From: Pseudooceanicola marinus
GTDB taxonomy: Bacteria; Pseudomonadota; Alphaproteobacteria; Rhodobacterales; Rhodobacteraceae
Reading direction: 5' to 3'
NCBI RefSeq assembly: GCF_002786295.1
Contig: NZ_PGTC01000009.1
Coordinates: 558,001 to 622,000 of the forward strand
Length of the DNA: 64,000 nt
Within the stretch, counting starts at the first letter, position 1, and each line of letters begins with the position of its first letter. Positions 1-64,000 of the stretch are shown piece after piece. The position numbers and the translations under genes were made by a program. The notes beneath the pieces are model-generated. The model was given only the letters and a program-made list of their open reading frames with translations. It had not been told where the DNA came from and ran no database searches.

Positions 1-281
1 CCCGCATTCGGATTTCGGAACCGGGACTCGTATTCGATGGCCTGGGCGAGGAGGTTACCGTCGGGCGCTATCATTCGATTCACGTGGTCGAAGCGACCCT
101 GCCGCCGGAGTTGCGCGTCACCGCCCGCACAGATGACGGGATCGTGATGGGCGTGGAGCATCGCGATTTGCCCGTCGCAGCCGTGCAATTCCACCCCGAG
201 TCCATCATGTCATTGGGGCAGGATGCCGGAATGCGCATGATCGAAAACGTCGTCGAGCGTTTGGGTATTTTAAACAAGTAG
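1..281 (+). CDS. trpE(G): Anthranilate synthase amidotransferase domain, C-terminal end (5' truncated by window)
   Basis: Reading frame 3 is open from the window edge to a TAG at 279-281. The end carries the class I glutamine amidotransferase signatures GRYHSIH and AVQFHPES, the latter holding the His and Glu of the Cys-His-Glu triad; the Cys lies outside the window. The tail ([11 protein letters not shown], then GMRMIENVV) resembles the fused TrpE(G) anthranilate synthases of alphaproteobacteria more than stand-alone TrpG, so I infer the glutamine-hydrolysing domain of the enzyme that turns chorismate into anthranilate for tryptophan synthesis. Whether it is fused or separate cannot be decided here. 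A strong terminator follows. Confidence 0.72.
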
Positions 282-332
282 GTAAAGGGTGTCGCTTTTT
301 AGCGTCTGCATTTGCACGAAACTTCGGCAAAG

Positions 333-366
333 ATGGCCGGGCGAAGCAGTTCGCCCGGCCATTTTT
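333..366 (+). terminator. Rho-independent terminator after the amidotransferase gene
   Basis: Perfect 13-bp stem ATGGCCGGGCGAA (333-345) / TTCGCCCGGCCAT (350-362) with loop GCAG, running straight into a T tract at 362-366. It lies about 50 nt after the stop codon and separates this transcript from the H-NS gene. Confidence 0.9.
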
Positions 367-546
367 CGCCGAGAACGTCCCGCATGTGAATGGCGGGAAA
401 GTTGCTTTTGACAGTTTCCGCGATGTGACGCTGGTTTGTTAATAGAAATTAGATACATTTTGGTTGCTCATTGCAAAATCACTGGTGTAAGAGGCGGAAT
501 GGGTGACGGGAAGTCTCCTTTCCCCAAGCGTAAAGGATGTGTGATT

Positions 547-867
547 ATGCTGGATATTGATTTGGATACCCTGTCCCTGGGTGATCTGAAGAAGCTGCAG
601 GCCCGTGTTTCGACGGCGATCAAGACCTACGAAGAACGTCAACGCAAAGCGGCTCTGGTCGAACTTGAAGCCAAGGCCGCCGAGATGGGCTTCAGCCTTT
701 CCGAATTGACCGGGCAGACCGGGCGGAAGGCGAAAGTGAACCCGCCGAAATACCGCAATCCGGAAGATGGCACGCAAACCTGGAGCGGCCGCGGTCGCCA
801 GCCGGCCTGGATCAAGGATGCCCTGGCGCGTGGTGAATCCCTGGATGCGTTCCTGATCGTGAAGTGA
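547..867 (+). CDS. H-NS family histone-like DNA-binding protein (HvrA type)
   Basis: A 106-residue protein. The N-terminal part (about 1-60) is a charged helix for oligomerisation. The C-terminal domain holds the H-NS DNA-binding core (KYRNPED, then WSGRGRQPAWIKDAL), with TWSGRGRQP as the AT-hook-like loop that contacts AT-rich minor grooves. Rhodobacter HvrA/Spb are the closest family members known to me; they act as global repressors or regulators. ATG 547 is chosen because AAAGGA at 532-537 is well spaced and HvrA proteins start just before such a helix; a start at 436 would add 37 unrelated residues. The 370-545 leader is AT-rich, as expected for a self-regulated H-NS gene. Confidence 0.88.
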   Translation: MLDIDLDTLSLGDLKKLQARVSTAIKTYEERQRKAALVELEAKAAEMGFSLSELTGQTGRKAKVNPPKYRNPEDGTQTWSGRGRQPAWIKDALARGESLDAFLIVK

Positions 868-903
868 TCTAAGACGTTCTGAGGGCGATCGATATGACTG
901 GTC

Positions 904-934
904 GCCTGAGATCGTCAGGCACCGCCAGCGGTGC
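904..934. other. Two tandem hairpins before the hvrA-type terminator
   Basis: GCCTGA-gatcg-TCAGGC (904-920) is followed, overlapping by two bases, by GCACCGC-CA-GCGGTGC (919-934). Both sit in the 3' UTR between the stop codon and the terminator at 937. They may stabilise the mRNA end; no function is shown. Confidence 0.5.
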
Positions 935-936
935 AG

Positions 937-960
937 AAGGGCCCCTCGTGGGCCCTTTTT
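937..960 (+). terminator. Rho-independent terminator of the H-NS gene
   Basis: Stem AAGGGCCC (937-944) / GGGCCCTT (950-957), loop CTCGT, T run 956-960. Confidence 0.88.
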
Positions 961-1072
961 CCTGTCTCCGCTTCCGGTCGCCAGAGTGATCTGCCGTCAT
1001 CCTGTCGGAAATCCCCCGGGCGACAGGGCCCGAAGGCTTGCCATGAGCGCGGCGCCGGGGCAGGGGAGTGGC

Positions 1073-1453
1073 ATGAGCGATCTGACGATACTGGACGGGG
1101 TCCTGAGCGACCGGGGCTCCAAATACGCGGTGGCGGGCGGGCCGGCGACCAGCCGGGCCGAGGCCGAGGCGCTGGTGAAGGCGCTGAAGCGGAAGAAGAA
1201 GTTTGCCAAGGCCACCCATAACACCTGGGCCCTGCTGCTGCCGGGCGAACCGGTGAAGGCCGATGACGGCGAGGCTGGCGCGGGCATGGTGATTTTGCGG
1301 ATGTTGGAGCGCGCGGGGCTGGAAGGCCACGTTATCGTGGTCACCCGCTGGTTCGGCGGCACCCACCTGGGCGGCGACCGCTTCCGCCACGTGCAAAGCT
1401 GCGTACGCGCCTACATGGAAGAGATCGGCGTGGACCCCGGCGGGGCAGACTAG
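1073..1453 (+). CDS. IMPACT/YigZ-family protein (UPF0029 domain)
   Basis: A 126-residue protein that is almost all IMPACT domain. It shows the family blocks KATHNTWALL, DDGEAGAGM and the strongly conserved VVTRWFGGTHLGG. Bacterial YigZ and eukaryotic IMPACT share this fold, which has been linked to translation control, but no enzymatic activity is established. It lacks the C-terminal extra domain of E. coli YigZ (about 200 residues). ATG 1073 follows GGGGAG at 1063-1068; ATG 1043 is in frame but has a weaker ribosome site. It converges on rutR, the two stop codons overlapping at 1450-1453. Confidence 0.8.
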   Translation: MSDLTILDGVLSDRGSKYAVAGGPATSRAEAEALVKALKRKKKFAKATHNTWALLLPGEPVKADDGEAGAGMVILRMLERAGLEGHVIVVTRWFGGTHLGGDRFRHVQSCVRAYMEEIGVDPGGAD

Positions 1454-2064
1454 ATCGTCAGCACCCGGGTGAAGAGCGTGGTCAGGTAGGCTTCCGCATC
1501 CGGGAAGGGGTCGGGCTTCTCCGGGCCCAGCACCGCTTTCACCTGCACGTCGAAATCCGCGTAGTGCTGGGTCAGCGACCAGATGGAGAAGATCAGGTGC
1601 CAGGGATCGGCGGGGGCCAGGTGCCCGTCCGCCATCCAGCCCTGGATGACCCGGGCCTTTTCATCGACCAGCTCCTTCAGCTCCGTCTCCAGCATCTCAT
1701 GGATGCGCGGAGCGCCCTGCACGATCTCATTGGCGAACAACCGGCTTTCGCGCGGATGATCCCGGCTCATCTGCAGCTTGCGGCGCATGTAGGTCAGGAT
1801 CTCGTCCAGCGGCTCGCCGTTCTCATCCAGCTCGCGCAGCGGATCCAGCCAGGTTTCCAACAGCGACGACATCAGGTACTGGTGGATCGCCTCCTTGGAG
1901 GGGAAGTAGTAGAGCAGGTTGGGTTTCGACAGGTTCGCCTCCTTGGCGATCTGATCGACGGTGGAGCCGCGAAACCCCCAGGTGGAAAAGACCGACAGGG
2001 CGGCCTCTGAAATCAGCGCGATATTCTTGCGCTGGATGCGCGTGCGGGCGACGGGTTGCGTCAT
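1450..2064 (-). CDS. rutR: TetR-family regulator of pyrimidine utilisation, RutR
   Basis: A 204-residue TetR-type repressor. Residues about 15-65 form the HTH (AALSVFSTWGFRGSTVDQIA, then LSKPNLLYYFPSKEAI). The C-terminal ligand domain, with DEILTYMRRKLQMSRDHPRESRLFANEI and the WSLTQHYADF stretch, matches RutR, which binds uracil or thymine in E. coli. It is divergent from pydC, and a perfect RutR-type palindrome lies between them (2273-2290), so it is very likely the local regulator of the degradation genes and possibly of itself. The start at 2064 gives the normal family length; the longer open frame upstream to 2544 is read-through over the pydC promoter and its 5' part. Confidence 0.9.
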   Translation of the reverse strand: MTQPVARTRIQRKNIALISEAALSVFSTWGFRGSTVDQIAKEANLSKPNLLYYFPSKEAIHQYLMSSLLETWLDPLRELDENGEPLDEILTYMRRKLQMSRDHPRESRLFANEIVQGAPRIHEMLETELKELVDEKARVIQGWMADGHLAPADPWHLIFSIWSLTQHYADFDVQVKAVLGPEKPDPFPDAEAYLTTLFTRVLTI

Positions 2065-2240
2065 GCGGCTCAACTGCTCCTTGCGCCGAGAGGCTGGCGG
2101 CAGGCGCCCGTTTCGGTGCGTTTTCAAGTGTTTTTCCGGGGCATGATTTTTGACCGGGCGGACGGAGATGTCCAGCGATGATCGTTTAGGCAATTTGCCC
2201 GTCGCAGGCGTATTGGCTGTCGCGGGAGGCGGGGGTTTTC

Positions 2241-2268
2241 TTGACTGGTCACCGGGCTCTGCTAGCCT
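2241..2268 (+). promoter_or_regulatory. Candidate pydC promoter
   Basis: TTGACT (2241-2246) and TAGCCT (2263-2268) with a 16-nt spacer fit a sigma-70 layout loosely. Transcription would start at about 2275, inside the RutR palindrome, which is what simple repression needs. The -10 match is weak. Confidence 0.4.
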
Positions 2269-2272
2269 CGCG

Positions 2273-2290
2273 TTTGACCAAGTGGTCAAA
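2273..2290 (+). promoter_or_regulatory. RutR operator
   Basis: TTTGACCAAGTGGTCAAA is a perfect palindrome: 8-bp arms around a 2-bp centre. It contains TTGACCANNTGGTCAA exactly, the published RutR box of E. coli. It lies 31 bp before the pydC start and 209 bp before rutR. Confidence 0.9.
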
Positions 2291-2320
2291 ATGAAGACAG
2301 TAAGCTTTGGAGATCCTGCC

Positions 2321-3571
2321 ATGTCCGCACCCGGAGAAAACCTGAAGATCAACGGGGAGAGGCTGTGGGACAGCCTGATGGAGATGGCGAAGATCGGCCC
2401 CGGCGTGGCGGGCGGCAACAATCGCCAGACCCTGACCGATGCCGATGCCGAAGGCCGCGCCCTGTTCCAGAGCTGGTGTGAGGCCGCAGGCTGCACCATG
2501 GGTCTGGATACCATGGGCAATATGTTCGCCCAGCGTCCCGGCACCGATCCCGAGGCGCTGCCGGTCTATATGGGCAGCCACCTGGACACCCAGCCCACGG
2601 GCGGCAAGTACGACGGGGTTCTGGGCGTCCTGGGCGCGCTGGAGGTGATCCGCACGCTGAACGATCTGGACGTGAAGACCAAACACCCGATCGTGGTGAC
2701 CAACTGGTCGAATGAGGAGGGCACCCGTTTCGCCCCCGCCATGCTGTCCTCGGGCGTCTTCGCCGGGCTGCACACCGAGGAGTGGGCCAAGGCCCGTGTC
2801 GATGCGGAGGGCAAGTCCTACGGTGATGAGCTGAAACGGATCGGCTGGGAAGGTGAAGAACCCGTCGGCAGCCGCAAGATGCATGCCATGTTCGAGCTGC
2901 ACATCGAACAGGGCCCGATCCTGGAGGCCGAGGGCAAGGACGTGGGCATCGTGACCCATGGCCAGGGCCTCAGCTGGACCCAGGTGACGATCACCGGCAA
3001 GGATGCCCACACCGGCTCCACCCCCATGCCGATGCGCAAGAACGCAGGGCTGGGCATGGCCAAGGTACTGCAACTGGTGGACGAGATCGCCTGGTCGCAT
3101 GCGCCGCATGCCGTGGGTGCCGCCGGTCACATCGACGTCTATCCCAACTCGCGCAACGTGATCCCCGGCAAGGTGGTCTTCACCGTCGACTTCCGCAGCC
3201 CCGAGCTGTCGGTGATCGAGGACATGGAGGCCCGCCTGAAGGAGGGCGCCCGGAAGATCTGTGACGAGATGGGCCTTGGCGTCGAGTTCGAGAAGGTCGG
3301 CGGGTTCGACCCGGTGAAATTCGACGAGGGCCTGGTGGGCAAGCTGCGCGAGGCAGCCGAACGCCTGGGCTACAGCCATCAGGACATCATTTCCGGCGCT
3401 GGCCACGATGCCTGCTGGATCAATCAGGTGGCTCCGACCGCGATGGTCATGTGCCCCTGCGTCGATGGCCTCAGCCACAACGAGGCCGAGGAGATCAGCA
3501 AGGAATGGGCGTCCGCGGGCGCCGATGTTCTCTTGCATGCCGTGCTGGAAACGGCTGAGATCGTGGAATGA
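2321..3571 (+). CDS. pydC: Zn-dependent amidase, beta-ureidopropionase (N-carbamoyl-beta-alanine amidohydrolase) type
   Basis: A 416-residue M20/HyuC-type metal amidase. Visible dizinc-site elements are GSHLDTQPTGGKYDG (His87, Asp89, Asp98), SNEEGTRF (Glu132/133), FELHIEQGP (His) and the late GLSHNEAE (His). The dimerisation insert about residues 210-330 holds GKDAHTGSTPM and NVIPGKVVFTVDFR. The expected reaction is cleavage of N-carbamoyl-beta-alanine to beta-alanine, CO2 and ammonia, the last step of reductive pyrimidine breakdown. The start at 2321 follows GGAG at 2310; the longer open frame from 2150 would read through the RutR operator. First gene of the operon; an intergenic repeat element separates it from pydB. 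Confidence 0.88.
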   Translation: MSAPGENLKINGERLWDSLMEMAKIGPGVAGGNNRQTLTDADAEGRALFQSWCEAAGCTMGLDTMGNMFAQRPGTDPEALPVYMGSHLDTQPTGGKYDGVLGVLGALEVIRTLNDLDVKTKHPIVVTNWSNEEGTRFAPAMLSSGVFAGLHTEEWAKARVDAEGKSYGDELKRIGWEGEEPVGSRKMHAMFELHIEQGPILEAEGKDVGIVTHGQGLSWTQVTITGKDAHTGSTPMPMRKNAGLGMAKVLQLVDEIAWSHAPHAVGAAGHIDVYPNSRNVIPGKVVFTVDFRSPELSVIEDMEARLKEGARKICDEMGLGVEFEKVGGFDPVKFDEGLVGKLREAAERLGYSHQDIISGAGHDACWINQVAPTAMVMCPCVDGLSHNEAEEISKEWASAGADVLLHAVLETAEIVE

Positions 3572-3579
3572 AGAAAAAA

Positions 3580-3630
3580 GGGGGCTCTGCCCCCGCCCGC
3601 GCCTGAAGGCGCGGACCCCCCGGAGTATTT
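3580..3630 (+). repeat. Two-hairpin intergenic element, copy A
   Basis: Hairpin 1 GGGGGC-TCT-GCCCCC (3580-3594), hairpin 2 CGCGCC-TGAA-GGCGCG (3598-3613), then GACCCCCCGGAGTATTT (3614-3630). It starts 9 nt after the pydC stop, inside the operon. The same layout recurs at 10406-10452, 28296-28336 and in weaker form at 54326-54371. Confidence 0.8.
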
Positions 3631-3681
3631 CCAGCTTTCGGATAAGGCTGGGGCGCCCGGGGCAATAACAGGGAGACTATC

Positions 3682-5142
3682 ATGATCAAGGTGATCAAGG
3701 GCGGCACCGTCGTGACCGCAGACCGTCAGTGGAAGGCCGATATCGCCATCGAGGGCGAGACCATCAAGGAAATCGGCGAGGACCTGAAGGGCGACGAGTA
3801 TATCGACGCCGAAGGCGCCTACGTCATTCCGGGCGGCATCGACCCGCACACCCACCTGGAAATGCCCTTCATGGGCACCACCGCCGCCGAAACCTTCGAG
3901 AGCGGCACCTGGGCGGCGGCCTGCGGCGGTACGACGATGCTGATCGACTTCTGCCTGCCGGGCTCGGACGGGTCGATCAAGAACGCGATCAACGAATGGC
4001 ACCGCAAGTCGGCGCCGCAGATCTGTTCCGACATCGGCTATCACATGGCCATCACCGGCTGGAACGAGCTGATCTTCGACGAGATGAAATATGCCGTGGA
4101 CAACGGCGTGAACTCCTTCAAGCATTTCATGGCCTACAAGGGCGCGCTGATGGTCGAGGACGACGAGATGTTCGCCTCCTTCTCGCGCTGCAAGGAGTTG
4201 GGCGCCATGCCCATGGTCCACGCCGAGAACGGCGACCTGGTCGACCTGATGCAGAAGAAATTCCTGGCCGAGGGCAAGACCGGGCCCGAGTGGCACGCCC
4301 GTTCGCGCCCCGCGGAGTTCGAGGGCGAGGCCGCCAACCGCGCGATCACCATCGCCGATGCCGCCGGCGTCCCCCTCTACATCGTGCACGTGTCCTGCGA
4401 ACAGGCGCATGAGGCCATCCGCCGCGCGCGCCAGAAGGGGATGCGCGTCTACGGCGAGCCGCTGGCGCAATTCCTGACGCTGGATGACGAGGAGTACCTC
4501 AGCAAGGACTGGCTGCATTCGGCGCAGCGCGTGATGTCGCCGCCCTTCCGGGGCAAGGAACACCAGGACGGTCTCTGGGCCGGCCTGCAGTCCGGCTCGC
4601 TTCAGGTCGTGGCGACGGACCACGCTGCCTTCTCCAGCGAGCAGAAGAAGATGGGGCTGGAGGATTTCACCAAGATCCCCAATGGCACCAACGGGCTGGA
4701 GGAACGCTTGGCCGTGCTCTGGACCTTCGGCGTTGAAACCGGTCGGCTGACGCCCGAGGAGTTTGTCGCCGTGACCTCCTCCAACATCGCCAAGATCCTG
4801 AACATCTACCCCAAGAAGGGCGCGCTGATGCCCGGGGCCGATGCGGATATCGTGGTCTGGGATCCGAAGATCTCGCGCACCATCTCGGCGTCGAACCACA
4901 AGTCGATCATCGACTACAACGTCTTCGAGGGCGTCGAGGTCAGCGCCCAGGCGCGCTATACCCTGTCGCGTGGCGAGGTCATCTGGGCCTGGGGCCAGAA
5001 CAGCCAGCCGCAGCCCGGTCGGGGCCGGTTCGTGCCGCGCCCGGCCTTCCCGAGCGCGCATACGGCGCTGTCCAAGTGGAAAGAGTTGAACAGCCCGCGT
5101 TCTGTCGAGCGTGATCCGCTGAACATTCCGGCCGGTATTTAA
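3682..5142 (+). CDS. pydB: Dihydropyrimidinase / D-hydantoinase
   Basis: A 486-residue cyclic amidohydrolase that opens 5,6-dihydrouracil or dihydrothymine to the N-carbamoyl-beta-amino acid used by PydC. The binuclear metal site is complete: His56 and His58 (DPHTHLE), the lysine to be carboxylated in FMAYKG (Lys153), His180 (MVHAEN), His236 (YIVHVS) and Asp313 (VATDHA). The length and the C-terminal beta-sandwich (GADADIVVWDP) are typical of dihydropyrimidinases. A GGGAG ribosome site precedes ATG 3682. The upstream dihydropyrimidine dehydrogenase genes (preT/preA) are not in this window. Confidence 0.93.
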   Translation: MIKVIKGGTVVTADRQWKADIAIEGETIKEIGEDLKGDEYIDAEGAYVIPGGIDPHTHLEMPFMGTTAAETFESGTWAAACGGTTMLIDFCLPGSDGSIKNAINEWHRKSAPQICSDIGYHMAITGWNELIFDEMKYAVDNGVNSFKHFMAYKGALMVEDDEMFASFSRCKELGAMPMVHAENGDLVDLMQKKFLAEGKTGPEWHARSRPAEFEGEAANRAITIADAAGVPLYIVHVSCEQAHEAIRRARQKGMRVYGEPLAQFLTLDDEEYLSKDWLHSAQRVMSPPFRGKEHQDGLWAGLQSGSLQVVATDHAAFSSEQKKMGLEDFTKIPNGTNGLEERLAVLWTFGVETGRLTPEEFVAVTSSNIAKILNIYPKKGALMPGADADIVVWDPKISRTISASNHKSIIDYNVFEGVEVSAQARYTLSRGEVIWAWGQNSQPQPGRGRFVPRPAFPSAHTALSKWKELNSPRSVERDPLNIPAGI

Positions 5143-5152
5143 GGACAGCTTC

Positions 5153-5935
5153 GTGACGCAAGTACCTGTAATTGAGGCAAAGCATCTCGATCTGACCTTT
5201 CAGACCAACGACGGGCCCGTGCAGGCCCTGCGCGATGTGACCCTGGAGATCTCCAAGGGGGATTTCGTCAGTTTCATCGGCCCGTCGGGCTGTGGCAAGA
5301 CCACCTTCCTGCGCTGCATCGCGGCGCTGGAAGAGCCCACGGGCGGCCAGCTGACGGTCAACGGGATGAGCCCCGAGGCGGCGCGGAAGGCCCGCGCCTA
5401 TGGCTATGTCTTCCAGGCGGCGGGGTTGTACCCTTGGCGCACCATCGCCGGCAACATCAAGCTGCCGCTGGAGATCATGGGCTTTTCGAAGACTGAGCAG
5501 GTCGAGCGCGTGGAAAAGGTGCTGGAACTGGTCGACCTGTCCGGCTTCGGCAAGAAATTCCCCTGGCAGCTGTCGGGGGGCATGCAGCAACGCGCTTCGA
5601 TCGCCCGGGCGCTGGCCTTCGATGCCGACATCCTGCTGATGGATGAACCCTTCGGCGCGCTGGACGAGATCGTGCGCGACCACCTCAACGAAGAGCTGCT
5701 GAAGCTCTGGGCACGCACCGAGAAGACCATCGGTTTCGTCACCCACTCGATCCCCGAGGCGGTCTACCTGTCGACCAAGATCGTGGTGATGTCGCCCCGT
5801 CCGGGCCGGATCACCGACGTGATCGAAAGCCCGCTGCCCAAGGAGCGCCCGCTGGATATCCGCGACACGCCGGAATTCCTGGAGATCGCGCATCGGGTGC
5901 GCGAAGGGCTGCGTGCGGGGCATGCCTATGACTGA
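5153..5935 (+). CDS. ABC transporter ATPase of a pyrimidine/HMP-type importer
   Basis: A 260-residue ATPase of the SsuB/TauB/ThiZ class: Walker A GPSGCGKTT, Q-loop VFQAAGLYPW, signature LSGGMQQR, Walker B ILLMDEPFGALDE, switch His in FVTHSIPEA. It starts at GTG 5153 after AAGGACAG, 10 nt behind pydB, and its stop overlaps the next gene. With the two permeases and the NMT1/THI5-like binding protein downstream it forms one importer. From the RutR and pyd genes around it I infer a pyrimidine or related base as substrate; the family also includes riboflavin, HMP and sulfonate carriers. Confidence 0.87.
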   Translation: MTQVPVIEAKHLDLTFQTNDGPVQALRDVTLEISKGDFVSFIGPSGCGKTTFLRCIAALEEPTGGQLTVNGMSPEAARKARAYGYVFQAAGLYPWRTIAGNIKLPLEIMGFSKTEQVERVEKVLELVDLSGFGKKFPWQLSGGMQQRASIARALAFDADILLMDEPFGALDEIVRDHLNEELLKLWARTEKTIGFVTHSIPEAVYLSTKIVVMSPRPGRITDVIESPLPKERPLDIRDTPEFLEIAHRVREGLRAGHAYD

Positions 5936-6365
5936 TGCCGCCCCCGAGATCCGCCGGGCGGAGCGGGCGGACATTCCCGCCTGCGCCGCCGTGGCCAGTG
6001 ACTGGATCCTAGAAACCGACTGGATGCCCGGCTTGCATTCCCGCGAGGAGCTGGAAGGCCATATCCGCGACGCCTTCGACACCCGCGAGATCTGGGTGAT
6101 CGGCGCGCCGGTGGCCGCCTACATGTCCGTCGATCCGGTGGCGGGCCATATCGGCGCGCTCTATTGCCGGACGCGCGGGCAGGGCTGGGGCAAGGCCTTT
6201 CTCGACCGGGCAAAGGAAGGCCGCGATCACCTGAGCCTGAACACCCATGCGCCCAACGAGGCCGCCCAGCGGTTCTACGCCCGCGAAGGCTTCGTCGAGG
6301 TCGGGCGCCGGATGCCCGTCCCGCCCGAGATCGTCAAGGAAGTACGGATGGAGTGGCGGCGATGA
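5928..6365 (+). CDS. GNAT-family N-acetyltransferase embedded in the pyrimidine operon
   Basis: A 145-residue GNAT-fold protein. The start (EIRRAERADIPACAAV) is the usual beta1-alpha1 motif, the acetyl-CoA loop is seen as YCRTRGQGWGKAFLDRA, and NEAAQRFYAREGFVEVGRR is the classic C-terminal motif B. The start at 5928 is used because GCGGGG at 5915-5920 is well placed; GTG 5913 and ATG 5922 are possible. It overlaps the ATPase stop by 8 nt and the permease start by 4 nt (ATGA), so it is translationally coupled on both sides. The substrate is unknown; an amine made in the pathway is only a guess. Confidence 0.85.
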   Translation: MTDAAPEIRRAERADIPACAAVASDWILETDWMPGLHSREELEGHIRDAFDTREIWVIGAPVAAYMSVDPVAGHIGALYCRTRGQGWGKAFLDRAKEGRDHLSLNTHAPNEAAQRFYAREGFVEVGRRMPVPPEIVKEVRMEWRR

Positions 6366-7279
6366 AACGGCTCGTCTTTCCCGTCGTCGTCGTGGTCGCC
6401 GCAATCCTGGCCTTCTGGTACGCGGCCTGCGTGCCGATGAACATCAAGTTTGCGCTTATGACCGCCGAACGCCAGGGCGCCGTGGTCAGCCCCGAGGGGA
6501 TGATCACGCGCCGCGACATGTCGCCCTTCGTGCTGGCCGCGAAGAACCCCGCGCAGTGGTCCGACACCTGGGTGCAGGACAAGCCGCGCCTGCCGGCCCC
6601 GCACCAGGTGGTGACCGAGCTCTGGGCGCAGACCATGCAGGTCGCGCCGACCTCGAAGCGCAGCCTGGTGTTCCACGGCTGGATCACCCTCTCGGCCACG
6701 CTCCTGGGTTTCGCCATCGGCTCCGGCCTGGGGGTGTTGCTGGCCGTGGGGATCGTGCACAGCCGCGCCATGGACATGTCGGTGATGCCCTGGGCCATCG
6801 CCAGCCAGACCATCCCGATCCTCGCCATCGCGCCGATGATCATCGTGGTCCTCAGCTCGATCGGTTTGCAGGGGCTGGTGCCCAAGGCCGTGATCTCGGC
6901 CTATCTGTCCTTCTTCCCGGTCGTCGTGGGCATGGTGAAGGGGCTGCGCAGCCCGTCGCCCATGGACCTTGACCTCGTGAAGACCTGGTCGGCGACCAAG
7001 GCACAGACCTTCTGGAAACTGCGCCTGCCGGCCTCGGCGCCCTATCTCTTCGCGTCGCTGAAGATCGGCGTGGCCTCCTCGCTCGTGGGGACCATCGTGG
7101 GCGAGCTGCCGTCGGGCACCGGCCAGGGTCTGGGCTTCCGCCTGCTGTCGGGCAGCTACTATGGCCAGACGGTGCAGATCTGGTCGGCGCTGTTTGCCAC
7201 GGCGATCCTGGCGGCCTGCCTGGTGGCGATCATCGGGCTGATGGAACGTGGCGTACTGAAACGGATGGGGCTGGGCTGA
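6362..7279 (+). CDS. ABC transporter permease 1 of the pyrimidine-linked importer
   Basis: A 305-residue BPD-type permease. An N-terminal helix (about 5-25) is followed by an unusually long hydrophilic stretch (about 30-100) before the five-helix core. The EAA loop is visible as TWSATKAQTFWKLRLPASAPYLF. It belongs to the SsuC/TauC/ThiX group and should pair with the permease at 7470. The start ATG overlaps the GNAT stop (ATGA). Confidence 0.87.
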   Translation: MKRLVFPVVVVVAAILAFWYAACVPMNIKFALMTAERQGAVVSPEGMITRRDMSPFVLAAKNPAQWSDTWVQDKPRLPAPHQVVTELWAQTMQVAPTSKRSLVFHGWITLSATLLGFAIGSGLGVLLAVGIVHSRAMDMSVMPWAIASQTIPILAIAPMIIVVLSSIGLQGLVPKAVISAYLSFFPVVVGMVKGLRSPSPMDLDLVKTWSATKAQTFWKLRLPASAPYLFASLKIGVASSLVGTIVGELPSGTGQGLGFRLLSGSYYGQTVQIWSALFATAILAACLVAIIGLMERGVLKRMGLG

Positions 7280-7473
7280 TGTTTGACTTCGTTCTGACAA
7301 ACAGAGGCCCGCGCCTGACCGCGGGCGGGGGCGAAGCGCCCGCCCATGGGGGCGGTCGGGCGCTGGCCGTGCCGCTGGCACGACCGGTCCGGGCTGCTTG
7401 CGCCGGTGCAGGTCAACAGGCCTGCGCAGGCCTGTTGACGGGGCGCGTTGCTCTTGGGGAGGGCTTCCAATGA
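7279..7473 (+). CDS. Small open frame between the two permease genes, doubtful coding
   Basis: A 64-codon frame. Its ATG overlaps the stop of permease 1 (TGATG) and its TGA overlaps the ATG of permease 2 (ATGA), the same coupling as its neighbours. The predicted protein is Ala/Gly/Arg-rich with no recognisable motif, and the DNA carries a 28-bp perfect palindrome at 7412-7439. It may be a true coupling peptide, the remains of an insertion between formerly adjacent permease genes, or a spacer that happens to be open. Confidence 0.35.
   Translation: MFDFVLTNRGPRLTAGGGEAPAHGGGRALAVPLARPVRAACAGAGQQACAGLLTGRVALGEGFQ
7412..7439. repeat. 28-bp perfect palindrome
   Basis: GTCAACAGGCCTGC (7412-7425) followed at once by its exact reverse complement (7426-7439). 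In RNA it would form a long hairpin about 30 nt before the second permease start; in DNA it could be a dimer-protein site. It has no T run and is not a normal terminator. Confidence 0.85.
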
Positions 7474-8312
7474 CCCTCGTAATTGCCGCTTTCGTCCTCT
7501 GGGCGGGCCTGTGGTATCTCAACGTGCAGCTGGCCAATGGCCGGGGCGGGGACACCCGCGCCGTGGGCCTGGCCGTGCCGGTGATTTTCGGCCTGACCCT
7601 GGTGGGCATGTGGGAGCTGATCGTGCGCGGCCTGGAGCTGCCCATGGTGATCCTGCCGGCGCCCTCGATGATCGCCGCGCGCTTCGCCAGTTCGATCCCG
7701 ACGCTCTGGACCGACTTCGTGCAGACCTTCGTGAAAGGCGCCCTGTCGGGCTTCGCCATCGGCAGCCTGGCGGCCTTCCTCGTCGCCATCCTCGTGGATC
7801 GCAGCGACTTCCTGCGCCGGGGCATCCTGCCCGTGGGCAGCTTCGTCGCCGCCCTGCCCATCGTTGGCACCGCGCCGATCCTGGTGATGTGGTACGGTTT
7901 CGACTGGCAGTCGAAGGCCGCCGTGGTCACCATCATGGTCTTCTTCCCGATGCTGGTGAACATCACCGCCGGCCTGCAGGAGACCACGCAGATGCAGCGC
8001 GACCAGATCAAGACCTGGGCCGCAAGCTATTGGCAGGGCTTCTGGAAGTTGCGCCTGCCGGCCGCCATGCCCTTCATCTTCAACGGGCTGAAGATTTCAT
8101 CGACCCTGGCCCTGATCGGCGCCATCGTCGCGGAATTCTTCGGGTCCCCGATTGCGGGCATGGGCTTTCGTATCTCAACATCGGTGGGGCAACTGGCGCT
8201 GGACATGGTCTGGGCCGAGATCGTCGTCGCCGCTCTGGCGGGATCGCTGTTCTACGGGGCCATTGCCCTCGTGGAACGCTGGGTGACCTTCTGGCACCCG
8301 TCTCAGCGCTGA
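7470..8312 (+). CDS. ABC transporter permease 2 of the pyrimidine-linked importer
   Basis: A 280-residue BPD-type permease with six or seven hydrophobic helices. The EAA loop reads TWAASYWQGFWKLRLPAAMP, very close to that of the first permease, so the two probably form a heterodimer. A strong GGGGAGGG ribosome site (7456-7463) precedes ATG 7470. The longer frame from 7398 runs back through the palindrome and is not used. Confidence 0.87.
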   Translation: MTLVIAAFVLWAGLWYLNVQLANGRGGDTRAVGLAVPVIFGLTLVGMWELIVRGLELPMVILPAPSMIAARFASSIPTLWTDFVQTFVKGALSGFAIGSLAAFLVAILVDRSDFLRRGILPVGSFVAALPIVGTAPILVMWYGFDWQSKAAVVTIMVFFPMLVNITAGLQETTQMQRDQIKTWAASYWQGFWKLRLPAAMPFIFNGLKISSTLALIGAIVAEFFGSPIAGMGFRISTSVGQLALDMVWAEIVVAALAGSLFYGAIALVERWVTFWHPSQR

Positions 8313-8356
8313 AAGGCGCATATAAAAACACGAAGACCAAACAGGGAGTTAAACTC

Positions 8357-9349
8357 ATGAAAAACTGGATCGCAGGGGCCGTGGCCCTGACCGCGACCAC
8401 CGCCGGCGCCCAGGCCGCCGACGAGGTGACGCTGCAGCTGAAATGGGTCACCCAGGCCCAGTTCGCGGGCTACTACGTGGCCGAATCCAAGGGCTTCTAC
8501 GACGAGGCCGACCTTGACGTGACGATCAAGGCCGGTGGCCCCGACATCGCGCCCGAACAGGTGATCGCCGCGGGCGGCGCCGATGTCATCACCACCTGGA
8601 TGGCCGCTGGCCTGGCCGCGCGCGAACGCGGCGTGCCCCTGGTCAACATCGCCCAGCCCTTCAAGACCGGCGGCCTGCAGGTCAACTGCCTGAAGGCGGC
8701 GGGTATCGAAAGCACCGACGACTTCCCCGGTCACACCATGGGCGTCTGGTTCTACGGCAACGAATACCCCTTCTATGCCTGGATGGCGAAGCTGGGGATC
8801 GAAACTGACGGCGCCGATGAGAACGGCGTGACGGTGATCAAGCAGGCCTTCTCGGCCGATCCGCTGATCAACGGCCAGGCCGACTGCATCTCGACCATGA
8901 CCTACAACGAATACGGTCAGATCCTGGATGCCGGTATTACCGAGGAGGAGCTGGTGACCTTCAACTACCTCGAAGAGGGTGTCGGCATGCTCGAAGACGG
9001 CCTCTACGTGCTGGCGGAGGACCTGGAAGATCCGGCCTTCAAGGACAAGATGGTCCGCTTCGTCGCTGCCTCCATGGAAGGCTGGAAATACGCCGAGGCG
9101 CATCCCGACGAGGCTGCCGAGATCGTGCTGGAGTACGACGAGACCGGCGCCCAGACCCTGGAGCACCAGCAGTACATGATGGGCGAGGTGGCCAAGCTGA
9201 CTGCCAGTTCCGACGGCACGCTGGACCCGGCCGACTACGAACAGACCGTGGCCACGCTCCTGTCCGCCGTCAGCCCGGAAAACCCCGCCATCACCAAGGA
9301 GCCGGAAGGCGCCTGGACCCATGAGATCACCGACGAGGCGCTGAACTAA
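8357..9349 (+). CDS. NMT1/THI5-like periplasmic binding protein of the pyrimidine-linked importer
   Basis: A 330-residue binding protein with a Sec signal peptide (about 1-21, cleavage after AQAA). The mature start VTLQLKWVTQAQFAGYYVA, then KGFYDEADLDV, is the hallmark of the NMT1/THI5-like family (ThiY, RibY, SsuA relatives), which bind HMP, formylaminopyrimidine, riboflavin or pyrimidines. Last gene of the operon, with its own CAGGGAG ribosome site and a strong terminator behind. The RutR/Pyd context makes a pyrimidine base the first candidate ligand. Confidence 0.88.
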   Translation: MKNWIAGAVALTATTAGAQAADEVTLQLKWVTQAQFAGYYVAESKGFYDEADLDVTIKAGGPDIAPEQVIAAGGADVITTWMAAGLAARERGVPLVNIAQPFKTGGLQVNCLKAAGIESTDDFPGHTMGVWFYGNEYPFYAWMAKLGIETDGADENGVTVIKQAFSADPLINGQADCISTMTYNEYGQILDAGITEEELVTFNYLEEGVGMLEDGLYVLAEDLEDPAFKDKMVRFVAASMEGWKYAEAHPDEAAEIVLEYDETGAQTLEHQQYMMGEVAKLTASSDGTLDPADYEQTVATLLSAVSPENPAITKEPEGAWTHEITDEALN

Positions 9350-9375
9350 GCGCCCGGCGGATCACGGGACGGGAA

Positions 9376-9404
9376 GGGCCGGGCATTGCGTCCCGGCCCT
9401 TTTT
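9376..9404 (+). terminator. Rho-independent terminator of the pyrimidine operon
   Basis: GGGCCGGG (9376-9383), loop CATTGCGT, CCCGGCCC (9392-9399), then TTTTT (9400-9404). Confidence 0.9.
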
Positions 9405-9418
9405 GCGTCAGCGTCGCC

Positions 9419-9434
9419 ATTCATCATGAGAAAT
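9419..9434. promoter_or_regulatory. Operator-like motif, site 1 (upstream of the GntR gene)
   Basis: ATTCATCATGAGAAAT, close to the 16-bp sites at 11203-11218 and 11231-11246. The motif is near-palindromic (ATTyATCA / TGATrAAT). Its place just before the regulator gene suggests autoregulation. Confidence 0.6.
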
Positions 9435-9449
9435 CGGCGCAGCAGGCGC

Positions 9450-10214
9450 ATGAAGGGGCGACGACAGGTGGCAAACGGGGCAGAGCGGCGATCACGGCCC
9501 GTGCAGGTGGCCGAGGCGATCAAGGACTACGTGGTCGAGGAAGGCCTGCGCATGGGCGACCGCCTGCCCGGAGAGGCAGAGTTGATCGCCCGCTTCGGCA
9601 TGTCGAAAGGCACCATCCGCGAGGCCATGCGCATCCTCGAAGCCCAGGGGCTGGTCAAGACGCGCACCGGGCCCGGCGGCGGCAGCTTCGTGCACGAGGT
9701 CAGCCGCGAACGCGCCCAGGCGCTTCTGGGCAACTACTTCTACTTCCGCGACCTGACCCTGAAGGACATCTACCAGATGCGCCGCTGGCTGGAGCCGGAG
9801 CTTGCGGCTTCGCTGGCCGGCAAGCTGACCGATGCGCAGCTGTCGCGGCTGGACGCGGTGGTGGAAACCTACGATCACCCGTCGTCGGACGTGGAGGAGG
9901 AGCGCGAACAGCACATCGCCTCGCTGCGCTTCCATCAGCTGCTGGCGGAGTTCGCGCGCAACGAGCTTCTGGGGTTCGTCATCGGGTTCATGGCGCAAAT
10001 CCTGTCGGACCTCACGATCTACCGCCGCCTCTACGAGCCGGCCAATCCCGAGCTCTGGGAGAAGGGCCGAGCCTACCAGCTGGAGCTGCTGGACGCCCTG
10101 CGCCGGGGCGATGCGGACCGCGCGCGTCTGGTCATGGCTGATCACATGGCGACAGCGGAACAGCTGATGGAGGGGCAGGAGGCGGAGATGCTGAAACGCT
10201 TCCTCACCGCCTGA
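9450..10214 (+). CDS. GntR-family transcriptional regulator, FadR/FCD subfamily
   Basis: A regulator of about 254 residues. The winged helix-turn-helix is clear (AEAIKDYVVEEGLRMGDRLP, GEAELIARFGMSKGTIREAM, then GLVKTRTGPGGGSFV). The all-helical FCD domain follows, with RRWLEPELAA, HIASLRFHQLLAEF and a late HMATAEQL that supplies effector- or metal-site histidines. ATG 9450 is preferred; ATG 9426 lies inside the operator-like motif at 9419-9434 and lacks a ribosome site, and GTG 9471 is another option. It probably controls the DUF1028 and peptide ABC genes next door, whose divergent promoter holds two copies of the same motif. Confidence 0.85.
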   Translation: MKGRRQVANGAERRSRPVQVAEAIKDYVVEEGLRMGDRLPGEAELIARFGMSKGTIREAMRILEAQGLVKTRTGPGGGSFVHEVSRERAQALLGNYFYFRDLTLKDIYQMRRWLEPELAASLAGKLTDAQLSRLDAVVETYDHPSSDVEEEREQHIASLRFHQLLAEFARNELLGFVIGFMAQILSDLTIYRRLYEPANPELWEKGRAYQLELLDALRRGDADRARLVMADHMATAEQLMEGQEAEMLKRFLTA

Positions 10215-10240
10215 GCCGCCCCCTATATCGCCATGCAGGA

Positions 10241-10279
10241 TCGGCCCGTTCCGGGCCGAAGCCTCCGGCGGGAGTATTT
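10241..10279 (+). repeat. Two-hairpin intergenic element, copy B (short form)
   Basis: One hairpin TCGGCCCG-TTC-CGGGCCGA (10241-10259), then GCCTCCGGCGGGAGTATTT (10261-10279) and TCCGACAAGGTGAAGA. The first G5/C5 hairpin is absent. It starts 27 nt after the GntR stop and faces copy C. Confidence 0.75.
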
Positions 10280-10405
10280 CCGACAAGGTGAAGAGGCGGG
10301 ACCGCGCCTGATCTGCAACCCTCCCGCTGCCTCAGGCAGGTGCACGCGCGGGGGCCATCGCGGCGGGTGCCTCGCTCGTGCCCTCTCTCCTCTTCATCTC
10401 GTCTG

Positions 10406-10452
10406 AAATACTCCGGGGGAGTCTCCGGCACGGAGACGGGGGCGGAGCCCCC
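10406..10452 (-). repeat. Two-hairpin intergenic element, copy C
   Basis: Read on the minus strand: hairpin 1 GGGGGC-TCC-GCCCCC (10452-10438), hairpin 2 GTCTCCG-TGC-CGGAGAC (10437-10421), then CTCCCCCGGAGTATTT ending at 10406. It starts 16 nt after the DUF1028 stop and is an inverted partner of copy B 126 bp away. Confidence 0.8.
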
Positions 10453-10468
10453 TTGCCCCGTCGGCCCG

Positions 10469-11173
10469 TCACTCCGACCGGGGCGTCTCGTCCAGCCGGG
10501 CGAAGTCCGCCTCGGAGGGCGCGCGGAAGGGTGCCTCTTTGGTGGGCACCAGCCGCGCCCATTCGGCGTAGAGGCCTGTGGTGGCCCGATCGTGCAGCGC
10601 GCGCAGGTCGGCCAGGGGCGAATCGGAGGCGTCGATGCGCAGGCTCAGGGGGGCCATGTCCGGACCGAGGCACAGCAGTGCCGCCGACAGCAGTCCGCGG
10701 CTGTCCGATCCCGCGTCCTCGCCGGCCTGAAGCGCCGCCAGAAGCCGCTCGGGCATCGTCCCCGTGGCATTGGCATAGCCCTGGGCGACCGCATCGAGCA
10801 CCGCTTCGGAACTGAGCATGTTGCCCGCCACCACCAGGTTTTCGTCCCGCCGGCTGGCGCAGGCCGGCACCGAGTCCGCGCCGGTGAAGGCGCCGGAGTT
10901 TCCCAGCAGATCAAGGGCCGAAAGCTGTCGGTGGGCGCGCCCCTCGTCGGGGGCCGTCACCTCGGTCACGGCGGCAGGGGCCGGGGCGCCCGCCTGCATC
11001 TCGTCCAGCACCGCCTCGCCCCAGAGGGTCGAGGGCGCGGTGCCCTGGCTGGCGGACATGCCCGCCTCGACCCGGCCGCGCAGGACCCAGCCGCCCACGC
11101 AAAGCGATCCGGTGGCCGCCGCCCCGCCGATCCTGCCTGTTTCCGCGTCACGGACGAGTATGGAAAAGGTCAT
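10469..11173 (-). CDS. DUF1028 family protein (putative Ntn-hydrolase-like)
   Basis: A 234-residue member of DUF1028. The start MTFSILVRDAETGRIGGAAA, the GWVLRGRVEAGMSASQG block and GNMLSSEAVLDAVA are family hallmarks. DUF1028 has been suggested to have an Ntn-hydrolase-like fold, but no reaction is established. ATG 11173 has the strong ribosome site GGAGG; the frame continues upstream to 11239 through the operator region and is not used there. It is divergent from a peptide ABC operon, a pairing that points to a role in peptide or amide use. Confidence 0.83.
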   Translation of the reverse strand: MTFSILVRDAETGRIGGAAATGSLCVGGWVLRGRVEAGMSASQGTAPSTLWGEAVLDEMQAGAPAPAAVTEVTAPDEGRAHRQLSALDLLGNSGAFTGADSVPACASRRDENLVVAGNMLSSEAVLDAVAQGYANATGTMPERLLAALQAGEDAGSDSRGLLSAALLCLGPDMAPLSLRIDASDSPLADLRALHDRATTGLYAEWARLVPTKEAPFRAPSEADFARLDETPRSE

Positions 11174-11202
11174 GCTGCCTCCGGTCGTTTCTTGCCTCTT
11201 GA

Positions 11203-11218
11203 ATTTATCATGAGAATT
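11203..11218. promoter_or_regulatory. Operator-like motif, site 2
   Basis: ATTTATCATGAGAATT, in the divergent promoter between DUF1028 and the peptide ABC operon. It starts 28 bp before site 3. Confidence 0.6.
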
Positions 11219-11230
11219 TGGCTGAGTGCA

Positions 11231-11246
11231 ATTTATCATGATGAAT
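11231..11246. promoter_or_regulatory. Operator-like motif, site 3
   Basis: ATTTATCATGATGAAT, the most symmetric copy (one mismatch between half-sites). Spacing from site 2 is 28 bp, near three helical turns less a few bases, so two dimers could bind side by side. Confidence 0.6.
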
Positions 11247-11277
11247 AGCGGCCGCTATGCAGAGGGAGAGGCGCAAG

Positions 11278-12867
11278 ATGACACAGGGAATTCTCAACTG
11301 GACCCGCCGGGGGCTGCTGGCGTCGGGCACGGCCCTGACCATGGCACTGACGCTGGGCGCGGGCGATGCGGCTCAGGCGCAGACGCCACCGGGCGTTCTG
11401 ATCGTCGGCCAGATCGCCGAGCCGAAGGCGCTGGATCCGGCCGCAGTGACCGCCGTCAACGATTTCCGCATCCTGATGAACATCTATGACGGGCTGGTGC
11501 GCTACAAGTCCGGCACGCTGGAGGTCGAACCGGCCCTGGCCGAAAGCTGGGACATCAGCGAGGACGGCACCACCTACACCTTCCACTTGCGTGAGGGCGT
11601 CAAATTCCACGATGGCAGCGCCTTCGACGCCGAGGCGGTGAAGTTCAACTTCGACCGGATGCTGGACGAGGATCACCCCTTCCACAACACCGGGCCCTTC
11701 CCGCTGGCCTTCTTCTTCTCCTCCGTGGAGGAGGTGACCGTCGTCGATCCGCTGACGGTGGAGTTCACCCTGAGCGCGCCCTTCGCGCCCTTCCTGTCGA
11801 ACCTGGCCTATCCCACGGGGCTGATCGTATCGCCCGCCGCGGTCGAGGAATACGGCGCCGACTATGGCCGCAATCCCTCGGGCACCGGACCCTTCAGCTT
11901 TGCCGAATGGCAATCAAACACCCACGTGATCCTGAACGCCAATGCCGAGTACTGGGATGGCGCGCCCGAGCTGGAGACGGTCGTCTTCCGCCCGATCACC
12001 GATGCCAACACCCGCACCGCCGAGATGCTGGCCGGTGGCATCGACTTGATGGTCGAAGTGCCGCCCGTGTCGCTGTCGGAGTTCGAGGGGGATGATTTCA
12101 CCGTCGTCGAACAGGCCGGCCCCCACGTCTGGTTCCTGATCCTGAACACCAAGGAAGGCCCCTTCGCCGACAAGCTGGTGCGCCAGGCGGCCAACTACGC
12201 GGTGAACAAGACCGCGCTGGTGGAAAACGTGCTGGAAGGGACGGCCGAGGTCGCCGCGGGTCCGATCCCGCCGGCCTTCGCCTGGGCCTATGACGAAAGC
12301 CTGGAGCCCTATGCCTACGACCCTGACAAGGCGCGCGAGCTGCTGGCCGAGGCCGGTGTCGAGAACCCCGAGCTGACCTTCTACGTAACCGAGGGCGGGT
12401 CGGGCATGCTGGATCCGGTCGCCATGGGCACCGCCATCCAGGCCGACCTGGAGGCCGTGGGCTTCGACGTTGCGATCGAGACCTACGAGTGGAACACCTT
12501 CCTGGGCGAGGTGAACCCCGGGCTGGAAGGCAAGGCCGACATGGCCGAGATGGCCTGGATGACCAACGACCCCGACACGCTGCCCTACCTGGCGCTGCGC
12601 TCGGACGCCTGGCCGGACAAGGGCGGGTTCAACTCGGGCTACTATTCCAACCCCGAGGTCGACGAGCTGCTGGAAACGGCCCGTGTCTCCACCAGCCAGG
12701 AGGAACGCGCCGCGGCCTACAAGGAGATGCAGCAGATCGTGCAGGAGGACGCCCCCTGGCTCTTCGTGGCGAACTGGAAGCAGAACGCGGTCACCTCCGG
12801 CGCGGTGGAGAACTTCGCGTTGGAGCCGTCGTTCTTCCTGCTGCTGAAGGACGTGGTGAAGAACTGA
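11278..12867 (+). CDS. Peptide/nickel-type ABC transporter substrate-binding protein
   Basis: A 529-residue SBP_bac_5 family protein. The signal peptide has a twin-arginine pair (NWTRRGLLASG) and an AQAQ cleavage region near residue 35, so Tat export is possible. Family blocks are EPKALDPAAVTAVND, LVRYKSGTLEVEPALAESW, FHLREGVKFHDG and YGRNPSGTGPFSF. GAGGGAGAGG serves ATG 11278; ATG 11257 in frame would lack it. First gene of a four-gene importer operon. The substrate is a di- or oligopeptide or similar compound, not deducible from sequence. Confidence 0.9.
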   Translation: MTQGILNWTRRGLLASGTALTMALTLGAGDAAQAQTPPGVLIVGQIAEPKALDPAAVTAVNDFRILMNIYDGLVRYKSGTLEVEPALAESWDISEDGTTYTFHLREGVKFHDGSAFDAEAVKFNFDRMLDEDHPFHNTGPFPLAFFFSSVEEVTVVDPLTVEFTLSAPFAPFLSNLAYPTGLIVSPAAVEEYGADYGRNPSGTGPFSFAEWQSNTHVILNANAEYWDGAPELETVVFRPITDANTRTAEMLAGGIDLMVEVPPVSLSEFEGDDFTVVEQAGPHVWFLILNTKEGPFADKLVRQAANYAVNKTALVENVLEGTAEVAAGPIPPAFAWAYDESLEPYAYDPDKARELLAEAGVENPELTFYVTEGGSGMLDPVAMGTAIQADLEAVGFDVAIETYEWNTFLGEVNPGLEGKADMAEMAWMTNDPDTLPYLALRSDAWPDKGGFNSGYYSNPEVDELLETARVSTSQEERAAAYKEMQQIVQEDAPWLFVANWKQNAVTSGAVENFALEPSFFLLLKDVVKN

Positions 12868-12890
12868 TCGCCCGGCGGGTGACGTGATCC

Positions 12891-12991
12891 GGGGCAGGGC
12901 GGGGCGGCCTGACCTGCCCCGTCGCGCAAAGAGGGGGAGCGGGCCGTATTGCCGGTCTGGCCCCCGGCGCGGCATCCTGTCCCCGGGGACA
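12891..12991. other. Hairpin and palindrome between binding-protein and permease genes
   Basis: GGGGCAGG (12891-12898) pairs with CCTGCCCC (12913-12920), and TGTCCCCGGGGACA (12978-12991) is a perfect 14-bp palindrome. Such structures after a binding-protein gene commonly lower downstream transcription or protect the upstream mRNA; here that is inference. Confidence 0.5.
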
Positions 12992-13034
12992 CGACACAGC
13001 AGGCGCGCGCCAGGCAATCCCAGCGGAGACGCAG

Positions 13035-13982
13035 ATGACCGGATATATCCTGAAACGACTTCTCTCGGCGATCCCGGTGCTTTTCGGGATCACCGTCATC
13101 GTCTTCCTTATCATGGCGATGATCCCGGGTGATCCGGCGCTGGCGATCCTGGGCGCCTATGCCACGCCCGAGAATGTCGAGAAGATCAACCGCGACCTCG
13201 GCCTCGATGCGCCGCTGGTGGCGCGGTATTTCATCTGGCTGGGCAACATGCTGACCGGGGATTTCGGTACCTCCTTCAGCCTCAACCGCCCGGTGATCGA
13301 CGAGGTGCTGGACCGGTTCGGCGCCACGTTGCTGCTGGCCGGGACCTCCTTCATACTCTGCGCGATCCTCGGGATCGCGGCGGGCGTGGTCAGTGCCGCC
13401 AGGCAATACGGCTGGGCGGACAAGGGGATCACCTTCGCGGTGCTTCTGGGGATTTCGATCCCGTCCTTCTTCCTCGGCATGATGATGATCCTGATCTTCG
13501 CGGTCGAACTGCGCTGGTTCCCGGTGTCGGGGATGCGCATGGCCTATGGCGGCGGCGGCTTTGCCGATGTGGCAAACCACCTGGTGATGCCCGCCATCGC
13601 GCTGGCGGTCGTGGCCACGGGCGTCGTCGCGCGGCTGTCGCGCTCGGCCATGCTGGAGGTATTGCGCCAGGACTTCATCCGCACCGCGCGCGCCAAGGGT
13701 GTGGGCGAGGGGCGGGTGATCTGGGGCCATGCCCTGCGTGCCGCCATGGTCAGCATCATCCCGGTTCTCGGAATCCAGGCGGGCTTCGTGCTGTCGGGGG
13801 CGGTCTATATCGAGATGGTGTTCCAATGGCCCGGGGTGGGCCGGATGCTGGTGGACGCGATCCTGAAGCGGGACATCCTGCTGGTGCAGGGCGGCGTCGT
13901 CTTTGTCGCGGCCTGCTACGTGCTCTTCAACATCGCGGTGGACGTGGCGCAATCGCTGCTCGATCCCCGGATCAAGACCTGA
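13035..13982 (+). CDS. Peptide ABC transporter permease, DppB type
   Basis: A 315-residue permease with six hydrophobic helices. The N-terminus YILKRLLSAIPVLFGITVIV is a strong family marker, with GDFGTSFSLNRPV in the periplasmic loop and the EAA-type loop RQDFIRTARAKGVGEGRVI. It pairs with the DppC-like half of the next protein, whose gene starts 14 nt downstream after a GAGGAGG ribosome site. Confidence 0.92.
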   Translation: MTGYILKRLLSAIPVLFGITVIVFLIMAMIPGDPALAILGAYATPENVEKINRDLGLDAPLVARYFIWLGNMLTGDFGTSFSLNRPVIDEVLDRFGATLLLAGTSFILCAILGIAAGVVSAARQYGWADKGITFAVLLGISIPSFFLGMMMILIFAVELRWFPVSGMRMAYGGGGFADVANHLVMPAIALAVVATGVVARLSRSAMLEVLRQDFIRTARAKGVGEGRVIWGHALRAAMVSIIPVLGIQAGFVLSGAVYIEMVFQWPGVGRMLVDAILKRDILLVQGGVVFVAACYVLFNIAVDVAQSLLDPRIKT

Positions 13983-13995
13983 GGAGGCGCACAAC

Positions 13996-15882
13996 ATGCA
14001 ATTCCTGAGCCTCATCGCCCGCAATCGCCTGGCTGCCGCCGGGGGGATCGTGCTGGTGATCGTGATCGCGCTGGCGCTGATCTCTCCGCTGCTGCCGCTG
14101 CCGGACCCGGATGTGACCGATACCGCCAACCGCTTCCTGCTGCCCGGCGCGGAAGGGCACCTCTTGGGCACCGACCACCTGGGCCGGGACCTGGCCGCGC
14201 GGCTGATGGACGGCACGCGCCTCAGCCTTGCCGTGGGGTTTGCCGCCGCCTTCTTCGCGGCCTTCTTCGGGGCCGCCATCGGGATCATCGCGGGCTATTT
14301 CGGCGGGCGCACGGACAACCTGATCATGCGCGCCGTCGACATGCTGATGGCCTTTCCCTACATCCTGCTGGCCCTGGCCATCGTCGCCGCGCTTGGCCCC
14401 GGGCTGGTCAATGCGCTGATCGCCGTGGCCGCCGTCAACATCCCCTTCTTCGCGCGTAACATCCGTGGCGTCACGGTGGGGCTGGCCAACAAGGAATTCG
14501 TCGATGCCGCACGTCTGGCGGGCCTCGGCCACACCCGCATCATCCTGACGGAGATCCTGCCCAACGTGATCCCGGTCATCGTCATCGCCATGTCCACGAC
14601 CATCGGCTGGATGATCCTGGAAACGGCGGGGCTGTCCTTCCTCGGGCTGGGCAGCCAGCCGCCGCAGGCCGACCTCGGGTCGATGCTGGGCGAGGCGCGC
14701 GGCGCGCTGATCACCAATCCCCATACTTCCATCGTGCCAGGGGCGATGATCCTGGTCATCGTCATGGGCATCAACCTGCTGGGCGACGGGGTGCGCGACG
14801 CGCTGGACCCGCGCCTGCGCTCGGGCGCCCTGACCCGGCCCATGGCGGCAACGCAGGTGCGCCGCAAGGGCCCCGTGCCCGCCTCCGAAGACGCCGAGGC
14901 GGTGCTGGAGCTGCAGGGCCTGCAAACCCAGTTCCACGTCAAGGATCGCATCTACAAGGCCGTGGGCGGCGTCTCGATCAAGGTGGCGCCGGGCGAATGC
15001 CTCGGCGTGATCGGCGAAAGCGGCTCGGGCAAGTCGGTCACGGCGCTGTCGGTCATGGGGCTGGTGGCCTCGCCGCCGGGCGTCATCACCGGGGGTGCGG
15101 CGCGCTACAAGGGCGAGGACCTGGTGGGGGCGCCCTACGATCACCTGCGCCGGCTGCGCGGGGATCGGGTGGCCTATATCTTTCAGGATCCGCTGGCGAC
15201 GCTGCACCCGCTCTACAAGGTCGGTGACCAGCTGGCCGAGGCGATCCTGGTGCACCACAAGGTCGGCAAGGCGGAGGCGCGACGCCGCGCGGTGGACCTG
15301 CTGAAACAGGTGCGCATCCCCAATGCGCAAAGCCGCGCCGACAGCTACCCGCATGAGATGTCGGGCGGCATGCGCCAGCGCGTCGGCATCGCCATGGCGC
15401 TGGCCAATGACCCCGATGTCATCATTGCGGACGAACCCACGACGGCGCTGGACGTGACCGTGCAGGCGCAGATCCTGTCGCTGCTCAACGACCTGCGCCG
15501 CGAACGCGGGCTGGCCATCGTCTTCATCACCCATGACTTCGGCGTGGTCGCGCAGCTGTGCGACCGTGTGGCCGTCATGTACGCGGGCCGCATCGTGGAG
15601 ACCGGCCCGACCGAGGCGGTGCTGGACGCGCCCGCGCATCCCTACACCGCGCGGCTGATCGCCTGCGTGCCGGAACTGGGCGGCGGTCGCCGGCGGCTGG
15701 AGGCGATCCCGGGCCTGCCACCCGCCGTCGACCGGCTGGAGCCCGGCTGCGCCTTCGCGCCCCGCTGCCTGAAGGCGCAGGACGCCTGCCGCCAGGGAGA
15801 GATCCCGCTGGAGGGACCGGGCGCGCGCGAGGTGCGCTGTCTCTACCCCGAAACGGAGCTCAAATCGGAGGGCGTGGCATGA
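13996..15882 (+). CDS. Fused peptide ABC permease (DppC type) and ATPase (DppD type)
   Basis: A single 628-residue frame. Residues 1 to about 275 are a DppC-like permease ([53 protein letters not shown]). A linker of about 25 residues follows. From about 303 on comes a DppD-like ATPase with Walker A GESGSGKS (about 340), signature MSGGMRQR (about 455), Walker [13 protein letters not shown] and the C-terminal Cys-rich element [14 protein letters not shown], typical of the oligopeptide ATPase tail. No stop or frameshift separates the halves. Such fusions are known but uncommon, and tie one ATPase to one permease. The last codon overlaps the next start (ATGA). Confidence 0.93.
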
Positions 15883-16835
15883 GCGCGGTTCTGAAACTCG
15901 ACGGTCTGGCCAAGAGCTTTCCGGTCGGCAAGCGCCTGCTGGGCGCGCCGCGCGGTCTGGTGCATGCGGTGCAGCCGGTGGACCTGGTGGTGGCGCAGGG
16001 GGAGACCCTGGGCATCGTCGGCGAGTCGGGCTGTGGCAAGTCGACCCTGGCGCGGATGCTGGTTGGCCTGCTGCCGCCCAGCGAGGGCACAATCGAGATC
16101 AACGGGGCGCCTCTGGACAACGCCGATCCGGCGGAGTTCGGCAAGAAGATCCAGTATGTCTTCCAGGATCCCATTTCCTCCCTCAACCCCCGCAAGACCA
16201 TCCGCCAGGTGATGGAGGCGCCGCTGAAACGTCTGCACGGGCTGGACCGGGCGCAGCGGGAGAAACGCATTTCCGAGATTTTCGCCTCCGTGAACCTGCG
16301 CGAGGAATTCCTCGATCGCTACCCGCACGAGTTTTCCGGCGGGCAGGCCCAGCGGATCGGCATCGCCCGGGCGCTGGCGGCAGAGGCCAAGATCCTGATC
16401 CTCGACGAGCCGGTCAGCGCGCTGGACGTCAGCGTGCAGGCCCAGGTGCTGAACCTGCTGGCGGACCTGAAGGCGAAGCTGGGTCTGACCTATCTCTTCA
16501 TCAGCCACGACCTGGCGGTGGTGGAGGCCGTGTCGGACCGCGTTGCCGTGCTCTACTTCGGGTCGGTGGTCGAAGTGGGGCGGGCCGAGGACATCTTCCG
16601 TGCCCCGCGCCATCCCTACACGCAACTGCTGGCCCGTTCCGCCCCCGTTGTGGGGCGCGCCCTGTCGGCGCCCGAGGGGAAGGAGACCGAGCTGCCCGAC
16701 CCGCTGAACCCGCCGGCGGGCTGCGCCTTCAAGGCGCGCTGCCCGCGTGCGACGGAAGAATGTGGGCAGCGGGTGCCGAAACTGGAAGGCGACGCGGCGC
16801 ATCGCGTGGCCTGTTTCCATCCGCTGGAGGGCTAG
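15879..16835 (+). CDS. Peptide ABC transporter ATPase, DppF type
   Basis: A 318-residue ATPase: Walker A GESGCGKST, Q-loop YVFQDP, signature FSGGQAQR, Walker B ILILDEPVSALDVSVQ, and the C-terminal oligopeptide-ABC tail with CAFKARCPRATEEC, similar to known Fe-S or Zn-binding tails. It pairs with the ATPase half of the fused protein to complete the importer. The start overlaps the fusion gene by 4 nt. It ends 6 nt from the convergent LysR gene. Confidence 0.92.
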   Translation: MSAVLKLDGLAKSFPVGKRLLGAPRGLVHAVQPVDLVVAQGETLGIVGESGCGKSTLARMLVGLLPPSEGTIEINGAPLDNADPAEFGKKIQYVFQDPISSLNPRKTIRQVMEAPLKRLHGLDRAQREKRISEIFASVNLREEFLDRYPHEFSGGQAQRIGIARALAAEAKILILDEPVSALDVSVQAQVLNLLADLKAKLGLTYLFISHDLAVVEAVSDRVAVLYFGSVVEVGRAEDIFRAPRHPYTQLLARSAPVVGRALSAPEGKETELPDPLNPPAGCAFKARCPRATEECGQRVPKLEGDAAHRVACFHPLEG

Positions 16836-16841
16836 CCCCCG

Positions 16842-17828
16842 TCAGTCGGAGGCGATCCGCACCGAGCTGGCGACCCAGGGGTAGGGGGCCACGTCCGTTT
16901 CCTCCGCGATCTGGCGCAGCAGCGCGCGCAGGTCGGTGGCCAGCCGCGTCGGCACCGTCTTCAGGATGCCGCGGCGGGCGGTCAGCACGATCCGGCGCGA
17001 CAGCGGCGCGAAGGGCAGGGGGTGGATGTCGAGATGCGGCATGAGCCGCCGAGCCCGCAACAGGGCCAGCGGCGGCAGGATTGTCCAGCCCGTGCCGGCG
17101 GAGACCAACGCGAGGATGGCGTGGTAGCTGTCCAGCTCGAACCGGTGATCCAGGCGCAGGTTCTGCTGCGCCAGGTGGGTCGAGATCAGCCGCCCCATGT
17201 AATGCCGCGTCGTGTACTGGATCATCGGCTGGCCCTTCAGCTGGTCCAGCAGAGGGCGCGCGGAATCGACGGCGCCGGGGGCGGTGGCGACGATGAAATC
17301 CTCGGTCAGGATGTCATGCACCTCTGCCCAGTCGGCGGGTTCGGCCATCTCGGCGGCGATCACCACGTCCAGTGCCTCGGTGTCCAGCTGATCGTGCAGA
17401 TAGTGGGAGGCGCCGGTTTCCAGCAGGAAACGGCATTCGGCCAAATCGCCCGCCATGCGGGTCAGCAAGCGCGGGGTCACGTCGGCCTCGAAATCCTCGA
17501 TCACCCCGAGGCGCAGCCGGGTCAGGGCGGGCGCGCCGGCCACCGCCAGCTCGGCCCGGGCCTGGGCGGCCTCGGTCAGGATTGCCTCGGCCCGCCGCCG
17601 GAAGGCCTCGCCCGAGGGGGTCAGGGTGATGGGCCGCGCCTGGCGCATCAGCAGCGTGGCGCCCAGGGCGGTTTCGAGGTTGGTCAGCTGTTGCGATACG
17701 GCGGAGGGGCTGGCGCCGAGGCGCCGTGCCGCGGCCGAGATCGAGCGTTCCTCGGCCGTGGCGACGAAGACCTCGATCCCCCAGAGGGTGACCCGTCCGG
17801 GAGAGGCGGCGGCGGTTTTATCGGCCAT
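16842..17828 (-). CDS. LysR-family transcriptional regulator
   Basis: A 328-residue LysR protein. The HTH is at about residues 16-75 (EVFVATAEERSISAAARRLG, ASPSAVSQQLTNLETALGATLL). The effector domain runs from about 100 (LRLGVIEDFEADVTPRLL) to the end and includes LVSAGTGWTILPPLAL, the usual second-lobe motif. No divergent target is adjacent: it converges on the peptide ABC operon and lies 58 nt after phaR on the same strand, so its target is open. Confidence 0.88.
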   Translation of the reverse strand: MADKTAAASPGRVTLWGIEVFVATAEERSISAAARRLGASPSAVSQQLTNLETALGATLLMRQARPITLTPSGEAFRRRAEAILTEAAQARAELAVAGAPALTRLRLGVIEDFEADVTPRLLTRMAGDLAECRFLLETGASHYLHDQLDTEALDVVIAAEMAEPADWAEVHDILTEDFIVATAPGAVDSARPLLDQLKGQPMIQYTTRHYMGRLISTHLAQQNLRLDHRFELDSYHAILALVSAGTGWTILPPLALLRARRLMPHLDIHPLPFAPLSRRIVLTARRGILKTVPTRLATDLRALLRQIAEETDVAPYPWVASSVRIASD

Positions 17829-17886
17829 GGTCAGCCCGTTGCTCGTCTCGGTGCGCAGGGCCCTTGCCGGGCCTGCGCGGCCGGGG

Positions 17887-18450
17887 TCAGCTCATCTTCG
17901 ACAGTTTCGACTGCAGCTCGGCCAGCTGCTTGCGGATGCTGTCGAGGTCGTCGCCCTCGGCCGGCGTCGCGCTGCCGCCTTCCTCGTCGGTGGGCGCCGA
18001 CCAGTTGCCGGAAAAGCCGGTGGTCATCGCCTTCAGGAAGGCCGCCTGCTGCGCCTGCATCGCCTCGATGCCGGGCATGTTGGCCATCATCGGGTTCACC
18101 TTCTCCAGGTTCTCCATCATCTTCGACTGCCCGTCGCGGAGCATCTCGAAGGAGGCTGCCAGGAATTGCGGCACCACCGATCCGGCGGAGGACGAGTAGG
18201 AGCGCACCAGATCGTTCAGCACGTTCAGCGGCAGCACGTTCTCGCCGCGGCTTTCGTGTTCCGCGATGATCTGCAGCAGGTACTGACGGGTCAGGTCGTC
18301 GCCGGATTTCAGATCAACGATCTGCACCTCGCGCCCGCCCCGGATGAAGCCCGCGATGTCCTCCAGGGTGACGTAGTCGCTGGTCTCGGTGTTGTAGAGC
18401 CGGCGCGACGCGTAGCGTTTGATGAGAAGCGGAGATTCACTATCAGCCAC
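17887..18450 (-). CDS. phaR: Polyhydroxyalkanoate synthesis repressor
   Basis: A 187-residue PhaR. The N-terminal DNA-binding domain is highly characteristic (LIKRYASRRLYNTETSDYVT, LEDIAGFIRGGREVQIVDLK). The C-terminal part is helical and acidic. PhaR binds PHA/PHB directly and releases phaP and phaC promoters when polymer builds up. It starts at GTG 18450 behind GGGGAGGG. CTGC-N3-GCAG sites occur in the phaP and phaC/phaZ promoters, with an imperfect one just upstream of phaR itself. Confidence 0.95.
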   Translation of the reverse strand: MADSESPLLIKRYASRRLYNTETSDYVTLEDIAGFIRGGREVQIVDLKSGDDLTRQYLLQIIAEHESRGENVLPLNVLNDLVRSYSSSAGSVVPQFLAASFEMLRDGQSKMMENLEKVNPMMANMPGIEAMQAQQAAFLKAMTTGFSGNWSAPTDEEGGSATPAEGDDLDSIRKQLAELQSKLSKMS

Positions 18451-18470
18451 CGGTTATCCCTCCCCGATTA

Positions 18471-18484
18471 TGCAGCATTGCAGC
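18471..18484 (-). promoter_or_regulatory. Imperfect PhaR-type site upstream of phaR
   Basis: TGCAGCATTGCAGC; on the minus strand it holds CTGC-AAT-GCTG, three of four bases of the second half-site. It sits 21 bp before the phaR start, so weak self-repression is plausible. Confidence 0.4.
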
Positions 18485-18661
18485 GAAGCCTAGATCACCG
18501 TTTCACAAAAAGAAAGCTCTGTCAGGGGGCTGCCGGGAATTGCCATGGGGCAGGGCCGTGGCGCCGGGAGATGGTGTTAACCACCACTATCATTGCTCCT
18601 ACTACCCCGGGTCCGGCGATGGTTACTCAGATCTGAACAAATTGACTGGGTAGTAAATTAA

Positions 18662-19246
18662 ATGTTTCGATTCGCTGTGGCGACGGCCGTGCTGGGCCTG
18701 CTGAGTTCCCCTGCGCTGGCGGGCAATCCCGTGGCGCCCGTGATCGGGGCGGCGCCCTTGATGGCCCCCGCTGCGCCTGTTTCCGACTGGACCGGGATCT
18801 ATGCCGGGGTGACCCTGGGCACCGGCCGCTCTGACACTTCACTGGGCGGCTATGGCATCGACGTGGCGCTGGATCACGACACCCGCGGGCTGTTCCTGTG
18901 CTATCGCCACGACGTCGGCGCCTGGGTGCTGGGCGCCGAACTGGCCTACGACCAGGCGGACGTGGACGGGTTGGGAGAGCCGGCGCGCTATGACCTTTCG
19001 GTCCAGGCGGGATACGACGCGGGGCGGGTGCTGCCCTATGTGGCCCTGGGGGTCGCCAAGCTGGAACTGACGCCGGGCGACGAGACGGGGCATTTCGTCG
19101 GCCTGGGCATTGATGTGAAGCTGACCGAACGTGTGGTGTTGGGCGCCGAGGCGCGGCGGACCTGGTTTGCCGACGACTTCCTGGGGGTCCCCGGTGCCGA
19201 CATGCAGGCCGATACGTTGCTGATGCGCCTGGCCTTCCGGTTCTGA
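18662..19246 (+). CDS. Outer-membrane beta-barrel protein (OmpA-like/opacity type)
   Basis: A 194-residue protein with a signal peptide (about 1-20, cut after ALAG) and a Pro/Ala-rich stretch (about 21-40). SDWTGIYAGVTLG opens an eight-strand barrel, and alternating hydrophobic strands continue to the terminal LLMRLAFRF, whose final Phe is the BAM-recognition end. It resembles small outer-membrane proteins of alphaproteobacteria. It lies on the opposite strand between phaR and phaP, an odd place for a cell-envelope gene. Confidence 0.85.
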   Translation: MFRFAVATAVLGLLSSPALAGNPVAPVIGAAPLMAPAAPVSDWTGIYAGVTLGTGRSDTSLGGYGIDVALDHDTRGLFLCYRHDVGAWVLGAELAYDQADVDGLGEPARYDLSVQAGYDAGRVLPYVALGVAKLELTPGDETGHFVGLGIDVKLTERVVLGAEARRTWFADDFLGVPGADMQADTLLMRLAFRF

Positions 19247-19308
19247 GGACTGCGCGGGGCGCAGGCCGTACTGCGCCCCGCCGGGTGGCCAGCAGAGAGA
19301 CAACAGAA

Positions 19309-19336
19309 AAGGGCGGATCCTGCTGGATCCGCCCTT
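19309..19336 (-). terminator. Terminator of phaP
   Basis: Stem AAGGGCGGATCC / GGATCCGCCCTT (12 bp, 4-nt loop). On the minus strand it is followed by TTCTG, so TTTT spans the stem end; it may also stop the barrel gene transcript from the other side. Confidence 0.8.
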
Positions 19337-19405
19337 CCTTCATGCGCCCCATTACAAGGGGGAGGAGCAATCTGGGGCGCGACTTCCCGGGAGGGGAGAC
19401 GTCAC

Positions 19406-19852
19406 TTACTTCGCGGTCGAGGCCTTCTTGGCCGCGGTGGTCGCGTCCTTGGTGGCCTTCTGCACGGCGGCGGAGGCTTCCTCGGTCATGTCCTTGCCGG
19501 CGGCCATCATCAGCTCGACGGTGTCGGTCTGGACCTTCTTCGCGATCTCGGCGAAGGCGGCCATGTTCTCGGCCGACATCTCGGCGCAGGCGGAGGCGAA
19601 ATCGGTCATCGCCTTGGCGTAGTCGGCCGGGTCGGTCTTCGCCTTGGACATTTCCGACATCTTGGTCAGAGTTTCCTTGGTCCACTTGGTCGACAGGTCG
19701 GTCGACTTGCCGGCGGCCTCCAGAGCCACGGCGGACAGCTTTTCATTCAGCGTCGCCTGGGTCTTGAATGCGTCTTCCATCGAGGAAGTATCGACAGGGA
19801 AAGCGCCCATGAAGTCCTTCATGATCGCGGTGTAATCTTGGGTCTTTGCCAT
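19406..19852 (-). CDS. phaP: Phasin, PHA granule-associated protein
   Basis: A 148-residue phasin. It is almost entirely amphipathic helix, rich in Ala, Lys, Glu and Thr, with AEMSAENMAAFAEIAKKVQ as the phasin-type repeat and a Lys/Ala-rich tail (AAKKASTAK). It coats PHA granules in the cytoplasm and sets their number and size. It is the most strongly controlled gene of the cluster: its promoter holds a PhaR-type site between the -35 and -10 elements, and a terminator follows the gene. Confidence 0.9.
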   Translation of the reverse strand: MAKTQDYTAIMKDFMGAFPVDTSSMEDAFKTQATLNEKLSAVALEAAGKSTDLSTKWTKETLTKMSEMSKAKTDPADYAKAMTDFASACAEMSAENMAAFAEIAKKVQTDTVELMMAAGKDMTEEASAAVQKATKDATTAAKKASTAK

Positions 19853-19915
19853 TAGTCCATCCTCTTCTGGCCTTCCCGGAACCGTCCCCGGCTCCGGCGT
19901 TTCAATCTTAGGGAG

Positions 19916-19944
19916 AATATGAATGCTGCAGCGCAGAAAATCAA
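19916..19944 (-). promoter_or_regulatory. phaP promoter
   Basis: On the minus strand TTGATT (19944-19939), a 17-nt spacer and CATATT (19921-19916). The spacer contains the PhaR-type site at 19926-19936. Confidence 0.6.
19926..19936. promoter_or_regulatory. PhaR operator in the phaP promoter
   Basis: CTGC-AGC-GCAG fits CTGC-N3-4-GCAG, the site reported for Rhodobacter PhaR. A degenerate second copy CTGC-ACT-GCGG lies at 19953-19963. Binding here would block RNA polymerase. Confidence 0.75.
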
Positions 19945-20043
19945 GGTTTTTTCTGCACTGCGGCGAGAATGGTCAGTGGCGTATGGAAATGTGAGCCGCG
20001 CCAAGGCCTTGAGGGGCGAGGCGCGGTTGACCCAAGGGAAAGG

Positions 20044-21852
20044 TCAGGCGGGCAGGGGCGCTGCCACGTAGGTTCCCGGGGCGTCGCAGAGCGCGGGGTG
20101 AGTCGAATCTCCCGGCGTGCGGGCCGGTACCAGCTTGCCCGAGCGCTTGCGCAGCCAGCCCTCCCAGCGGGGCCACCAGGAGCCCTCGGTGAAGGTCGCG
20201 CCTTCCATGAACTCCTCGGGCGTGGGGGGCAGGTCGTCGTTGGTGTAATGCCCGTATTTCTTCTTCGACGGCGGGTTCACGATCCCGGCGATATGGCCCG
20301 ATTGCGAGACGATGAAGGTGCGGTCCTTCGATCCTGTCTTCAGGAAACCGCGGTAGGCGGATTTCCATGCGGCGATGTGATCGGTCTCGCAGGTGATCGA
20401 GCAGATCGGCAGGGTCACGTCCGCAATCTTCAGCGTCTCGCCGCAGATCTCGATGCCCTCGGTGGTGAACAGGTTCTTCTGGCAAAGATCGCGCAGGTAC
20501 TGCACCGCCATCTTCGCCGGCAGGTTGGTGCCGTCGCCGTTCCAGTAGAGCAGGTCGAAGGCCGGGGGCTGTTCACCCATCATGTAGCTGCGGATCGCCG
20601 GCCGGTAGACCAGGTCGTTTGACCGCAGGAAGGAAAAGGTGCGCGCCATGATCGAGGATTTGAGCATGCCATAGCTCATCGCCTCTTCCTCGATCGCATC
20701 GACGAAATCGTTCTGCAGGAAGGGGGTGAAATCCCCCTGGTCGGAAAAGTCGGTGAGGGTGGTGAAGAAGGTGGCGGATTTGACCGAGCGGTCGCCGCGC
20801 TTCTTCATCAGCGACAGGGCCAGGTGCAGGGTGGTGCCGCCGATGCAGTAGCCGATGGTGTTCACCTGCTTCATCCCGGTGATCTGCTTCACCTGCTCGA
20901 TCGCGGCCAGGAAGCCGTCCTCGATGTAGTCGTCCAGGGCGATGTCGCGGTAGGATCGGTCGGGGTTCACCCAGGACACGACGAAGAGGGTATAGCCCTG
21001 GTCGACCACCCAGCGAATGAAGGAATTCTGTTCCTTCAGGTCGAGGATGTAGAACTTGTTGATCCAGGGCGGGAAGACGATCAGCGGGGTCGAGCGGACC
21101 TCGTCTGTGCTCGGGGAGAACTGGATCAGCTCCAGCATGTGATTGCGCCAGACGACCTTGCCCGGCGCGGTCGCCACGTTCTCGCCCAGGCGGAACGCAC
21201 TGTCGTCGGCCAGGCGCACCAGCATCTCACCGCCGTTGGCCTCAAGGTCGCGCACCAGGTTCTCCAGCCCCTGCACCAGGCTCTCGCCCTCGGTCTCCAG
21301 CGCGCGTTCCAGGGCGTCGGGGTTGGTGGCGAGGAAGTTCGTCGGCGCCATCATGTCGGCGATCTGGCGGGTGAAGTAGCGCAGCCGCTCCTTCTCGGTG
21401 GGATCCAGATCCTCCACATCCTCGACGGCGCGGGTCATCGCCTCGCTGTTCAGCTGATACTGCTGCTTGATGTAGTTGAAATAGGGATGCGTCTTCCACA
21501 GCGGGTTGGAAAAGCGCGGGTCGGGGGGCAGGTTGTCCTCCGGCGCTTCCAGCCGCCCCTTGGCCAGGGCCTCCTGCGCCTCAAGGAAATGGGTGACGGA
21601 CTTGCCCCAGAATTCCAGCTGGTGTTCGAAGATGCGCGCGGGGTTCTGCAGCATCTCCGCCCAGTAGGCACCGGCGGCCTGGGTGAACAACTCCGGCGAG
21701 GGGGCCTGCAGGCCGGCGGGGGTGGCGTGGCGTTCCTTCAACGCGGCGATGAACCGCTGGCTGAGTTCTTCGACACGGGCCAGGTTTGCGTTCAGTTTTT
21801 CGAGATTTTCTTGGCTCGAAAGCGGGCCATCTTCGGTCTCTTGTGTTGTCAT
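20044..21852 (-). CDS. phaC: Class I polyhydroxyalkanoate synthase
   Basis: A 602-residue class I PHA synthase that polymerises (R)-3-hydroxyacyl-CoA. The lipase-like box is IGYCIGGT with the catalytic Cys; the catalytic Asp is in CETDHIAAW and the His in QSGHIAGIVNPP. TPLIVFPPWINKFYILDL and the long C-terminal WWPRWEGWLRKRSG are typical. Length and motifs match Paracoccus and Rhodobacter enzymes. It is divergent from phaZ, with a PhaR-type site between them, and lies 191 nt upstream of phaP on the same strand. Confidence 0.97.
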   Translation of the reverse strand: MTTQETEDGPLSSQENLEKLNANLARVEELSQRFIAALKERHATPAGLQAPSPELFTQAAGAYWAEMLQNPARIFEHQLEFWGKSVTHFLEAQEALAKGRLEAPEDNLPPDPRFSNPLWKTHPYFNYIKQQYQLNSEAMTRAVEDVEDLDPTEKERLRYFTRQIADMMAPTNFLATNPDALERALETEGESLVQGLENLVRDLEANGGEMLVRLADDSAFRLGENVATAPGKVVWRNHMLELIQFSPSTDEVRSTPLIVFPPWINKFYILDLKEQNSFIRWVVDQGYTLFVVSWVNPDRSYRDIALDDYIEDGFLAAIEQVKQITGMKQVNTIGYCIGGTTLHLALSLMKKRGDRSVKSATFFTTLTDFSDQGDFTPFLQNDFVDAIEEEAMSYGMLKSSIMARTFSFLRSNDLVYRPAIRSYMMGEQPPAFDLLYWNGDGTNLPAKMAVQYLRDLCQKNLFTTEGIEICGETLKIADVTLPICSITCETDHIAAWKSAYRGFLKTGSKDRTFIVSQSGHIAGIVNPPSKKKYGHYTNDDLPPTPEEFMEGATFTEGSWWPRWEGWLRKRSGKLVPARTPGDSTHPALCDAPGTYVAAPLPA

Positions 21853-21874
21853 CTATACGATTCCCCCCTATTTT

Positions 21875-21885
21875 CTGCTCTGCAG
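21875..21885. promoter_or_regulatory. PhaR operator between phaC and phaZ
   Basis: CTGC-TCT-GCAG, an exact CTGC-N3-GCAG palindrome, 23 bp before the phaC start and 113 bp before phaZ. Confidence 0.75.
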
Positions 21886-21997
21886 CATGCGCTGATCTCC
21901 GGTCCTGGCCCCCGATGAGGGGGCGGGCGGAGGCGCGCGGCCCGGAAGACCCCAGAAACGGAGAAGCCGGGTTCTGCCCCGCTGAATGGAGATACCT

Positions 21998-23269
21998 ATG
22001 CGCTTTATGGCAAGCTACGATCTTATGGAGACGGTGCGCAATACCCAGCAATGGATGGGCGCCTCGGCGCTTAGTCTCGCCTCCTACCCTGCGTTTTCGC
22101 TGGTGCCGAACCCGATGCTGACGATGATGGCGGCCTGGGGCGAGGTCACCGAGCGCAGCTACAAGCGCATGGTGGCCAAGCCCGACTGGGGCATCCATTC
22201 GGTGTCCTGCGAGGACGGGCGCGACCATCTGGTGTCGATTGCCAAGGTGGTGGAACGCCCCTTCGGCGACCTGATCCATTTTGAGGTCCAGGGGCGCGAG
22301 GAGAAGGCGCGCAAGGTGCTGCTGGTGGCGCCGATGTCCGGTCACTACGCGACCCTCCTGCGGTCGACCGTGGTGTCGCTGCTGCCCGACTGCGAGGTCT
22401 ATATCACCGACTGGCATAACGCGCGCGACATCCCCGTCAGCGAGGGCAAGTTCGATGTCGAGGACTACACTCTCTACCTTGTCGATTTCATGAAGGAGCT
22501 GGGGCCGGAGGTGAACGTGATCGCCGTCTGCCAGCCCGCGCCCCTGACCCTGGCGGCCACCGCCTACCTGGCGGAGATCTTCCCCGAGGCGCAGCCGCGT
22601 ACCCTGACCCTGATCGGCGGCCCCATCGACCCCGATGCCACCCCCACCGAGGTGACCGATTTCGGCAACCGCGTCAGCATGGGCCAGCTGGAACAGCTGA
22701 TGATCCAGCGCGTCGGGGCGAAGTACAAGGGCATCGGCCGGCAGGTCTATCCCGGCCTGCTGCAGCTGACCTCCTTCATTTCGATGAACCTGGACACCCA
22801 TGCCCAGGCCTTCACCGACCAGATCATGCGCGTGGCCCGCGGCGAGTCGGGCGACCATGACCGGCACAACCGGTTCTACGACGAATACCTGGCGGTGATG
22901 GACATGACTGCCGAGTTCTACCTCTCGACGGTCGAGCGGATCTTCAAGAACAGCGAGATCGCCAAGAACTGCTTCACCATCAATGGCCACGAGGTCGACA
23001 TCAGCAAGATCACCGATGTGGCGGTGAAGACCGTGGAAGGGGAGAAGGATGACATTTCCGCCCCCGGCCAATGTGTCGCCGCCCTGGATCTGTGCACCGG
23101 GGTCCCCGAGAAGATGAAGTCGAACCACCTGGAGCCCGGCGCTGGCCACTACGGCATCTTCGCCGGCTCCTCCTGGCGCAACAACATCCGCCCCCTGGTG
23201 CTGAAATTCATCGACGAGAATGCCGACCGTCCCAAGACCAGCGGCAAGACGAAGCTCGCGGCGGTCTGA
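21998..23269 (+). CDS. phaZ: Intracellular poly(3-hydroxybutyrate) depolymerase
   Basis: A 423-residue intracellular PHB depolymerase (PhaZ1 family). The active-site box is NVIAVCQPAPLTL, with Cys as nucleophile in place of Ser; the GGPIDPDATPTEV and SNHLEPGAGHYGIFAGSSWR blocks are family hallmarks, the latter holding the His. It degrades granule polymer to mobilise carbon. TGGAG before ATG 21998 favours this start over ATG 21986. It is divergently transcribed from phaC. Confidence 0.95.
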   Translation: MRFMASYDLMETVRNTQQWMGASALSLASYPAFSLVPNPMLTMMAAWGEVTERSYKRMVAKPDWGIHSVSCEDGRDHLVSIAKVVERPFGDLIHFEVQGREEKARKVLLVAPMSGHYATLLRSTVVSLLPDCEVYITDWHNARDIPVSEGKFDVEDYTLYLVDFMKELGPEVNVIAVCQPAPLTLAATAYLAEIFPEAQPRTLTLIGGPIDPDATPTEVTDFGNRVSMGQLEQLMIQRVGAKYKGIGRQVYPGLLQLTSFISMNLDTHAQAFTDQIMRVARGESGDHDRHNRFYDEYLAVMDMTAEFYLSTVERIFKNSEIAKNCFTINGHEVDISKITDVAVKTVEGEKDDISAPGQCVAALDLCTGVPEKMKSNHLEPGAGHYGIFAGSSWRNNIRPLVLKFIDENADRPKTSGKTKLAAV

Positions 23270-23303
23270 CCGCCCCGCAGGTAACAGACGGGATGCCGAC
23301 AGG

Positions 23304-23324
23304 CCCGCGACCCCAGGTCGCGGG
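23304..23324 (+). terminator. Hairpin downstream of phaZ
   Basis: CCCGCGACC (23304-23312), loop CCA, GGTCGCGGG (23316-23324). The following TCGTCCTGTGTGT is only moderately T-rich, so termination may be partial. Confidence 0.6.
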
Positions 23325-23373
23325 TCGTCCTGTGTGTGGGGGCCGGCGCTTGCCCGTTTTCCGGGCGCCGCTG

Positions 23374-23829
23374 TCAGATCAGCAGCCCGGCCGCGCCTTC
23401 GTGTTTCAGCAACCACACCTTCGTCTCGACCCCGCCGTCGCCGGAGAACCCGCCCAGGCCCGTCGTCGACAGCACCCGGTGGCAGGGGATCAGCAGCGGG
23501 ATCGGGTTGCCGCCGCAGCCCTGGCCGATGGCCTGCGCCGGACGGCCGAGGGCGCGCGCCAGATCGCCGTAGCTGCGGGTCTCGCCGAAGGGGATCGCGG
23601 CGATTGCATCACAGACCGCCTGCTGGAAGGGGCTGGCGTCCACCCGCAGGGGCAGGTCGAACACCTGCCGTTGCCCGGCATAGTAGGCGCGGATTTGTGT
23701 CGCGGCCTCCTCCAGCAGCGGGCTGGGAGCCTCCGGGCCCAGCCGATGCCAGGCCGCGCGGGTGATCGCGGTGCCGTCCGAAAGCAGCCAGAACCGGCCT
23801 GTGGGCGTTTCGAGAGAGAGGCAATCCAT
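23374..23829 (-). CDS. ogt: Methylated-DNA-protein-cysteine methyltransferase (Ogt type)
   Basis: A 151-residue O6-alkylguanine repair protein. The active site IPCHRVL is intact, with the methyl-accepting Cys. SPFQQAVCDAIAAIPFGETRSYGDLA is the usual helix-turn-helix start, and GLGGFSGDGGVETKVWLLKHEG closes the domain. It takes the alkyl group from DNA in a suicide reaction. It is convergent with phaZ and has no coupled neighbour. Confidence 0.93.
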   Translation of the reverse strand: MDCLSLETPTGRFWLLSDGTAITRAAWHRLGPEAPSPLLEEAATQIRAYYAGQRQVFDLPLRVDASPFQQAVCDAIAAIPFGETRSYGDLARALGRPAQAIGQGCGGNPIPLLIPCHRVLSTTGLGGFSGDGGVETKVWLLKHEGAAGLLI

Positions 23830-24217
23830 GCCGCCACCCTAGCAGGGCGTGCCGATCGGATCAGCCCGAAACCTGCCCTTTGTGCCGCGGTTGGCAACAG
23901 GGCTCTTGCCCAGTATTTGACGAGACTTGTCGGGGAAATCCCCTTGGAACCGGGGGAAACCGGCCAATCATGGGCCAAGCGTAAAGATTTGCCCGGTCAA
24001 GTCCTTACCGCCATTAAGCCCCCGGTAAGAGTTATCTGCACATCCTTACTGCTATAGCCGCCCGTGCGGCCCCTGCGTGCCGAGACGGCCCCGTGCCGCC
24101 TGACCGGACAGAAGACCGGGCCCGCCAGGGCCACATGCGGCCCCCTGACGGTCCCGGAGACGGGCCGCCGCCCCGAGGAGCCCTGCCGGGCCCCGGACAG
24201 TCAGAAAGGAGAGTGTC
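23830..24217. other. Intergenic region upstream of an unknown gene, with an inverted repeat
   Basis: No gene is seen. The region contains the inverted repeat CTTACCG (24004-24010) / CGGTAAG (24023-24029) with a 12-nt centre, then a TATAG box near 24056 and a GC-rich leader of about 150 nt up to the ribosome site of the gene at 24218. The repeat may be an operator or a leader hairpin. Confidence 0.4.
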
Positions 24218-24631
24218 ATGCTGGAGACCCTGACAACGGCGCGCCCTCTCTACGCGCCGGACCCAAGACCGAATGCCCCCGGAAGCGAGAGTGCCGCCCC
24301 TGCGCGCGCCGCGCCAACCGAAGAGCAACCGCTGCCCGCGCCATCGGAACTGCTGCGCCTGACGCTGCAATCCCCGCCGCCGCCTGCGGACCCCGTCCGC
24401 TCCGGCGTGGCCGATGATGCCAGCCCGCCGCCGCCCGCCAGTGTGGCCGAGCCGGTCTTCCTGGCAGAGGCGGATGTGCCGCCGGGGCTGAACGCCATCA
24501 GCCTCTTCCAGGGCATGCTGACCGAGGCCTCCCGCTCCGGCGCCAACGTGCCGGGCACCTCGATGCATATCTACGCCCTGGTGCAGCAGCTTTCGACCCT
24601 GGTGGAAAACAAGCTGGAAACCGCGGCCTGA
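24218..24631 (+). CDS. Hypothetical protein, proline-rich
   Basis: A 137-residue protein not recognised. The strong ribosome site GAAAGGAG and ATG 24218 support expression. Residues about 10-85 are Pro/Ala/Ser-rich and probably disordered. The C-terminal part (about 85-137: LNAISLFQGMLTEASRSG and MHIYALVQQLSTLVENKL) is predicted helical and looks like the folded part. No signal peptide or membrane segment. It stands alone, with a long leader upstream and a terminator 250 nt downstream. Confidence 0.6.
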   Translation: MLETLTTARPLYAPDPRPNAPGSESAAPARAAPTEEQPLPAPSELLRLTLQSPPPPADPVRSGVADDASPPPPASVAEPVFLAEADVPPGLNAISLFQGMLTEASRSGANVPGTSMHIYALVQQLSTLVENKLETAA

Positions 24632-24954
24632 AGGACGTTGACGCTGGCCGGAGCGTGACCCTCGGTCAGAACGGGTAGGGCGGCGTTCGGCGCGCCTGAG
24701 GCAGAGTGAAGAGACACGAGGCGTGAAACGACATGGCGCGCGCTGCGGTCGACCGCCCGGATCACCTTCCTCCGGGGCCGCAGTGGCACGGCACCGCCGA
24801 ACAGGGACGCGCAGATGTGGCGCCCTCCCGCGCCGCTATGGTCCACCATTCCGGCCTTATCCCTCTGCAGGGGCCGGAACGGAAAGACCCCCGCCGGTTG
24901 CGGCGGGGGTCTTTGTTTTTCACTCAGATCCGGCGGGGCTGTGCCCCGCAGGCG
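24632..24954. other. Intergenic stretch with a shared terminator
   Basis: No gene with a plausible ribosome site. The small frames here are antisense or run into ileS. It holds the terminator at 24883-24920; the rest shows no clear motif. Confidence 0.5.
24883..24920 (+). terminator. Bidirectional terminator between the unknown gene and ileS
   Basis: Perfect 14-bp stem AAAGACCCCCGCCG (24883-24896) / CGGCGGGGGTCTTT (24901-24914), loop GTTG, then GTTTTT. On the minus strand the stem ends in TTT, so it can also end the ileS transcript. Confidence 0.9.
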
Positions 24955-27942
24955 TCAGTCCAGCGCGCTGTCGCAGCGCCCGCAGACGCCCGGGTGCGCA
25001 TGGGTGCCCACGTCCGGCAGGATCTTCCAGCAACGCTGACACTTCTCGCCCTCGGCCTTTTCGAAGACCACGGCGATGCCAGAAACCTCGGGCAGGCGGT
25101 AGGCCTCCTGTGGGGCGGGATCGGCCGACAGCTGCAGGTCCGAGGTGATGCAGATGTCGGCGAAGTTCACCGACTTCAGCGCCGCCAGCACATCTGCATC
25201 CTCGACATGGACGACCGGCGCGGCCTCCAGTGAGGCGCCGATCACCTTGTCAACCCGCTGCACCTCCAGCGCGGCGGTAACGACACGGCGCGCCTGGCGC
25301 ACGCGGGCCCACTTGGCGGCCAGCGCCGCGTCCTTCCAGGACGCCGGCGTCTCCGGGAAGTCCTGCAGGTGGACGGAGCTGTCCTCGCCGGGGAAGCGTT
25401 CCAGCCAGACCTCTTCCATGGTGAAGCACAGCACCGGCGCCAGCCAGGTGGTCAGACGGTGGAACAGGATGTCCAGCACGCTGCGCGTAGCCTTGGCCCG
25501 CAGGGTGTCGCCGTCGCAGTAGAGCGCATCCTTGCGGATGTCGAAGTAGAAGGACGACAGCTCTACCGTGGCGAAGTTGAACACCGCCTGGAAGACGCCC
25601 TGGAAGTCGAAGGCGCGGTAGCCCTGCTGCACGACCTCGTCCAGCTCTGCCAGGCGATGCAGGACCCAGCGTTCCAGCTCCGGCATGTCAGCGGGGGCCA
25701 CGCGGTCCTCCTCGCGGAAATCGCCAAGCGAGCCCAGGATGAAGCGCATGGTGTTGCGCAGACGGCGGTAGCTGTCAGCGGTGCCCTTCAGGATCGTGTC
25801 CCCGATCCGCTGGTCGGCCATGTAGTCGGTCTGGGCCACCCAGAGGCGCAGGATGTCCGCGCCGTACTGCTTGATGACGTCCTGCGGCGCGATGGTGTTG
25901 CCGAGCGACTTGGACATCTTGTTGCCCTTCTCGTCCAGCGTGAACCCATGGGTCACCACGTTGCGGTAGGGCGCGCGACCCAGGGTGCCGCAGGCCTCCA
26001 GCAGGGAAGAGTGGAACCAGCCGCGGTGCTGGTCGGTGCCTTCCATGTAGACGTCGGCAATGCCGTCCTCGGTGCCGTCGGGACGATCCCGCAGCACGAA
26101 GGCATGGGTGGAGCCACTGTCGAACCACACGTCGAGGATGTCATCGACCTTCTGCCATTCGGCCGGGTCGTAGTCATTGCCCAGGAACCGTTCCTTGGCG
26201 CCATCCTTGTACCAGGCATCGGCGCCCTCGGCCTCGAAGGCCTCGATGATGCGGGCGTTGACGGCCGGATCGCGCAGCAGGAAGTCGGGATCCGTCGGCA
26301 GGGCGCCCACCTTGGTGAAACAGGTCAGCGGCACACCCCAGGCCCGCTGGCGCGACAGCACCCAGTCGGGACGGCTTTCCATCATCGAATGCAGGCGGTT
26401 GCGGCCCGACTGCGGCGTGAACTTCACCAGCTCCTCGATGGATTTCAGCGCGCGTTCGCGGATCGTCTCGCCGTGCTGGTCCTGGCCGTCGTCGACCTTT
26501 CGGTCGATCGCGGCGAACCACTGCGAGGTGTTACGGAAGATCACCGGCGCCTTGGAACGCCAGGAATGCGGGTAGCTGTGCTTGATCTTGCCGCGCGCCA
26601 TCAGCCCACCCACCTCGGCGAGCTTGTCGATGACGGCCTTGTTGGCATCGCCCTCACCGCCCTTGCGGTTCAGGATGTACTTGCCCCCGAAGAAGGGCAG
26701 GTCGGCGCGCAAAGCGCCATCGTCCATCACGTTGTAGGTGATGACCTGGTCGAGCATGCCGAGATCACGGTAAAGCTCGTATTCCTCCATCCCGTGCGAG
26801 GGGGCGCAGTGGACGAAGCCGGTGCCTTCCTCGTCGGTGACAAAGGGCGCGGCGCGGAAATCGCGCGGCGCGTCCCATTCGCCGTTCGACCCTTCGGTAC
26901 CCGCCAGCGGGTGCGCCAGCGTCATCGCGGCCAGCTGATTGGCGCTGACGTCGCTGACGCGTTTCCACTGACCGTCTTCCAGGCGCGCCTTGGCGAAGGT
27001 CTGGGCGGCCAGCTTGTCTGCCAGGATGTATTTCTCGCCGACCTGCAGCCAGCATTCGTCCGGCGTCCCGGTGACCTCGTAGAGGCCGTAGTCAAAGTCG
27101 GCGCCGAAGACGACGGCCTTGTTCGACGGGACGGTCCAGGGCGTCGTGGTCCAGATCACCACATGGGCGCCCAGGAACTTCTCCCGCGCGGCCTGGGCCG
27201 CCTCGACGACTGCCTGGCGGGCCTCGGCGCTTTCTTCCTCGTCCGAGCTCTCGCCGGCCCCGGGGGCGAAATCGGCGACCTTGAACTTCACCCAGATGGT
27301 GAAGCTTTCCTTGTCATGGTATTCCACTTCGGCCTCGGCCAGGGCGGTCTTTTCCACCGGCGACCACATCACGGGCTTCGAGCCCTGATAGAGCGTGCCG
27401 TTCATCAGGAACTTCATGAATTCCTCGGCGATGACGCGCTCGGCGTGGAAGTTCATGGTCAGGTAGGGATCATCCCAGTTGCCGGTGATGCCGAGGCGCT
27501 TGAACTCCTCGCGCTGCACGTCCACCCAGCCTTCGGCGAACTTGCGGCATTCCTGGCGGAAGTCGACCACGTCGACCTCATCCTTGTTGCGGCCCTTCTT
27601 GCGATACTGCTCCTCGATCTTCCACTCGATCGGCAGGCCGTGGCAGTCCCAGCCGGGCACGTAACGCGCGTCATGACCCATCATCTGGTGCGACCGTACG
27701 ATCATGTCCTTGATCGTCTTGTTCAGGGCGTGACCGATGTGCAGGTGGCCGTTGGCATAGGGGGGGCCGTCATGCAGGGTGAAGGGTGTCCGCCCCTCCT
27801 TCTCGCGCAGGCGGTCGTAGATGCCGATCTTTTCCCAGCGGTCCAGCCAGCCGGGCTCGCGCTTGGGCAGGCCCGCGCGCATGGGGAAATCGGTTTTCGG
27901 AAGGTTCAGCGTGTCTTTGTAGTCAGGCGTCTCGGCGCACAT
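24955..27942 (-). CDS. ileS: Isoleucyl-tRNA synthetase
   Basis: A 995-residue class I synthetase that charges tRNA-Ile. The HIGH motif is in YANGHLHIGHALNK (near residue 63) and the KMSKS loop in KGNKMSKSLGN. The CP1 editing domain is present (VIWTTTPWTVPSNKAVVF, with GTGFVHCAPSHG). A C-terminal Zn finger is intact (CQRCW ... CGRC). A short acidic insert rich in Ser and Glu lies at about residues 226-245, before the editing core. It stands alone on the minus strand, and its upstream region contains two repeat elements. Confidence 0.97.
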   Translation of the reverse strand: MCAETPDYKDTLNLPKTDFPMRAGLPKREPGWLDRWEKIGIYDRLREKEGRTPFTLHDGPPYANGHLHIGHALNKTIKDMIVRSHQMMGHDARYVPGWDCHGLPIEWKIEEQYRKKGRNKDEVDVVDFRQECRKFAEGWVDVQREEFKRLGITGNWDDPYLTMNFHAERVIAEEFMKFLMNGTLYQGSKPVMWSPVEKTALAEAEVEYHDKESFTIWVKFKVADFAPGAGESSDEEESAEARQAVVEAAQAAREKFLGAHVVIWTTTPWTVPSNKAVVFGADFDYGLYEVTGTPDECWLQVGEKYILADKLAAQTFAKARLEDGQWKRVSDVSANQLAAMTLAHPLAGTEGSNGEWDAPRDFRAAPFVTDEEGTGFVHCAPSHGMEEYELYRDLGMLDQVITYNVMDDGALRADLPFFGGKYILNRKGGEGDANKAVIDKLAEVGGLMARGKIKHSYPHSWRSKAPVIFRNTSQWFAAIDRKVDDGQDQHGETIRERALKSIEELVKFTPQSGRNRLHSMMESRPDWVLSRQRAWGVPLTCFTKVGALPTDPDFLLRDPAVNARIIEAFEAEGADAWYKDGAKERFLGNDYDPAEWQKVDDILDVWFDSGSTHAFVLRDRPDGTEDGIADVYMEGTDQHRGWFHSSLLEACGTLGRAPYRNVVTHGFTLDEKGNKMSKSLGNTIAPQDVIKQYGADILRLWVAQTDYMADQRIGDTILKGTADSYRRLRNTMRFILGSLGDFREEDRVAPADMPELERWVLHRLAELDEVVQQGYRAFDFQGVFQAVFNFATVELSSFYFDIRKDALYCDGDTLRAKATRSVLDILFHRLTTWLAPVLCFTMEEVWLERFPGEDSSVHLQDFPETPASWKDAALAAKWARVRQARRVVTAALEVQRVDKVIGASLEAAPVVHVEDADVLAALKSVNFADICITSDLQLSADPAPQEAYRLPEVSGIAVVFEKAEGEKCQRCWKILPDVGTHAHPGVCGRCDSALD

Positions 27943-28150
27943 GGTCGTGATCCGTTTCAGGAAGTCGCAATGTCTGTGAAAGGTCGGCGCGGTATCCCAT
28001 ACGCCTTGTCCCGGCGGCTCGAGTTCAGAGCGCCGGGCATGTAATTCGAATGATGATGGCGAAGGCTCGGGTCATCATGGGGGATGCATACACGCGGGGC
28101 GGGCGGGCGTCCAGAGGATCGGGGGCCTGTGCCTGCGGCAGGTGTCGGAT

Positions 28151-28169
28151 GCCTCCGGCGGGAGTATTT
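28151..28169 (+). repeat. Two-hairpin intergenic element, copy D (short form)
   Basis: GCCTCCGGCGGGAGTATTT, identical over 19 bp to copy B at 10261-10279, followed by TGGACGACGTGAAGA. A small hairpin (GCCTGCGGCAGG region, 28131-28142) precedes it. Confidence 0.75.
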
Positions 28170-28295
28170 TGGACGACGTGAAGACAGGGGGCTGCCCCCG
28201 GGTTGCCCGACTTTCGAGGACGGGGGCGTGGCACGCTCCTCATGGCGAAAGGAGGCCGACTTTCCGGGCACTGTCCCGCCTCTTCACGTCGTCGG

Positions 28296-28336
28296 AAATA
28301 CTCCGGGGGGCGCCGAAGGCGGGGGGCGGCGCCCCC
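28296..28336 (-). repeat. Two-hairpin intergenic element, copy E
   Basis: On the minus strand: hairpin 1 GGGGGC-GCC-GCCCCC (28336-28322), hairpin 2 CGCC-TTC-GGCG (28321-28311), then CCCCCCGGAGTATTT ending at 28296, then CCGACGACGTGAAGA. It starts 9 nt after the ycjF stop. Confidence 0.8.
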
Positions 28337-28345
28337 TCCGCGCTT

Positions 28346-29398
28346 TCAGTCCGCGCCACCCTCGGTCTTCTCTGCCTTGGCGAAAAGGCCGGTCAGCGCA
28401 GTCTGGATGATCGAGGTAACCCGCGGGCGGCGCCCGTCGGAGAAGGGCATGGGGCGGCAGACTTCCATCGCCGCGAGGCCGACGCGGGCCGTCAGCGCCC
28501 CGTTGACCACCCCTTCGCCGAAGCGGCGCGACAGGCGCGCCAGCAGGTTGCCGCCCAGCACGGAGCCCAGCATGTCGTCGCCCATGGCCACGGCGCCGGT
28601 GGCCACCAGGTGGGTCATCACCGCGCGCAGCAGGCGCCAGGACCCCAGCGTGCCCGAGCGGCCGCCGTAGATTTCCGCGATGCGGCGGATCATGCGGATA
28701 TTGGCGCCAAGGGCCGTGGCGACATCCGCCAGGGCCAAGGGCACCAGGGCGGTCACCGTGGCCACCTGCCGCGCGGCGGCTTCCACCTCGGCGCGGGCCG
28801 CGCGGTCCAGGGGCGTCAGCAGCTCACCTTCCGCCAGGTCCAGCAGGGAGGCGGCGTCGAACTGGTCGGGCTGGCGTTCGTCGAACCGCTCCACCTGCCA
28901 GCGCATCTCGGGCCGGCCCCGGTAGAGTTTCGTCAGCTGCCGTGTGGCCTCACGGGCCTGGGCCAGCTCGTCCGAGGCGCGGGCGTCGGCCATCACCTTG
29001 TGCAGCCGGTCCATGCGCGCCAGCCGGGCAAATGCCGTCAGCTCCTTCACCACGATGGCCAGCAGCACCGCCAGGAAGGCGCCGATCAGCACTGTCACCG
29101 CCCAGCCCAGCCAGGGGGTGGAGGCAATCAGCGCCGTCACCGCGTTCCAGGCCGCGGTGGAGATCGCCACCGTCAGCAGCGCCCCGGCCAGGGCCCAGAA
29201 CCAGCGCGCCAGCCGCGAGGGTTTGCGCGCCATCAGCCGCGCGGTCCGCGCCAGCCGGGCATCGGCGGCGGGCAGGGAGGTGTCGGGCACCGGGGGCGCC
29301 ATGTCGGGGCGGGCGGCGGGGCCGTCGACCTCGATCAGGACGGGACCGGCTTGCTTGCCTGCGGCGGGACGGGCGGTGTCGTCGGAGCGGTCGGTCAT
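28346..29398 (-). CDS. ycjF: YcjF-family membrane protein (UPF0283/TIGR01620)
   Basis: A 350-residue inner-membrane protein. A disordered N-terminal part (1-70) is followed by two transmembrane helices (about 70-118, WFWALAGALLTVAISTAAW and VTVLIGAFLAVLLAIVV). The C-terminal domain with AAARQVATVTALVPLALADV and NIRMIRRIAEIYGGRSG is the TIGR01620 core. The family partners with YcjX and is linked to envelope or heat stress, without a known reaction. The start overlaps the GNAT stop by 4 nt (ATGA), which places it as third gene of ycjX-GNAT-ycjF. Confidence 0.85.
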   Translation of the reverse strand: MTDRSDDTARPAAGKQAGPVLIEVDGPAARPDMAPPVPDTSLPAADARLARTARLMARKPSRLARWFWALAGALLTVAISTAAWNAVTALIASTPWLGWAVTVLIGAFLAVLLAIVVKELTAFARLARMDRLHKVMADARASDELAQAREATRQLTKLYRGRPEMRWQVERFDERQPDQFDAASLLDLAEGELLTPLDRAARAEVEAAARQVATVTALVPLALADVATALGANIRMIRRIAEIYGGRSGTLGSWRLLRAVMTHLVATGAVAMGDDMLGSVLGGNLLARLSRRFGEGVVNGALTARVGLAAMEVCRPMPFSDGRRPRVTSIIQTALTGLFAKAEKTEGGAD

Positions 29399-29871
29399 GC
29401 GGCGGCCTCCTGTCGGGATGTCGGGACGTGGGGGGCGGCGCTCCAGATCATCAGGACCTCGGGGAGGGCCTCGTCATTGCCTTGCCCGTCGCTGTAGCCC
29501 ATGGTGACGAAGCCTTCGGCGGCGTAGAAACGGCGGGCGGCGTGGTTGTCCTGGGGCGTCCAGATCGACAGCGCCGCCTGGGTGTCCTTGGCGCGGCGCA
29601 GAAGCGCCCGGCCGAGCCCTGCGCGCCGGGCGCGGGCATGGACGTAGAGCGCCTGGATCTGCTGGTCACGCTGCGCCAGGAAGGCCGCCGGGCCGCGCCG
29701 GTCGCGGACCAGCCAGACCGTGTCGCGGCGCACCAGGCGTGCCAGCAGGCGCAGGTCCGCCAGAGGCGAGCGGGCGCGCGGGTGGCCCGGGGCGCGGGTA
29801 TGCGACCAGAGCACGCGGGCCAGCCCCGGCACGTCGCGCAGCCGCGCCCGGGTGATGCGCGGCGCGCTCAC
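29395..29871 (-). CDS. GNAT acetyltransferase between ycjX and ycjF
   Basis: A 158-residue GNAT protein starting at GTG 29871, which overlaps the ycjX stop (GTGA), and ending over the ycjF start (ATGA). The fold is shown by ITRARLRDVPGLARVL, the CoA loop ARARRAGLGRALLRRA and motif B NHAARRFYAAEGFVTMGY. The longer frame upstream lies inside ycjX and is not used. Double coupling to the ycjX/ycjF pair suggests a shared role; the substrate is unknown. Confidence 0.83.
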   Translation of the reverse strand: MSAPRITRARLRDVPGLARVLWSHTRAPGHPRARSPLADLRLLARLVRRDTVWLVRDRRGPAAFLAQRDQQIQALYVHARARRAGLGRALLRRAKDTQAALSIWTPQDNHAARRFYAAEGFVTMGYSDGQGNDEALPEVLMIWSAAPHVPTSRQEAAA

Positions 29872-31313
29872 AGCCGGTCCCCCAGAAGGAACTGTGCTGC
29901 GCGGTCCAGCCGGATATGCGGCGGCCCTTCGCCGGGTTTCAGCATCAAGGGCGCGGGCTGGAAGTTCATGATGCGGTAATCGCCGTCCAGCCACTTGTCC
30001 CCGGCCTGGAAGCCTCGGGTGATGCGGCTGGGATCCTCGGGCAGTTCGCCGGGATAGAAGGCGGCCTCGCGCCCGTCGGCCAGCCGCCCGCGCACGCAGT
30101 CCAGCTGCCGCCCGTCGTGGGTCAAGGTCTCCTCCACCGTGGTCCGCAGCGCGGCGATGGACATGGACGACGTGCTGGCGCCGGCGAAATCGGCGCGCGA
30201 CACCGCCTTGGCCAGCAGCGCGTCCAGCACGGCCGTCAGGCGCGGGTGCTGGGAATGGTGCAGGTGGTCGGCCTTGGTCGCGGCAAAGAGGATCTTCTCC
30301 ACCCGCTTGCCAAAGAGGAACTGGGTCAGCCAGGCGTTGCGACCGGGGCGGAAGGCCTGCAGGATCGCCTCCATGCCGCGGCCCAGGTCATCGACGGCCT
30401 CGGGCCCCGCATGGATCGCCGAAAGGGCGTCGACCAGCACCACCTGGCGGTCGATGCGGGCGAAATGTTCGGTGAAGAAGGGTTTGACGACGCGGGCCTT
30501 GTAGGCCTCGTAGCGGCGCTCCATCTCGCGCCACAGGCCCTTGCGGGCCGGTTTTTCCTCCGGCGGCAGGGGGGCGAAGGTCAGCACCGGAGAACCGGCA
30601 AGGTCGCCGGGCAGCAGGAACCGCCCCGGCGTGACATCGGAAATGCCGTGGGTCCGCGCCTCGCCCAGGTAGGCGGTGTAGATCCGCGACAGCTCCTGCG
30701 CGGCGGGTTCGTCGAAACTGTCGGTGCCCCGGGCCGCGCGCGCCGCGTCGAGGAAGGACTGCGCATAGGCGCGCCCCTCCATCCGGGCGAGCGTGTCGGC
30801 GGACCACTCGGCATAGCTTTTGTCCATCAGCCCGAGGTCCAGCAGCCATTCGCCGGGATAATCCACGATGTCGAGGTGAAAGGTGCGCGGCCCCGTCACC
30901 CCGCCCAGAAGGCCCGTGGGCCGCACCCGGAAGGACAGGCGCAGTTCGGAGATCGACCGCGTGCTGTCGGGCCAGTGCGGTTTGGGGCCGGTGAGGGCCG
31001 CCAGGTGATCCTCGTACTCGAAGCGGGGCAGGGTGTCGTCGGGCTGGGGCTGCAGGTAGGTGGCCAGGATCCGCCCCTCGGCCTGGGCGGCCAGCCCGGT
31101 CATCCGGGCGCGGTTCAGCAGGTTCGCCACCAGCGAGGTGATGAACACCGTCTTGCCGGCTCGCGCCATGCCGGTGATGCCGAGCCGCAGCGAGGGTTCC
31201 AGGAAGGTGGCGGAGAAACTGTCGGAGGCGGCCTCCACCTGCCGCGAGATGCCATCCGCCAGCGAGGTGATGCCGAAATGCGTGCCGTATCGGCCGAAGG
31301 TGCGGGGTGCCAC
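29868..31313 (-). CDS. ycjX: YcjX-family P-loop GTPase-like protein
   Basis: A 481-residue YcjX/DUF463 protein. The P-loop is GMARAGKTVF (about residue 50), with DIVDYPGEWLLDL as the switch II-like DxxG element and KILFAATKADHL as the T/NKxD-like base motif. It is a stress-induced nucleotide-binding protein in enterics, with no known reaction. GTG 31313 has the strong ribosome site GAGGAG; an ATG at 31334 in frame has none. First gene of the ycjX-GNAT-ycjF unit. Confidence 0.87.
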   Translation of the reverse strand: MAPRTFGRYGTHFGITSLADGISRQVEAASDSFSATFLEPSLRLGITGMARAGKTVFITSLVANLLNRARMTGLAAQAEGRILATYLQPQPDDTLPRFEYEDHLAALTGPKPHWPDSTRSISELRLSFRVRPTGLLGGVTGPRTFHLDIVDYPGEWLLDLGLMDKSYAEWSADTLARMEGRAYAQSFLDAARAARGTDSFDEPAAQELSRIYTAYLGEARTHGISDVTPGRFLLPGDLAGSPVLTFAPLPPEEKPARKGLWREMERRYEAYKARVVKPFFTEHFARIDRQVVLVDALSAIHAGPEAVDDLGRGMEAILQAFRPGRNAWLTQFLFGKRVEKILFAATKADHLHHSQHPRLTAVLDALLAKAVSRADFAGASTSSMSIAALRTTVEETLTHDGRQLDCVRGRLADGREAAFYPGELPEDPSRITRGFQAGDKWLDGDYRIMNFQPAPLMLKPGEGPPHIRLDRAAQFLLGDRL

Positions 31314-31441
31314 GGGATCTCCTCTTGCCTGCACAGACAGAGATAGAGGCGGAGGCGCGGGTTTCCAAGCGTTCCGGCGCCCCGGGCCGGCGCCACGGCA
31401 GGGGATTGCGGCATGGGGCCCGGATGGGCTAAGCGCCGGGC

Positions 31442-32209
31442 ATGCCGAGATTTGCGCTACAGGTCGAATACCACGGGGGCCCCTTTGCCGGCTGGCAGAG
31501 GCAGGCCGACGTGCCCTCGGTGCAGGGCGCCATCGAGGCCGCCCTGGCGAAGCTGGAACCGGGCGAGCATACCATCGCCGCAGCCGGGCGGACCGACGCG
31601 GGGGTCCACGCGACGAGGCAGGTGGCCCAGTGCGACCTCACGCGCGACTGGGATCCCTTCCGCCTGAGTGAGGCGCTGAACTATCACCTGAAGCCAGATC
31701 CGGTGGCAATCCGCGCCTGTGCGCGGGTGACCGACGACTGGCACGCGCGGTTTTCGGCGCTGGAACGGCGCTACCTGTTCCGGCTGCTGGTACGGCGCGC
31801 GCCCGCCACCTTTGAGGCTGGTCTGGTCTGGCAGGTGAAACAGCCGCTGTCGCTGGAGGCGATGCGCGCGGGTGCGGCGCATCTGGTGGGGCACCACGAT
31901 TTCACCACCTTCCGCAGCTCCATCTGCCAGGCGGCCAGCCCGGTGAAGACCCTGGACGAGATCCGGATCGAGCCGGTCACGGGCCAGTCTGGGCCGGAAT
32001 TCCACTTCCACCTGCGGGCCCGCAGCTTCCTGCACAACCAGGTCCGGTCCATCGTTGGCACCCTGGAACGGGTGGGCGCCGGCGCCTGGGCGCCCGATCA
32101 GGTGAAGACCGCGCTGGAGGCCCGCGACCGGGCCGCCTGTGGCCCGGTCTGCCCGCCGGGCGGGCTCTACCTCGCCGGGGTGGGCTACCCCGAGGATCCC
32201 TTCGCCTGA
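31442..32209 (+). CDS. truA: tRNA pseudouridine(38-40) synthase
   Basis: A 255-residue TruA that isomerises U38-U40 of the anticodon arm. The catalytic Asp is in [11 protein letters not shown] (near residue 52). [18 protein letters not shown] at the start, [12 protein letters not shown] and [19 protein letters not shown] near the end are family blocks. The ribosome site is weak. It stands between the divergent ycjX gene and the oxygenase gene, with a 7-bp hairpin (32226-32244) after its stop. Confidence 0.95.
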
Positions 32210-32402
32210 GGGCGGAGGCGCCGCGCGTGGGCCTCGGGCCCACGACGCCCCGCCCTCCGTCCCGCATCCTTGCTCGCTTTCCCGGCGCGGCCTGTCTGGG
32301 CCTGCGCTTTGGCCTGTCTCTGCGCGTGCCGCCGCGCTGGCGCGCGTTGACAGCGCCCCCGGTCTGGCCGAACTTTGCCCCGGAACGACCAAAGGACCTG
32401 CC

Positions 32403-33368
32403 ATGAGCCTCGACGACAGCGCCGCCCCCGATTTCCCCATCCTGGACCTGGGCGCCTTTGCCGCCGCCGATGCCGCAGGTCGTGCCGCCATCGGCGCCGA
32501 GGTGGACCGCACCTGTCGCGAGACCGGCTTTCTGGCCGTCGGCAACCATGGCGTGCCGGAGGAGGTGATCGCGGGGCTCTGGTCCAGGCTGACCACCTTC
32601 TTCGATCTGCCGCCGGAGGAGAAGCAGAAGCTGAAGCCGGCCCCGGGTGATCCCTACGGCTACCTCGGCCCGGGATCCGAAGCCCTGGCCAAGTCGCGCG
32701 GCGAGGACACGCCCCCCGATCTGAAGGAGAGCTTCAACGGCGGGCCCCAGGCCGTGCCCGAGGGAGAGACGGATCCCCAGGCCTTGGCCTTTTGCTATGC
32801 TCCGACGCCCTGGCCTGAGGCGCCCGAGGGATTCCGCGAGGCCTGGACGGCCTACTACGCCGAGATGGAGGCCCTGGCCGCCCGCATCATGGAGGTCTTC
32901 GCCGTGGCCCTGGATCTACCGCAGGATCATTTCGCGGATGTCATCGACGCGCCGGTCAGCGGCATGCGGGCGCTGAACTATCCCGCGCAGGAGGTAGCGC
33001 CGGAAGAGGGCCAGCTGCGCGCCGGCGCCCATACCGACTACGGCTCGCTGACGATCCTGCTGCCCGAACCCGGGTCCCGCGGGCTGGAGATCCTGACGCC
33101 CGAAGGCACCTGGCGGGGCATCCCGCCGGTCGAGGGCGCCTTCGTGATCAACATCGGCGACCTGATGACGCTGTGGACCGGAGGGGAATGGGTGTCGACC
33201 CTGCACCGGGTGGTAACCCCGCCCGAGTGGGCGACGCGGCGGCGCATGTCCATCGCCTATTTCCACCAGCCCAACTGGCACGCCGAGATCCGGCCGCTGG
33301 CGGGAGAGGGGGAGCCGGTGTTGTCGGGCCCCTACCTGATGGGGAAATTCAACGCGGCCAACAGCTGA
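32403..33368 (+). CDS. 2-oxoglutarate/Fe(II)-type dioxygenase of the isopenicillin N synthase family
   Basis: A 321-residue oxygenase. The N-terminal DIOX_N domain (FPILDLGAFAAADAAGR, ETGFLAVGNHGV) leads into the double-stranded beta-helix with the Fe(II) facial triad HTDYGSLTIL (His, Asp) and STLHRVVTPP (His), plus the Arg-x-Ser anchor in RRRMSIAYF that binds 2-oxoglutarate. The bacterial family includes ethylene-forming-like and pyrimidine/flavonoid-like enzymes, so the substrate is not predictable. ATG 32403 gives the usual family length. It converges on the ATP-grasp gene. Confidence 0.87.
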   Translation: MSLDDSAAPDFPILDLGAFAAADAAGRAAIGAEVDRTCRETGFLAVGNHGVPEEVIAGLWSRLTTFFDLPPEEKQKLKPAPGDPYGYLGPGSEALAKSRGEDTPPDLKESFNGGPQAVPEGETDPQALAFCYAPTPWPEAPEGFREAWTAYYAEMEALAARIMEVFAVALDLPQDHFADVIDAPVSGMRALNYPAQEVAPEEGQLRAGAHTDYGSLTILLPEPGSRGLEILTPEGTWRGIPPVEGAFVINIGDLMTLWTGGEWVSTLHRVVTPPEWATRRRMSIAYFHQPNWHAEIRPLAGEGEPVLSGPYLMGKFNAANS

Positions 33369-33410
33369 ACCGGGGCTGGTCCGGCCCGCGCGCGGCGCGG
33401 GCCAGAAGCG

Positions 33411-34601
33411 TCACGACGTCTTCTTTTTCTTGCGGGATTTTGCCTTGGCCTTTTCGAGTCGGGCTTTCTGTACGGCGGCGACCGCCTCGAACTTCGGATC
33501 GAAACTCTCGTTCAGGACGCCGTTTCCCGTGGCCAGCTGGTAAAGCGTGTGATGCGGGTTCGGGTTGGCCTCGATGATCTTCGGGCCCGTCTCTCCGATG
33601 GCGATGTCCCAGCCGAGGACACCGGATTTCGCGAAAAGGGCGTGGCACCGCGTGGTGACGTCGATCACGGCGTCCCAATGCGGGATGCGAATATCGGTGA
33701 ATGCCTTGCCGCTGACCGGATGCAGGCTCAGCGCCTCGCGGGCCGGACCCTGGCCGCGGTGGCATTGCAGGACCTGGCCGTTGGCCGGGTCGATCTCCGC
33801 GATCATGCTGCCGTCCTGCCAGTAGTTGTCGGACATCGCACTGGGCGAAGGAACCTTCCATAGGGTGTAGAGAACCTCGGGCATCTGATCGCCCATCAGG
33901 GTGACGACCCGCATCGAGCCGACCGCGCTGCCTGCCACATCCGACAGGGTGGCGTTTTGCTGCACGGCCGATTGCAGCAGGTAGCTGCCCCGCGCGTCGG
34001 CAAACATCTCTTCGGCCACGGCGCGCGCCGGGATCTGCCGGCCATTCATCAGGTGCAGGCTCCCGTCGGCCAGGTCCCGTTCGGAGATCAGGGCCGAACC
34101 GACGCTGCGCGAGCCGGAGACAGGCTTGATGAACAGCGGATAGCGGGCCTCGTTCAGCAGGAAGGCCTCGGCGGCCTCCACCGTATCGAGCCGGGGGATG
34201 TTCCCGAAGTGGCGCGTCCGCGAGGTGACAGCCTGGGTGTCGGTCGTCGGAAAACCAAGTTGCTTGATCAGGGCCTCGAAGAAGATCTTGTCCTCGACGA
34301 TTACGTTGGTGCCGATCGCCATGTCTCGCGGGCTCAGTCGCTTGTTCAGGTCCTTGTTCCCCAGCAAGCCGATGAATTGCCGCTTTTCCTCGATGCTTCG
34401 CTCGGGGTCGAAGAGCCGGAAGGTGTAATATTCGTGCAGGCCCAAGCGCTGTCGGCCGCGAGAGAACTGGAGCATTTCTCGCGCCTGCCTGAACGGGGAG
34501 ACGCCGTAGTCACGGGCCACCTTGACGATCAGCTCATGCGAGGGTGGTTTCGGCATGTCCGGTGCGGCCAGGAGGGCTGTCGGCGCCTTTGTACTGCTCA
34601 T
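33411..34601 (-). CDS. ATP-grasp enzyme, sugar-transfer-associated type
   Basis: A 396-residue protein. The ATP-grasp core is seen in YPLFIKPVSGSRSVGSALI (ATP-binding Lys), YLLQSAVQQNATLSDVAGSAVGSMRVVTL and GWDIAIGETGPKIIEANPNP, which gives the metal ligands Asp, Glu and Asn. The layout fits the sugar-transfer-associated ATP-grasp family found in capsule and exopolysaccharide loci. The tail is Lys-rich (KAKAKSRKKKKTS). It starts at ATG 34601, leaving an open but unused extension to 34700. Its neighbour upstream is a DegT aminotransferase on the same strand, but 258 nt and a terminator separate them. Confidence 0.75.
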   Translation of the reverse strand: MSSTKAPTALLAAPDMPKPPSHELIVKVARDYGVSPFRQAREMLQFSRGRQRLGLHEYYTFRLFDPERSIEEKRQFIGLLGNKDLNKRLSPRDMAIGTNVIVEDKIFFEALIKQLGFPTTDTQAVTSRTRHFGNIPRLDTVEAAEAFLLNEARYPLFIKPVSGSRSVGSALISERDLADGSLHLMNGRQIPARAVAEEMFADARGSYLLQSAVQQNATLSDVAGSAVGSMRVVTLMGDQMPEVLYTLWKVPSPSAMSDNYWQDGSMIAEIDPANGQVLQCHRGQGPAREALSLHPVSGKAFTDIRIPHWDAVIDVTTRCHALFAKSGVLGWDIAIGETGPKIIEANPNPHHTLYQLATGNGVLNESFDPKFEAVAAVQKARLEKAKAKSRKKKKTS

Positions 34602-34797
34602 CTTTCGCTGTTCCCCTGTCAATGCCCCTCGGGTGCCGGCCAGGGCCGCGCTTCCGGGGGCTTGATGTCCCGAAGGGAAACTTACCCTGAGATCAGGCAA
34701 TTGGAACCGTCTGCAGGCCGCTTATGCGAGTGAGGGCGTCAATCGTGCAACAGGCGGGCAGGGGATGGCGCGAGGATCCGGGGTCGGGGAGGCGAAA

Positions 34798-34828
34798 CCC
34801 CCGGTGTGATACCAGATCACACCGGGGG
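34798..34828 (-). terminator. Terminator of the DegT aminotransferase gene
   Basis: Perfect 13-bp stem CCCCCGGTGTGAT / ATCACACCGGGGG, loop ACCAG; on the minus strand it runs into TTTCG. It lies 31 nt after the stop. Confidence 0.75.
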
Positions 34829-34859
34829 CAGACGATCGCGCCATGTCGGCAGATGCCGC

Positions 34860-36074
34860 TTATTCCGCAGCGTGGGTGACCTCGCCCATGACATCGGCGG
34901 CGGCGCCGGTCAGGGCATCGGCGATCATGTCGCATTCCTCCAGCGTGAGGCGGGCGGGCAGGCGGCAGTCGCAGGCGCGCATCAGCATGGCGCGGGTCTG
35001 CGGCAGCTCCGGCAGGTCCTGGATGAACTGCCAGTTCCAGAAGGCGCGGGCGTTGTCGGTGGACATGCCGAAGACCTGAACCTTCACCCCGCGCTTGGCG
35101 GCGGCATCCTGGAAGGCCTTCGTCTGCGTATCGCTCAGGCCGACGAGGTTGAACTGCAGGCTGTCGGGCGCGCGCTCTTCCGGGGCCAGCTTCTCAGGCA
35201 CCTCGATCCAGGGGCTGGCGGAGATGGCGGCGGCGGTGTGGTCGTGGTTGCGACGGCCGTCGCGGACCCGGCGGGCCACTTCGGGCAGCTGGCTGCGGGC
35301 GATGGTGGCGGACATGTTGCTGAGGCGCAGATTGTAAAGCGGCAGCTTGTTCTGCCAGCGTTCCAGCGCCTCGACCAGGTCGTTGGAGTTCTCGCCGTGG
35401 CGCGCCTTGTGCTTCTTCCACATGTGTTCGTAGGCGCCCGACATGATGATGGCGCGGGCCACCAGGTCGGCGTCGTCGGTGATCAGGATCCCGCCCTCGC
35501 CGGAGTTCACCAGCTTGTAGCTCTGGAAGGAGAAACAGCCGATGCGGCCGAGGGTGCCGATGTTCTTGCCGTGCCAAGTGGTGCCGAGGGAGTGGGCCGC
35601 ATCCTCGACCACCGGAATGCCCGCCTCGTCACAGAGCGCCATGATCGCATCCATGTCCGAGGTATGGCCGCGCATGTGGCTGATGATGACCGCCTGGACG
35701 GTCGGCAGCAGTTCCTTGAAATGCTCGATGTCGATCCGGTAGTTGGCGCCGACCTCGCAGAGGACCGGCTGACAGTCGGCATGCACGATCGACGACGGCA
35801 CCGCGGCGAAGGTGAAGCCGGGGATCAGCACGCGGGCGTCGCGCGGCAGGTCCAGCGCCTTCAGCGACAGGAAGAGCGCGGCGGAGCAGGAGGAGACGGC
35901 GAGGGCGTATTTCGTGCCCATCATCTCCGCGAAGTCGGTTTCCAGCAGGGTCACCGGGGCATTCTCGGGCGCCGTGTAGCGGAAAAGATCCCCCGTCGCG
36001 AGAAGGCGTTCGATTTCGGCGCGGGCCGTTTCGGGGATCGCTTCGGCGTCGTAAACATTCGGCGGCAGAGTCAT
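34860..36074 (-). CDS. DegT/DnrJ/EryC1-type PLP aminotransferase
   Basis: A 404-residue aminotransferase of the sugar-aminotransferase family. PLP-site elements are VSSCSAALFLSLKAL, VVEDAAHSLG (Asp158) and the Schiff-base lysine in FSFQSYKLVNSGEGG (Lys187). GFTFAAVPSSIVHADCQPVL is typical. Such enzymes usually aminate keto-sugars for cell-surface polysaccharides or antibiotics; some use other substrates. ATG 36074 is chosen, with AGGAAAG upstream; ATG 36098 and 36134 are in frame. The nearby ATP-grasp gene fits a surface-polymer role, which is inference. Confidence 0.82.
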   Translation of the reverse strand: MTLPPNVYDAEAIPETARAEIERLLATGDLFRYTAPENAPVTLLETDFAEMMGTKYALAVSSCSAALFLSLKALDLPRDARVLIPGFTFAAVPSSIVHADCQPVLCEVGANYRIDIEHFKELLPTVQAVIISHMRGHTSDMDAIMALCDEAGIPVVEDAAHSLGTTWHGKNIGTLGRIGCFSFQSYKLVNSGEGGILITDDADLVARAIIMSGAYEHMWKKHKARHGENSNDLVEALERWQNKLPLYNLRLSNMSATIARSQLPEVARRVRDGRRNHDHTAAAISASPWIEVPEKLAPEERAPDSLQFNLVGLSDTQTKAFQDAAAKRGVKVQVFGMSTDNARAFWNWQFIQDLPELPQTRAMLMRACDCRLPARLTLEECDMIADALTGAAADVMGEVTHAAE

Positions 36075-36369
36075 CTTTTCGGCTTTCCTGAAAGTCATCT
36101 TCGGGAAATCTAACGGAAGGATGCCCGGGCGCAAAGTGAAAACTCTGTAACAGGGGCGCGGCGGCAGGCGCCGGGGGGCAGCGACGGACGGACATCTCGG
36201 TGCTCCTCGCGGGGGCCGACAATCGCGTGATCGGCCGGAACCTGCCGCGACGGGAGCGGATTTCTGCGGAACCGGAGGGGCCTGCGCACGTTGGGTTAAG
36301 CGGGAGGACTGTACCGCCCAGGCGGTCGACCTCCGGAAAAAAACTGTAATTCAGACAGATGAGGCTCAA

Positions 36370-36747
36370 TTGTCGCGTTCCAACACATCTTACAGATTGG
36401 GCGCGGTCCTGATGCTGGCCGGCGGTCTCGCCGGGGGCATCATCTCCGCCTATGCCTATTTCACGCCACTGACAGGGGTTTCGGGCACGCCCGGCGCGCT
36501 GCTGGTCATCCTGTCCTCGGTCCTCATTTTTCTTGCCTCGCTGATTGTCGCGCTGGTTGGCAGTCGCGCCTGGCGCAACGTGCTGCGGGTTCTGCTGGTG
36601 CTGGGTATCGTTCTGACCGGCATCGCGGGGCTGTTCCTGCTGCAGCCGATGCTGACGGCGGCCATGGCCGTGGCGCTGGTCGGCTGGATCATCGACTGCG
36701 CGCAGCCCGCCAGGGCCGCCCGCGCCCGGGAAGGAGCCATCGCATGA
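36370..36747 (+). CDS. Small four-helix membrane protein coupled to the quinoprotein gene
   Basis: A 125-residue, very hydrophobic protein with about four transmembrane helices (LGAVLMLAGGLAGGIISAYAY; LLVILSSVLIFLASLIVALVG; VLRVLLVLGIVLTGIAGLFLL; MLTAAMAVALVGWII) and a short basic tail. It begins at TTG 36370 behind GAGG; no better in-frame start is seen. The stop overlaps the start of the PQQ dehydrogenase gene (ATGA). Membrane-bound glucose dehydrogenases have an N-terminal five-helix membrane domain, so this protein may serve as a separate membrane anchor or quinone-contact subunit; that is inference. Confidence 0.72.
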   Translation: MSRSNTSYRLGAVLMLAGGLAGGIISAYAYFTPLTGVSGTPGALLVILSSVLIFLASLIVALVGSRAWRNVLRVLLVLGIVLTGIAGLFLLQPMLTAAMAVALVGWIIDCAQPARAARAREGAIA

Positions 36748-39002
36748 CCCGTCTGACCCGATCCACCCTGATGCTCTGCACCGCGCTGATCGCGCCCGCG
36801 CCCCTGCTGGCGCAGACCGAGGCAGAGCCCGAGACGCCGCAGCCCGAAGTGACCGAACCGGCGGTCACGCCCGAAGCTGTCGCCCCGGAGAGCGAGGCGC
36901 CGGCAGACACCGCGACCGAGGACGCCGGTGCAGAGGAGGCTGACGAGGCCCCCGAGGATGCCCAGCCCGAAGCGATCGAGACCGAGGATCTGGCGCCCGA
37001 GACCCTGACGCCCGATAACCTGACGGAAGAGGACGCCGAGGCCCCGACCGCCGAAGAGGCGACGGATGACGCGGAGGCGGACACCGCCGAGACCGAAGCG
37101 GAAGAAACTGCGGAGGCCGAACCGGCCGCCGACCCGATCCCGCTGGTGCCGGAAACCGCCACCTGGGACAGCTTCCACGGCCAGCTGAACGCGCAGAAAT
37201 ACGCGCCGCTGGACCAGATCACGCCGGAGAACGTGGGCGATCTGGAAAAGGTGTGGGAAGTGCACACGGGCGACATGTCCGACGGCACTGGCGATCTCGC
37301 CTCGACCGTCTGGTCGGCCACCCCGGTCTTTGCCAATGACACGCTGTACCTCGGCACGCCCTTCTACCGCGTGCTGGCCCTCGACCCGGCCACGGGCGAG
37401 GAAAAGTGGAGCTTCGACACCAAGTCGCGGCTGGAGCCGCTGACTCAACCCGCGCTGAAGAACCGGGGCGTCGCCTATTGGGAAGCCGACAACCCTGTCG
37501 AGGGCGAGGCTTGTCAGAAGATCATCTACCTCGGCACCATGGATGCGCGCCTGTTTGCGCTGGATGCCGACAGTGGCGAGCTTTGCTCTGATTTCGGCGA
37601 GGAGGGCGTGCTGGACGTGAACGTCTGGAATGACGTGAACGACCACTTCCCCCTGTCGCTGCTGCAGCCGCCGACGGTCGTGGGCAACCACGTCATCATG
37701 GGCTGGGCCGGCTCTGACTGGGACTGGGCCGAAGCCCCGCCGGGTGCCATCTTCTCCATCGATCCGCAGACGGCGGAGCTTCAGTGGTCCTTCGAGACCC
37801 TGCCGGAGGACATCCGCGAACAGACCGGCACCGCCAACGTCTGGACCGCCATGTCGGTGGACGAGGAATTGGGGCTGATCTACCTGCCCGTCGCCTCGCC
37901 CTCGCCGAATTACTGGGGCGGCAACCGGACGGAGGAGATCCCCTATGCCACCTCGACCACGGCCGTGGACATCGAGACCGGCGAAGCGGCATGGTCGCGC
38001 CAGTGGGTGCACCATGACATCTGGGACTACGACATCAACTCCGCGCCGACGCTGACCGACATCACCGTCGACGGCGAGGAGATCCCGGCGCTGATCCAGG
38101 CCACCAAGATGGGCTATCTCTTCGTGGTGAACCGCGAAACCGGCGAGGATGTCTGGCCGATCGAGGAACGCCCCGTGCCGGGCGGTGACGGCACCGTCGA
38201 CGGCGAGGTCTACGCGGAAACGCAGCCCTTCCCGACCAAGCCCGCGCCGCTTCTGGACCAGTCGGAGAAGCCCGAGGTCTGGCCGATTGCCGACCTGATC
38301 AGCGGTGGCCAGTGTTCCGATCTCTGGGACGACCTGTGGTACGAAGGCATGTACACGCCGCCCACGACCAAGGGCCAGGGCGTCTTCACCTATCCCGACA
38401 GCGCCGGTGGCGTGCAATGGGGAGGCGTCGCCTTTGATCCCGAAAGCCAGACGGCGATCGTGAACTTCAGCCACATCGTGCAGTACATCCAGCTCTATGA
38501 GCGGGAGGACTACGAGGCCCAGACCGAAGGCGCATCCAACGGCGAGGGCGGCTTCCATCCCCAGACCGGCGCGCCCTACGGCATGTCGCTGAAGACCGCG
38601 CTGAACTGGGCCGGCATGCCCTGCTGGAAACCGCCCTATGGCGAGCTGGCGGCGATCGACATGACCACCGGCGACATCAAGTGGCGTCGCCCGCTGGGTC
38701 ATTCGCAGCGCTACGGCTTCTACATGCCCGAAAGCATGGGTTCGCCCACCATCGGCGGCCCGGCGGTGACGGCCGGTGGCCTGATCTTCATCGGCGCCAC
38801 GATGGACGCCAAGGTGCGCGCCTTCGATCTGGAGACCGGCGAGGAGCTTTGGGAAGACAACGTGCAGGCGCCCGCGGTCGCCAACCCGGCAGTCTATGAA
38901 TACGAAGGTCGGCAATACGTGGCCTTCGTCGCCGGGGGCAACACGATCCTGAAGCAGCAGGTGGGCGACCAAGTGGCCGTCTACGCTCTGCCGGAAGACT
39001 GA
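36744..39002 (+). CDS. PQQ-dependent dehydrogenase (glucose/quinate type) with an acidic linker
   Basis: A 752-residue quinoprotein. A signal peptide (1-24, cut after LLAQ) is followed by a linker at residues 25-130 with 40 Asp/Glu and no Lys, Arg, His or aromatic residue. The beta-propeller runs from about 140 (WDSFHGQLNAQKYAPLDQI) to the end, with the family motif HHDIWDYD at about 422-429 (the Asp is the expected catalytic base) and a PQQ-contacting Lys at about 455 (ATKMGYLFVV). This is the membrane glucose/quinate dehydrogenase branch, but its membrane helices are absent and the separate four-helix protein upstream may replace them. Periplasmic oxidation of a polyol or sugar is expected. 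No PQQ-synthesis genes are in the window. Confidence 0.88.
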   Translation: MTRLTRSTLMLCTALIAPAPLLAQTEAEPETPQPEVTEPAVTPEAVAPESEAPADTATEDAGAEEADEAPEDAQPEAIETEDLAPETLTPDNLTEEDAEAPTAEEATDDAEADTAETEAEETAEAEPAADPIPLVPETATWDSFHGQLNAQKYAPLDQITPENVGDLEKVWEVHTGDMSDGTGDLASTVWSATPVFANDTLYLGTPFYRVLALDPATGEEKWSFDTKSRLEPLTQPALKNRGVAYWEADNPVEGEACQKIIYLGTMDARLFALDADSGELCSDFGEEGVLDVNVWNDVNDHFPLSLLQPPTVVGNHVIMGWAGSDWDWAEAPPGAIFSIDPQTAELQWSFETLPEDIREQTGTANVWTAMSVDEELGLIYLPVASPSPNYWGGNRTEEIPYATSTTAVDIETGEAAWSRQWVHHDIWDYDINSAPTLTDITVDGEEIPALIQATKMGYLFVVNRETGEDVWPIEERPVPGGDGTVDGEVYAETQPFPTKPAPLLDQSEKPEVWPIADLISGGQCSDLWDDLWYEGMYTPPTTKGQGVFTYPDSAGGVQWGGVAFDPESQTAIVNFSHIVQYIQLYEREDYEAQTEGASNGEGGFHPQTGAPYGMSLKTALNWAGMPCWKPPYGELAAIDMTTGDIKWRRPLGHSQRYGFYMPESMGSPTIGGPAVTAGGLIFIGATMDAKVRAFDLETGEELWEDNVQAPAVANPAVYEYEGRQYVAFVAGGNTILKQQVGDQVAVYALPED

Positions 39003-39046
39003 TGAACCTGACGGGCGGGGCCCCTTGCTCCGCCCGCGCAAATGCG

Positions 39047-39076
39047 AAAGGCGCCTGCAACCGCAGGCGCCTTTTT
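39047..39076 (+). terminator. Bidirectional terminator between the quinoprotein and puuA-like genes
   Basis: Stem AAAGGCGCCTGC (39047-39058) / GCAGGCGCCTTT (39063-39074), loop AACC, T run 39072-39076. On the minus strand the stem ends TTTCG, so it also ends the ligase operon. Confidence 0.9.
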
Positions 39077-39105
39077 GCGTTCCGGATCCGCTTGTCTGAC
39101 GCTGG

Positions 39106-40479
39106 TCAGACGTTCAGCAGCAGGTGTTCCCGTTCCCAGGGCGAGATCACGTTGAGGAATTCCTCGTACTCGGTGCGTTTCACGATGGAATAGACGCGCA
39201 GGAACTCCGGTCCCAGCACCTCGGCCAGGGCGGTGGCCTCATCCATCGTGTCCAGCGCCTCGCCCAGGGTGCGGGGGAAATCGCCCTCGCCCTCGTAGGC
39301 ATCGCCGCGGAACTGCTTCTCGGCCCGTTCCTCGTTCATCAGACCCAGATAGCCCGCGGCCAGCGAGGCGGCGATGCCGAGGTAGGGGTTGCAGTCCATG
39401 CCGGCGACGCGGTTTTCCACCCGCCGCGCATCGGGGCCGGAGATCGGCACGCGGATGCCCGTGGTGCGGTTGTCGCGGCCCCATTCCAGGTTGATCGGCG
39501 CGGCGTGGTCCTTCACGTAGCGGCGGTAGCTGTTCACGTAGGGGGCCAGCAGGGGGATACATTCCGGCAGGTGCTTCTGCAGGCCGCCGATGAAGGTGTA
39601 GAAGGCGTCTGTCTCGCCGCCCTGGGGGCCGGTGAAGATGTTCTTGCCGGTCTCCATGTCGAGGACGGAATGGTGGATGTGCATGGCCGAGCCGGGCTCG
39701 TCCATGATCGGTTTGGCCATGAAGGTGGCGAAGCAGTCGTGGCGCAGGGCCGCCTCGCGGATCAGCCGCTTGAAGAAGAAGACCTCGTCGGCCAGCTTCA
39801 CCGGGTCGCCGTGGCGCAGGTTGATCTCCAGCTGGCCGGCGCCGCCTTCCTGGGTGATGCCGTCGATCTCGAACCCCTGCGCCTCGGCGAAGTCGTAGAT
39901 GTCGTCGATCACCGGGCCGAATTCATCCACGGCTGTCATCGAATAGGCCTGGCGCGCGGCGGCTGGACGGCCCGAGCGGCCCATCATCGGCTCGATCGGT
40001 TTCACCGGGTCTAGGTTGCGGGCGACGATGTAGAATTCCATCTCGGGCGCGACGACCGGCTTCCACCCCTGCGCCTCGTAGAGGGCGACCACCCGTTTCA
40101 GCACGTTGCGGGGGCTGTAGGGGATCGGTTTGCCCTTGCGGTCATAGGCGTCGTGGATCACCTGCAACGTCCAGTCGCCGGTCCAGGGGGCGGCGGTGGT
40201 GGTCGACAGGTCAGGCTCCAGGATCATGTCGGGCTCGATGAAGCCCTCGTCGCCGGCGGCATCGGACCAGTCGCCGGTGATAGTCTGGAAGAAGATCGAG
40301 TTGGGCAGGTGAAAGTTCTTCTGCCGGGCGAATTTCGACGCGGGCACCGCCTTGCCGCGGGCAATGCCGGGCACGTCGGCGATGATGCATTCGACCTCGT
40401 CCAGGCGGCGCCCGACCAGGTACTGCTGGGCGGCCTCGGGGATGTCCTGCGTCCAGTCCTTGCTCTTGTCGGGGCTCAC
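39106..40479 (-). CDS. Glutamine synthetase-like ligase (gamma-glutamylpolyamine synthetase type), distal copy
   Basis: A 457-residue GS-family ligase. The nucleotide and metal site is present: APEMEFYIVARN, EGGAGQLEINLRHGDP, MHIHHSVLDMETGKNIF and NRTTGIRVPISGPDARRVENRVAGMDCNPYL. The GS adenylylation motif NLYDLPP is missing, as in PuuA and GlnA-like paralogues. These enzymes join glutamate to putrescine or another amine with ATP. It starts at GTG 40479 over the stop of the amidotransferase gene (GTGA) with AAAGGAAC as ribosome site; the open frame to 40998 lies inside that gene. Last gene of the unit, before the terminator at 39047. Confidence 0.85.
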   Translation of the reverse strand: MSPDKSKDWTQDIPEAAQQYLVGRRLDEVECIIADVPGIARGKAVPASKFARQKNFHLPNSIFFQTITGDWSDAAGDEGFIEPDMILEPDLSTTTAAPWTGDWTLQVIHDAYDRKGKPIPYSPRNVLKRVVALYEAQGWKPVVAPEMEFYIVARNLDPVKPIEPMMGRSGRPAAARQAYSMTAVDEFGPVIDDIYDFAEAQGFEIDGITQEGGAGQLEINLRHGDPVKLADEVFFFKRLIREAALRHDCFATFMAKPIMDEPGSAMHIHHSVLDMETGKNIFTGPQGGETDAFYTFIGGLQKHLPECIPLLAPYVNSYRRYVKDHAAPINLEWGRDNRTTGIRVPISGPDARRVENRVAGMDCNPYLGIAASLAAGYLGLMNEERAEKQFRGDAYEGEGDFPRTLGEALDTMDEATALAEVLGPEFLRVYSIVKRTEYEEFLNVISPWEREHLLLNV

Positions 40480-41156
40480 AACGGGGTTCCTTTCAGGACG
40501 GCGGCGATACGCTCTGCTTCGTCGGATGCCGTGGTTTGGGTGTCGAGCGCCTTGGTCGCGGCCTCGATCAACTCGGGCGGGACGACGCCGGGCGCGCGTT
40601 CGCGCAGCAGCATGTCGATGGCGTCGGCGCCGTATTCCGGGTGCGGCTGCACGGTGTAGACATGGGGGCCGTAGGACAGCGCCGCATAGGGGCAGAAGGG
40701 CGAGGCGGCCAGTACCTTGGCATCGGGGGGCAGCACCGTCACCTGGTCCTGGTGCCAGGCGTTCAGCACCTTCTCCCCCTCGGGCCCGGTGTAGCGCGTG
40801 GCGCCCACCGACCAGCCGCCGGAGAATTTCTCCACCCGGCCGCCCAGTGCCTGGGCGATGATCTGATGGCCGAAGCAGATGCCGACCAGCGGCACGCCGG
40901 CGGCGTAGATGCGGCGGATCAGGTCCTCCAGCGGGGGGATCCAGTCGTGATCCTCGTAGGCGCCGAATTTCGACCCGGTGATCAGCCAGGCGTCGCAATC
41001 GCGGCTGCTGTCGGGGAAAACGCCGTCACAGACGGGATAGATCTGGTAGGTGAAGTCGTGCCCCGCCAGGAGCCGCTCGAAGAAGACGGGCGTGTCGCCC
41101 AGGGTTTCAAGCATGTTGTCCGGCGCGTGGCCGGTCTGCAGAATGCCGATTTTCAT
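40476..41156 (-). CDS. Class I glutamine amidotransferase-like hydrolase
   Basis: A 226-residue stand-alone amidotransferase. The Cys nucleophile is in VGICFGHQIIAQALGG and the His/Glu of the triad in YTVQPHPEYG; LITGSKFGAYED is a family block of the GMP-synthase-like GATase group. Placed between two GS-like ligases, it could cleave a gamma-glutamyl amide or supply ammonia, like PuuD in the gamma-glutamyl putrescine pathway, although PuuD belongs to a different subfamily. Overlaps the distal ligase start by 4 nt. Confidence 0.83.
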   Translation of the reverse strand: MKIGILQTGHAPDNMLETLGDTPVFFERLLAGHDFTYQIYPVCDGVFPDSSRDCDAWLITGSKFGAYEDHDWIPPLEDLIRRIYAAGVPLVGICFGHQIIAQALGGRVEKFSGGWSVGATRYTGPEGEKVLNAWHQDQVTVLPPDAKVLAASPFCPYAALSYGPHVYTVQPHPEYGADAIDMLLRERAPGVVPPELIEAATKALDTQTTASDEAERIAAVLKGTPL

Positions 41157-41263
41157 GGAACACCGTTATATTGCACCGCGAAGGTAGTAGAGCGCGCGAA
41201 GGGCGGCAAGGGCCGATGCGGCGGCGCGTTGGCGCGCCTGCGGCCCGGGCCTGCCGCTCCGGC

Positions 41264-42580
41264 TCAGACGGTTTCGAGGTAGACCAGCCAGTGTTCCTCG
41301 GGCGGGATCTCCGCCAGGCGGCGGATCTCCTGCCGCTTGGTCATGGCGAAGTTGCGGATCAGCTCGGGCGTGAAGATGCGGGCCATCAGGGGATCCGTCT
41401 CGAAGCGTTCCAGCGCGCTTTCCCAGTCGGGCATCAGGCCCGGCAGCTTCAGATCGTAGGCATTGCCGGTGATCGGCGCGGGCGGGTCCATCTCGTCCTC
41501 GATCCCCGCCAGGGCGGAGCCGAGGATGGCGGCCAGCACCAGGTAGGGGTTGATGTCACCGCAGGCCACCCGGTGTTCGATCCGCCGCGCCTTCGCGGGG
41601 CCAGACGGGATGCGGATGGCTGCCGTGCGGTTCTCGTAGGCCCAGCACCCGCCGGTGGGCGCATGCGATCCGGGCGTGAACCGGTCGTAGGAGGTGCCAT
41701 GCGGCGCCCAGATCAGTGTGCCCGGCGCCAGCCCGGCCAGGCAGCCCGCCACGGCGTTCTTCAGCAGCGGCGTGCCTTCGGGGCCGCCGTTGTCGAAGAT
41801 GTTGTTGCCGTCCTCGTCCAGCACGGAGAAATGCACGTGCATCCCATTGCCCGCATCGTTGGCAAAGGGTTTCGCCATGAAGGTCGCGGCCATGTCATGC
41901 CGCCGCGCCATGCCGCGCACCATGGCCTTGAACAGCCAGGCGTCATCCGCTGCCGCCATGGCGTCGCGGTGATCGAGGTTGATCTCGAACTGGCCCAGGC
42001 CGGCCTCGGAACTGGCCGAATCCGCCGGGATCTCCATCGCGTCGCAGGCGTCGTAGAGATCGGTCAGGAAATTGTCGAAGGCGTCCAGCTGACGGATCGA
42101 CAGGATGGCATTGCCGAAGACGGGCCGACCGGAGATCGGGTTCTGCGGGGCGGCCAGCTGGTGGCCCGTATCGTCGACGAGATAGAATTCCATCTCCACC
42201 GCGGCCTGCACGGTCCAGCCGCGTTCCTTGTAGCGGTCCAGCACCCGGCGCAGCGCGTGGCGCGGATCCCCCGCGAAGGGGCTGCCGTCGTCGTGGAACA
42301 TCCACATCGGCACCAGTGCCGAGGGGCTGTCGAGCCAGGGCATGGGGACGGGCCCGTGTTCGGTGGGTTTCAGCACCCCGTCCTCGTCGCCGCTGGCGAA
42401 GACCAGGGGGCTGTCGTCGATATCCGCGCCCCAGACATCCACGTTCAGCACCGACAGCGGCATGCGGGTGCCTTCGGTGCCCAGCTTGTCGAAGGTGGCC
42501 AGGGGCACGCGTTTGCCGCGCATCTGGCCGTTCAGGTCGGCGGCCGCCACCCGGAAGGTGCGGTATTGGTCGAAATGCAT
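41264..42580 (-). CDS. Glutamine synthetase-like ligase, proximal copy
   Basis: A 438-residue GS-family ligase, about as diverged from the distal copy as from typical PuuA. Conserved elements are AAVEMEFYLVDD, EAGLGQFEINLDHRDA, MHVHFSVLDEDGNNIF and NRTAAIRIPSGPAKARRIEHRV. It begins MHFDQYRTFRVAAADLNGQMRGKR, the GS-N domain of the amine-ligase group. The substrate is probably an amine or amino acid brought in by the adjacent ABC importer. The 139-nt gap upstream holds a direct repeat (42619-42682). Confidence 0.85.
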   Translation of the reverse strand: MHFDQYRTFRVAAADLNGQMRGKRVPLATFDKLGTEGTRMPLSVLNVDVWGADIDDSPLVFASGDEDGVLKPTEHGPVPMPWLDSPSALVPMWMFHDDGSPFAGDPRHALRRVLDRYKERGWTVQAAVEMEFYLVDDTGHQLAAPQNPISGRPVFGNAILSIRQLDAFDNFLTDLYDACDAMEIPADSASSEAGLGQFEINLDHRDAMAAADDAWLFKAMVRGMARRHDMAATFMAKPFANDAGNGMHVHFSVLDEDGNNIFDNGGPEGTPLLKNAVAGCLAGLAPGTLIWAPHGTSYDRFTPGSHAPTGGCWAYENRTAAIRIPSGPAKARRIEHRVACGDINPYLVLAAILGSALAGIEDEMDPPAPITGNAYDLKLPGLMPDWESALERFETDPLMARIFTPELIRNFAMTKRQEIRRLAEIPPEEHWLVYLETV

Positions 42581-42618
42581 CGAAACCTCTCGGGCCGGTC
42601 ATCGGCCGCATTCTAATA

Positions 42619-42682
42619 TGATCAAATCCCAGCCATCATGCCCCAACCCGTTCCGGCGGTGAAGCAAAAAGGTGATCAAATC
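42619..42682. repeat. Direct repeat TGATCAAATC in the ligase/permease gap
   Basis: TGATCAAATC occurs at 42619-42628 and 42673-42682, 54 bp apart. The first copy lies 39 bp before the proximal ligase start. This could be an operator pair for the second half of the unit, whose expression may then be separate from the transporter genes. Confidence 0.5.
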
Positions 42683-42719
42683 GGAGGGGCCGAGGGGCTG
42701 TGCTGCAGGGCAGGCGCCC

Positions 42720-43562
42720 TCAGCGCACCACCTGGGGCCGGATCTTCAGCCGGGGCTTGCGGTTCGAGGGCAGGTGCCGGGTCAGCCGGCGGTAGGCCAC
42801 GCCGTAGACCAGCACCACGGTCAGGGTCAGGGCGATGAAATACATCGCCAGGATCGGGTAGGGGATGAAGGGGTTGAAGGTCTTCGAGGCGAAGTAGTCG
42901 GCGTAGTAGAGCGCATCGCCCTTCTGCTGCCGCGCCGGGAAGGAGCTGAAGTAGACCAGCGTGGTGGCGTGAAAGAGGAAGATGGCTTCGTTCGTGTAGG
43001 CCGGCCAGCCCAGGCGCAGCATGGTGGGGAAGGTGATGCGGCGGAACTTCTGCCAGCCGGAGAAGCCATAGGCATCCGCCGCCTCCAGGTCGCCCTTGGG
43101 CACTGAGCGCAGGGCGCCCAGGAAGATCTCGCCCGTATAGGCGGTGGTGTTGAGGAACAGCGTGATCAGCGCCCCGCCCCAGGCCCGCGTCAGCCAGGAG
43201 GTATCGGCGGTGAATTCGACGAAGCCGAGGTTGATCGGCACCCCTTCACGCGGCAGCTGGGTGAACAGCGCGTAGAAGAGGAAGAACTGGATGAACAGTG
43301 GCGAGCCGCGGAAGACGAAGACGAACCAGTCGGCGGGCTTGCGGATCCACCAGGCTTCGGAATGGCGCATCAGGGCCACGCCGATGGAAGCCCAGAACCC
43401 CAGCAAAAGGGCGCCCAGACCGAAGTAGAGGTTCCAGATCATGCCCGAGCCGATCAACACGAACTGATCGCACAGGGTGAAATCGGACCGCGGCAGCAGA
43501 CGTTCGCCCAGCCCGATGGACCGCAACCCGTAGGCCTGGATCGTGTCGATGCAGGACATCAT
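42720..43562 (-). CDS. Amino-acid ABC transporter permease, second subunit
   Basis: A 280-residue polar amino-acid type permease with about five helices. The EAA-like loop is DLEAADAYGFSGWQKFRRIT, and FRGSPLFIQFFLFYALF is the typical HisM/OccM region. It starts at ATG 43562 over the stop of the first permease (ATGA). Together with the permease, binding protein and ATPase upstream it forms a complete lysine/arginine/ornithine/octopine-type importer. Confidence 0.88.
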   Translation of the reverse strand: MMSCIDTIQAYGLRSIGLGERLLPRSDFTLCDQFVLIGSGMIWNLYFGLGALLLGFWASIGVALMRHSEAWWIRKPADWFVFVFRGSPLFIQFFLFYALFTQLPREGVPINLGFVEFTADTSWLTRAWGGALITLFLNTTAYTGEIFLGALRSVPKGDLEAADAYGFSGWQKFRRITFPTMLRLGWPAYTNEAIFLFHATTLVYFSSFPARQQKGDALYYADYFASKTFNPFIPYPILAMYFIALTLTVVLVYGVAYRRLTRHLPSNRKPRLKIRPQVVR

Positions 43563-44479
43563 GCCGTGGCCCCCTTGCTGCCGCCGGCGCCCGGTCCGCC
43601 CTTGCCGCCACGCGCCTGGCGCATGCCCGAGGCCGTCGCTTGACCGCGCGCGAAGCGGCGTTCGAGGCGGGCGAAGGCCAGCTCGGACAGCTTGGTCATC
43701 AGAAGGTAGAAGACCAGCAGGGCGGTGAAATACCACAGCCGCCAGTCAGGGTGCGGATAGGAATAGGCCGAGGTCTTGGAGCCGCCCAGCTCTCGCGCCC
43801 AGTAGACGATATCCTCCACGCCCAGCAGGAACAGCAGCGGCGTGGCCTTGATCAGGATCATCCACAGGTTTGACAGGCCGGGCAGGGCATAGGCCCACAT
43901 CTGCGGCACCAGGATGCGGCGGGTCACCTGGCCGCGGGTCATGCCGTAGGCCTCCGCAGTTTCCAGCTGGGCGCGCGGCACGGCGTTCATCGCCCCCGAC
44001 AGCACATGCGAGGCGAAGGCCCCGAAGACGAAGGCGAAGGCGACGATGGCGAGGGTGATGCCGTAAAGTTCGTGCCAGATCTGCGGTGCCGACCCCAGGG
44101 GCAGCTTGGCCGCCGCGCAGACGACGAAATCATTGCCCTGGCGGATCGGTTCATCCCAGTCGGGGCATTTCACCTCGTGCCGCAGCCATTCCAGCAGCTG
44201 GTCCAGGGCCAGCGGGACGAAAAGGAAAAACGCGATATCGGGCACGCCGCGCACGATCGAGGAATAGCCCAGCCCCAGCCAGCGCAGCGGCGCGACGTGC
44301 GAGCGGGTCGCCAGGGCGCCCAGGAAGCCCACGAACAGGGCGATCGGCGCCGTCACCAGCAGCAGGGCGATCACCACCCCGAAGGACTGGTAGAACATCA
44401 TGTGCTTGGGCGTGGTCAGGTAGCAGGCCAGCCAGCGGCTGCCCTCCAGGAGGTCCGGATCTGTGCAGAAGTCGAACAC
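43559..44479 (-). CDS. Amino-acid ABC transporter permease, first subunit
   Basis: A 306-residue permease with the family blocks YSSIVRGVPDIAFFLFVPLAL and QLETAEAYGMTRGQVTRRILVPQMW. A 45-residue insertion (about 105-150, with CPDWDEPIRQGNDFVVCAAAK) and a Gly-rich tail extend it beyond the usual 230-240 residues of this class. The gap of 115 nt to the binding-protein gene holds two hairpins. Confidence 0.87.
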   Translation of the reverse strand: MFDFCTDPDLLEGSRWLACYLTTPKHMMFYQSFGVVIALLLVTAPIALFVGFLGALATRSHVAPLRWLGLGYSSIVRGVPDIAFFLFVPLALDQLLEWLRHEVKCPDWDEPIRQGNDFVVCAAAKLPLGSAPQIWHELYGITLAIVAFAFVFGAFASHVLSGAMNAVPRAQLETAEAYGMTRGQVTRRILVPQMWAYALPGLSNLWMILIKATPLLFLLGVEDIVYWARELGGSKTSAYSYPHPDWRLWYFTALLVFYLLMTKLSELAFARLERRFARGQATASGMRQARGGKGGPGAGGSKGATA

Positions 44480-44523
44480 GGGTGGCGATCATCCCTTGCG
44501 TCGGCGGGGGCAAACGGCTGGCC

Positions 44524-44585
44524 GGGCCGGCGCGAAAGGCCGGCCCCGCATGGGCCTGCCCCGGGCGATTGGGCCCGGGGCAGGC
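44524..44585 (-). other. Two hairpins after the binding-protein gene
   Basis: GGGCCGGC / GCCGGCCC (within 44524-44545) and GCCTGCCCCGGGC (44554-44566) / GCCCGGGGCAGGC (44573-44585), a 13-bp stem. No T run follows. Such structures after binding-protein genes usually reduce permease expression by RNA processing or partial termination. Confidence 0.65.
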
Positions 44586-44594
44586 AGGTCCGGA

Positions 44595-45311
44595 TCAGTA
44601 GGTGCCGGTACCTTCGCCGAAGTACTTGTCGAGCAGCGTGTTCAGCGAGCCATCGGCCTTCATCTCGTCGATGGCGGCGTTGAACTTCTCCTTCAGCTCG
44701 GTGTCGCTTTCGCGCAGGCCCATGCCGATGCCGCTGCCCAGGGGGATTTCCTCGCCCACCACCATCAGCTCGCCTTCGTCGGCGTAGGGCAGCAGGAAGT
44801 CCTTGTCAGCGAAGACCGCGTCGGCTTCACCGTTCATCACGGCCGCGATGGTCTCATCGGGGGTGGCGAACTCCAGCAGGGTCGCGCCGGTCTCGGCCAC
44901 GTAGCTCGCCTGGATCGTCGCGGCCTGGGCCGCGACCACGCCGCCTTCCAGGTCCACGCCGTCATCCATGGCCAGGTAGATCGAGCCGGTCGGCGGGTAG
45001 TAATCCTGGGTGAAGTCGATGACCTCTTCACGTTCCTCGGTGATCGACATGCCGGCGATGATGGTGTCGTAGTTGCCGGCCACCAGGTTGGGGATGATCG
45101 AATCCCATTCGTTGGTGACCCACTCGCACTCCAGCTCGGCCAGCTCGCAAAGCTTGTCGCCCACTTCGCGTTCAAAGCCGGCCACTTCGCCGTTGTCGTC
45201 GATGAAGTTGTAGGGCGGGTACTGGCCTTCGGTTCCCATGCGGACCGTGTCGGCCAGGCCGGCGCCGGCGGTCAGGGCCAGCACGGCGGTGCTCAGGATG
45301 AATTTCTGCAT
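44595..45311 (-). CDS. Amino-acid ABC transporter substrate-binding protein (SBP_bac_3)
   Basis: A 238-residue periplasmic protein with a signal peptide (1-20, cut after GLA). The mature start TVRMGTEGQYPPYNFIDDNG, then GFEREVGDKLCELAELECEW and NLVAGNYDTIIAGMSITEER, is the SBP_bac_3 signature. The ligand-site Asp (DAVFADKDFLL) and Arg-like positions match basic amino acid or opine binders, but the ligand cannot be fixed. Confidence 0.9.
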   Translation of the reverse strand: MQKFILSTAVLALTAGAGLADTVRMGTEGQYPPYNFIDDNGEVAGFEREVGDKLCELAELECEWVTNEWDSIIPNLVAGNYDTIIAGMSITEEREEVIDFTQDYYPPTGSIYLAMDDGVDLEGGVVAAQAATIQASYVAETGATLLEFATPDETIAAVMNGEADAVFADKDFLLPYADEGELMVVGEEIPLGSGIGMGLRESDTELKEKFNAAIDEMKADGSLNTLLDKYFGEGTGTY

Positions 45312-45388
45312 CGGTATCTCCCGTCTTTGGATGGCGGCGGGGCCGCCGGTTGTCCGGCCCGGTTGTCCCCGGGCTCGGGTATCTGGTC

Positions 45389-46165
45389 TCAGGCGCTGGT
45401 GGTGGCGCTGAGGAATTGTTGCAGGCGCTCGGTCTTGGGCGCGCCGAACAGCTGCTCCGGCGGGCCCTGTTCGATCAGGTTGCCCTGGTGCAGGAAAACC
45501 ACCTGGTCGGAGACGTCGGCGGCCAGGCGCATGTCATGGGTGACCAGCAACATGGTCCGCCCCTCGGCAGCCAGGTCCTTGATGACCTTCACCACTTCCT
45601 GTTCCAGTTCCGGGTCCAGGGCAGAGGTCGGTTCATCGAAGAGCAGCGCCTCCGGCTCCATCGCAAGAGCCCGGGCGATGGCCGCGCGCTGTTGCTGGCC
45701 GCCCGAAAGCTGGGCAGGCCAGGCGTCGGCCTTGTCGGCGATGCCCACCTTGGCCAGGTAATCGCGGGCCTTGGGCTCCACCTCCGCCCGGTCGCGGCCC
45801 AGCACCGTCAGCGGGGCCTCCATCACGTTCTGCAGGATGGTCATGTGGGACCACAGGTTGAACTGCTGGAAGACCATCGACAGGTTCGTGCGGATACGCA
45901 GCACCTGCTTGGCATCCGCCGGGCGCCGCCCGTGGCTCTGGCCGCGCCAGCGCACGGCCTCTCCCTTGAACAGGATCTCGCCCTGCTGGCTGTCTTCCAG
46001 CAGGTTGGCACAGCGCAGCATGGTGGATTTGCCGGACCCGGAGGAACCGATGAGGGAGATGACGTCGCCCCGGTGAGCGGTCAAAGAAACGCCTTTCAGC
46101 ACCTCCAGCTCGCCATAGGCCTTATGCAGGTCATGCAGTTCAATGACGGGCGGGTTCTGGCTCAC
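45389..46165 (-). CDS. Amino-acid ABC transporter ATPase
   Basis: A 258-residue ATPase of the HisP/GlnQ class: Walker A GSSGSGKST, Q-loop VFQQFNLWSHMT, signature LSGGQQQR, Walker B ALLFDEPTSALDPE, switch His LLVTHDM. First gene of the transporter-ligase unit. An inverted repeat GGTCC-N8-GGACC lies 30 bp upstream. Confidence 0.92.
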   Translation of the reverse strand: MSQNPPVIELHDLHKAYGELEVLKGVSLTAHRGDVISLIGSSGSGKSTMLRCANLLEDSQQGEILFKGEAVRWRGQSHGRRPADAKQVLRIRTNLSMVFQQFNLWSHMTILQNVMEAPLTVLGRDRAEVEPKARDYLAKVGIADKADAWPAQLSGGQQQRAAIARALAMEPEALLFDEPTSALDPELEQEVVKVIKDLAAEGRTMLLVTHDMRLAADVSDQVVFLHQGNLIEQGPPEQLFGAPKTERLQQFLSATTSA

Positions 46166-46194
46166 GTATCCCCCTGAAAGCCTCGGCCTCTATT

Positions 46195-46212
46195 GGTCCG
46201 CCGATTTGGACC
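46195..46212. promoter_or_regulatory. Inverted repeat upstream of the amino-acid ATPase gene
   Basis: GGTCC (46195-46199), an 8-bp centre, GGACC (46208-46212), plus a further GACC-type half-site at 46219-46222. The layout suggests an operator, for example for a GntR-type regulator; no regulator gene is adjacent. Confidence 0.4.
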
Positions 46213-46250
46213 GAATTTGACCGTGAAATCAATATTCGTGACGGATGACT

Positions 46251-46559
46251 TCACGACAATTGGTCATGGGGCGGGACCGGGGGAAGGGGGATGGCGAAAT
46301 ATTGGGCCGCGTCGGCGGGCAGAAGCCGGGTAAACCCGATGGCGCCGCGTTCGGCCAGGGGCAGCTGCGCCAGGGCCCGGTCCAGGGCGGCGGCCAGCGG
46401 TGCCTGGTCACGCCCGGTTGCGGTGATGATGGGATGCGCCGGCGTGGGCCGCGCATCGGCCTGATCCAGCAGGGCCTGCGCCAGTTCAGGGCGCAGGTGC
46501 TGCCAGAGCCGGTCGTAGATATGCGCCGTGGTGGCGCAGTCGTACATCGGGGAGGCCAC
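46251..46559 (-). CDS. Hypothetical protein, about 100 residues
   Basis: A frame of up to 102 residues (ATG 46559; ATG 46547 would start MYDCATTAHIYDRLW). The composition is protein-like, with alternating helix-forming segments (LAAALDRALAQLPLAERG) and a C-terminal FAIPLPPVP stretch. No known domain. It follows the TerB-like gene on the same strand after 56 nt and could be cotranscribed. Codon use looks normal for the window; I cannot exclude a chance frame. Confidence 0.45.
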   Translation of the reverse strand: MASPMYDCATTAHIYDRLWQHLRPELAQALLDQADARPTPAHPIITATGRDQAPLAAALDRALAQLPLAERGAIGFTRLLPADAAQYFAIPLPPVPPHDQLS

Positions 46560-46615
46560 CGCCAGCTGCGGAAGACGCGGGGCCGGGCTTGGGAGTGGCG
46601 GAGGGCATTCCCGGG

Positions 46616-47107
46616 TCAGGACCAGGGGCCCGGACGAGAGCTGGTATCGTCGGGATCTGCCGCCGGCGCTTCGGTGGTCCCGGCGTGCTGACGGGCCCGG
46701 GCGCTGTCCTGATCGGTGATCCCCAGAAGCGAGACCACCAGGCGCAACAGCGCGTCCTCCTCCGGGTCGCGGTTGCCATCGGCCAGCACCACCTGCCAGA
46801 GCGCCTCGACCACCGCCAGGCGGTTTTCGTAGGGCACCGCGTCCTTGATGGCGCGGGTGAACCGCACGGTGTCGGGGGCCTGCCCCTCCAGCGCTTCGGC
46901 GTCGCGCAGCAGCGCCTCGGCGCCGTCGCCGTCCAGCGCATAGCGGGTTTCCAGGATGCGCCCGATGGTGCGGCGTTCGCCGCCATCGAAAGTGCCATCG
47001 GCACGGGCCACGCGCACCAGCAGGGCGGAAAGCGCCAGCCGCGCATCGCCCTCGTTCAGGGGCTCGGGGCGGGGCGCGGTGAGGCGGGAGAGGAAATCAC
47101 CAAACAT
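46616..47107 (-). CDS. TerB-family protein
   Basis: A 163-residue protein with a TerB-like helical domain (about 20-140): ARLALSALLVRVARADGTFD, ERRTIGRILETRYAL, AVVEALWQVVLADGNRDPEED, ALLRLVVSLLGI. The two aspartate-glycine loops (RADGTFD, LADGNRDPEE) are the likely metal-binding repeats of the family, named from tellurite resistance but widespread and without known enzymatic activity. The start at 47107 (MFGDFLSRL) gives the normal length. The tail is Pro/Ser-rich. Confidence 0.8.
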   Translation of the reverse strand: MFGDFLSRLTAPRPEPLNEGDARLALSALLVRVARADGTFDGGERRTIGRILETRYALDGDGAEALLRDAEALEGQAPDTVRFTRAIKDAVPYENRLAVVEALWQVVLADGNRDPEEDALLRLVVSLLGITDQDSARARQHAGTTEAPAADPDDTSSRPGPWS

Positions 47108-47305
47108 GACCGGAGATATAGAGCGCCCCCCGCGCCGCGCCAATGGGGTTCACGGGTTTGAGAATTGCCTTGGGAATTAACACAACCTGAGGCATGATGG
47201 ACTGGCCTAAAGGTTGAATGTCCAGCCTTGGACACAATTGTGACTAAAATTTTTCTTAAATCACGTTCAATTAGATGATGTGTCAGGAAGTTTCAGGAGT
47301 GCGCA

Positions 47306-47836
47306 ATGCCGTCTCTCGCTCGGATTGATTGGGCTGCGGCCACCGCCGAAGAGCGGTTGGAGGCCCTGCGCCGTGCAACGGATCGCCAGGTTTGCGCCAT
47401 GTCACGTGCCGTCGAATGGGAACCCGGTTCCTACGAGGTCATCCGCTGGATTTCCGCGCAGATCTGCGTCGACCTGGGATCGGCCCTGACCCTGTTTCAC
47501 AACGCGGAGCCGGAGCGGTTTGACAAGGTTCCCCGCGCGCAGGTCCCGCCCGCCATGCAGCCTGTCTGTGCCCAGCTCGATGCGCTGTGCCAGCGGATCA
47601 ACGCGGGCTTCTACCTGCCGGACCCGGCGCGTAAGATGATCGGCCCGGATCGTCTGGCCACCTGGCTGGAAAACCAGGCTCAGGATGCCCGCCTGGGCAT
47701 CGAAGGGCGCTGGCGGTTGAACCCGGCGATCGTCGGGCCGATGGCCAACGCGCTGCCGGTGAGGGCCGGACGGCGCAAGGCAGCGGCCAAGGAAAAGAGC
47801 CTGCTGGGGCGCATTTTCTCGCCTCTCACGGCCTGA
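47306..47836 (+). CDS. Hypothetical protein, 176 residues
   Basis: A soluble-looking protein not recognised. AGGAG at 47293-47297 is well placed before ATG 47306. The N-terminal half (SLARIDWAAATAEERLEAL, VIRWISAQICVDLGSALTLF) is helical with two Cys; the tail is basic (GRRKAAAKEKSLLGRIF). An AT-rich promoter region lies upstream (47160-47290). Similar short proteins occur in Rhodobacterales, but I have no function. Confidence 0.65.
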   Translation: MPSLARIDWAAATAEERLEALRRATDRQVCAMSRAVEWEPGSYEVIRWISAQICVDLGSALTLFHNAEPERFDKVPRAQVPPAMQPVCAQLDALCQRINAGFYLPDPARKMIGPDRLATWLENQAQDARLGIEGRWRLNPAIVGPMANALPVRAGRRKAAAKEKSLLGRIFSPLTA

Positions 47837-48163
47837 TCCCCGGGCGCGGCCCGAAATCCCCAGACCCGAAATCCCGGATTGCGCAAAATCTGCGCTGCGC
47901 CTTTTTTCCCGATCCTTTGGGGGGCGATCCTGTGGGGAATACCAGTCCCTGCGGTTGGCCTGTCGCCAAAATCGGGGGCAAAAGGAACGTCTGTAATATA
48001 CCTATAGGTGTCTCCGATTTTTTAATCGGAAGACCAAAGGCGCCGACCCGTCCGTTGCCAGGGCGCTGCTCGAAATGATCCCGAGGCGGGCCGCCTTGGC
48101 GGAAAGGCCCGGATGGCCTTTCCGCCTGTCACCCCGCCAGTCGGGCGATCATCGCACCCGGGA
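47837..48163. other. Gene-free convergent gap with a possible small RNA
   Basis: Two gene ends converge here, yet the gap has an AT-rich promoter-like stretch (TAATAT at 47994-47999, a perfect ACCTATAGGT palindrome at 48000-48009), a hairpin TCCGATT-TTTT-AATCGGA (48013-48030) and a 12-bp hairpin GGCGGAAAGGCC / GGCCTTTCCGCC (48098-48126). A short untranslated RNA of about 120 nt would fit. No T run follows the last hairpin. Confidence 0.4.
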
Positions 48164-49102
48164 TCAGTATTTGGAGGGTACGTAAAGATCCGGCGGCAGG
48201 ACCGCGCGCTCGTAGTCGGAATTGTAGACCCGTTCTGGCAATTGCGCCTCCTCCGAGGGCACATCCGCATAGGGGAACAGCGTCAGCAGGTGGTCGATGC
48301 AGTTCAGCCGGGCGCGTTTCTTGTCATTGCCGGGGACGATGTACCAGGGCGCCTCGGGGATGTTGGTGCGGGCGAACATCTCCTCCTTGGCCTTGGTGTA
48401 GCTTTCCCATTTCACCCGGCTTTGCAGGTCCATCGGTGACAGTTTCCACTGCTTCAGCGGGTCGTGGATGCGCATCAGGAAGCGCAGCTGCTGTTCCTCG
48501 TCAGTGATCGAGAACCAATATTTCACCAGCCGGATGCCGGAGCGCACCAGCATCCGTTCAAATTCCGGCACGTCGTCGAAGAACTGGCTGACCTGGTCCT
48601 CGTCGGCGAACCCCATGACGCGCTCGACCCCGGCGCGGTTGTACCAGCTGCGGTCGAACAGCACGATCTCGCCCCCGGCGGGCAGGTGCGGCACGTAGCG
48701 CTGGAAGTACCACTGCGATTTCTCCCGCTCCGACGGGGCGGGCAGGGCGACGGTCCGCACCACCCGCGGGTTCAGGCGCTGGCTGATCCGCTTGATGACG
48801 CCGCCCTTGCCGGCGCTGTCGCGGCCCTCGAAGATGACCACGACCTTCTCGCCCGAATGCACCACCCAGTCCTGCAGCTTGATCAGCTCCGCCTGCAGGC
48901 GCAGCAGGTCGCGGAAATACTGCGGGCGCGGGATCGAAGGGCCATGGGCCTTGTGGTAGATCTCGCGGATCTTCATCGACAGGACGGCATCTTCCAGCTC
49001 GATCTCGTAATCCTCGTCCAGCTCGTCGCGCAGCTCGGCCTCCAGCCAGTCTTCGGCACCGGACAGGTCGTCGGAACGGGAGGGGGAAGGATCCTGGGGC
49101 AT
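48164..49102 (-). CDS. ppk2: Polyphosphate kinase 2
   Basis: A 312-residue PPK2 protein, one-domain type. Walker A is in VIFEGRDSAGKGGVIKR, Walker B in VLFDRSWYNRAGVERVMGF, and the lid motif in RFLMRIHDPLKQWKLSPMD. It moves phosphate between polyphosphate and nucleoside di- or triphosphates in the cytoplasm. The N-terminal 40 residues are acidic and unstructured. It stands alone on the minus strand. Confidence 0.93.
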   Translation of the reverse strand: MPQDPSPSRSDDLSGAEDWLEAELRDELDEDYEIELEDAVLSMKIREIYHKAHGPSIPRPQYFRDLLRLQAELIKLQDWVVHSGEKVVVIFEGRDSAGKGGVIKRISQRLNPRVVRTVALPAPSEREKSQWYFQRYVPHLPAGGEIVLFDRSWYNRAGVERVMGFADEDQVSQFFDDVPEFERMLVRSGIRLVKYWFSITDEEQQLRFLMRIHDPLKQWKLSPMDLQSRVKWESYTKAKEEMFARTNIPEAPWYIVPGNDKKRARLNCIDHLLTLFPYADVPSEEAQLPERVYNSDYERAVLPPDLYVPSKY

Positions 49103-49435
49103 GGTCTCTCTCGTGGTCAGATGGGGGCAGGCGCGCGCGCCGCGCGGCTGATGGGCGCGCGGGGACGGAATCGCCTGCCTTAGATCACCGGAATGTAACG
49201 GTTTCTTGGCAGGGGCCCAAAGGATTGCGGTGGCGCGCTTGGCCCGTATCTAGGCCGCAGGCCAGGCGGGTCAGTCATGCGGATGGTTCAACCCTGCCAT
49301 GTTTGCGCTAAAAATTACCCAAGATGCCTTTCCCCCGCATCTTTGTTGCGCTACCCGCCAGTCTCCGCCTGGCGACGGGGAGGAGGCCCCGGGGGACGGA
49401 GGTTCGGGCGGACCGCAACGAACCGGATACATGAC

Positions 49436-50731
49436 ATGACTGATACGACCTCCACGCCCGATATGGCGGCCGAGGCGGCCCCTCTGAACAAGCCCTCGCG
49501 CGTTCTGCTGGCAAGCCTGATCGGCACCACCATCGAGTTCTTCGACTTCTATTCCTACGCCACCGCCGCCGTGTTGGTCTTCCCGCACCTGTTCTTCCCC
49601 GGTGAGGATGCGACCACGGCGCTGCTGGCCTCCTTCGCCACCTTCTCCATCGCCTTCTTCGCCCGTCCGCTGGGCGCGGCCGTCTTCGGCCACTTTGGCG
49701 ACCGGGTGGGGCGCAAGACCACGCTGGTGGCGGCGCTGCTGACCATGGGGATCTCGACCGTTATCATCGGCCTCTTGCCGACCTACGCCCAGATCGGCGT
49801 GGCGGCGCCCGCGCTGCTGGCGCTGTGCCGCTTCGGTCAGGGCTTTGGCCTCGGCGGGGAATGGGGCGGGGCGGTGCTGATCGCCACCGAGAACGCACCG
49901 GAGGGCAAGAAATCCTGGTACGGCATGTTCCCGCAACTGGGCGCGCCCGTGGGTCTGTTCCTGTCGTCGGGCCTCTTCACGCTGCTGCTGACCTTCATGA
50001 GCACCGAGGATCTGCTGGCCTGGGGCTGGCGCATTCCCTTCCTAGGCTCCGTCCTGCTGATCGCCATCGGCCTCTGGGTGCGGCTGTCGCTTGCGGAAAC
50101 CCCCGCCTTCCAGAAGGCGATCGACAAGGAGGAACGCGTCAAGGTGCCCTTCGTCGAGATCTTCCGCACCCACAAGACCGAGCTGTTCCTGGGCACCTTC
50201 GTGGCGCTGTCGACCTTCGTGCTGTTCTACATCGGCACCGCCTACCTGCTGAGCTACAACGTCGGCGTGCTGGAAATGTCGTTGACCGAGGCGCTGCACG
50301 TCCAGCTTTGGGGCGCCGTGGTCTTTGGCCTGTTCATCCCGCTGGCGGGCAAGCTGGCCGACCGCATCTCCCGCTTCCGCCTGCTGCTGGCGGTGACCGT
50401 CCTGATCGGTGTCTTCTCCTTCGCCCTGGCGCCGCTGCTGGAAGGCGGGCTGGGCGGGGTCTATGGCTTCGTCACCCTGGGCATGGCCCTGATGGGGGTC
50501 ACCTACGGCATCATCGGTGCCGTCCTGGCCGCGCCGTTCCCGACCGAGGTGCGCTACACCGGCTCGTCGCTGGCCTTCAACTTCGCCGGGATCGTCGGAG
50601 CCTCGCTGGCGCCCTATATCGCGACCTGGCTGCAGGCGAACTACGGGATGGGTCACGTGGGTTACTACATGCTGGCGTCCTGCGTCATCACCCTGCTCTG
50701 CGTCCTGGCGATGGGACGGCACAAGATATGA
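49436..50731 (+). CDS. MFS transporter of the metabolite:H+ symporter (MHS) family
   Basis: A 431-residue, twelve-helix carrier. Helix 1 ends in GTTIEFFDFYSYATAAV and the loop 2-3 signature FGHFGDRVGRKTT is clear; RFGQGFGLGGEWGGAVLI is typical of MHS carriers such as ProP, KgtP and ShiA. The substrate is an organic acid or compatible solute. ATG 49436 is used; the frame upstream to 49277 has no ribosome site. A two-codon ATGACATGA overlaps the start (49431-49439). Confidence 0.88.
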   Translation: MTDTTSTPDMAAEAAPLNKPSRVLLASLIGTTIEFFDFYSYATAAVLVFPHLFFPGEDATTALLASFATFSIAFFARPLGAAVFGHFGDRVGRKTTLVAALLTMGISTVIIGLLPTYAQIGVAAPALLALCRFGQGFGLGGEWGGAVLIATENAPEGKKSWYGMFPQLGAPVGLFLSSGLFTLLLTFMSTEDLLAWGWRIPFLGSVLLIAIGLWVRLSLAETPAFQKAIDKEERVKVPFVEIFRTHKTELFLGTFVALSTFVLFYIGTAYLLSYNVGVLEMSLTEALHVQLWGAVVFGLFIPLAGKLADRISRFRLLLAVTVLIGVFSFALAPLLEGGLGGVYGFVTLGMALMGVTYGIIGAVLAAPFPTEVRYTGSSLAFNFAGIVGASLAPYIATWLQANYGMGHVGYYMLASCVITLLCVLAMGRHKI

Positions 50732-50753
50732 TCCGTGTATGAGGGAAACCGCG

Positions 50754-50785
50754 AAGGGGCCGCGCCGGAAGGGGCGGCCCCTTTT
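50754..50785 (+). terminator. Terminator of the MHS transporter gene
   Basis: AAGGGGCCGC (50754-50763) / GCGGCCCCTT (50774-50783), then TTTT to 50785. Confidence 0.85.
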
Positions 50786-50817
50786 GCATGCCCGTGAAGG
50801 GTTCGGCGCCGAACAGC

Positions 50818-50852
50818 AAACGGCCCGCCCCAGGGGAAAGGGCGGGCCGTTT
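50818..50852 (-). terminator. Terminator of the 22-residue peptide gene
   Basis: AAACGGCCCGCCC / GGGCGGGCCGTTT (13 bp, 9-nt loop); on the minus strand it ends in GTTTG. It lies 24 nt after the stop of the small gene at 50876. Confidence 0.75.
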
Positions 50853-50875
50853 GACAGGGAAAAACTGGGGTCGGA

Positions 50876-50944
50876 TCAGAGCACGAACTGCACGATGGCA
50901 AGAACGATCACGACGAGCCCGACCAGATAAATAATTGCGTTCAC
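50876..50944 (-). CDS. 22-residue hydrophobic membrane peptide
   Basis: A 23-codon gene too short for usual gene calling: GTG 50944 to TGA 50876. It begins MNAIIYLVGL and continues as an unbroken hydrophobic helix (VVIVLAIVQFVL), i.e. one transmembrane span with no charged residue. The ribosome site AAGGAGA is strong and well spaced, and a terminator follows. Similar single-helix peptides are known in Rhodobacterales as hypothetical proteins. It may act as a membrane-stress peptide or regulator of a membrane enzyme; that is not shown. Confidence 0.7.
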   Translation of the reverse strand: MNAIIYLVGLVVIVLAIVQFVL

Positions 50945-51047
50945 GGGGCATCTCCTTCGGCTGCGGCATGTAAACCATGTCTGTTGCATTGTTAACGACG
51001 GAAGGGGGCAGATGGTTCCCGCAGGCTCAGGCGTTTTGAGCGGGGGA

Positions 51048-51698
51048 TCACGGGGTGGCCCGCAGGACCGGCGCGATCAGCTCGGCGATCCGCGCTGATC
51101 CCGTTTCCGACGGGTGCAGGCGGTCCCGCGCAAAGAGCGACAGGTCGTCGGGGCTGAAGACCCTGTCCATGTCGACGAGGGTCACGCCGGGGTCGCGAGC
51201 GGCCATCGCGCCGAGCCGGGTTTCCAGCATGCGATAGGGGCCCTCGCAGTCGGTGCCGGCATAGCGGGGCGAGGTATAGTAGTCGGCCCAGACCACCTGC
51301 GAGCCGCGCGCCCGCAGGTCAGAGACCAGCGCGGGGATGGCCCCCCGTGTCCCGTCCGCCGAAATCAGCTGGTCCAGCGTCGCCGCGCAATCGTTGCAGT
51401 CGCATCCGACGCTCAGGTCGTTGGCGCCGCCGTTCAGCACGACCCATTCGGGGCTGAGGCCCGCAAGCTGGTTGGGTATGTTCAGCGGCCCGGTCCCGCC
51501 CCGCACTTGGGCGAGCGGCAGGGAGACATCGCCGACCGGCGCGCCCAGCCGGGCCTCCAGCTGATCCGCGACGGAGGTGCCGGAACTGCGGTTCCAGGCC
51601 ATGACCGAGTCGCCGGCCACGACCACCTCGGCGCCCTCGGGGACGCCGCGACCACAGGCTGCCAAGAGGGTCAGGGCGAGGAGCATGCGTTTGATCAT
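51048..51698 (-). CDS. SGNH/GDSL hydrolase, lipoprotein
   Basis: A 216-residue esterase-like protein. The signal peptide ends in the lipobox LLAAC (Cys15), so it is lipidated. SGNH blocks are VVAGDSVMAW (Ser), VRGGTG (Gly), GGANDLS (Asn) and DRLHPSETG (Asp, His). Typical role: deacylation of cell-wall or envelope esters in the periplasm. Two Cys pairs (CDCNDC, DCEGPY) are unusual. Confidence 0.83.
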   Translation of the reverse strand: MIKRMLLALTLLAACGRGVPEGAEVVVAGDSVMAWNRSSGTSVADQLEARLGAPVGDVSLPLAQVRGGTGPLNIPNQLAGLSPEWVVLNGGANDLSVGCDCNDCAATLDQLISADGTRGAIPALVSDLRARGSQVVWADYYTSPRYAGTDCEGPYRMLETRLGAMAARDPGVTLVDMDRVFSPDDLSLFARDRLHPSETGSARIAELIAPVLRATP

Positions 51699-51803
51699 GG
51701 CCTAGCATGTGGCCCGGCGCCCTGCCGGATCAAGTCACGATGCCGGCAGGGCGCCCGTGATGCCGCGGCGAACACCCCTGTCGCCTTGGGTCCGAGATGC
51801 AAG

Positions 51804-51826
51804 AAAGGCGCCCGGTGGGCGCCTTT
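51804..51826 (-). terminator. Terminator of pyrG
   Basis: AAAGGCGCCC / GGGCGCCTTT with loop GGT; on the minus strand TTTCTTG follows. It lies 26 nt after the pyrG stop. Confidence 0.8.
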
Positions 51827-51852
51827 CAGTCCTCTGCGGCTCTGGATCCGGG

Positions 51853-53496
51853 TCAGACCAGGCGGCTGACCTCCTTCGCGGCGCGCACGAAGTCCGCGAA
51901 CAGCGGGTGCGGGGCGAAGGGCTTCGATTTCAGCTCGGGGTGGAACTGCACGCCGATGAACCAGGGGTGGTCCTTGATCTCGACGATCTCGGGCAGGCGG
52001 CCGTCGGGGGACATGCCGGAGAACGACAGGCCGCATTCCTCCAGCTTGTCCTTGTACTTGATGTCCACCTCGTAGCGGTGGCGATGGCGTTCCTCGATCT
52101 CGGTGGCGTGGTAGACCTCCGACACCTTCGATCCTTCGGCCAGGGCGGCGGTATAGGCGCCCAGGCGCATGGTGCCGCCCTTGTCGTCGCCCACGGCGCG
52201 TTTCACGGCGTGGTTGCCCTTCACCCATTCCTTCAGGTGGTAGACCACCGGCTCGAACCGTTTCTTGCCGGCCTCGTGGTCGAATTCCTCGGACCCTGCG
52301 GTCTCGATATGGGCCAGGTTGCGGGCCGCTTCGATCACCGCCATCTGCATGCCGAGGCAGATGCCCAGGTAGGGGATCTTGCGGGTCCGGGCGAACTCCG
52401 CCGCCTTGATCTTCCCTTCGGTGCCGCGTTCGCCGAAGCCGCCGGGCACCAGGATCGCGTGGAAGCCTTCGAGGTGGGGCGCGGCGTCTTCATGGTCGAA
52501 GATCTCCGCATCGACCCATTCGACGTTGACCTTGATCCGGTTGGCCATGCCGCCGTGCACCAGGGCTTCCTTGATCGACTTGTAGGCGTCTTCCAGCTGC
52601 GTGTACTTGCCGACGATGGCGATCTTCACCGCGCCGTCGGTGTTGTGGATGCGGTCGTAGACATCCTGCCAGACAGTCAGGTCGGGTTTCGGCGCGGGGG
52701 AGATCTGGAAGGCATCCAGGACGGCCTGGTCCAGCCCCTCGCGGTGGTAGGCCAGCGGGGCCTCGTAGATGGACCCCAGGTCGTAGGCCGGCACCACCGC
52801 TTCCTTGCGCACGTTGCAGAAGAGCGCGATCTTCTCGCGTTCCTTCTCCGGGATCGGCTGTTCGGACCGGCAGACCAGGATGTCGGGCGCGATGCCGATC
52901 GACTGCAGCTCCTTCACCGAGTGCTGGGTTGGCTTGGTCTTCAGCTCTCCGCTCGCCGCCAGATAGGGCAGCAGTGTCAGGTGCATGAAGATGCACTGGC
53001 CGCGTGGCAGATCGTGGGAGAACTGGCGGATCGCCTCGAAGAAGGGCAGGCCCTCGATGTCGCCGACGGTGCCGCCGATCTCGCAGAGCATGAAATCGAC
53101 CTCATCCTCGCCGACGTGGAGGAAGTCCTTGATCTCGTTGGTGACGTGGGGGACGACCTGGATGGTCTTGCCCAGGTAGTCGCCGCGGCGCTCCTTCTCC
53201 AGCACGTCGGAATAGATGCGGCCCGAAGAGACACTGTCGGTGTTGCGGGCGGCGACGCCGGTGAACCGTTCGTAGTGACCCAGGTCCAGGTCGGTTTCCG
53301 CGCCGTCGTCGGTGACGAAGACCTCGCCGTGTTCAAAGGGCGACATGGTGCCGGGATCGACGTTCAGGTAGGGATCCAGCTTGCGCAGCCGGACGGAGAA
53401 GCCGCGGGCCTGCAGCAGGGCGCCGAGCGCAGCAGAGGCAAGGCCCTTGCCCAGGGACGAAACGACGCCGCCGGTGATGAAGATGTATCTCGCCAT
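51853..53496 (-). CDS. pyrG: CTP synthase
   Basis: A 547-residue CTP synthase. The synthetase half starts [20 protein letters not shown] with the ATP loop; [20 protein letters not shown] and [12 protein letters not shown] follow. The amidotransferase half has [13 protein letters not shown] (Cys), and the His/Glu pair in [12 protein letters not shown]. It makes CTP from UTP with glutamine. The start at 53496 is the conserved MARYIF; the frame remains open to 53667 through the leader, without a ribosome site. The leader contains a UUCG-capped hairpin. Confidence 0.97.
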
Positions 53497-53560
53497 GTCT
53501 TGAGGCTCCCGTGAAGTGTCGGCGTGCGGACGCGACTTTGGCTGCGCAAAATAAGGACAG

Positions 53561-53578
53561 AGCGGTCCGAAGACCGCT
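53561..53578 (-). other. UUCG-capped hairpin in the pyrG leader
   Basis: On the minus strand AGCGGTC-TTCG-GACCGCT, a 7-bp stem with the very stable UUCG loop, 65 nt before the pyrG start. CTGTCCTTATTTT follows, so it could be a secG-side terminator or a leader structure. Confidence 0.6.
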
Positions 53579-53741
53579 GTTCCACGGGATTTAAGAGCTA
53601 CCAGATTCGCATGGCACTGGCAACAGGATCCCGCAAGATGCTGGGTTTGGCAGGAGGCGTCCCGCAAGGTGTAGTGGTTGAGAGGGGGCAGTTTCCCGAC
53701 GGGCGCCGAAGCGCCCGCTCAGGGCCGGTGCCCGGCCGGTC

Positions 53742-54110
53742 TCAGTCGGCCGAAGGCGTCAGTCCGTCGGTGCCCGACGCGCCCGAGGGCGGCGGCAGCA
53801 GGCCGCCCGCATCCGGGGTCTCGGCGCCGTCTGCGCCCTCTTCGACCGGGGCAGGCGCGGTGCCCAGCCGGTCGAGGACAGAAGATCCGGAGGAGCGTTC
53901 GGCAGCCACGATGGTCAGCGCCAGCGAGGTGACGATGAAGGCCGTGGCCAGCACCCAGGTCAGCTTGCCCATGGCGGTTGCCGCGGCCCGGCCGGTCATC
54001 GCCCCGCCGCCGCCCATGCCGAGGCCACCGCCTTCGGAACGTTGCAGCAGCACCACGCCGATCAGCGCAAGCGCGAGGATCAGGTGGACGATGAGGACGA
54101 CGTTTTCCAT
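53742..54110 (-). CDS. secG: Protein translocase subunit SecG
   Basis: A 122-residue SecG. Two transmembrane helices (ENVVLIVHLILALALIGVVL and KLTWVLATAFIVTSLALTIV) flank the conserved LLQRSEGGGLGMGGGGAM loop. The tail is long, Pro/Gly-rich and acidic. It assists SecYE in protein export. ATG 54110 is used. It lies upstream of pyrG on the same strand, with 245 nt and several hairpins (53561-53738) between. Confidence 0.92.
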   Translation of the reverse strand: MENVVLIVHLILALALIGVVLLQRSEGGGLGMGGGGAMTGRAAATAMGKLTWVLATAFIVTSLALTIVAAERSSGSSVLDRLGTAPAPVEEGADGAETPDAGGLLPPPSGASGTDGLTPSAD

Positions 54111-54456
54111 GTACAAAGCCCGTTTCGGTCGCGGGCGCCGGGCGCCCCTGGATCAGTATGCGGCATATCGCGGACGGCCCCGGGGAGCCATCATTCGGCG
54201 GGTATCTAAGCCAGACAGGCCTGCACCGCAACCCCGAATGGCGCGGGCCGTGTCGCGGCGCGCGGGCTGTGTCGGGCAGGGTGCGGCGGCCCTGTCCCTC
54301 GGGCGCGATCGGGAGAAGGGGGCAAGGGGCTCAACCCCGCCGGGCTGCGTGCGACTCCCCCCGGGATATTTCTGGCAGGGAAGAGGGGGCAGGGCGCGAT
54401 GTTGCTGCCAGGGCGAATTGGGAACGGCGCGTGTCGCTGAAAGGAACAGTCGCCGG
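54111..54456. other. Gap between DUF6524-like gene and secG
   Basis: No gene is supported. It holds the repeat copy F at 54326-54371 and the secG promoter, which I cannot place. I compared it with tRNA-Leu, which often neighbours secG elsewhere, and found no tRNA. Confidence 0.5.
54326..54371 (+). repeat. Two-hairpin intergenic element, copy F (degenerate)
   Basis: Hairpin 1 GGGG-CTCAA-CCCC (54326-54338), an imperfect middle part, then CTCCCCCCGGGATATTT (54355-54371), where ATATTT replaces AGTATTT. TCTGGCAGGGAAGAGG follows as in other copies. Confidence 0.6.
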
Positions 54457-54858
54457 TCAGCTGTCGTCGTCAATGTCGTCCATGTCGACCTGCCCCGACA
54501 GGCGGCGGCGGATCAGGCTCCAGGACAGGCCGATGCCCAGCACCAGCGAAAGCGAGATGATGCCGAGCCACAGCAGGGAATTGCGGTTGGTCAGCCCCAG
54601 CAGGCCGAAATCCGACAGCACCCAGATCAGCGCCGCGGCGATCGCCAGCACCAGCCCCATGCCGAAGACCCCGATCGAGCGCAGGGTGGCGCGCAGGTAG
54701 ATCACGTAGCCCACGAACAGAAGCAGCCCCAGAAGCACGGTGACCGACATCAGGTCGGGCCAGTTCTGCATGACCCAGGTGACGTAATTGTACTCGGTCG
54801 GGTTGTAGGTGGCGGCGACCAGGAAAAAGGCCACGACCCAGCGAAGGAAGAATCCCAT
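54457..54858 (-). CDS. DUF6524-like membrane protein
   Basis: A 133-residue inner-membrane protein with four helices ([79 protein letters not shown]). The NPTEYNY motif after helix 1 and the acidic tail MDDIDDD fit the DUF6524-type family of Rhodobacterales. No function is known. ATG 54858 has AAGGGGA upstream. Confidence 0.75.
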
Positions 54859-55130
54859 CAATGTCCCCTTTGAAACGGATCTTTCGAATGTCCGCCCGCC
54901 GGCGGATCGGTCTTTCGGAAATTGGCGTCGGTTTGCCCGTTTCGGCCCCTTGTGTCCAGCGTCCCGCGCCGCGGCGATGCGTCCCGGCGCGGGAAAGGCG
55001 GCCTTTCGGTTTCCGTGCGCCACAGATTCGGGTTTCGTCCGCGTCGCCCGGACGCTATACCGGCGCGGGTTTGGGCCGCGCGATCTGCGTCGCGCGCCCG
55101 GTCACATTGCCAAGTCGGAAAGGACCTGAG

Positions 55131-56426
55131 ATGGCCAATGTCGTCGTTGTCGGCGCCCAGTGGGGTGACGAGGGAAAAGGCAAGATCGTGGACTGGCTGA
55201 GCGAGCGCGCCGATGTCATCGCGCGCTTCCAGGGCGGCCATAACGCCGGCCATACGCTCGTCATCGATGGCGAGGTCTACAAGCTGAACGCGCTGCCCTC
55301 GGGCGTGGTGCGCGGCGGCAAGCTCAGCGTCATCGGCAACGGCGTGGTACTGGATCCCTGGCACCTGGTCGGCGAGATCGCCAAGATCCGCGAGCAGGGC
55401 GTGCAGATCAATCCCGAGACGCTGATGATCGCGGAGAACACCCCGCTGATCCTGCCGTTCCACGGCGAGCTGGACCGCGCCCGCGAGGAGGCTTCCTCCA
55501 AGGGGACCAAGATCGGCACCACCGGTCGCGGCATCGGGCCGTGCTATGAGGACAAGGTGGGCCGCCGCGCCATCCGCGTCGCCGATCTGGCAGACCGCGC
55601 CACGCTGGAGGCCCGCGTCGATCGCGCGCTGACCCACCATAACGCGCTGCGCGCGGGCCTGGGGCTGGAGGCGATCGACCGCGACGCGATCATCGCCCAA
55701 CTGGAAGAGATCGCCCCCGAGATCCTGCAATACGCCGCCCCGGTCTGGAAGGTCCTGACCGAGAAGCGCAAGGCGGGCAAGCGCATCCTCTTCGAGGGCG
55801 CGCAAGGCTCTCTGCTGGACATCGACTTTGGCACCTATCCCTTCGTCACGTCGTCGAACGTCATCGCGGGCCAGGCGGCCACCGGTGTGGGCATCGGTCC
55901 GGGATCCATCGACTTCGTGCTGGGTATCGTGAAGGCCTACACCACCCGCGTCGGCGAGGGGCCCTTCCCGACCGAGCTGGAAGACGAGACCGGCCAGCGT
56001 CTGGGCGAGCGGGGCCATGAATTCGGCACCGTCACGGGCCGCAAGCGCCGCTGTGGCTGGTTTGACGCCGCCCTGGTGAAGCAGACCTGCGCGGTGTCGG
56101 GCGTCAACGGCATCGCCCTGACCAAGCTCGACGTGCTGGATGGCTTCGAGACGCTGAAGATCTGCGTCGGCTACGAACTGGACGGCAAGCGCATGGATTA
56201 CCTGCCGACCGCCAGCGACGAGCAGGCCCGCTGCACCCCCGTCTACGAGGAGATGCCGGGTTGGAGCGAGTCGACGGAAGGCGCCCGCAGCTGGGCCGAC
56301 CTGCCGGCGAACGCGATCAAGTACGTGCGCCGGGTGGAAGAGCTGATCGAATGCCCGGTGGCATTGCTGTCGACCTCGCCGGAACGCGACGACACCATCC
56401 TGGTGACGGATCCCTTCGCGGATTGA
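55131..56426 (+). CDS. purA: Adenylosuccinate synthetase
   Basis: A 431-residue PurA that joins IMP and aspartate with GTP in AMP synthesis. [14 protein letters not shown] is the GTP loop with the catalytic Asp; GGHNAGHT holds the catalytic His; [14 protein letters not shown] and [20 protein letters not shown] are IMP-site blocks. GGAAAGGA before ATG 55131 sets the start. It lies alone on the plus strand; two small genes follow. Confidence 0.97.
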
Positions 56427-56435
56427 TGAGCGGCA

Positions 56436-56483
56436 GGGGGCTCTGCCCCCGCCGCGCCATGGGGCGCGTCTGCGGAATGCAGA
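56436..56483 (+). repeat. Two-hairpin intergenic element, partial copy G
   Basis: Hairpin 1 GGGGGC-TCT-GCCCCC (56436-56450), identical to copy A, then CGCGCC-ATGG-GGCGCG (56453-56468) and a third hairpin TCTGC-GGAAT-GCAGA (56469-56483). The CCGGAGTATTT end is missing. It starts 9 nt after purA. Confidence 0.7.
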
Positions 56484-56525
56484 CGGGGTAACGCCCCAAC
56501 GTGGCCAGACAAGAGGAGGACGGGC

Positions 56526-56777
56526 ATGGCTCTGAGCTACAAGGCACGGCGACGCTGGTCGCTGATCATCTTGGTGATCGGTCTGCCGCTTTACATCGTG
56601 GCCTGCGTCACGGTGATGAACTGGCTCGGGCGCCCGCCCATCCTGGTGGAACTGCTGGTCTACGTGGGCCTGGGCGTTCTCTGGGCCTTCCCGCTGAAGA
56701 TGGTCTTCATGGGCATCGGCCAGGCCGATCCTGACGACCCGGCTGAAGACACCACGCGGGACGATCCGCGCAGCTGA
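56526..56777 (+). CDS. DUF2842 membrane protein
   Basis: An 83-residue protein of the alphaproteobacterial DUF2842 family. MALSYKARRRWSLIILVIGL and the final helix LVYVGLGVLWAFPLKMVFMGIG with QADPDDP are family hallmarks. Two transmembrane helices; function unknown. GAGGAGG lies before ATG 56526. Confidence 0.88.
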   Translation: MALSYKARRRWSLIILVIGLPLYIVACVTVMNWLGRPPILVELLVYVGLGVLWAFPLKMVFMGIGQADPDDPAEDTTRDDPRS

Positions 56778-56818
56778 GCGACGGGAAAGGCAGAAAACGG
56801 GGGGATGAAGGAACTGAC

Positions 56819-58051
56819 GTGACAGACCGCACCCCGCCGCATCTGGCGACCCTGATCATCTTGACCGGCGGCGCCGTTCTGACCATCAACATGTTCGTTC
56901 CCTCGCTGCCCGGCATGGCGCGGGAGTTCGGCGTCGACTACGGCGCGATGAGCCTGGTGATCGGGGCCTACCTGCTGATGACCGCCGTGATGCAGCTGGT
57001 CTTCGGCCCGCTCAGCGATGTCTACGGACGGCGCCCGGTGATCCTGGGCGGCATGGCCGTCTTCACCCTCGCCTCGCTTCTGTGCACCTTTACCAGCGAC
57101 GTGACGGTCTTCTGGATCGGGCGGCTGCTGCAATCGGCCTCCGCCGTCGGGGTCGCCCTCAGCCGGGCCGTGCTGCGCGACCAGTACGAGCCGCGCGAGC
57201 TGGCGCAGAAGATGGCGACCGTGTCGATGGTCATGGGGCTGGGGCCGCTTCTGGGTCCGGCTCTGGGCGGGCTGATCGACGAGGCCTTCGGCTGGCGTGG
57301 GAACTTCGCCTTCTACACCCTTCTGGGGGCTGCCATGCTGGCGCTGAGCTGGCGCGACCTGGGGGAGACCAACCGCAGCCGCGGCGGAGGCTTTGCCGAT
57401 CAGTTCCGCGCCTGGCCCGAGCTGCTGCGCTCGCCGCGCTTCTGGGGCTATGCCACCTGCTGGAGCTTCTCCATCGCCGCCTTCCATGTCTTCGTCACCG
57501 CCGGGCCGCTGGCCCTGTCGGAGGCGTTCGGCATGGGGTCGGGGCAGTTGGGGATCTACATGGGGATGATGACGGCTGGCTTCATCCTTGGGTCCTGGAT
57601 CTCCGGCCGGGTGGCGCGAACCGTGGACTGGCCGCTCACCCGGCTGATGCTGATCGGGCGGGCCCTGGCCTCAGTGGGGCTGGCGGTGGCCCTGCTGGCC
57701 TGGTTGGCGGGGCATATCAGCCTGCCGCTGCTGCTTGGCGCGGTGATGCTGAGCGGGCTGGGCAACGGGCTGACCTCGCCCAATGCCGCCAGCGGCGTGA
57801 TGGCGGTGCGCCCTCATCTGGCCGGTGCCGCCTCGGGGCTCAGCTCTGCGCTGATCCAGCTGGTCGGTGCGCTGGCCACGGGCAGCGTGGGCCTGATGCT
57901 GACGGCAAAGGTCGCGGTGCCTGTCCTGCTGGTCGCCATGCTGATCATGGGGCTGATCGGGCTGGTCGCGACGCTGTGGCTGGCCCGGGTGGAACAGCGC
58001 CGGGGCGTGATCCGCAGCGATGTCCCCAAGGCCGGTCCGGGAATGGAATAG
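56819..58051 (+). CDS. MFS multidrug/drug-type transporter, Bcr/CflA family
   Basis: A 410-residue, twelve-helix MFS exporter. Motif A is GPLSDVYGRRPVILGG; motif in helix 4-5 region GRLLQSASAVGVALSRAVLRD matches Bcr/CflA. It starts at GTG 56819 behind AAGGAA. Drug or metabolite export across the inner membrane by proton antiport is expected; the substrate is unknown. It follows DUF2842 after 41 nt and may share its transcript. Confidence 0.87.
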   Translation: MTDRTPPHLATLIILTGGAVLTINMFVPSLPGMAREFGVDYGAMSLVIGAYLLMTAVMQLVFGPLSDVYGRRPVILGGMAVFTLASLLCTFTSDVTVFWIGRLLQSASAVGVALSRAVLRDQYEPRELAQKMATVSMVMGLGPLLGPALGGLIDEAFGWRGNFAFYTLLGAAMLALSWRDLGETNRSRGGGFADQFRAWPELLRSPRFWGYATCWSFSIAAFHVFVTAGPLALSEAFGMGSGQLGIYMGMMTAGFILGSWISGRVARTVDWPLTRLMLIGRALASVGLAVALLAWLAGHISLPLLLGAVMLSGLGNGLTSPNAASGVMAVRPHLAGAASGLSSALIQLVGALATGSVGLMLTAKVAVPVLLVAMLIMGLIGLVATLWLARVEQRRGVIRSDVPKAGPGME

Positions 58052-58081
58052 GGCAGGGCGCCGCCCGATCCCTCCCATGCA

Positions 58082-58109
58082 AAAGGTCCGCCCCTCGGGG
58101 CGGACCTTT
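58082..58109 (+). terminator. Bidirectional terminator between the MFS gene and valS
   Basis: Perfect 13-bp stem AAAGGTCCGCCCC (58082-58094) / GGGGCGGACCTTT (58097-58109). TTTG follows on plus and TTTTG on minus, so it serves both convergent genes. Confidence 0.88.
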
Positions 58110-58146
58110 GTCGTTTCAGCGCTGCGCCTGAGAGCGCAGGCAGGCC

Positions 58147-61100
58147 TCAGCCCAGCTCGTTCATCCGCTCCAGCGCGGCCTTCAGCTTGGCTTCCTCGTC
58201 CTGGCGCGCGTCGAGGTTGGCCTGGGTCTCGGCCACGACCTCGGCAGGGGCGCTTTCGGCGAACTTGGGGTTCTTCAGGCGCCCGGCGAGGCCACCGATT
58301 TCCTTGGCCAGCTTGGCCAGGGATTTCTCCAGCCGCGCCTTTTCCTCCTCGACGTCGATCACGTCGGCCAGGGGCAGGCCGAAGGTCGCGCCCTCGGCGG
58401 GCAGGGTGATCGTGCCTTTCGGGAAGGCGTCCACCTCTTCCAGCTCGCCCACGCGCGCCAGACGCTTGATCAGCGTCTCGTTGCTGGCCCAGGCGGCCTT
58501 CGCGGTGTCGGAGAAGCCGGTGACGACCAGCGGCACGTAGAGGCCTGCGGGCACATGCATCTGGGCGCGGGCCGAGCGGATGCTCTCGATCAGCGCGATG
58601 GTCCAGTTCATTTCCGCATCCGCCGCCGCATCGATCAGCTCTGCCCCGTAGGTCGGCCAGTCGTTGTGGGCCAAGAGGCCGTCACGCGGCGCTGTGGTCG
58701 ACCACAGCTCTTCGGTGATGAAGGGCATGATCGGGTGCAGCATGGTCAGGCACTGGTCGATGACCCAGCCCATGACGGCCCGGGTTTCAGCCTGCTCGGG
58801 CGCGCCGTCGGCCAGCAGCGGCTTGGAGAATTCCACGTACCAGTCGCAGACCTTGCCCCAGACGAAGGCGTAAAGGCCAAGCGCCGCCTCGTTGAACCGG
58901 TAGCCGTCCAGCGCGGCATCCACGGTTTCGCGGATGCGAGCGGTTTCGCCGATGATCCACTTGTTCACCGTTGCGGTGGCGACGGGCACCTGCGCCGACG
59001 GCGCGCCGCCCTCGAAGACGCCGTTCATCTCGGCAAAACGGGTGGCATTCCACAGCTTGGTGCCGAAGTTACGGTAGCCCTTGATGCGCTCCTCCGACAT
59101 CTTCAGCACGCCGCCGATGGCCGCCATGGAGGCATTGGTCATACGCAGGGCGTCGGCGCCGTATTCCTCGATGATTTCCAGCGGGTCGATGACGTTGCCG
59201 GTGGTCTTCGACATCTTCTTGCCCTTCTCGTCCCGGACGAGCTGGTGCAGGTAGACGGTGTGGAAGGGCACCTCGTCGACGATGGCAAGCTGCATCATCA
59301 TCATCCGCGCCACCCAGAAGAACAGGATGTCCTCGCCGGTGATCAGCACGTCGGTGGGGAAGTATCTCTCCAGCTCCGGCGTGGGCTGCGGCCAGCCCAG
59401 GGTGCCGATCGGCCAGAGGCCGGAGGAGAACCAGGTGTCCAGCACGTCGGGGTCCTGCCACACGGGGTAGACAAGCTTGGTCGGGTCCTGGGTCGCGGTG
59501 TATTCCGCCAGGCTTTCGGCGAGGGCGTGCTGGGCCGCCTTCTTGTCCGCGACCTCGACGATGCGCGCATGGCTGAGCGGCGAAGGCAGGTCGGCGTTCA
59601 GATCCTGGAAGCGCGAGAGCACCTCGTCCAGGTCGGTGCCGCAGGCCTCCACGTCACCCATGTGGACCATGTGCTCGTCGATGAAGAGGGTCAGCATGTC
59701 CACGAGGTCCAGGTCGCCCTCGCCGCCGTCCTTCAGGGTGCCGAGGTCGATGCCGTACCAGACGGGGATCTGGTGGCCCCACCACAGCTGGCGCGAGATG
59801 CACCAGGGCTCGATGTTCTCCAGCCAGTGGAAATAGGTCTTCTCGCCGCTCTCGGGCATGATCTTGGTGCGGCCCGTGCGCACGGCGTCCAGCGCGGGTT
59901 TGACGATTTCGGCGCTGTCGACGAACCACTGGTCGGTCAGCATCGGCTCGATCACCACCTTGGAGCGGTCGCCGAAGGGCTGCATGATCGCCTTGGCCTC
60001 GACCAGCGGCACAATTTCCTCGCCCTCTTCGCCTTCGGGGCGCTTGCCGCCCAGGCGTTCGTCGGCCGCGGTGGTCATGACGGCCAGGCCTGCATCGGTG
60101 ATGTCGGCGACGACGGCCTTGCGGGCCTCGAACCGGTCCATGCCGCGGTATTTCTCGGGCACCAGGTTCAGCGTGTCGATTTCCATCTCGGTGGCATCGG
60201 CGCCCTCGGCGATCTCGCGGGCGCGGTCCACGCAGGTCTCGTAGGGGTTGCCATCGGCGCGCATGTTGCCCGCCATGTCCATCAGCCGATACATCGGCAG
60301 GCCGCAGCGCTTGGCGACCATGTAGTCGTTGAAATCATGCGCACCGGTGATCTTCACCGCGCCCGAGCCGAAGTCGGGATCGGGGTATTCATCCGTCACG
60401 ATGGGGATCAGGCGATCGCAGAGCGGCAGGTGCACCATCTTGCCGACGATCGGCGCATACCGCGCGTCATCGGGGTGCACGGCCACGGCGCCGTCGCCCA
60501 GCATGGTTTCGGGGCGCGTGGTGGCGATGGAGATGTAGTCGCGTTCCTCCGACAGGGTGACGTTGCCGTCCTCGTCCTTCTCGACGTAGGTGTAGGTCTC
60601 GCCGCCCGCCAGCTTGTACTTGAAGTGCCACATGTGGCCCGCGACCTCGATGTTCTCGACCTCCAGGTCGGAAATCGCGGTCTCGAAATGCGGGTCCCAG
60701 TTCACCAGGCGCTTGCCGCGGTAGATCAGGCCCTTCTGGTACATCTCCACGAAGACCTTGATGACGGCATCGTGGAAGTTGGGGCTGTTCTCGTGGCCCG
60801 TGCGCGGATCACCCGGCGCGCCGGCCATGGTGAAGGCGTTGCGCGACCAGTCACAGCTGTTGCCCAGGCGCTTCATCTGGCTGACGATGGTCGAGCCGTA
60901 CTGGCCCTTCCATTCCCAGACCTTTTCCAGGAACTTCTCGCGGCCCAACTCGCGCCGGGTCTTATTGCCCTGGGCGGCCAGCATCTTCTCCACCTGCAGC
61001 TGGGTGGCGATGCCGGCGTGGTCCTGGCCGGGCTGCCACAGCACGTCGAAACCGCGCATGCGGTGCCAGCGGGTCAGGATGTCCTGCAGGGTGTTGTTGA

Positions 61101-61272
61101 AGGCATGGCCCACGTGCAGCGCGCCGGTCACGTTGGGCGGCGGGATCATCACGCAGAAACTGTCAGCGCCGGGTTTCGCATTGGCACCGGCCTTGAAGGC
61201 GCCGGCCTCTTCCCAGGCGGCGGCGATGCGCGGTTCCGCGGCGGCGGCGTCGAAGGTCTTTTCCATGGCCAT
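58147..61272 (-). CDS. valS: Valyl-tRNA synthetase
   Basis: A 1041-residue class I synthetase for tRNA-Val. The HIGH motif is [16 protein letters not shown], the KMSKS loop reads [10 protein letters not shown], a common alphaproteobacterial variant with Thr. The editing domain ([21 protein letters not shown]) and the C-terminal coiled coil (about 970-1041, [21 protein letters not shown]) are intact. The start is ATG 61272 or ATG 61266 two codons later. It stands alone; a hairpin GCCCCC-TGCGC-GGGGGC lies in the leader. Confidence 0.97.
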
Positions 61273-61567
61273 TGGGCTGATCCCCTGTCGTGTCGGCCCC
61301 CTGCGCGGGGGCTATGCGTCTGAGGGCAGGGGATAGCGCAAGGGGGCGCGAAGGTGAAGCCTTCGCAATGCCGCGCCTGCATGCCGGCGCTGCGGACCCG
61401 GAGGCGGCGCCGGCCGCGAGGCAGCGCCGCCCTTGTCCTTTCCTCTGCCAGCCCCACGCCCAGCCCCGAAGCAAGGCCATGCCGCAGGGCAGAAATCCTG
61501 GGGGCGGGGATGGACTATGCGCGGCGAGAGGCTAGTGTCTGGGCAAGGACCACCGAGGGAGCGCAGC

Positions 61568-63857
<2,290 letters not shown>

Positions 63858-63874
<17 letters not shown>

Positions 63875-64000
63875 ACGCCTGGTCGCCCGGCTGTGGCCGG
63901 GCGGGTGGCTGCAACGTCGCCGGCGTGCGCCGGCGCGACTGAACCGGCAGCCTGTCACCCATGTGGTGATCCTCGACGGCACCATGTCTTCGCTTCTGCC
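63858..64000 (+). CDS. Start of a probable DUF2235-type alpha/beta hydrolase gene (3' truncated by window)
   Basis: Frame from GTG 63858, open to the window edge (47 codons). After a basic stretch (LWPGGWLQRRRRAPARL) comes the strand THVVILDGTMSSLL, which resembles the start of DUF2235 hydrolases (VLDGT motif). It overlaps the CoxL-like gene by 17 nt. Only the start is visible, so the call is tentative. Confidence 0.45.

Follow-up and report, generated by a model that had tools for sequence, protein, structure and literature searches.

A dispersed structured repeat of the Rhodobacterales that resembles REP/BIME elements and may act at transcript boundaries

Copies of a structured repeat that is dispersed through the Rhodobacterales and behaves like REP/BIME sequences occupy seven sites in a 64,000-nt stretch of Pseudooceanicola marinus DNA (the whole stretch analyzed, here called the window), and we propose, tentatively and with somewhat less than even confidence, that the host has selected this repeat as a two-way transcript-boundary element. 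The element looks partly kept by selection, and on our model it may mark the points at which transcripts end or gain protection.

Nineteen copies from the same genome (copy C included, copies A and E left out) went into the model R1, which returned as its seven best matches in the window the seven sites marked in a sequence-only reading of this DNA (80.5, 58.5, 52.5, 29.5, 21.2, 20.3, and 19.3 bits; E values of 1e-22 to 4e-4), which are thus real copies; the eighth match, at 17.7 bits, is the opposite strand of copy E. In the source genome, CCCCCGGAGTATTT has 84 matches at no more than one mismatch (57 exact; reversed pattern, 1), and a second form, CCTCCGGCGGGAGTATTT, has 35 (control, 0). The sequence read covers 1.664 of the 4.497 Mb of this genome, its later stretches having been picked to include copies, and 26 cores fitting neither form were set aside. 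R1 also matches 140 of 149 Rhodobacterales genomes and, by hand count, does so at least 10 times in 110; outside the order it gives lone weak matches in 5 of 40 other alphaproteobacteria, so that the expectation of further copies in the genome and the order is borne out. Replicons of Paracoccus, Ruegeria, and Pseudooceanicola carry the element as well. A phage origin was set aside, two strict patterns having matched just two viral contigs. Against Rfam 15, the window gave no match at gathering score and the two composites described below matched only far under the families' gathering scores; literature searches, including one for GGAGTATTT and judged by listing or title, yielded no description that we recognized as this element, in agreement with the earlier reading, to which no fitting named family was known.

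The element has two end-forms, a C-form and a T-form (CCTCCGGCGGGAGTATTT). A C-form half-element consists of hairpin 1 (GGGGGC-NNN-GCCCCC), a hairpin 2 that is free in sequence but pairs, and a GGRRTATTT core followed by a tail, which is purine rich in other genera; read side by side, the copies show CCCCCGGRRTATTT as the constant part next to the stems. Copies A (3580, plus strand), C (10406, minus), and E (28296, minus) have the arms first described for them, and all end exactly in CCCCCGGAGTATTT. The original two-hairpin layout needs correction. A third, small hairpin, in which YUCC pairs with GGRR, is predicted directly 5' of the TATTT, clearly in five of eight folded examples and weakly in copy A. 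It is not predicted in the copy at 54326 or in copy E, for which the best fold is a single long hairpin and not the two first drawn. Because the third hairpin has only 3 to 5 bp and the strong hairpin 2 ends about 10 nt upstream of the UAUUU, the structure does not look like a textbook terminator.

Within the window, copy A (3580..3645, plus strand) is a single C-form half-element lying in the sense of an M20 peptidase gene, 8 nt past the stop at 3571, with hairpin 1 at 3580-3594, hairpin 2 within 3597-3614, a C-run to 3621, the core GGAGTATTT at 3622-3630, and the tail at 3631-3645. Copy C (10391..10452, minus strand; hairpin 1, a hairpin 2 of GTCTCCG/CGGAGAC, core at 10406-10414, and tail) is the C-form half of composite 1 and lies 3' of a DUF1028 gene (10469-11239). 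The T-form half of this composite (10241..10294, plus strand) lies 3' of a GntR-type gene (9501-10214) and comprises a hairpin (TCGGCCCG/CGGGCCGA), CCTCCGGCGGGAGTATTT at 10262-10279, and a tail, and the 126-nt inner part (10280..10405, unstranded) holds two imperfect inverted arms (GACNANRTGAAGAGG) and a centre. In composite 2, copy E (28281..28336, minus strand; short hairpin 2 of GCC/GGC, core at 28296-28304, and tail) is the C-form half 3' of a DUF697 gene (28346-29398), the T-form half (28121..28184, plus strand; CCTCCGGCGGGAGTATTT at 28152-28169) runs antisense to DUF697 and ileS, and the inner 126 nt (28170..28295, unstranded) carry the arms GACGACGTGAAGA/TCTTCACGTCGTC and a centre. Four congeners have a composite at this site too, and in three of them both arms jointly differ from those in the window. 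The copies at 10241 and 28151, initially listed as weaker or shortened, belong to a separate end-form lying on the other strand and join C and E in composites with an inner spacing of 126 nt. A degenerate single C-form (54326..54384, plus strand; core GGGATATTT at 54363-54371) runs antisense to DUF6524 (54457-54858), its tail pointing at the stop of that gene 85 nt from the core end; in the sister species it is absent as a 64-nt alignment gap. The partial copy behind purA (54861-56426), at 56436..56486 on the plus strand, has hairpin 1 and more hairpin-like sequence but is missing the GGRRTATTT core. The full copies A, C, and E begin 8, 16, and 9 nt past a stop codon, respectively.

Hairpin 2 covaries. 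For the copies of the source genome, neither the covariation score nor the number of double-change cells was reached in any of 500 shuffles. Of the five measures in this test, two gave ordinary values (pairs with double change, 125/500 shuffles; pair types, 194/500). For 34 matches from 20 other genera, again none of 500 shuffles attained the covariation score or the number of double-change cells. Double changes are absent from the third hairpin in both sets. At one orthologous site (L164 versus L166), hairpin 2 has been swapped for a different, fully pairing stem. Further copies and covariation in hairpin 2, the two things whose absence had been named beforehand as fatal to the sequence-only reading, were both found.

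Comparison with a sister species bears on whether the element is a selfish or neutral palindromic repeat (MITE- or REPIN-like) that has no host role and sits behind genes only because insertion elsewhere is harmful, an explanation that we consider unlikely. Hairpin 2 stems, which were not chosen by sequence and whose positions come from the fold of the source-genome copies, are 96.6% identical between the species, compared with 84.5% for hairpin 2 loops (p 4e-5) and 89.8% for other intergenic DNA (p 5e-7), which argues against a purely selfish repeat; compared with coding DNA, their conservation is not significantly higher (p 0.11). Retention of 59 of 63 checked copies, 49 of the 63 with the core intact by pattern, argues in the same direction, although it is inflated because the sister-species stretches (G691) were chosen around the sister's own copies. 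The apparent change in hairpin 1, the C-run, and the core is in turn lowered by the selection of our copies on hairpin 1 and core. More in keeping with a repeat that serves no host function, seven of the 11 hairpin 2 base pairs that changed without gaps are broken in the sister species and four still pair.

The organization of the composites favors the selfish repeat. Among 24 facing pairs, inner spacings recur near 50, 66, and 126 nt, 21 are of the C+T type, and the inner arms are of the same type within 23 pairs and unlike between pairs (types and arms by reading); the inverted arms are internal and the outer ends unlike, and facing composites occur also at co-directional and divergent sites. 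Two independent terminators placed between convergent genes were rejected as an account of these pairs, since this would leave unexplained the recurring spacings, the C/T polarity, and the pairs found where genes are co-directional or divergent. Among the best 60 of 1,764 copy alignments, composites at unrelated sites are 74 to 85% alike over 126 to 227 nt and half-elements with unlike flanks are up to 98.7% alike over 78 nt, and at two loci the arms are typical of the lineage. This extended homology at unrelated sites, the polarity and spacings, the lineage-typical arms, and the near-even orientation reported below all speak for a selfish repeat. Between the sister species, we saw one whole-unit indel, of 132 nt, and no clear target-site duplication.

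The scarcity of a mobilizer of the REP kind counts against that case. Of 41 Rhodobacteraceae genomes, just 2 gave a match to the Y1 transposase (PF01797), the one autonomous partner sought, and one of the two matches is marginal; the source genome has none. The search matched 5 of 14 named controls, E. coli included; mobilization by a RAYT is thus unsupported. We claim no correlation between PF01797 and copy number, because the "low-copy" group had been picked by T-form pattern and is not low for C-forms (G603 and G631 have at least 36 C-form matches each). The earlier idea of a non-autonomous mobile repeat therefore survives insofar as homology between copies at unrelated sites extends over whole units, but the REP mobilizer is missing and the stems look constrained.

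The matched arms within pairs also suit a site acting at the DNA level (for a nucleoid protein, gyrase, or recombination), at which the hairpins would count as palindromes in the DNA and a position 3' of genes would only be where the site is tolerated; near-even orientation and hairpin 2 mismatches without strand bias point the same way. Two observations lean toward RNA instead, neither decisively: the outer pair of the small hairpin, read on the element's own strand in the other-genera set, is U-G in 12 of 32 cells, and hairpin 1 has six G-T mismatches versus one A-C (p 0.125). Such counts, which might distinguish action on RNA from action on DNA, give no clear direction (hairpin 2, one G-T versus two A-C; T-side hairpin, two versus four). 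We judge a DNA-level site to be quite improbable.

As the sequence-only reading had proposed, the element lies behind genes. With genes (called from codon hexamers) and terminators predicted by our own scripts, convergent gaps hold 1.22 copies per kb, co-directional gaps 0.48, and divergent gaps 0.10 (chi-square p 7e-14), and GAGTATTT is present at 49 of 412 convergent gene ends (reversed control, 0). Separate predicted U-tract terminators are rarer at element-bearing gene ends (6 of 77) than at others (175 of 894; p 0.009); before matches on the element itself were removed, 25 of the 77 element ends were positive, because the TATTT of the element itself triggers the detector too. Two copies (L041 and L113) adjoin a canonical-looking terminator. 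In co-directional gaps of the source genome, sense copies lie farther from the next start than U-tract terminators do (rank test p 8e-5); gaps below 60 nt do not differ significantly (2 of 29 sense copies versus 25 of 104 terminators; p 0.065), nor is there a gap-length effect across the 20 genera (p 0.44). The longer downstream gaps of these sense copies led us to reject an intra-operonic stabilizer as the main role, one copy inside a likely operon (L134) being a counter-example.

Orientation in co-directional gaps is close to even, with 30 sense and 22 antisense copies in the source genome and 10 and 8 in the other genera (31 of 34 matches, the three weakest excluded), and "in the sense of the gene" does not hold as a rule. 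This makes a purely one-way 3' element unlikely. Such an element, whether an intrinsic terminator or a site of RNase E processing and 3' protection working in sense only, would account for the 18 of 42 sense C-forms that begin within 15 nt of a stop codon, for the small hairpin directly before the UAUUU in most folded examples, and for an AU-rich core, RUAUUU, beside stems, whose RUAUU fits the RNase E consensus, RN|WUU. The RNase E of Rhodobacter sphaeroides prefers AU-rich sites, according to PMC6238624. Sense-only action is nevertheless difficult to reconcile with antisense copies making up 22 of 52 cases in the source genome and 8 of 18 elsewhere, with facing composites at co-directional and divergent sites, and with Pfam matches on the called strand for 18 of 20 checked genes beside antisense or divergent cases, and we give it little credence. 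Hidden tRNA genes do not supply sense partners for the antisense copies, the three found in 22 loci (ARAGORN) including, as judged from their positions, none on the fitting strand.

We infer instead that the two-way boundary element acts on RNA, ending or protecting transcripts, with copies renewed by copying or conversion. A C-form half read in its own direction would give an RNA with tandem hairpins, often a YUCC/GGRR hairpin, and then UAUUU and a tail. Between convergent genes, C-form and T-form halves could face each other, so that the transcript from each strand would meet its own hairpins and a U-rich stop. Where neighboring genes are co-directional, a sense copy would end or protect the RNA of the upstream gene, and an antisense copy would block antisense RNA from the next promoter. 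A more elaborate version, which we regard as doubtful, would have order-wide, partly self-renewing two-way boundary elements (more than 100 copies in some genomes) read by a putative trans-acting factor that recognizes GGRRTATTT and the tail and changes with lineage, tails being replaced in step genome-wide and hairpins keeping mainly their pairing. If the element does end or protect transcripts, gene-end annotation in Rhodobacterales would change. The repeat can also serve to test how an RNA-like structure that appears constrained can spread when the transposase usual for REP repeats is missing.

Among known systems, BIMEs are inverted pairs of unlike REP types, and the element shares with REPs and BIMEs the form of short, palindromic extragenic repeats in many copies, some close to stop codons, as well as inverted pairs of unlike end types (here 24 facing pairs, 21 of them C+T). 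ERIC and MITE-like repeats are dispersed, imperfect intergenic palindromes of 100 to 250 nt, a description that also suits the element, but in its composites the C-form end differs from the T-form end, and its half-elements also occur alone. PMC3733652 and PMC12306157 credit REPs with mRNA stabilization and termination, and with ribosome stalling if they lie within 15 nt of a stop codon, and PMC3733652 defines them by a GTAG or CGTC tag that stays unpaired next to one side of the palindrome. The present element has no constant tag of this kind but a GGRRTATTT core and tandem hairpins, is order-wide, and combines a near-fixed hairpin 1 with a free hairpin 2. Like REPINs, it forms facing inverted pairs that apparently disperse as a unit, but the PF01797 protein of REPIN/RAYT systems is as rare in Rhodobacteraceae as reported above. 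Its GC-rich hairpins and the U-rich stretch after them, at gene ends where separate canonical terminators are rarer, recall intrinsic terminators, from which the element differs in the distance of about 10 nt between its strong hairpin and the U stretch, in having a conserved TATTT in place of a simple run of U, in the tail after it, and in near-even orientation in co-directional gaps. Lacking the tag and usual transposase of REP/BIME sequences, the element nonetheless behaves like them.

The seven sites singled out by the sequence-only reading are the seven top-scoring matches in the window to R1, a covariance model of hairpin 1 (hp1), hairpin 2 (hp2), and a small third hairpin, trained on 19 copies of a single length class from this genome, copy C included. 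The three full copies, A (3580, plus strand), C (10406, minus), and E (28296, minus), carry the exact ending ascribed to them, CCCCCGGAGTATTT. The sites at 10241 and 28151 lie on the opposite strand with a second end-form, CCTCCGGCGGGAGTATTT (the T-form), and face C and E, respectively, forming two composites with a core-to-core spacing of 126 nt in each; the site at 56436 has the hairpins and no core (GGRRTATTT).

The 1.664 Mb of this genome examined contains 79 C-rich cores, 38 T-form cores, and 26 of neither kind. We find hp1 in 62 of the C-rich cores, with 48 distinct hp2 sequences among those 62, and 51 of these copies at least equal all but five of 100 shuffles each upon folding. Among eight folded examples, the third hairpin (YUCC/GGRR, abutting TATTT on its 5′ side) is clear in five, weak in copy A, and absent from the site at 54326 and from copy E, whose best predicted fold is a single long hairpin. 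Facing pairs (n = 24) have inner lengths of 48 to 51 nt (7 pairs), 64 to 67 nt (5), 126 to 129 nt (6), and six others; read by eye, 21 join a C-form to a T-form (C+C, T+T, and unclear, one each), and in 23 the two inner arms match in type. Purine-rich tails follow TATTT in other genera, and in the C-forms of this genome core and tail types tend by reading to pair, GGGATATTT often with GGCCAACAAATGG and GGAGTATTT with GGCCAACGTATGG or others. Two copies in one genome (locus L129, 10001 and 13599), 3.6 kb apart, have the odd tail GGCACAAAGGCAA in common, a sign of genome-specific tail types. By reading, some long composites of different genera (L091 at ~2644, L122 at ~9919, and C16 of this genome at ~89730 to 89901) have a center resembling GGTACAGGTGGAGACCNNATGACCG; a pattern search recovered two of these three.

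The covariation of hp2 proposed earlier is borne out within the genome and beyond it. Copies from this genome contain 20 doubly changed cells versus 5.3 expected, a number reached by none of 500 shuffles, and none equals their covariation score of 0.196; two further measures are unremarkable (pairs with double changes, reached by 125 of 500 shuffles; pair types, by 194). Across 34 matches from 20 other genera, in an alignment fitted to R1 itself and of related sequences, which can exceed shuffles, double changes occur in 10 of 16 pairs (seven in hp2 and three in hp1; 0 of 500 shuffles), and the third hairpin shows none there or among the copies from this genome. For the first composite, at the DUF1028/GntR locus, hp2 is GTCTCCG/CGGAGAC in this genome and in the sister species, but the corresponding position holds TTGAGCCC/GGGCTCAA in another genome (L166) and, with one mismatch, in a further one (L167). 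The DUF697/ileS composite occupies the same site whole in 5 of 22 congeneric genomes, including this one, and in three of the five both inner arms are jointly unlike its own; by reading, the remaining congeners have a C-form or a T-form alone, reversed forms, or no element. Within this genome and its sister, and likewise within genomes G677 and G690, one arm type is common to both loci, which points to concerted change of the arms by conversion or replacement. Matched arms could also be made by intramolecular correction of palindromes.

Upstream of ileS (24955 to 27942, minus), a short open reading frame (ORF), MMTRAFAIIIRITCPAL (28025 to 28078, minus), contains a run of Ile codons, and by reading its end lies within an inverted repeat. 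Similar ORFs were recovered with a loose pattern in 18 of 25 DUF697 loci, one of the 18 (L097) being without the Ile run. The ORF looks like an attenuation leader peptide for isoleucyl-tRNA synthetase.

Further copies, expected from the sequence-only reading, were found throughout the genome and the order. The 14-mer CCCCCGGAGTATTT occurs 84 times in this genome with at most one mismatch (57 exact; reversed-pattern control, 1). Among 385 genomes of the class, to which the window's family contributes just five, CCCCGGAGTATTT is present in more than one copy only in this genome and G331, both family members. Of 295 family genomes, 255 carry T-form variants with at most one mismatch, often tens of them (control, 0 to 3 per genome). 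Of 149 Rhodobacterales genomes, 140 have R1 matches, and these represent 68 of 73 genera; a hand count gives at least 20 matches in 84 genomes, 10 to 19 in 26, 1 to 9 in 30, and none in 9, top values being at least 36. The sister genome (G691) has 123, and 5 of 40 genomes of the class outside Rhodobacterales have a single match (E, 0.0014 to 0.007). In a named genome collection, a strict 29-nt pattern representing one of the tail types recovered only six stretches of Pseudooceanicola marinus SY-2-17.

Among the best 60 of 1,764 alignments between copies, homology between composites at unrelated sites runs from near hp1 through the hairpin of the T side (at 80% across 215 nt for C10:33580 of this genome versus window position 10406); three half-elements from separate sites share 95 to 99% identity over 77 to 86 nt, with unlike flanks. 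The sister species is 94.4% identical over aligned blocks, and 63 of 122 elements have an orthologous gap in the sister stretches examined. By pattern, 49 of the 63 retain an intact core (42 of 45 in the reverse direction), and alignment places 59 in the sister, with four halves absent through indels. One of these indels, of 132 nt, covers a whole composite; deletion in the sister seems likelier than gain because T-side remnants appear to be present there.

In retained copies, identity to the sister is 99.0% in hp1 stems, 99.0% in the C-run, and 96.6% in the core, values flattered by the use of all three as selection criteria in this genome, and 96.6% in hp2 stems, whose sequence was no criterion. 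It is 94.7% in the T-side mini-hairpin, 90.6% in the tail arm, 87.1% in hp1 loops, 84.5% in hp2 loops, and 82.2% at the two bases 3′ of the core; coding DNA is at 94.8% and other intergenic DNA at 89.8%. The hp2 stems differ from loops (P = 4 × 10⁻⁵) and other intergenic DNA (P = 5 × 10⁻⁷) and not from coding DNA (P = 0.11), and the reduced divergence of stems speaks against an entirely selfish repeat. Of the hp2 pairs compared, 195 are unchanged, and 11 changed without gaps, 4 still pairing and 7 broken, which speaks against selection on pairing.

C- and T-forms with a called gap context are convergent in 53 cases, co-directional in 52, and divergent in 6, at densities of 1.22, 0.48, and 0.10 per kb. 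Full copies had been described as lying just past stop codons in the sense of the gene. Of 42 sense C-forms, 18 start within 15 nt of the stop (range, 5 to 923 nt), and co-directional gaps in this genome hold 30 sense versus 22 antisense copies (P = 0.33). The 31 matches from 20 other genera divide into 18 in co-directional gaps (10 sense and 8 antisense), 10 in convergent gaps, 2 in divergent gaps, and 1 within a called gene. Such a balance of orientations counts against an exclusively one-way 3′ element. Of 20 genes examined beside antisense or divergent copies, 18 match Pfam families on the strand on which they were called.

When predictions on the element itself are left out, a separate predicted U-tract terminator occurs at 6 of 77 element-bearing gene ends versus 175 of 894 others (P = 0.009); with those kept, 25 of the 77 ends are counted and the exclusion disappears. 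Gaps to the next start in this genome are longer for sense copies than for predicted U-tract terminators (rank test, P = 8 × 10⁻⁵), with gaps below 60 nt in 2 of 29 versus 25 of 104 (P = 0.065), and the longer-gap effect is absent from the 20-genera set (P = 0.44). Convergent enrichment and partial terminator exclusion argue for a role at transcript boundaries. Counting against a pure boundary role, canonical-looking terminators adjoin two copies, and another (L134 of genome G759, 10001 to 10061) sits directly 3′ of the TAG of an iscR/Rrf2-like ORF, with an iscS-like ORF 8 nt from its core and the ATG of the latter within its tail (names read from translations).

The reading that we favor, tentatively and with somewhat less than even confidence, is that of a selected two-way transcript-boundary element, which we infer would act as RNA. 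RNase E may cut at RUAUU beside the hairpins; the Rhodobacter sphaeroides enzyme is described in PMC6238624 as preferring AU-rich sites. Rfam has no match to the element, and no description of it was recognized among the open-access papers listed by the literature searches; two papers on REP repeats (PMC3733652 and PMC12306157) name neither Rhodobacter nor Paracoccus in the main text. Two defining features of REP/BIME, the tag and the RAYT transposase, set those repeats apart from the present element, which is nevertheless like them in its behavior as a repeat.
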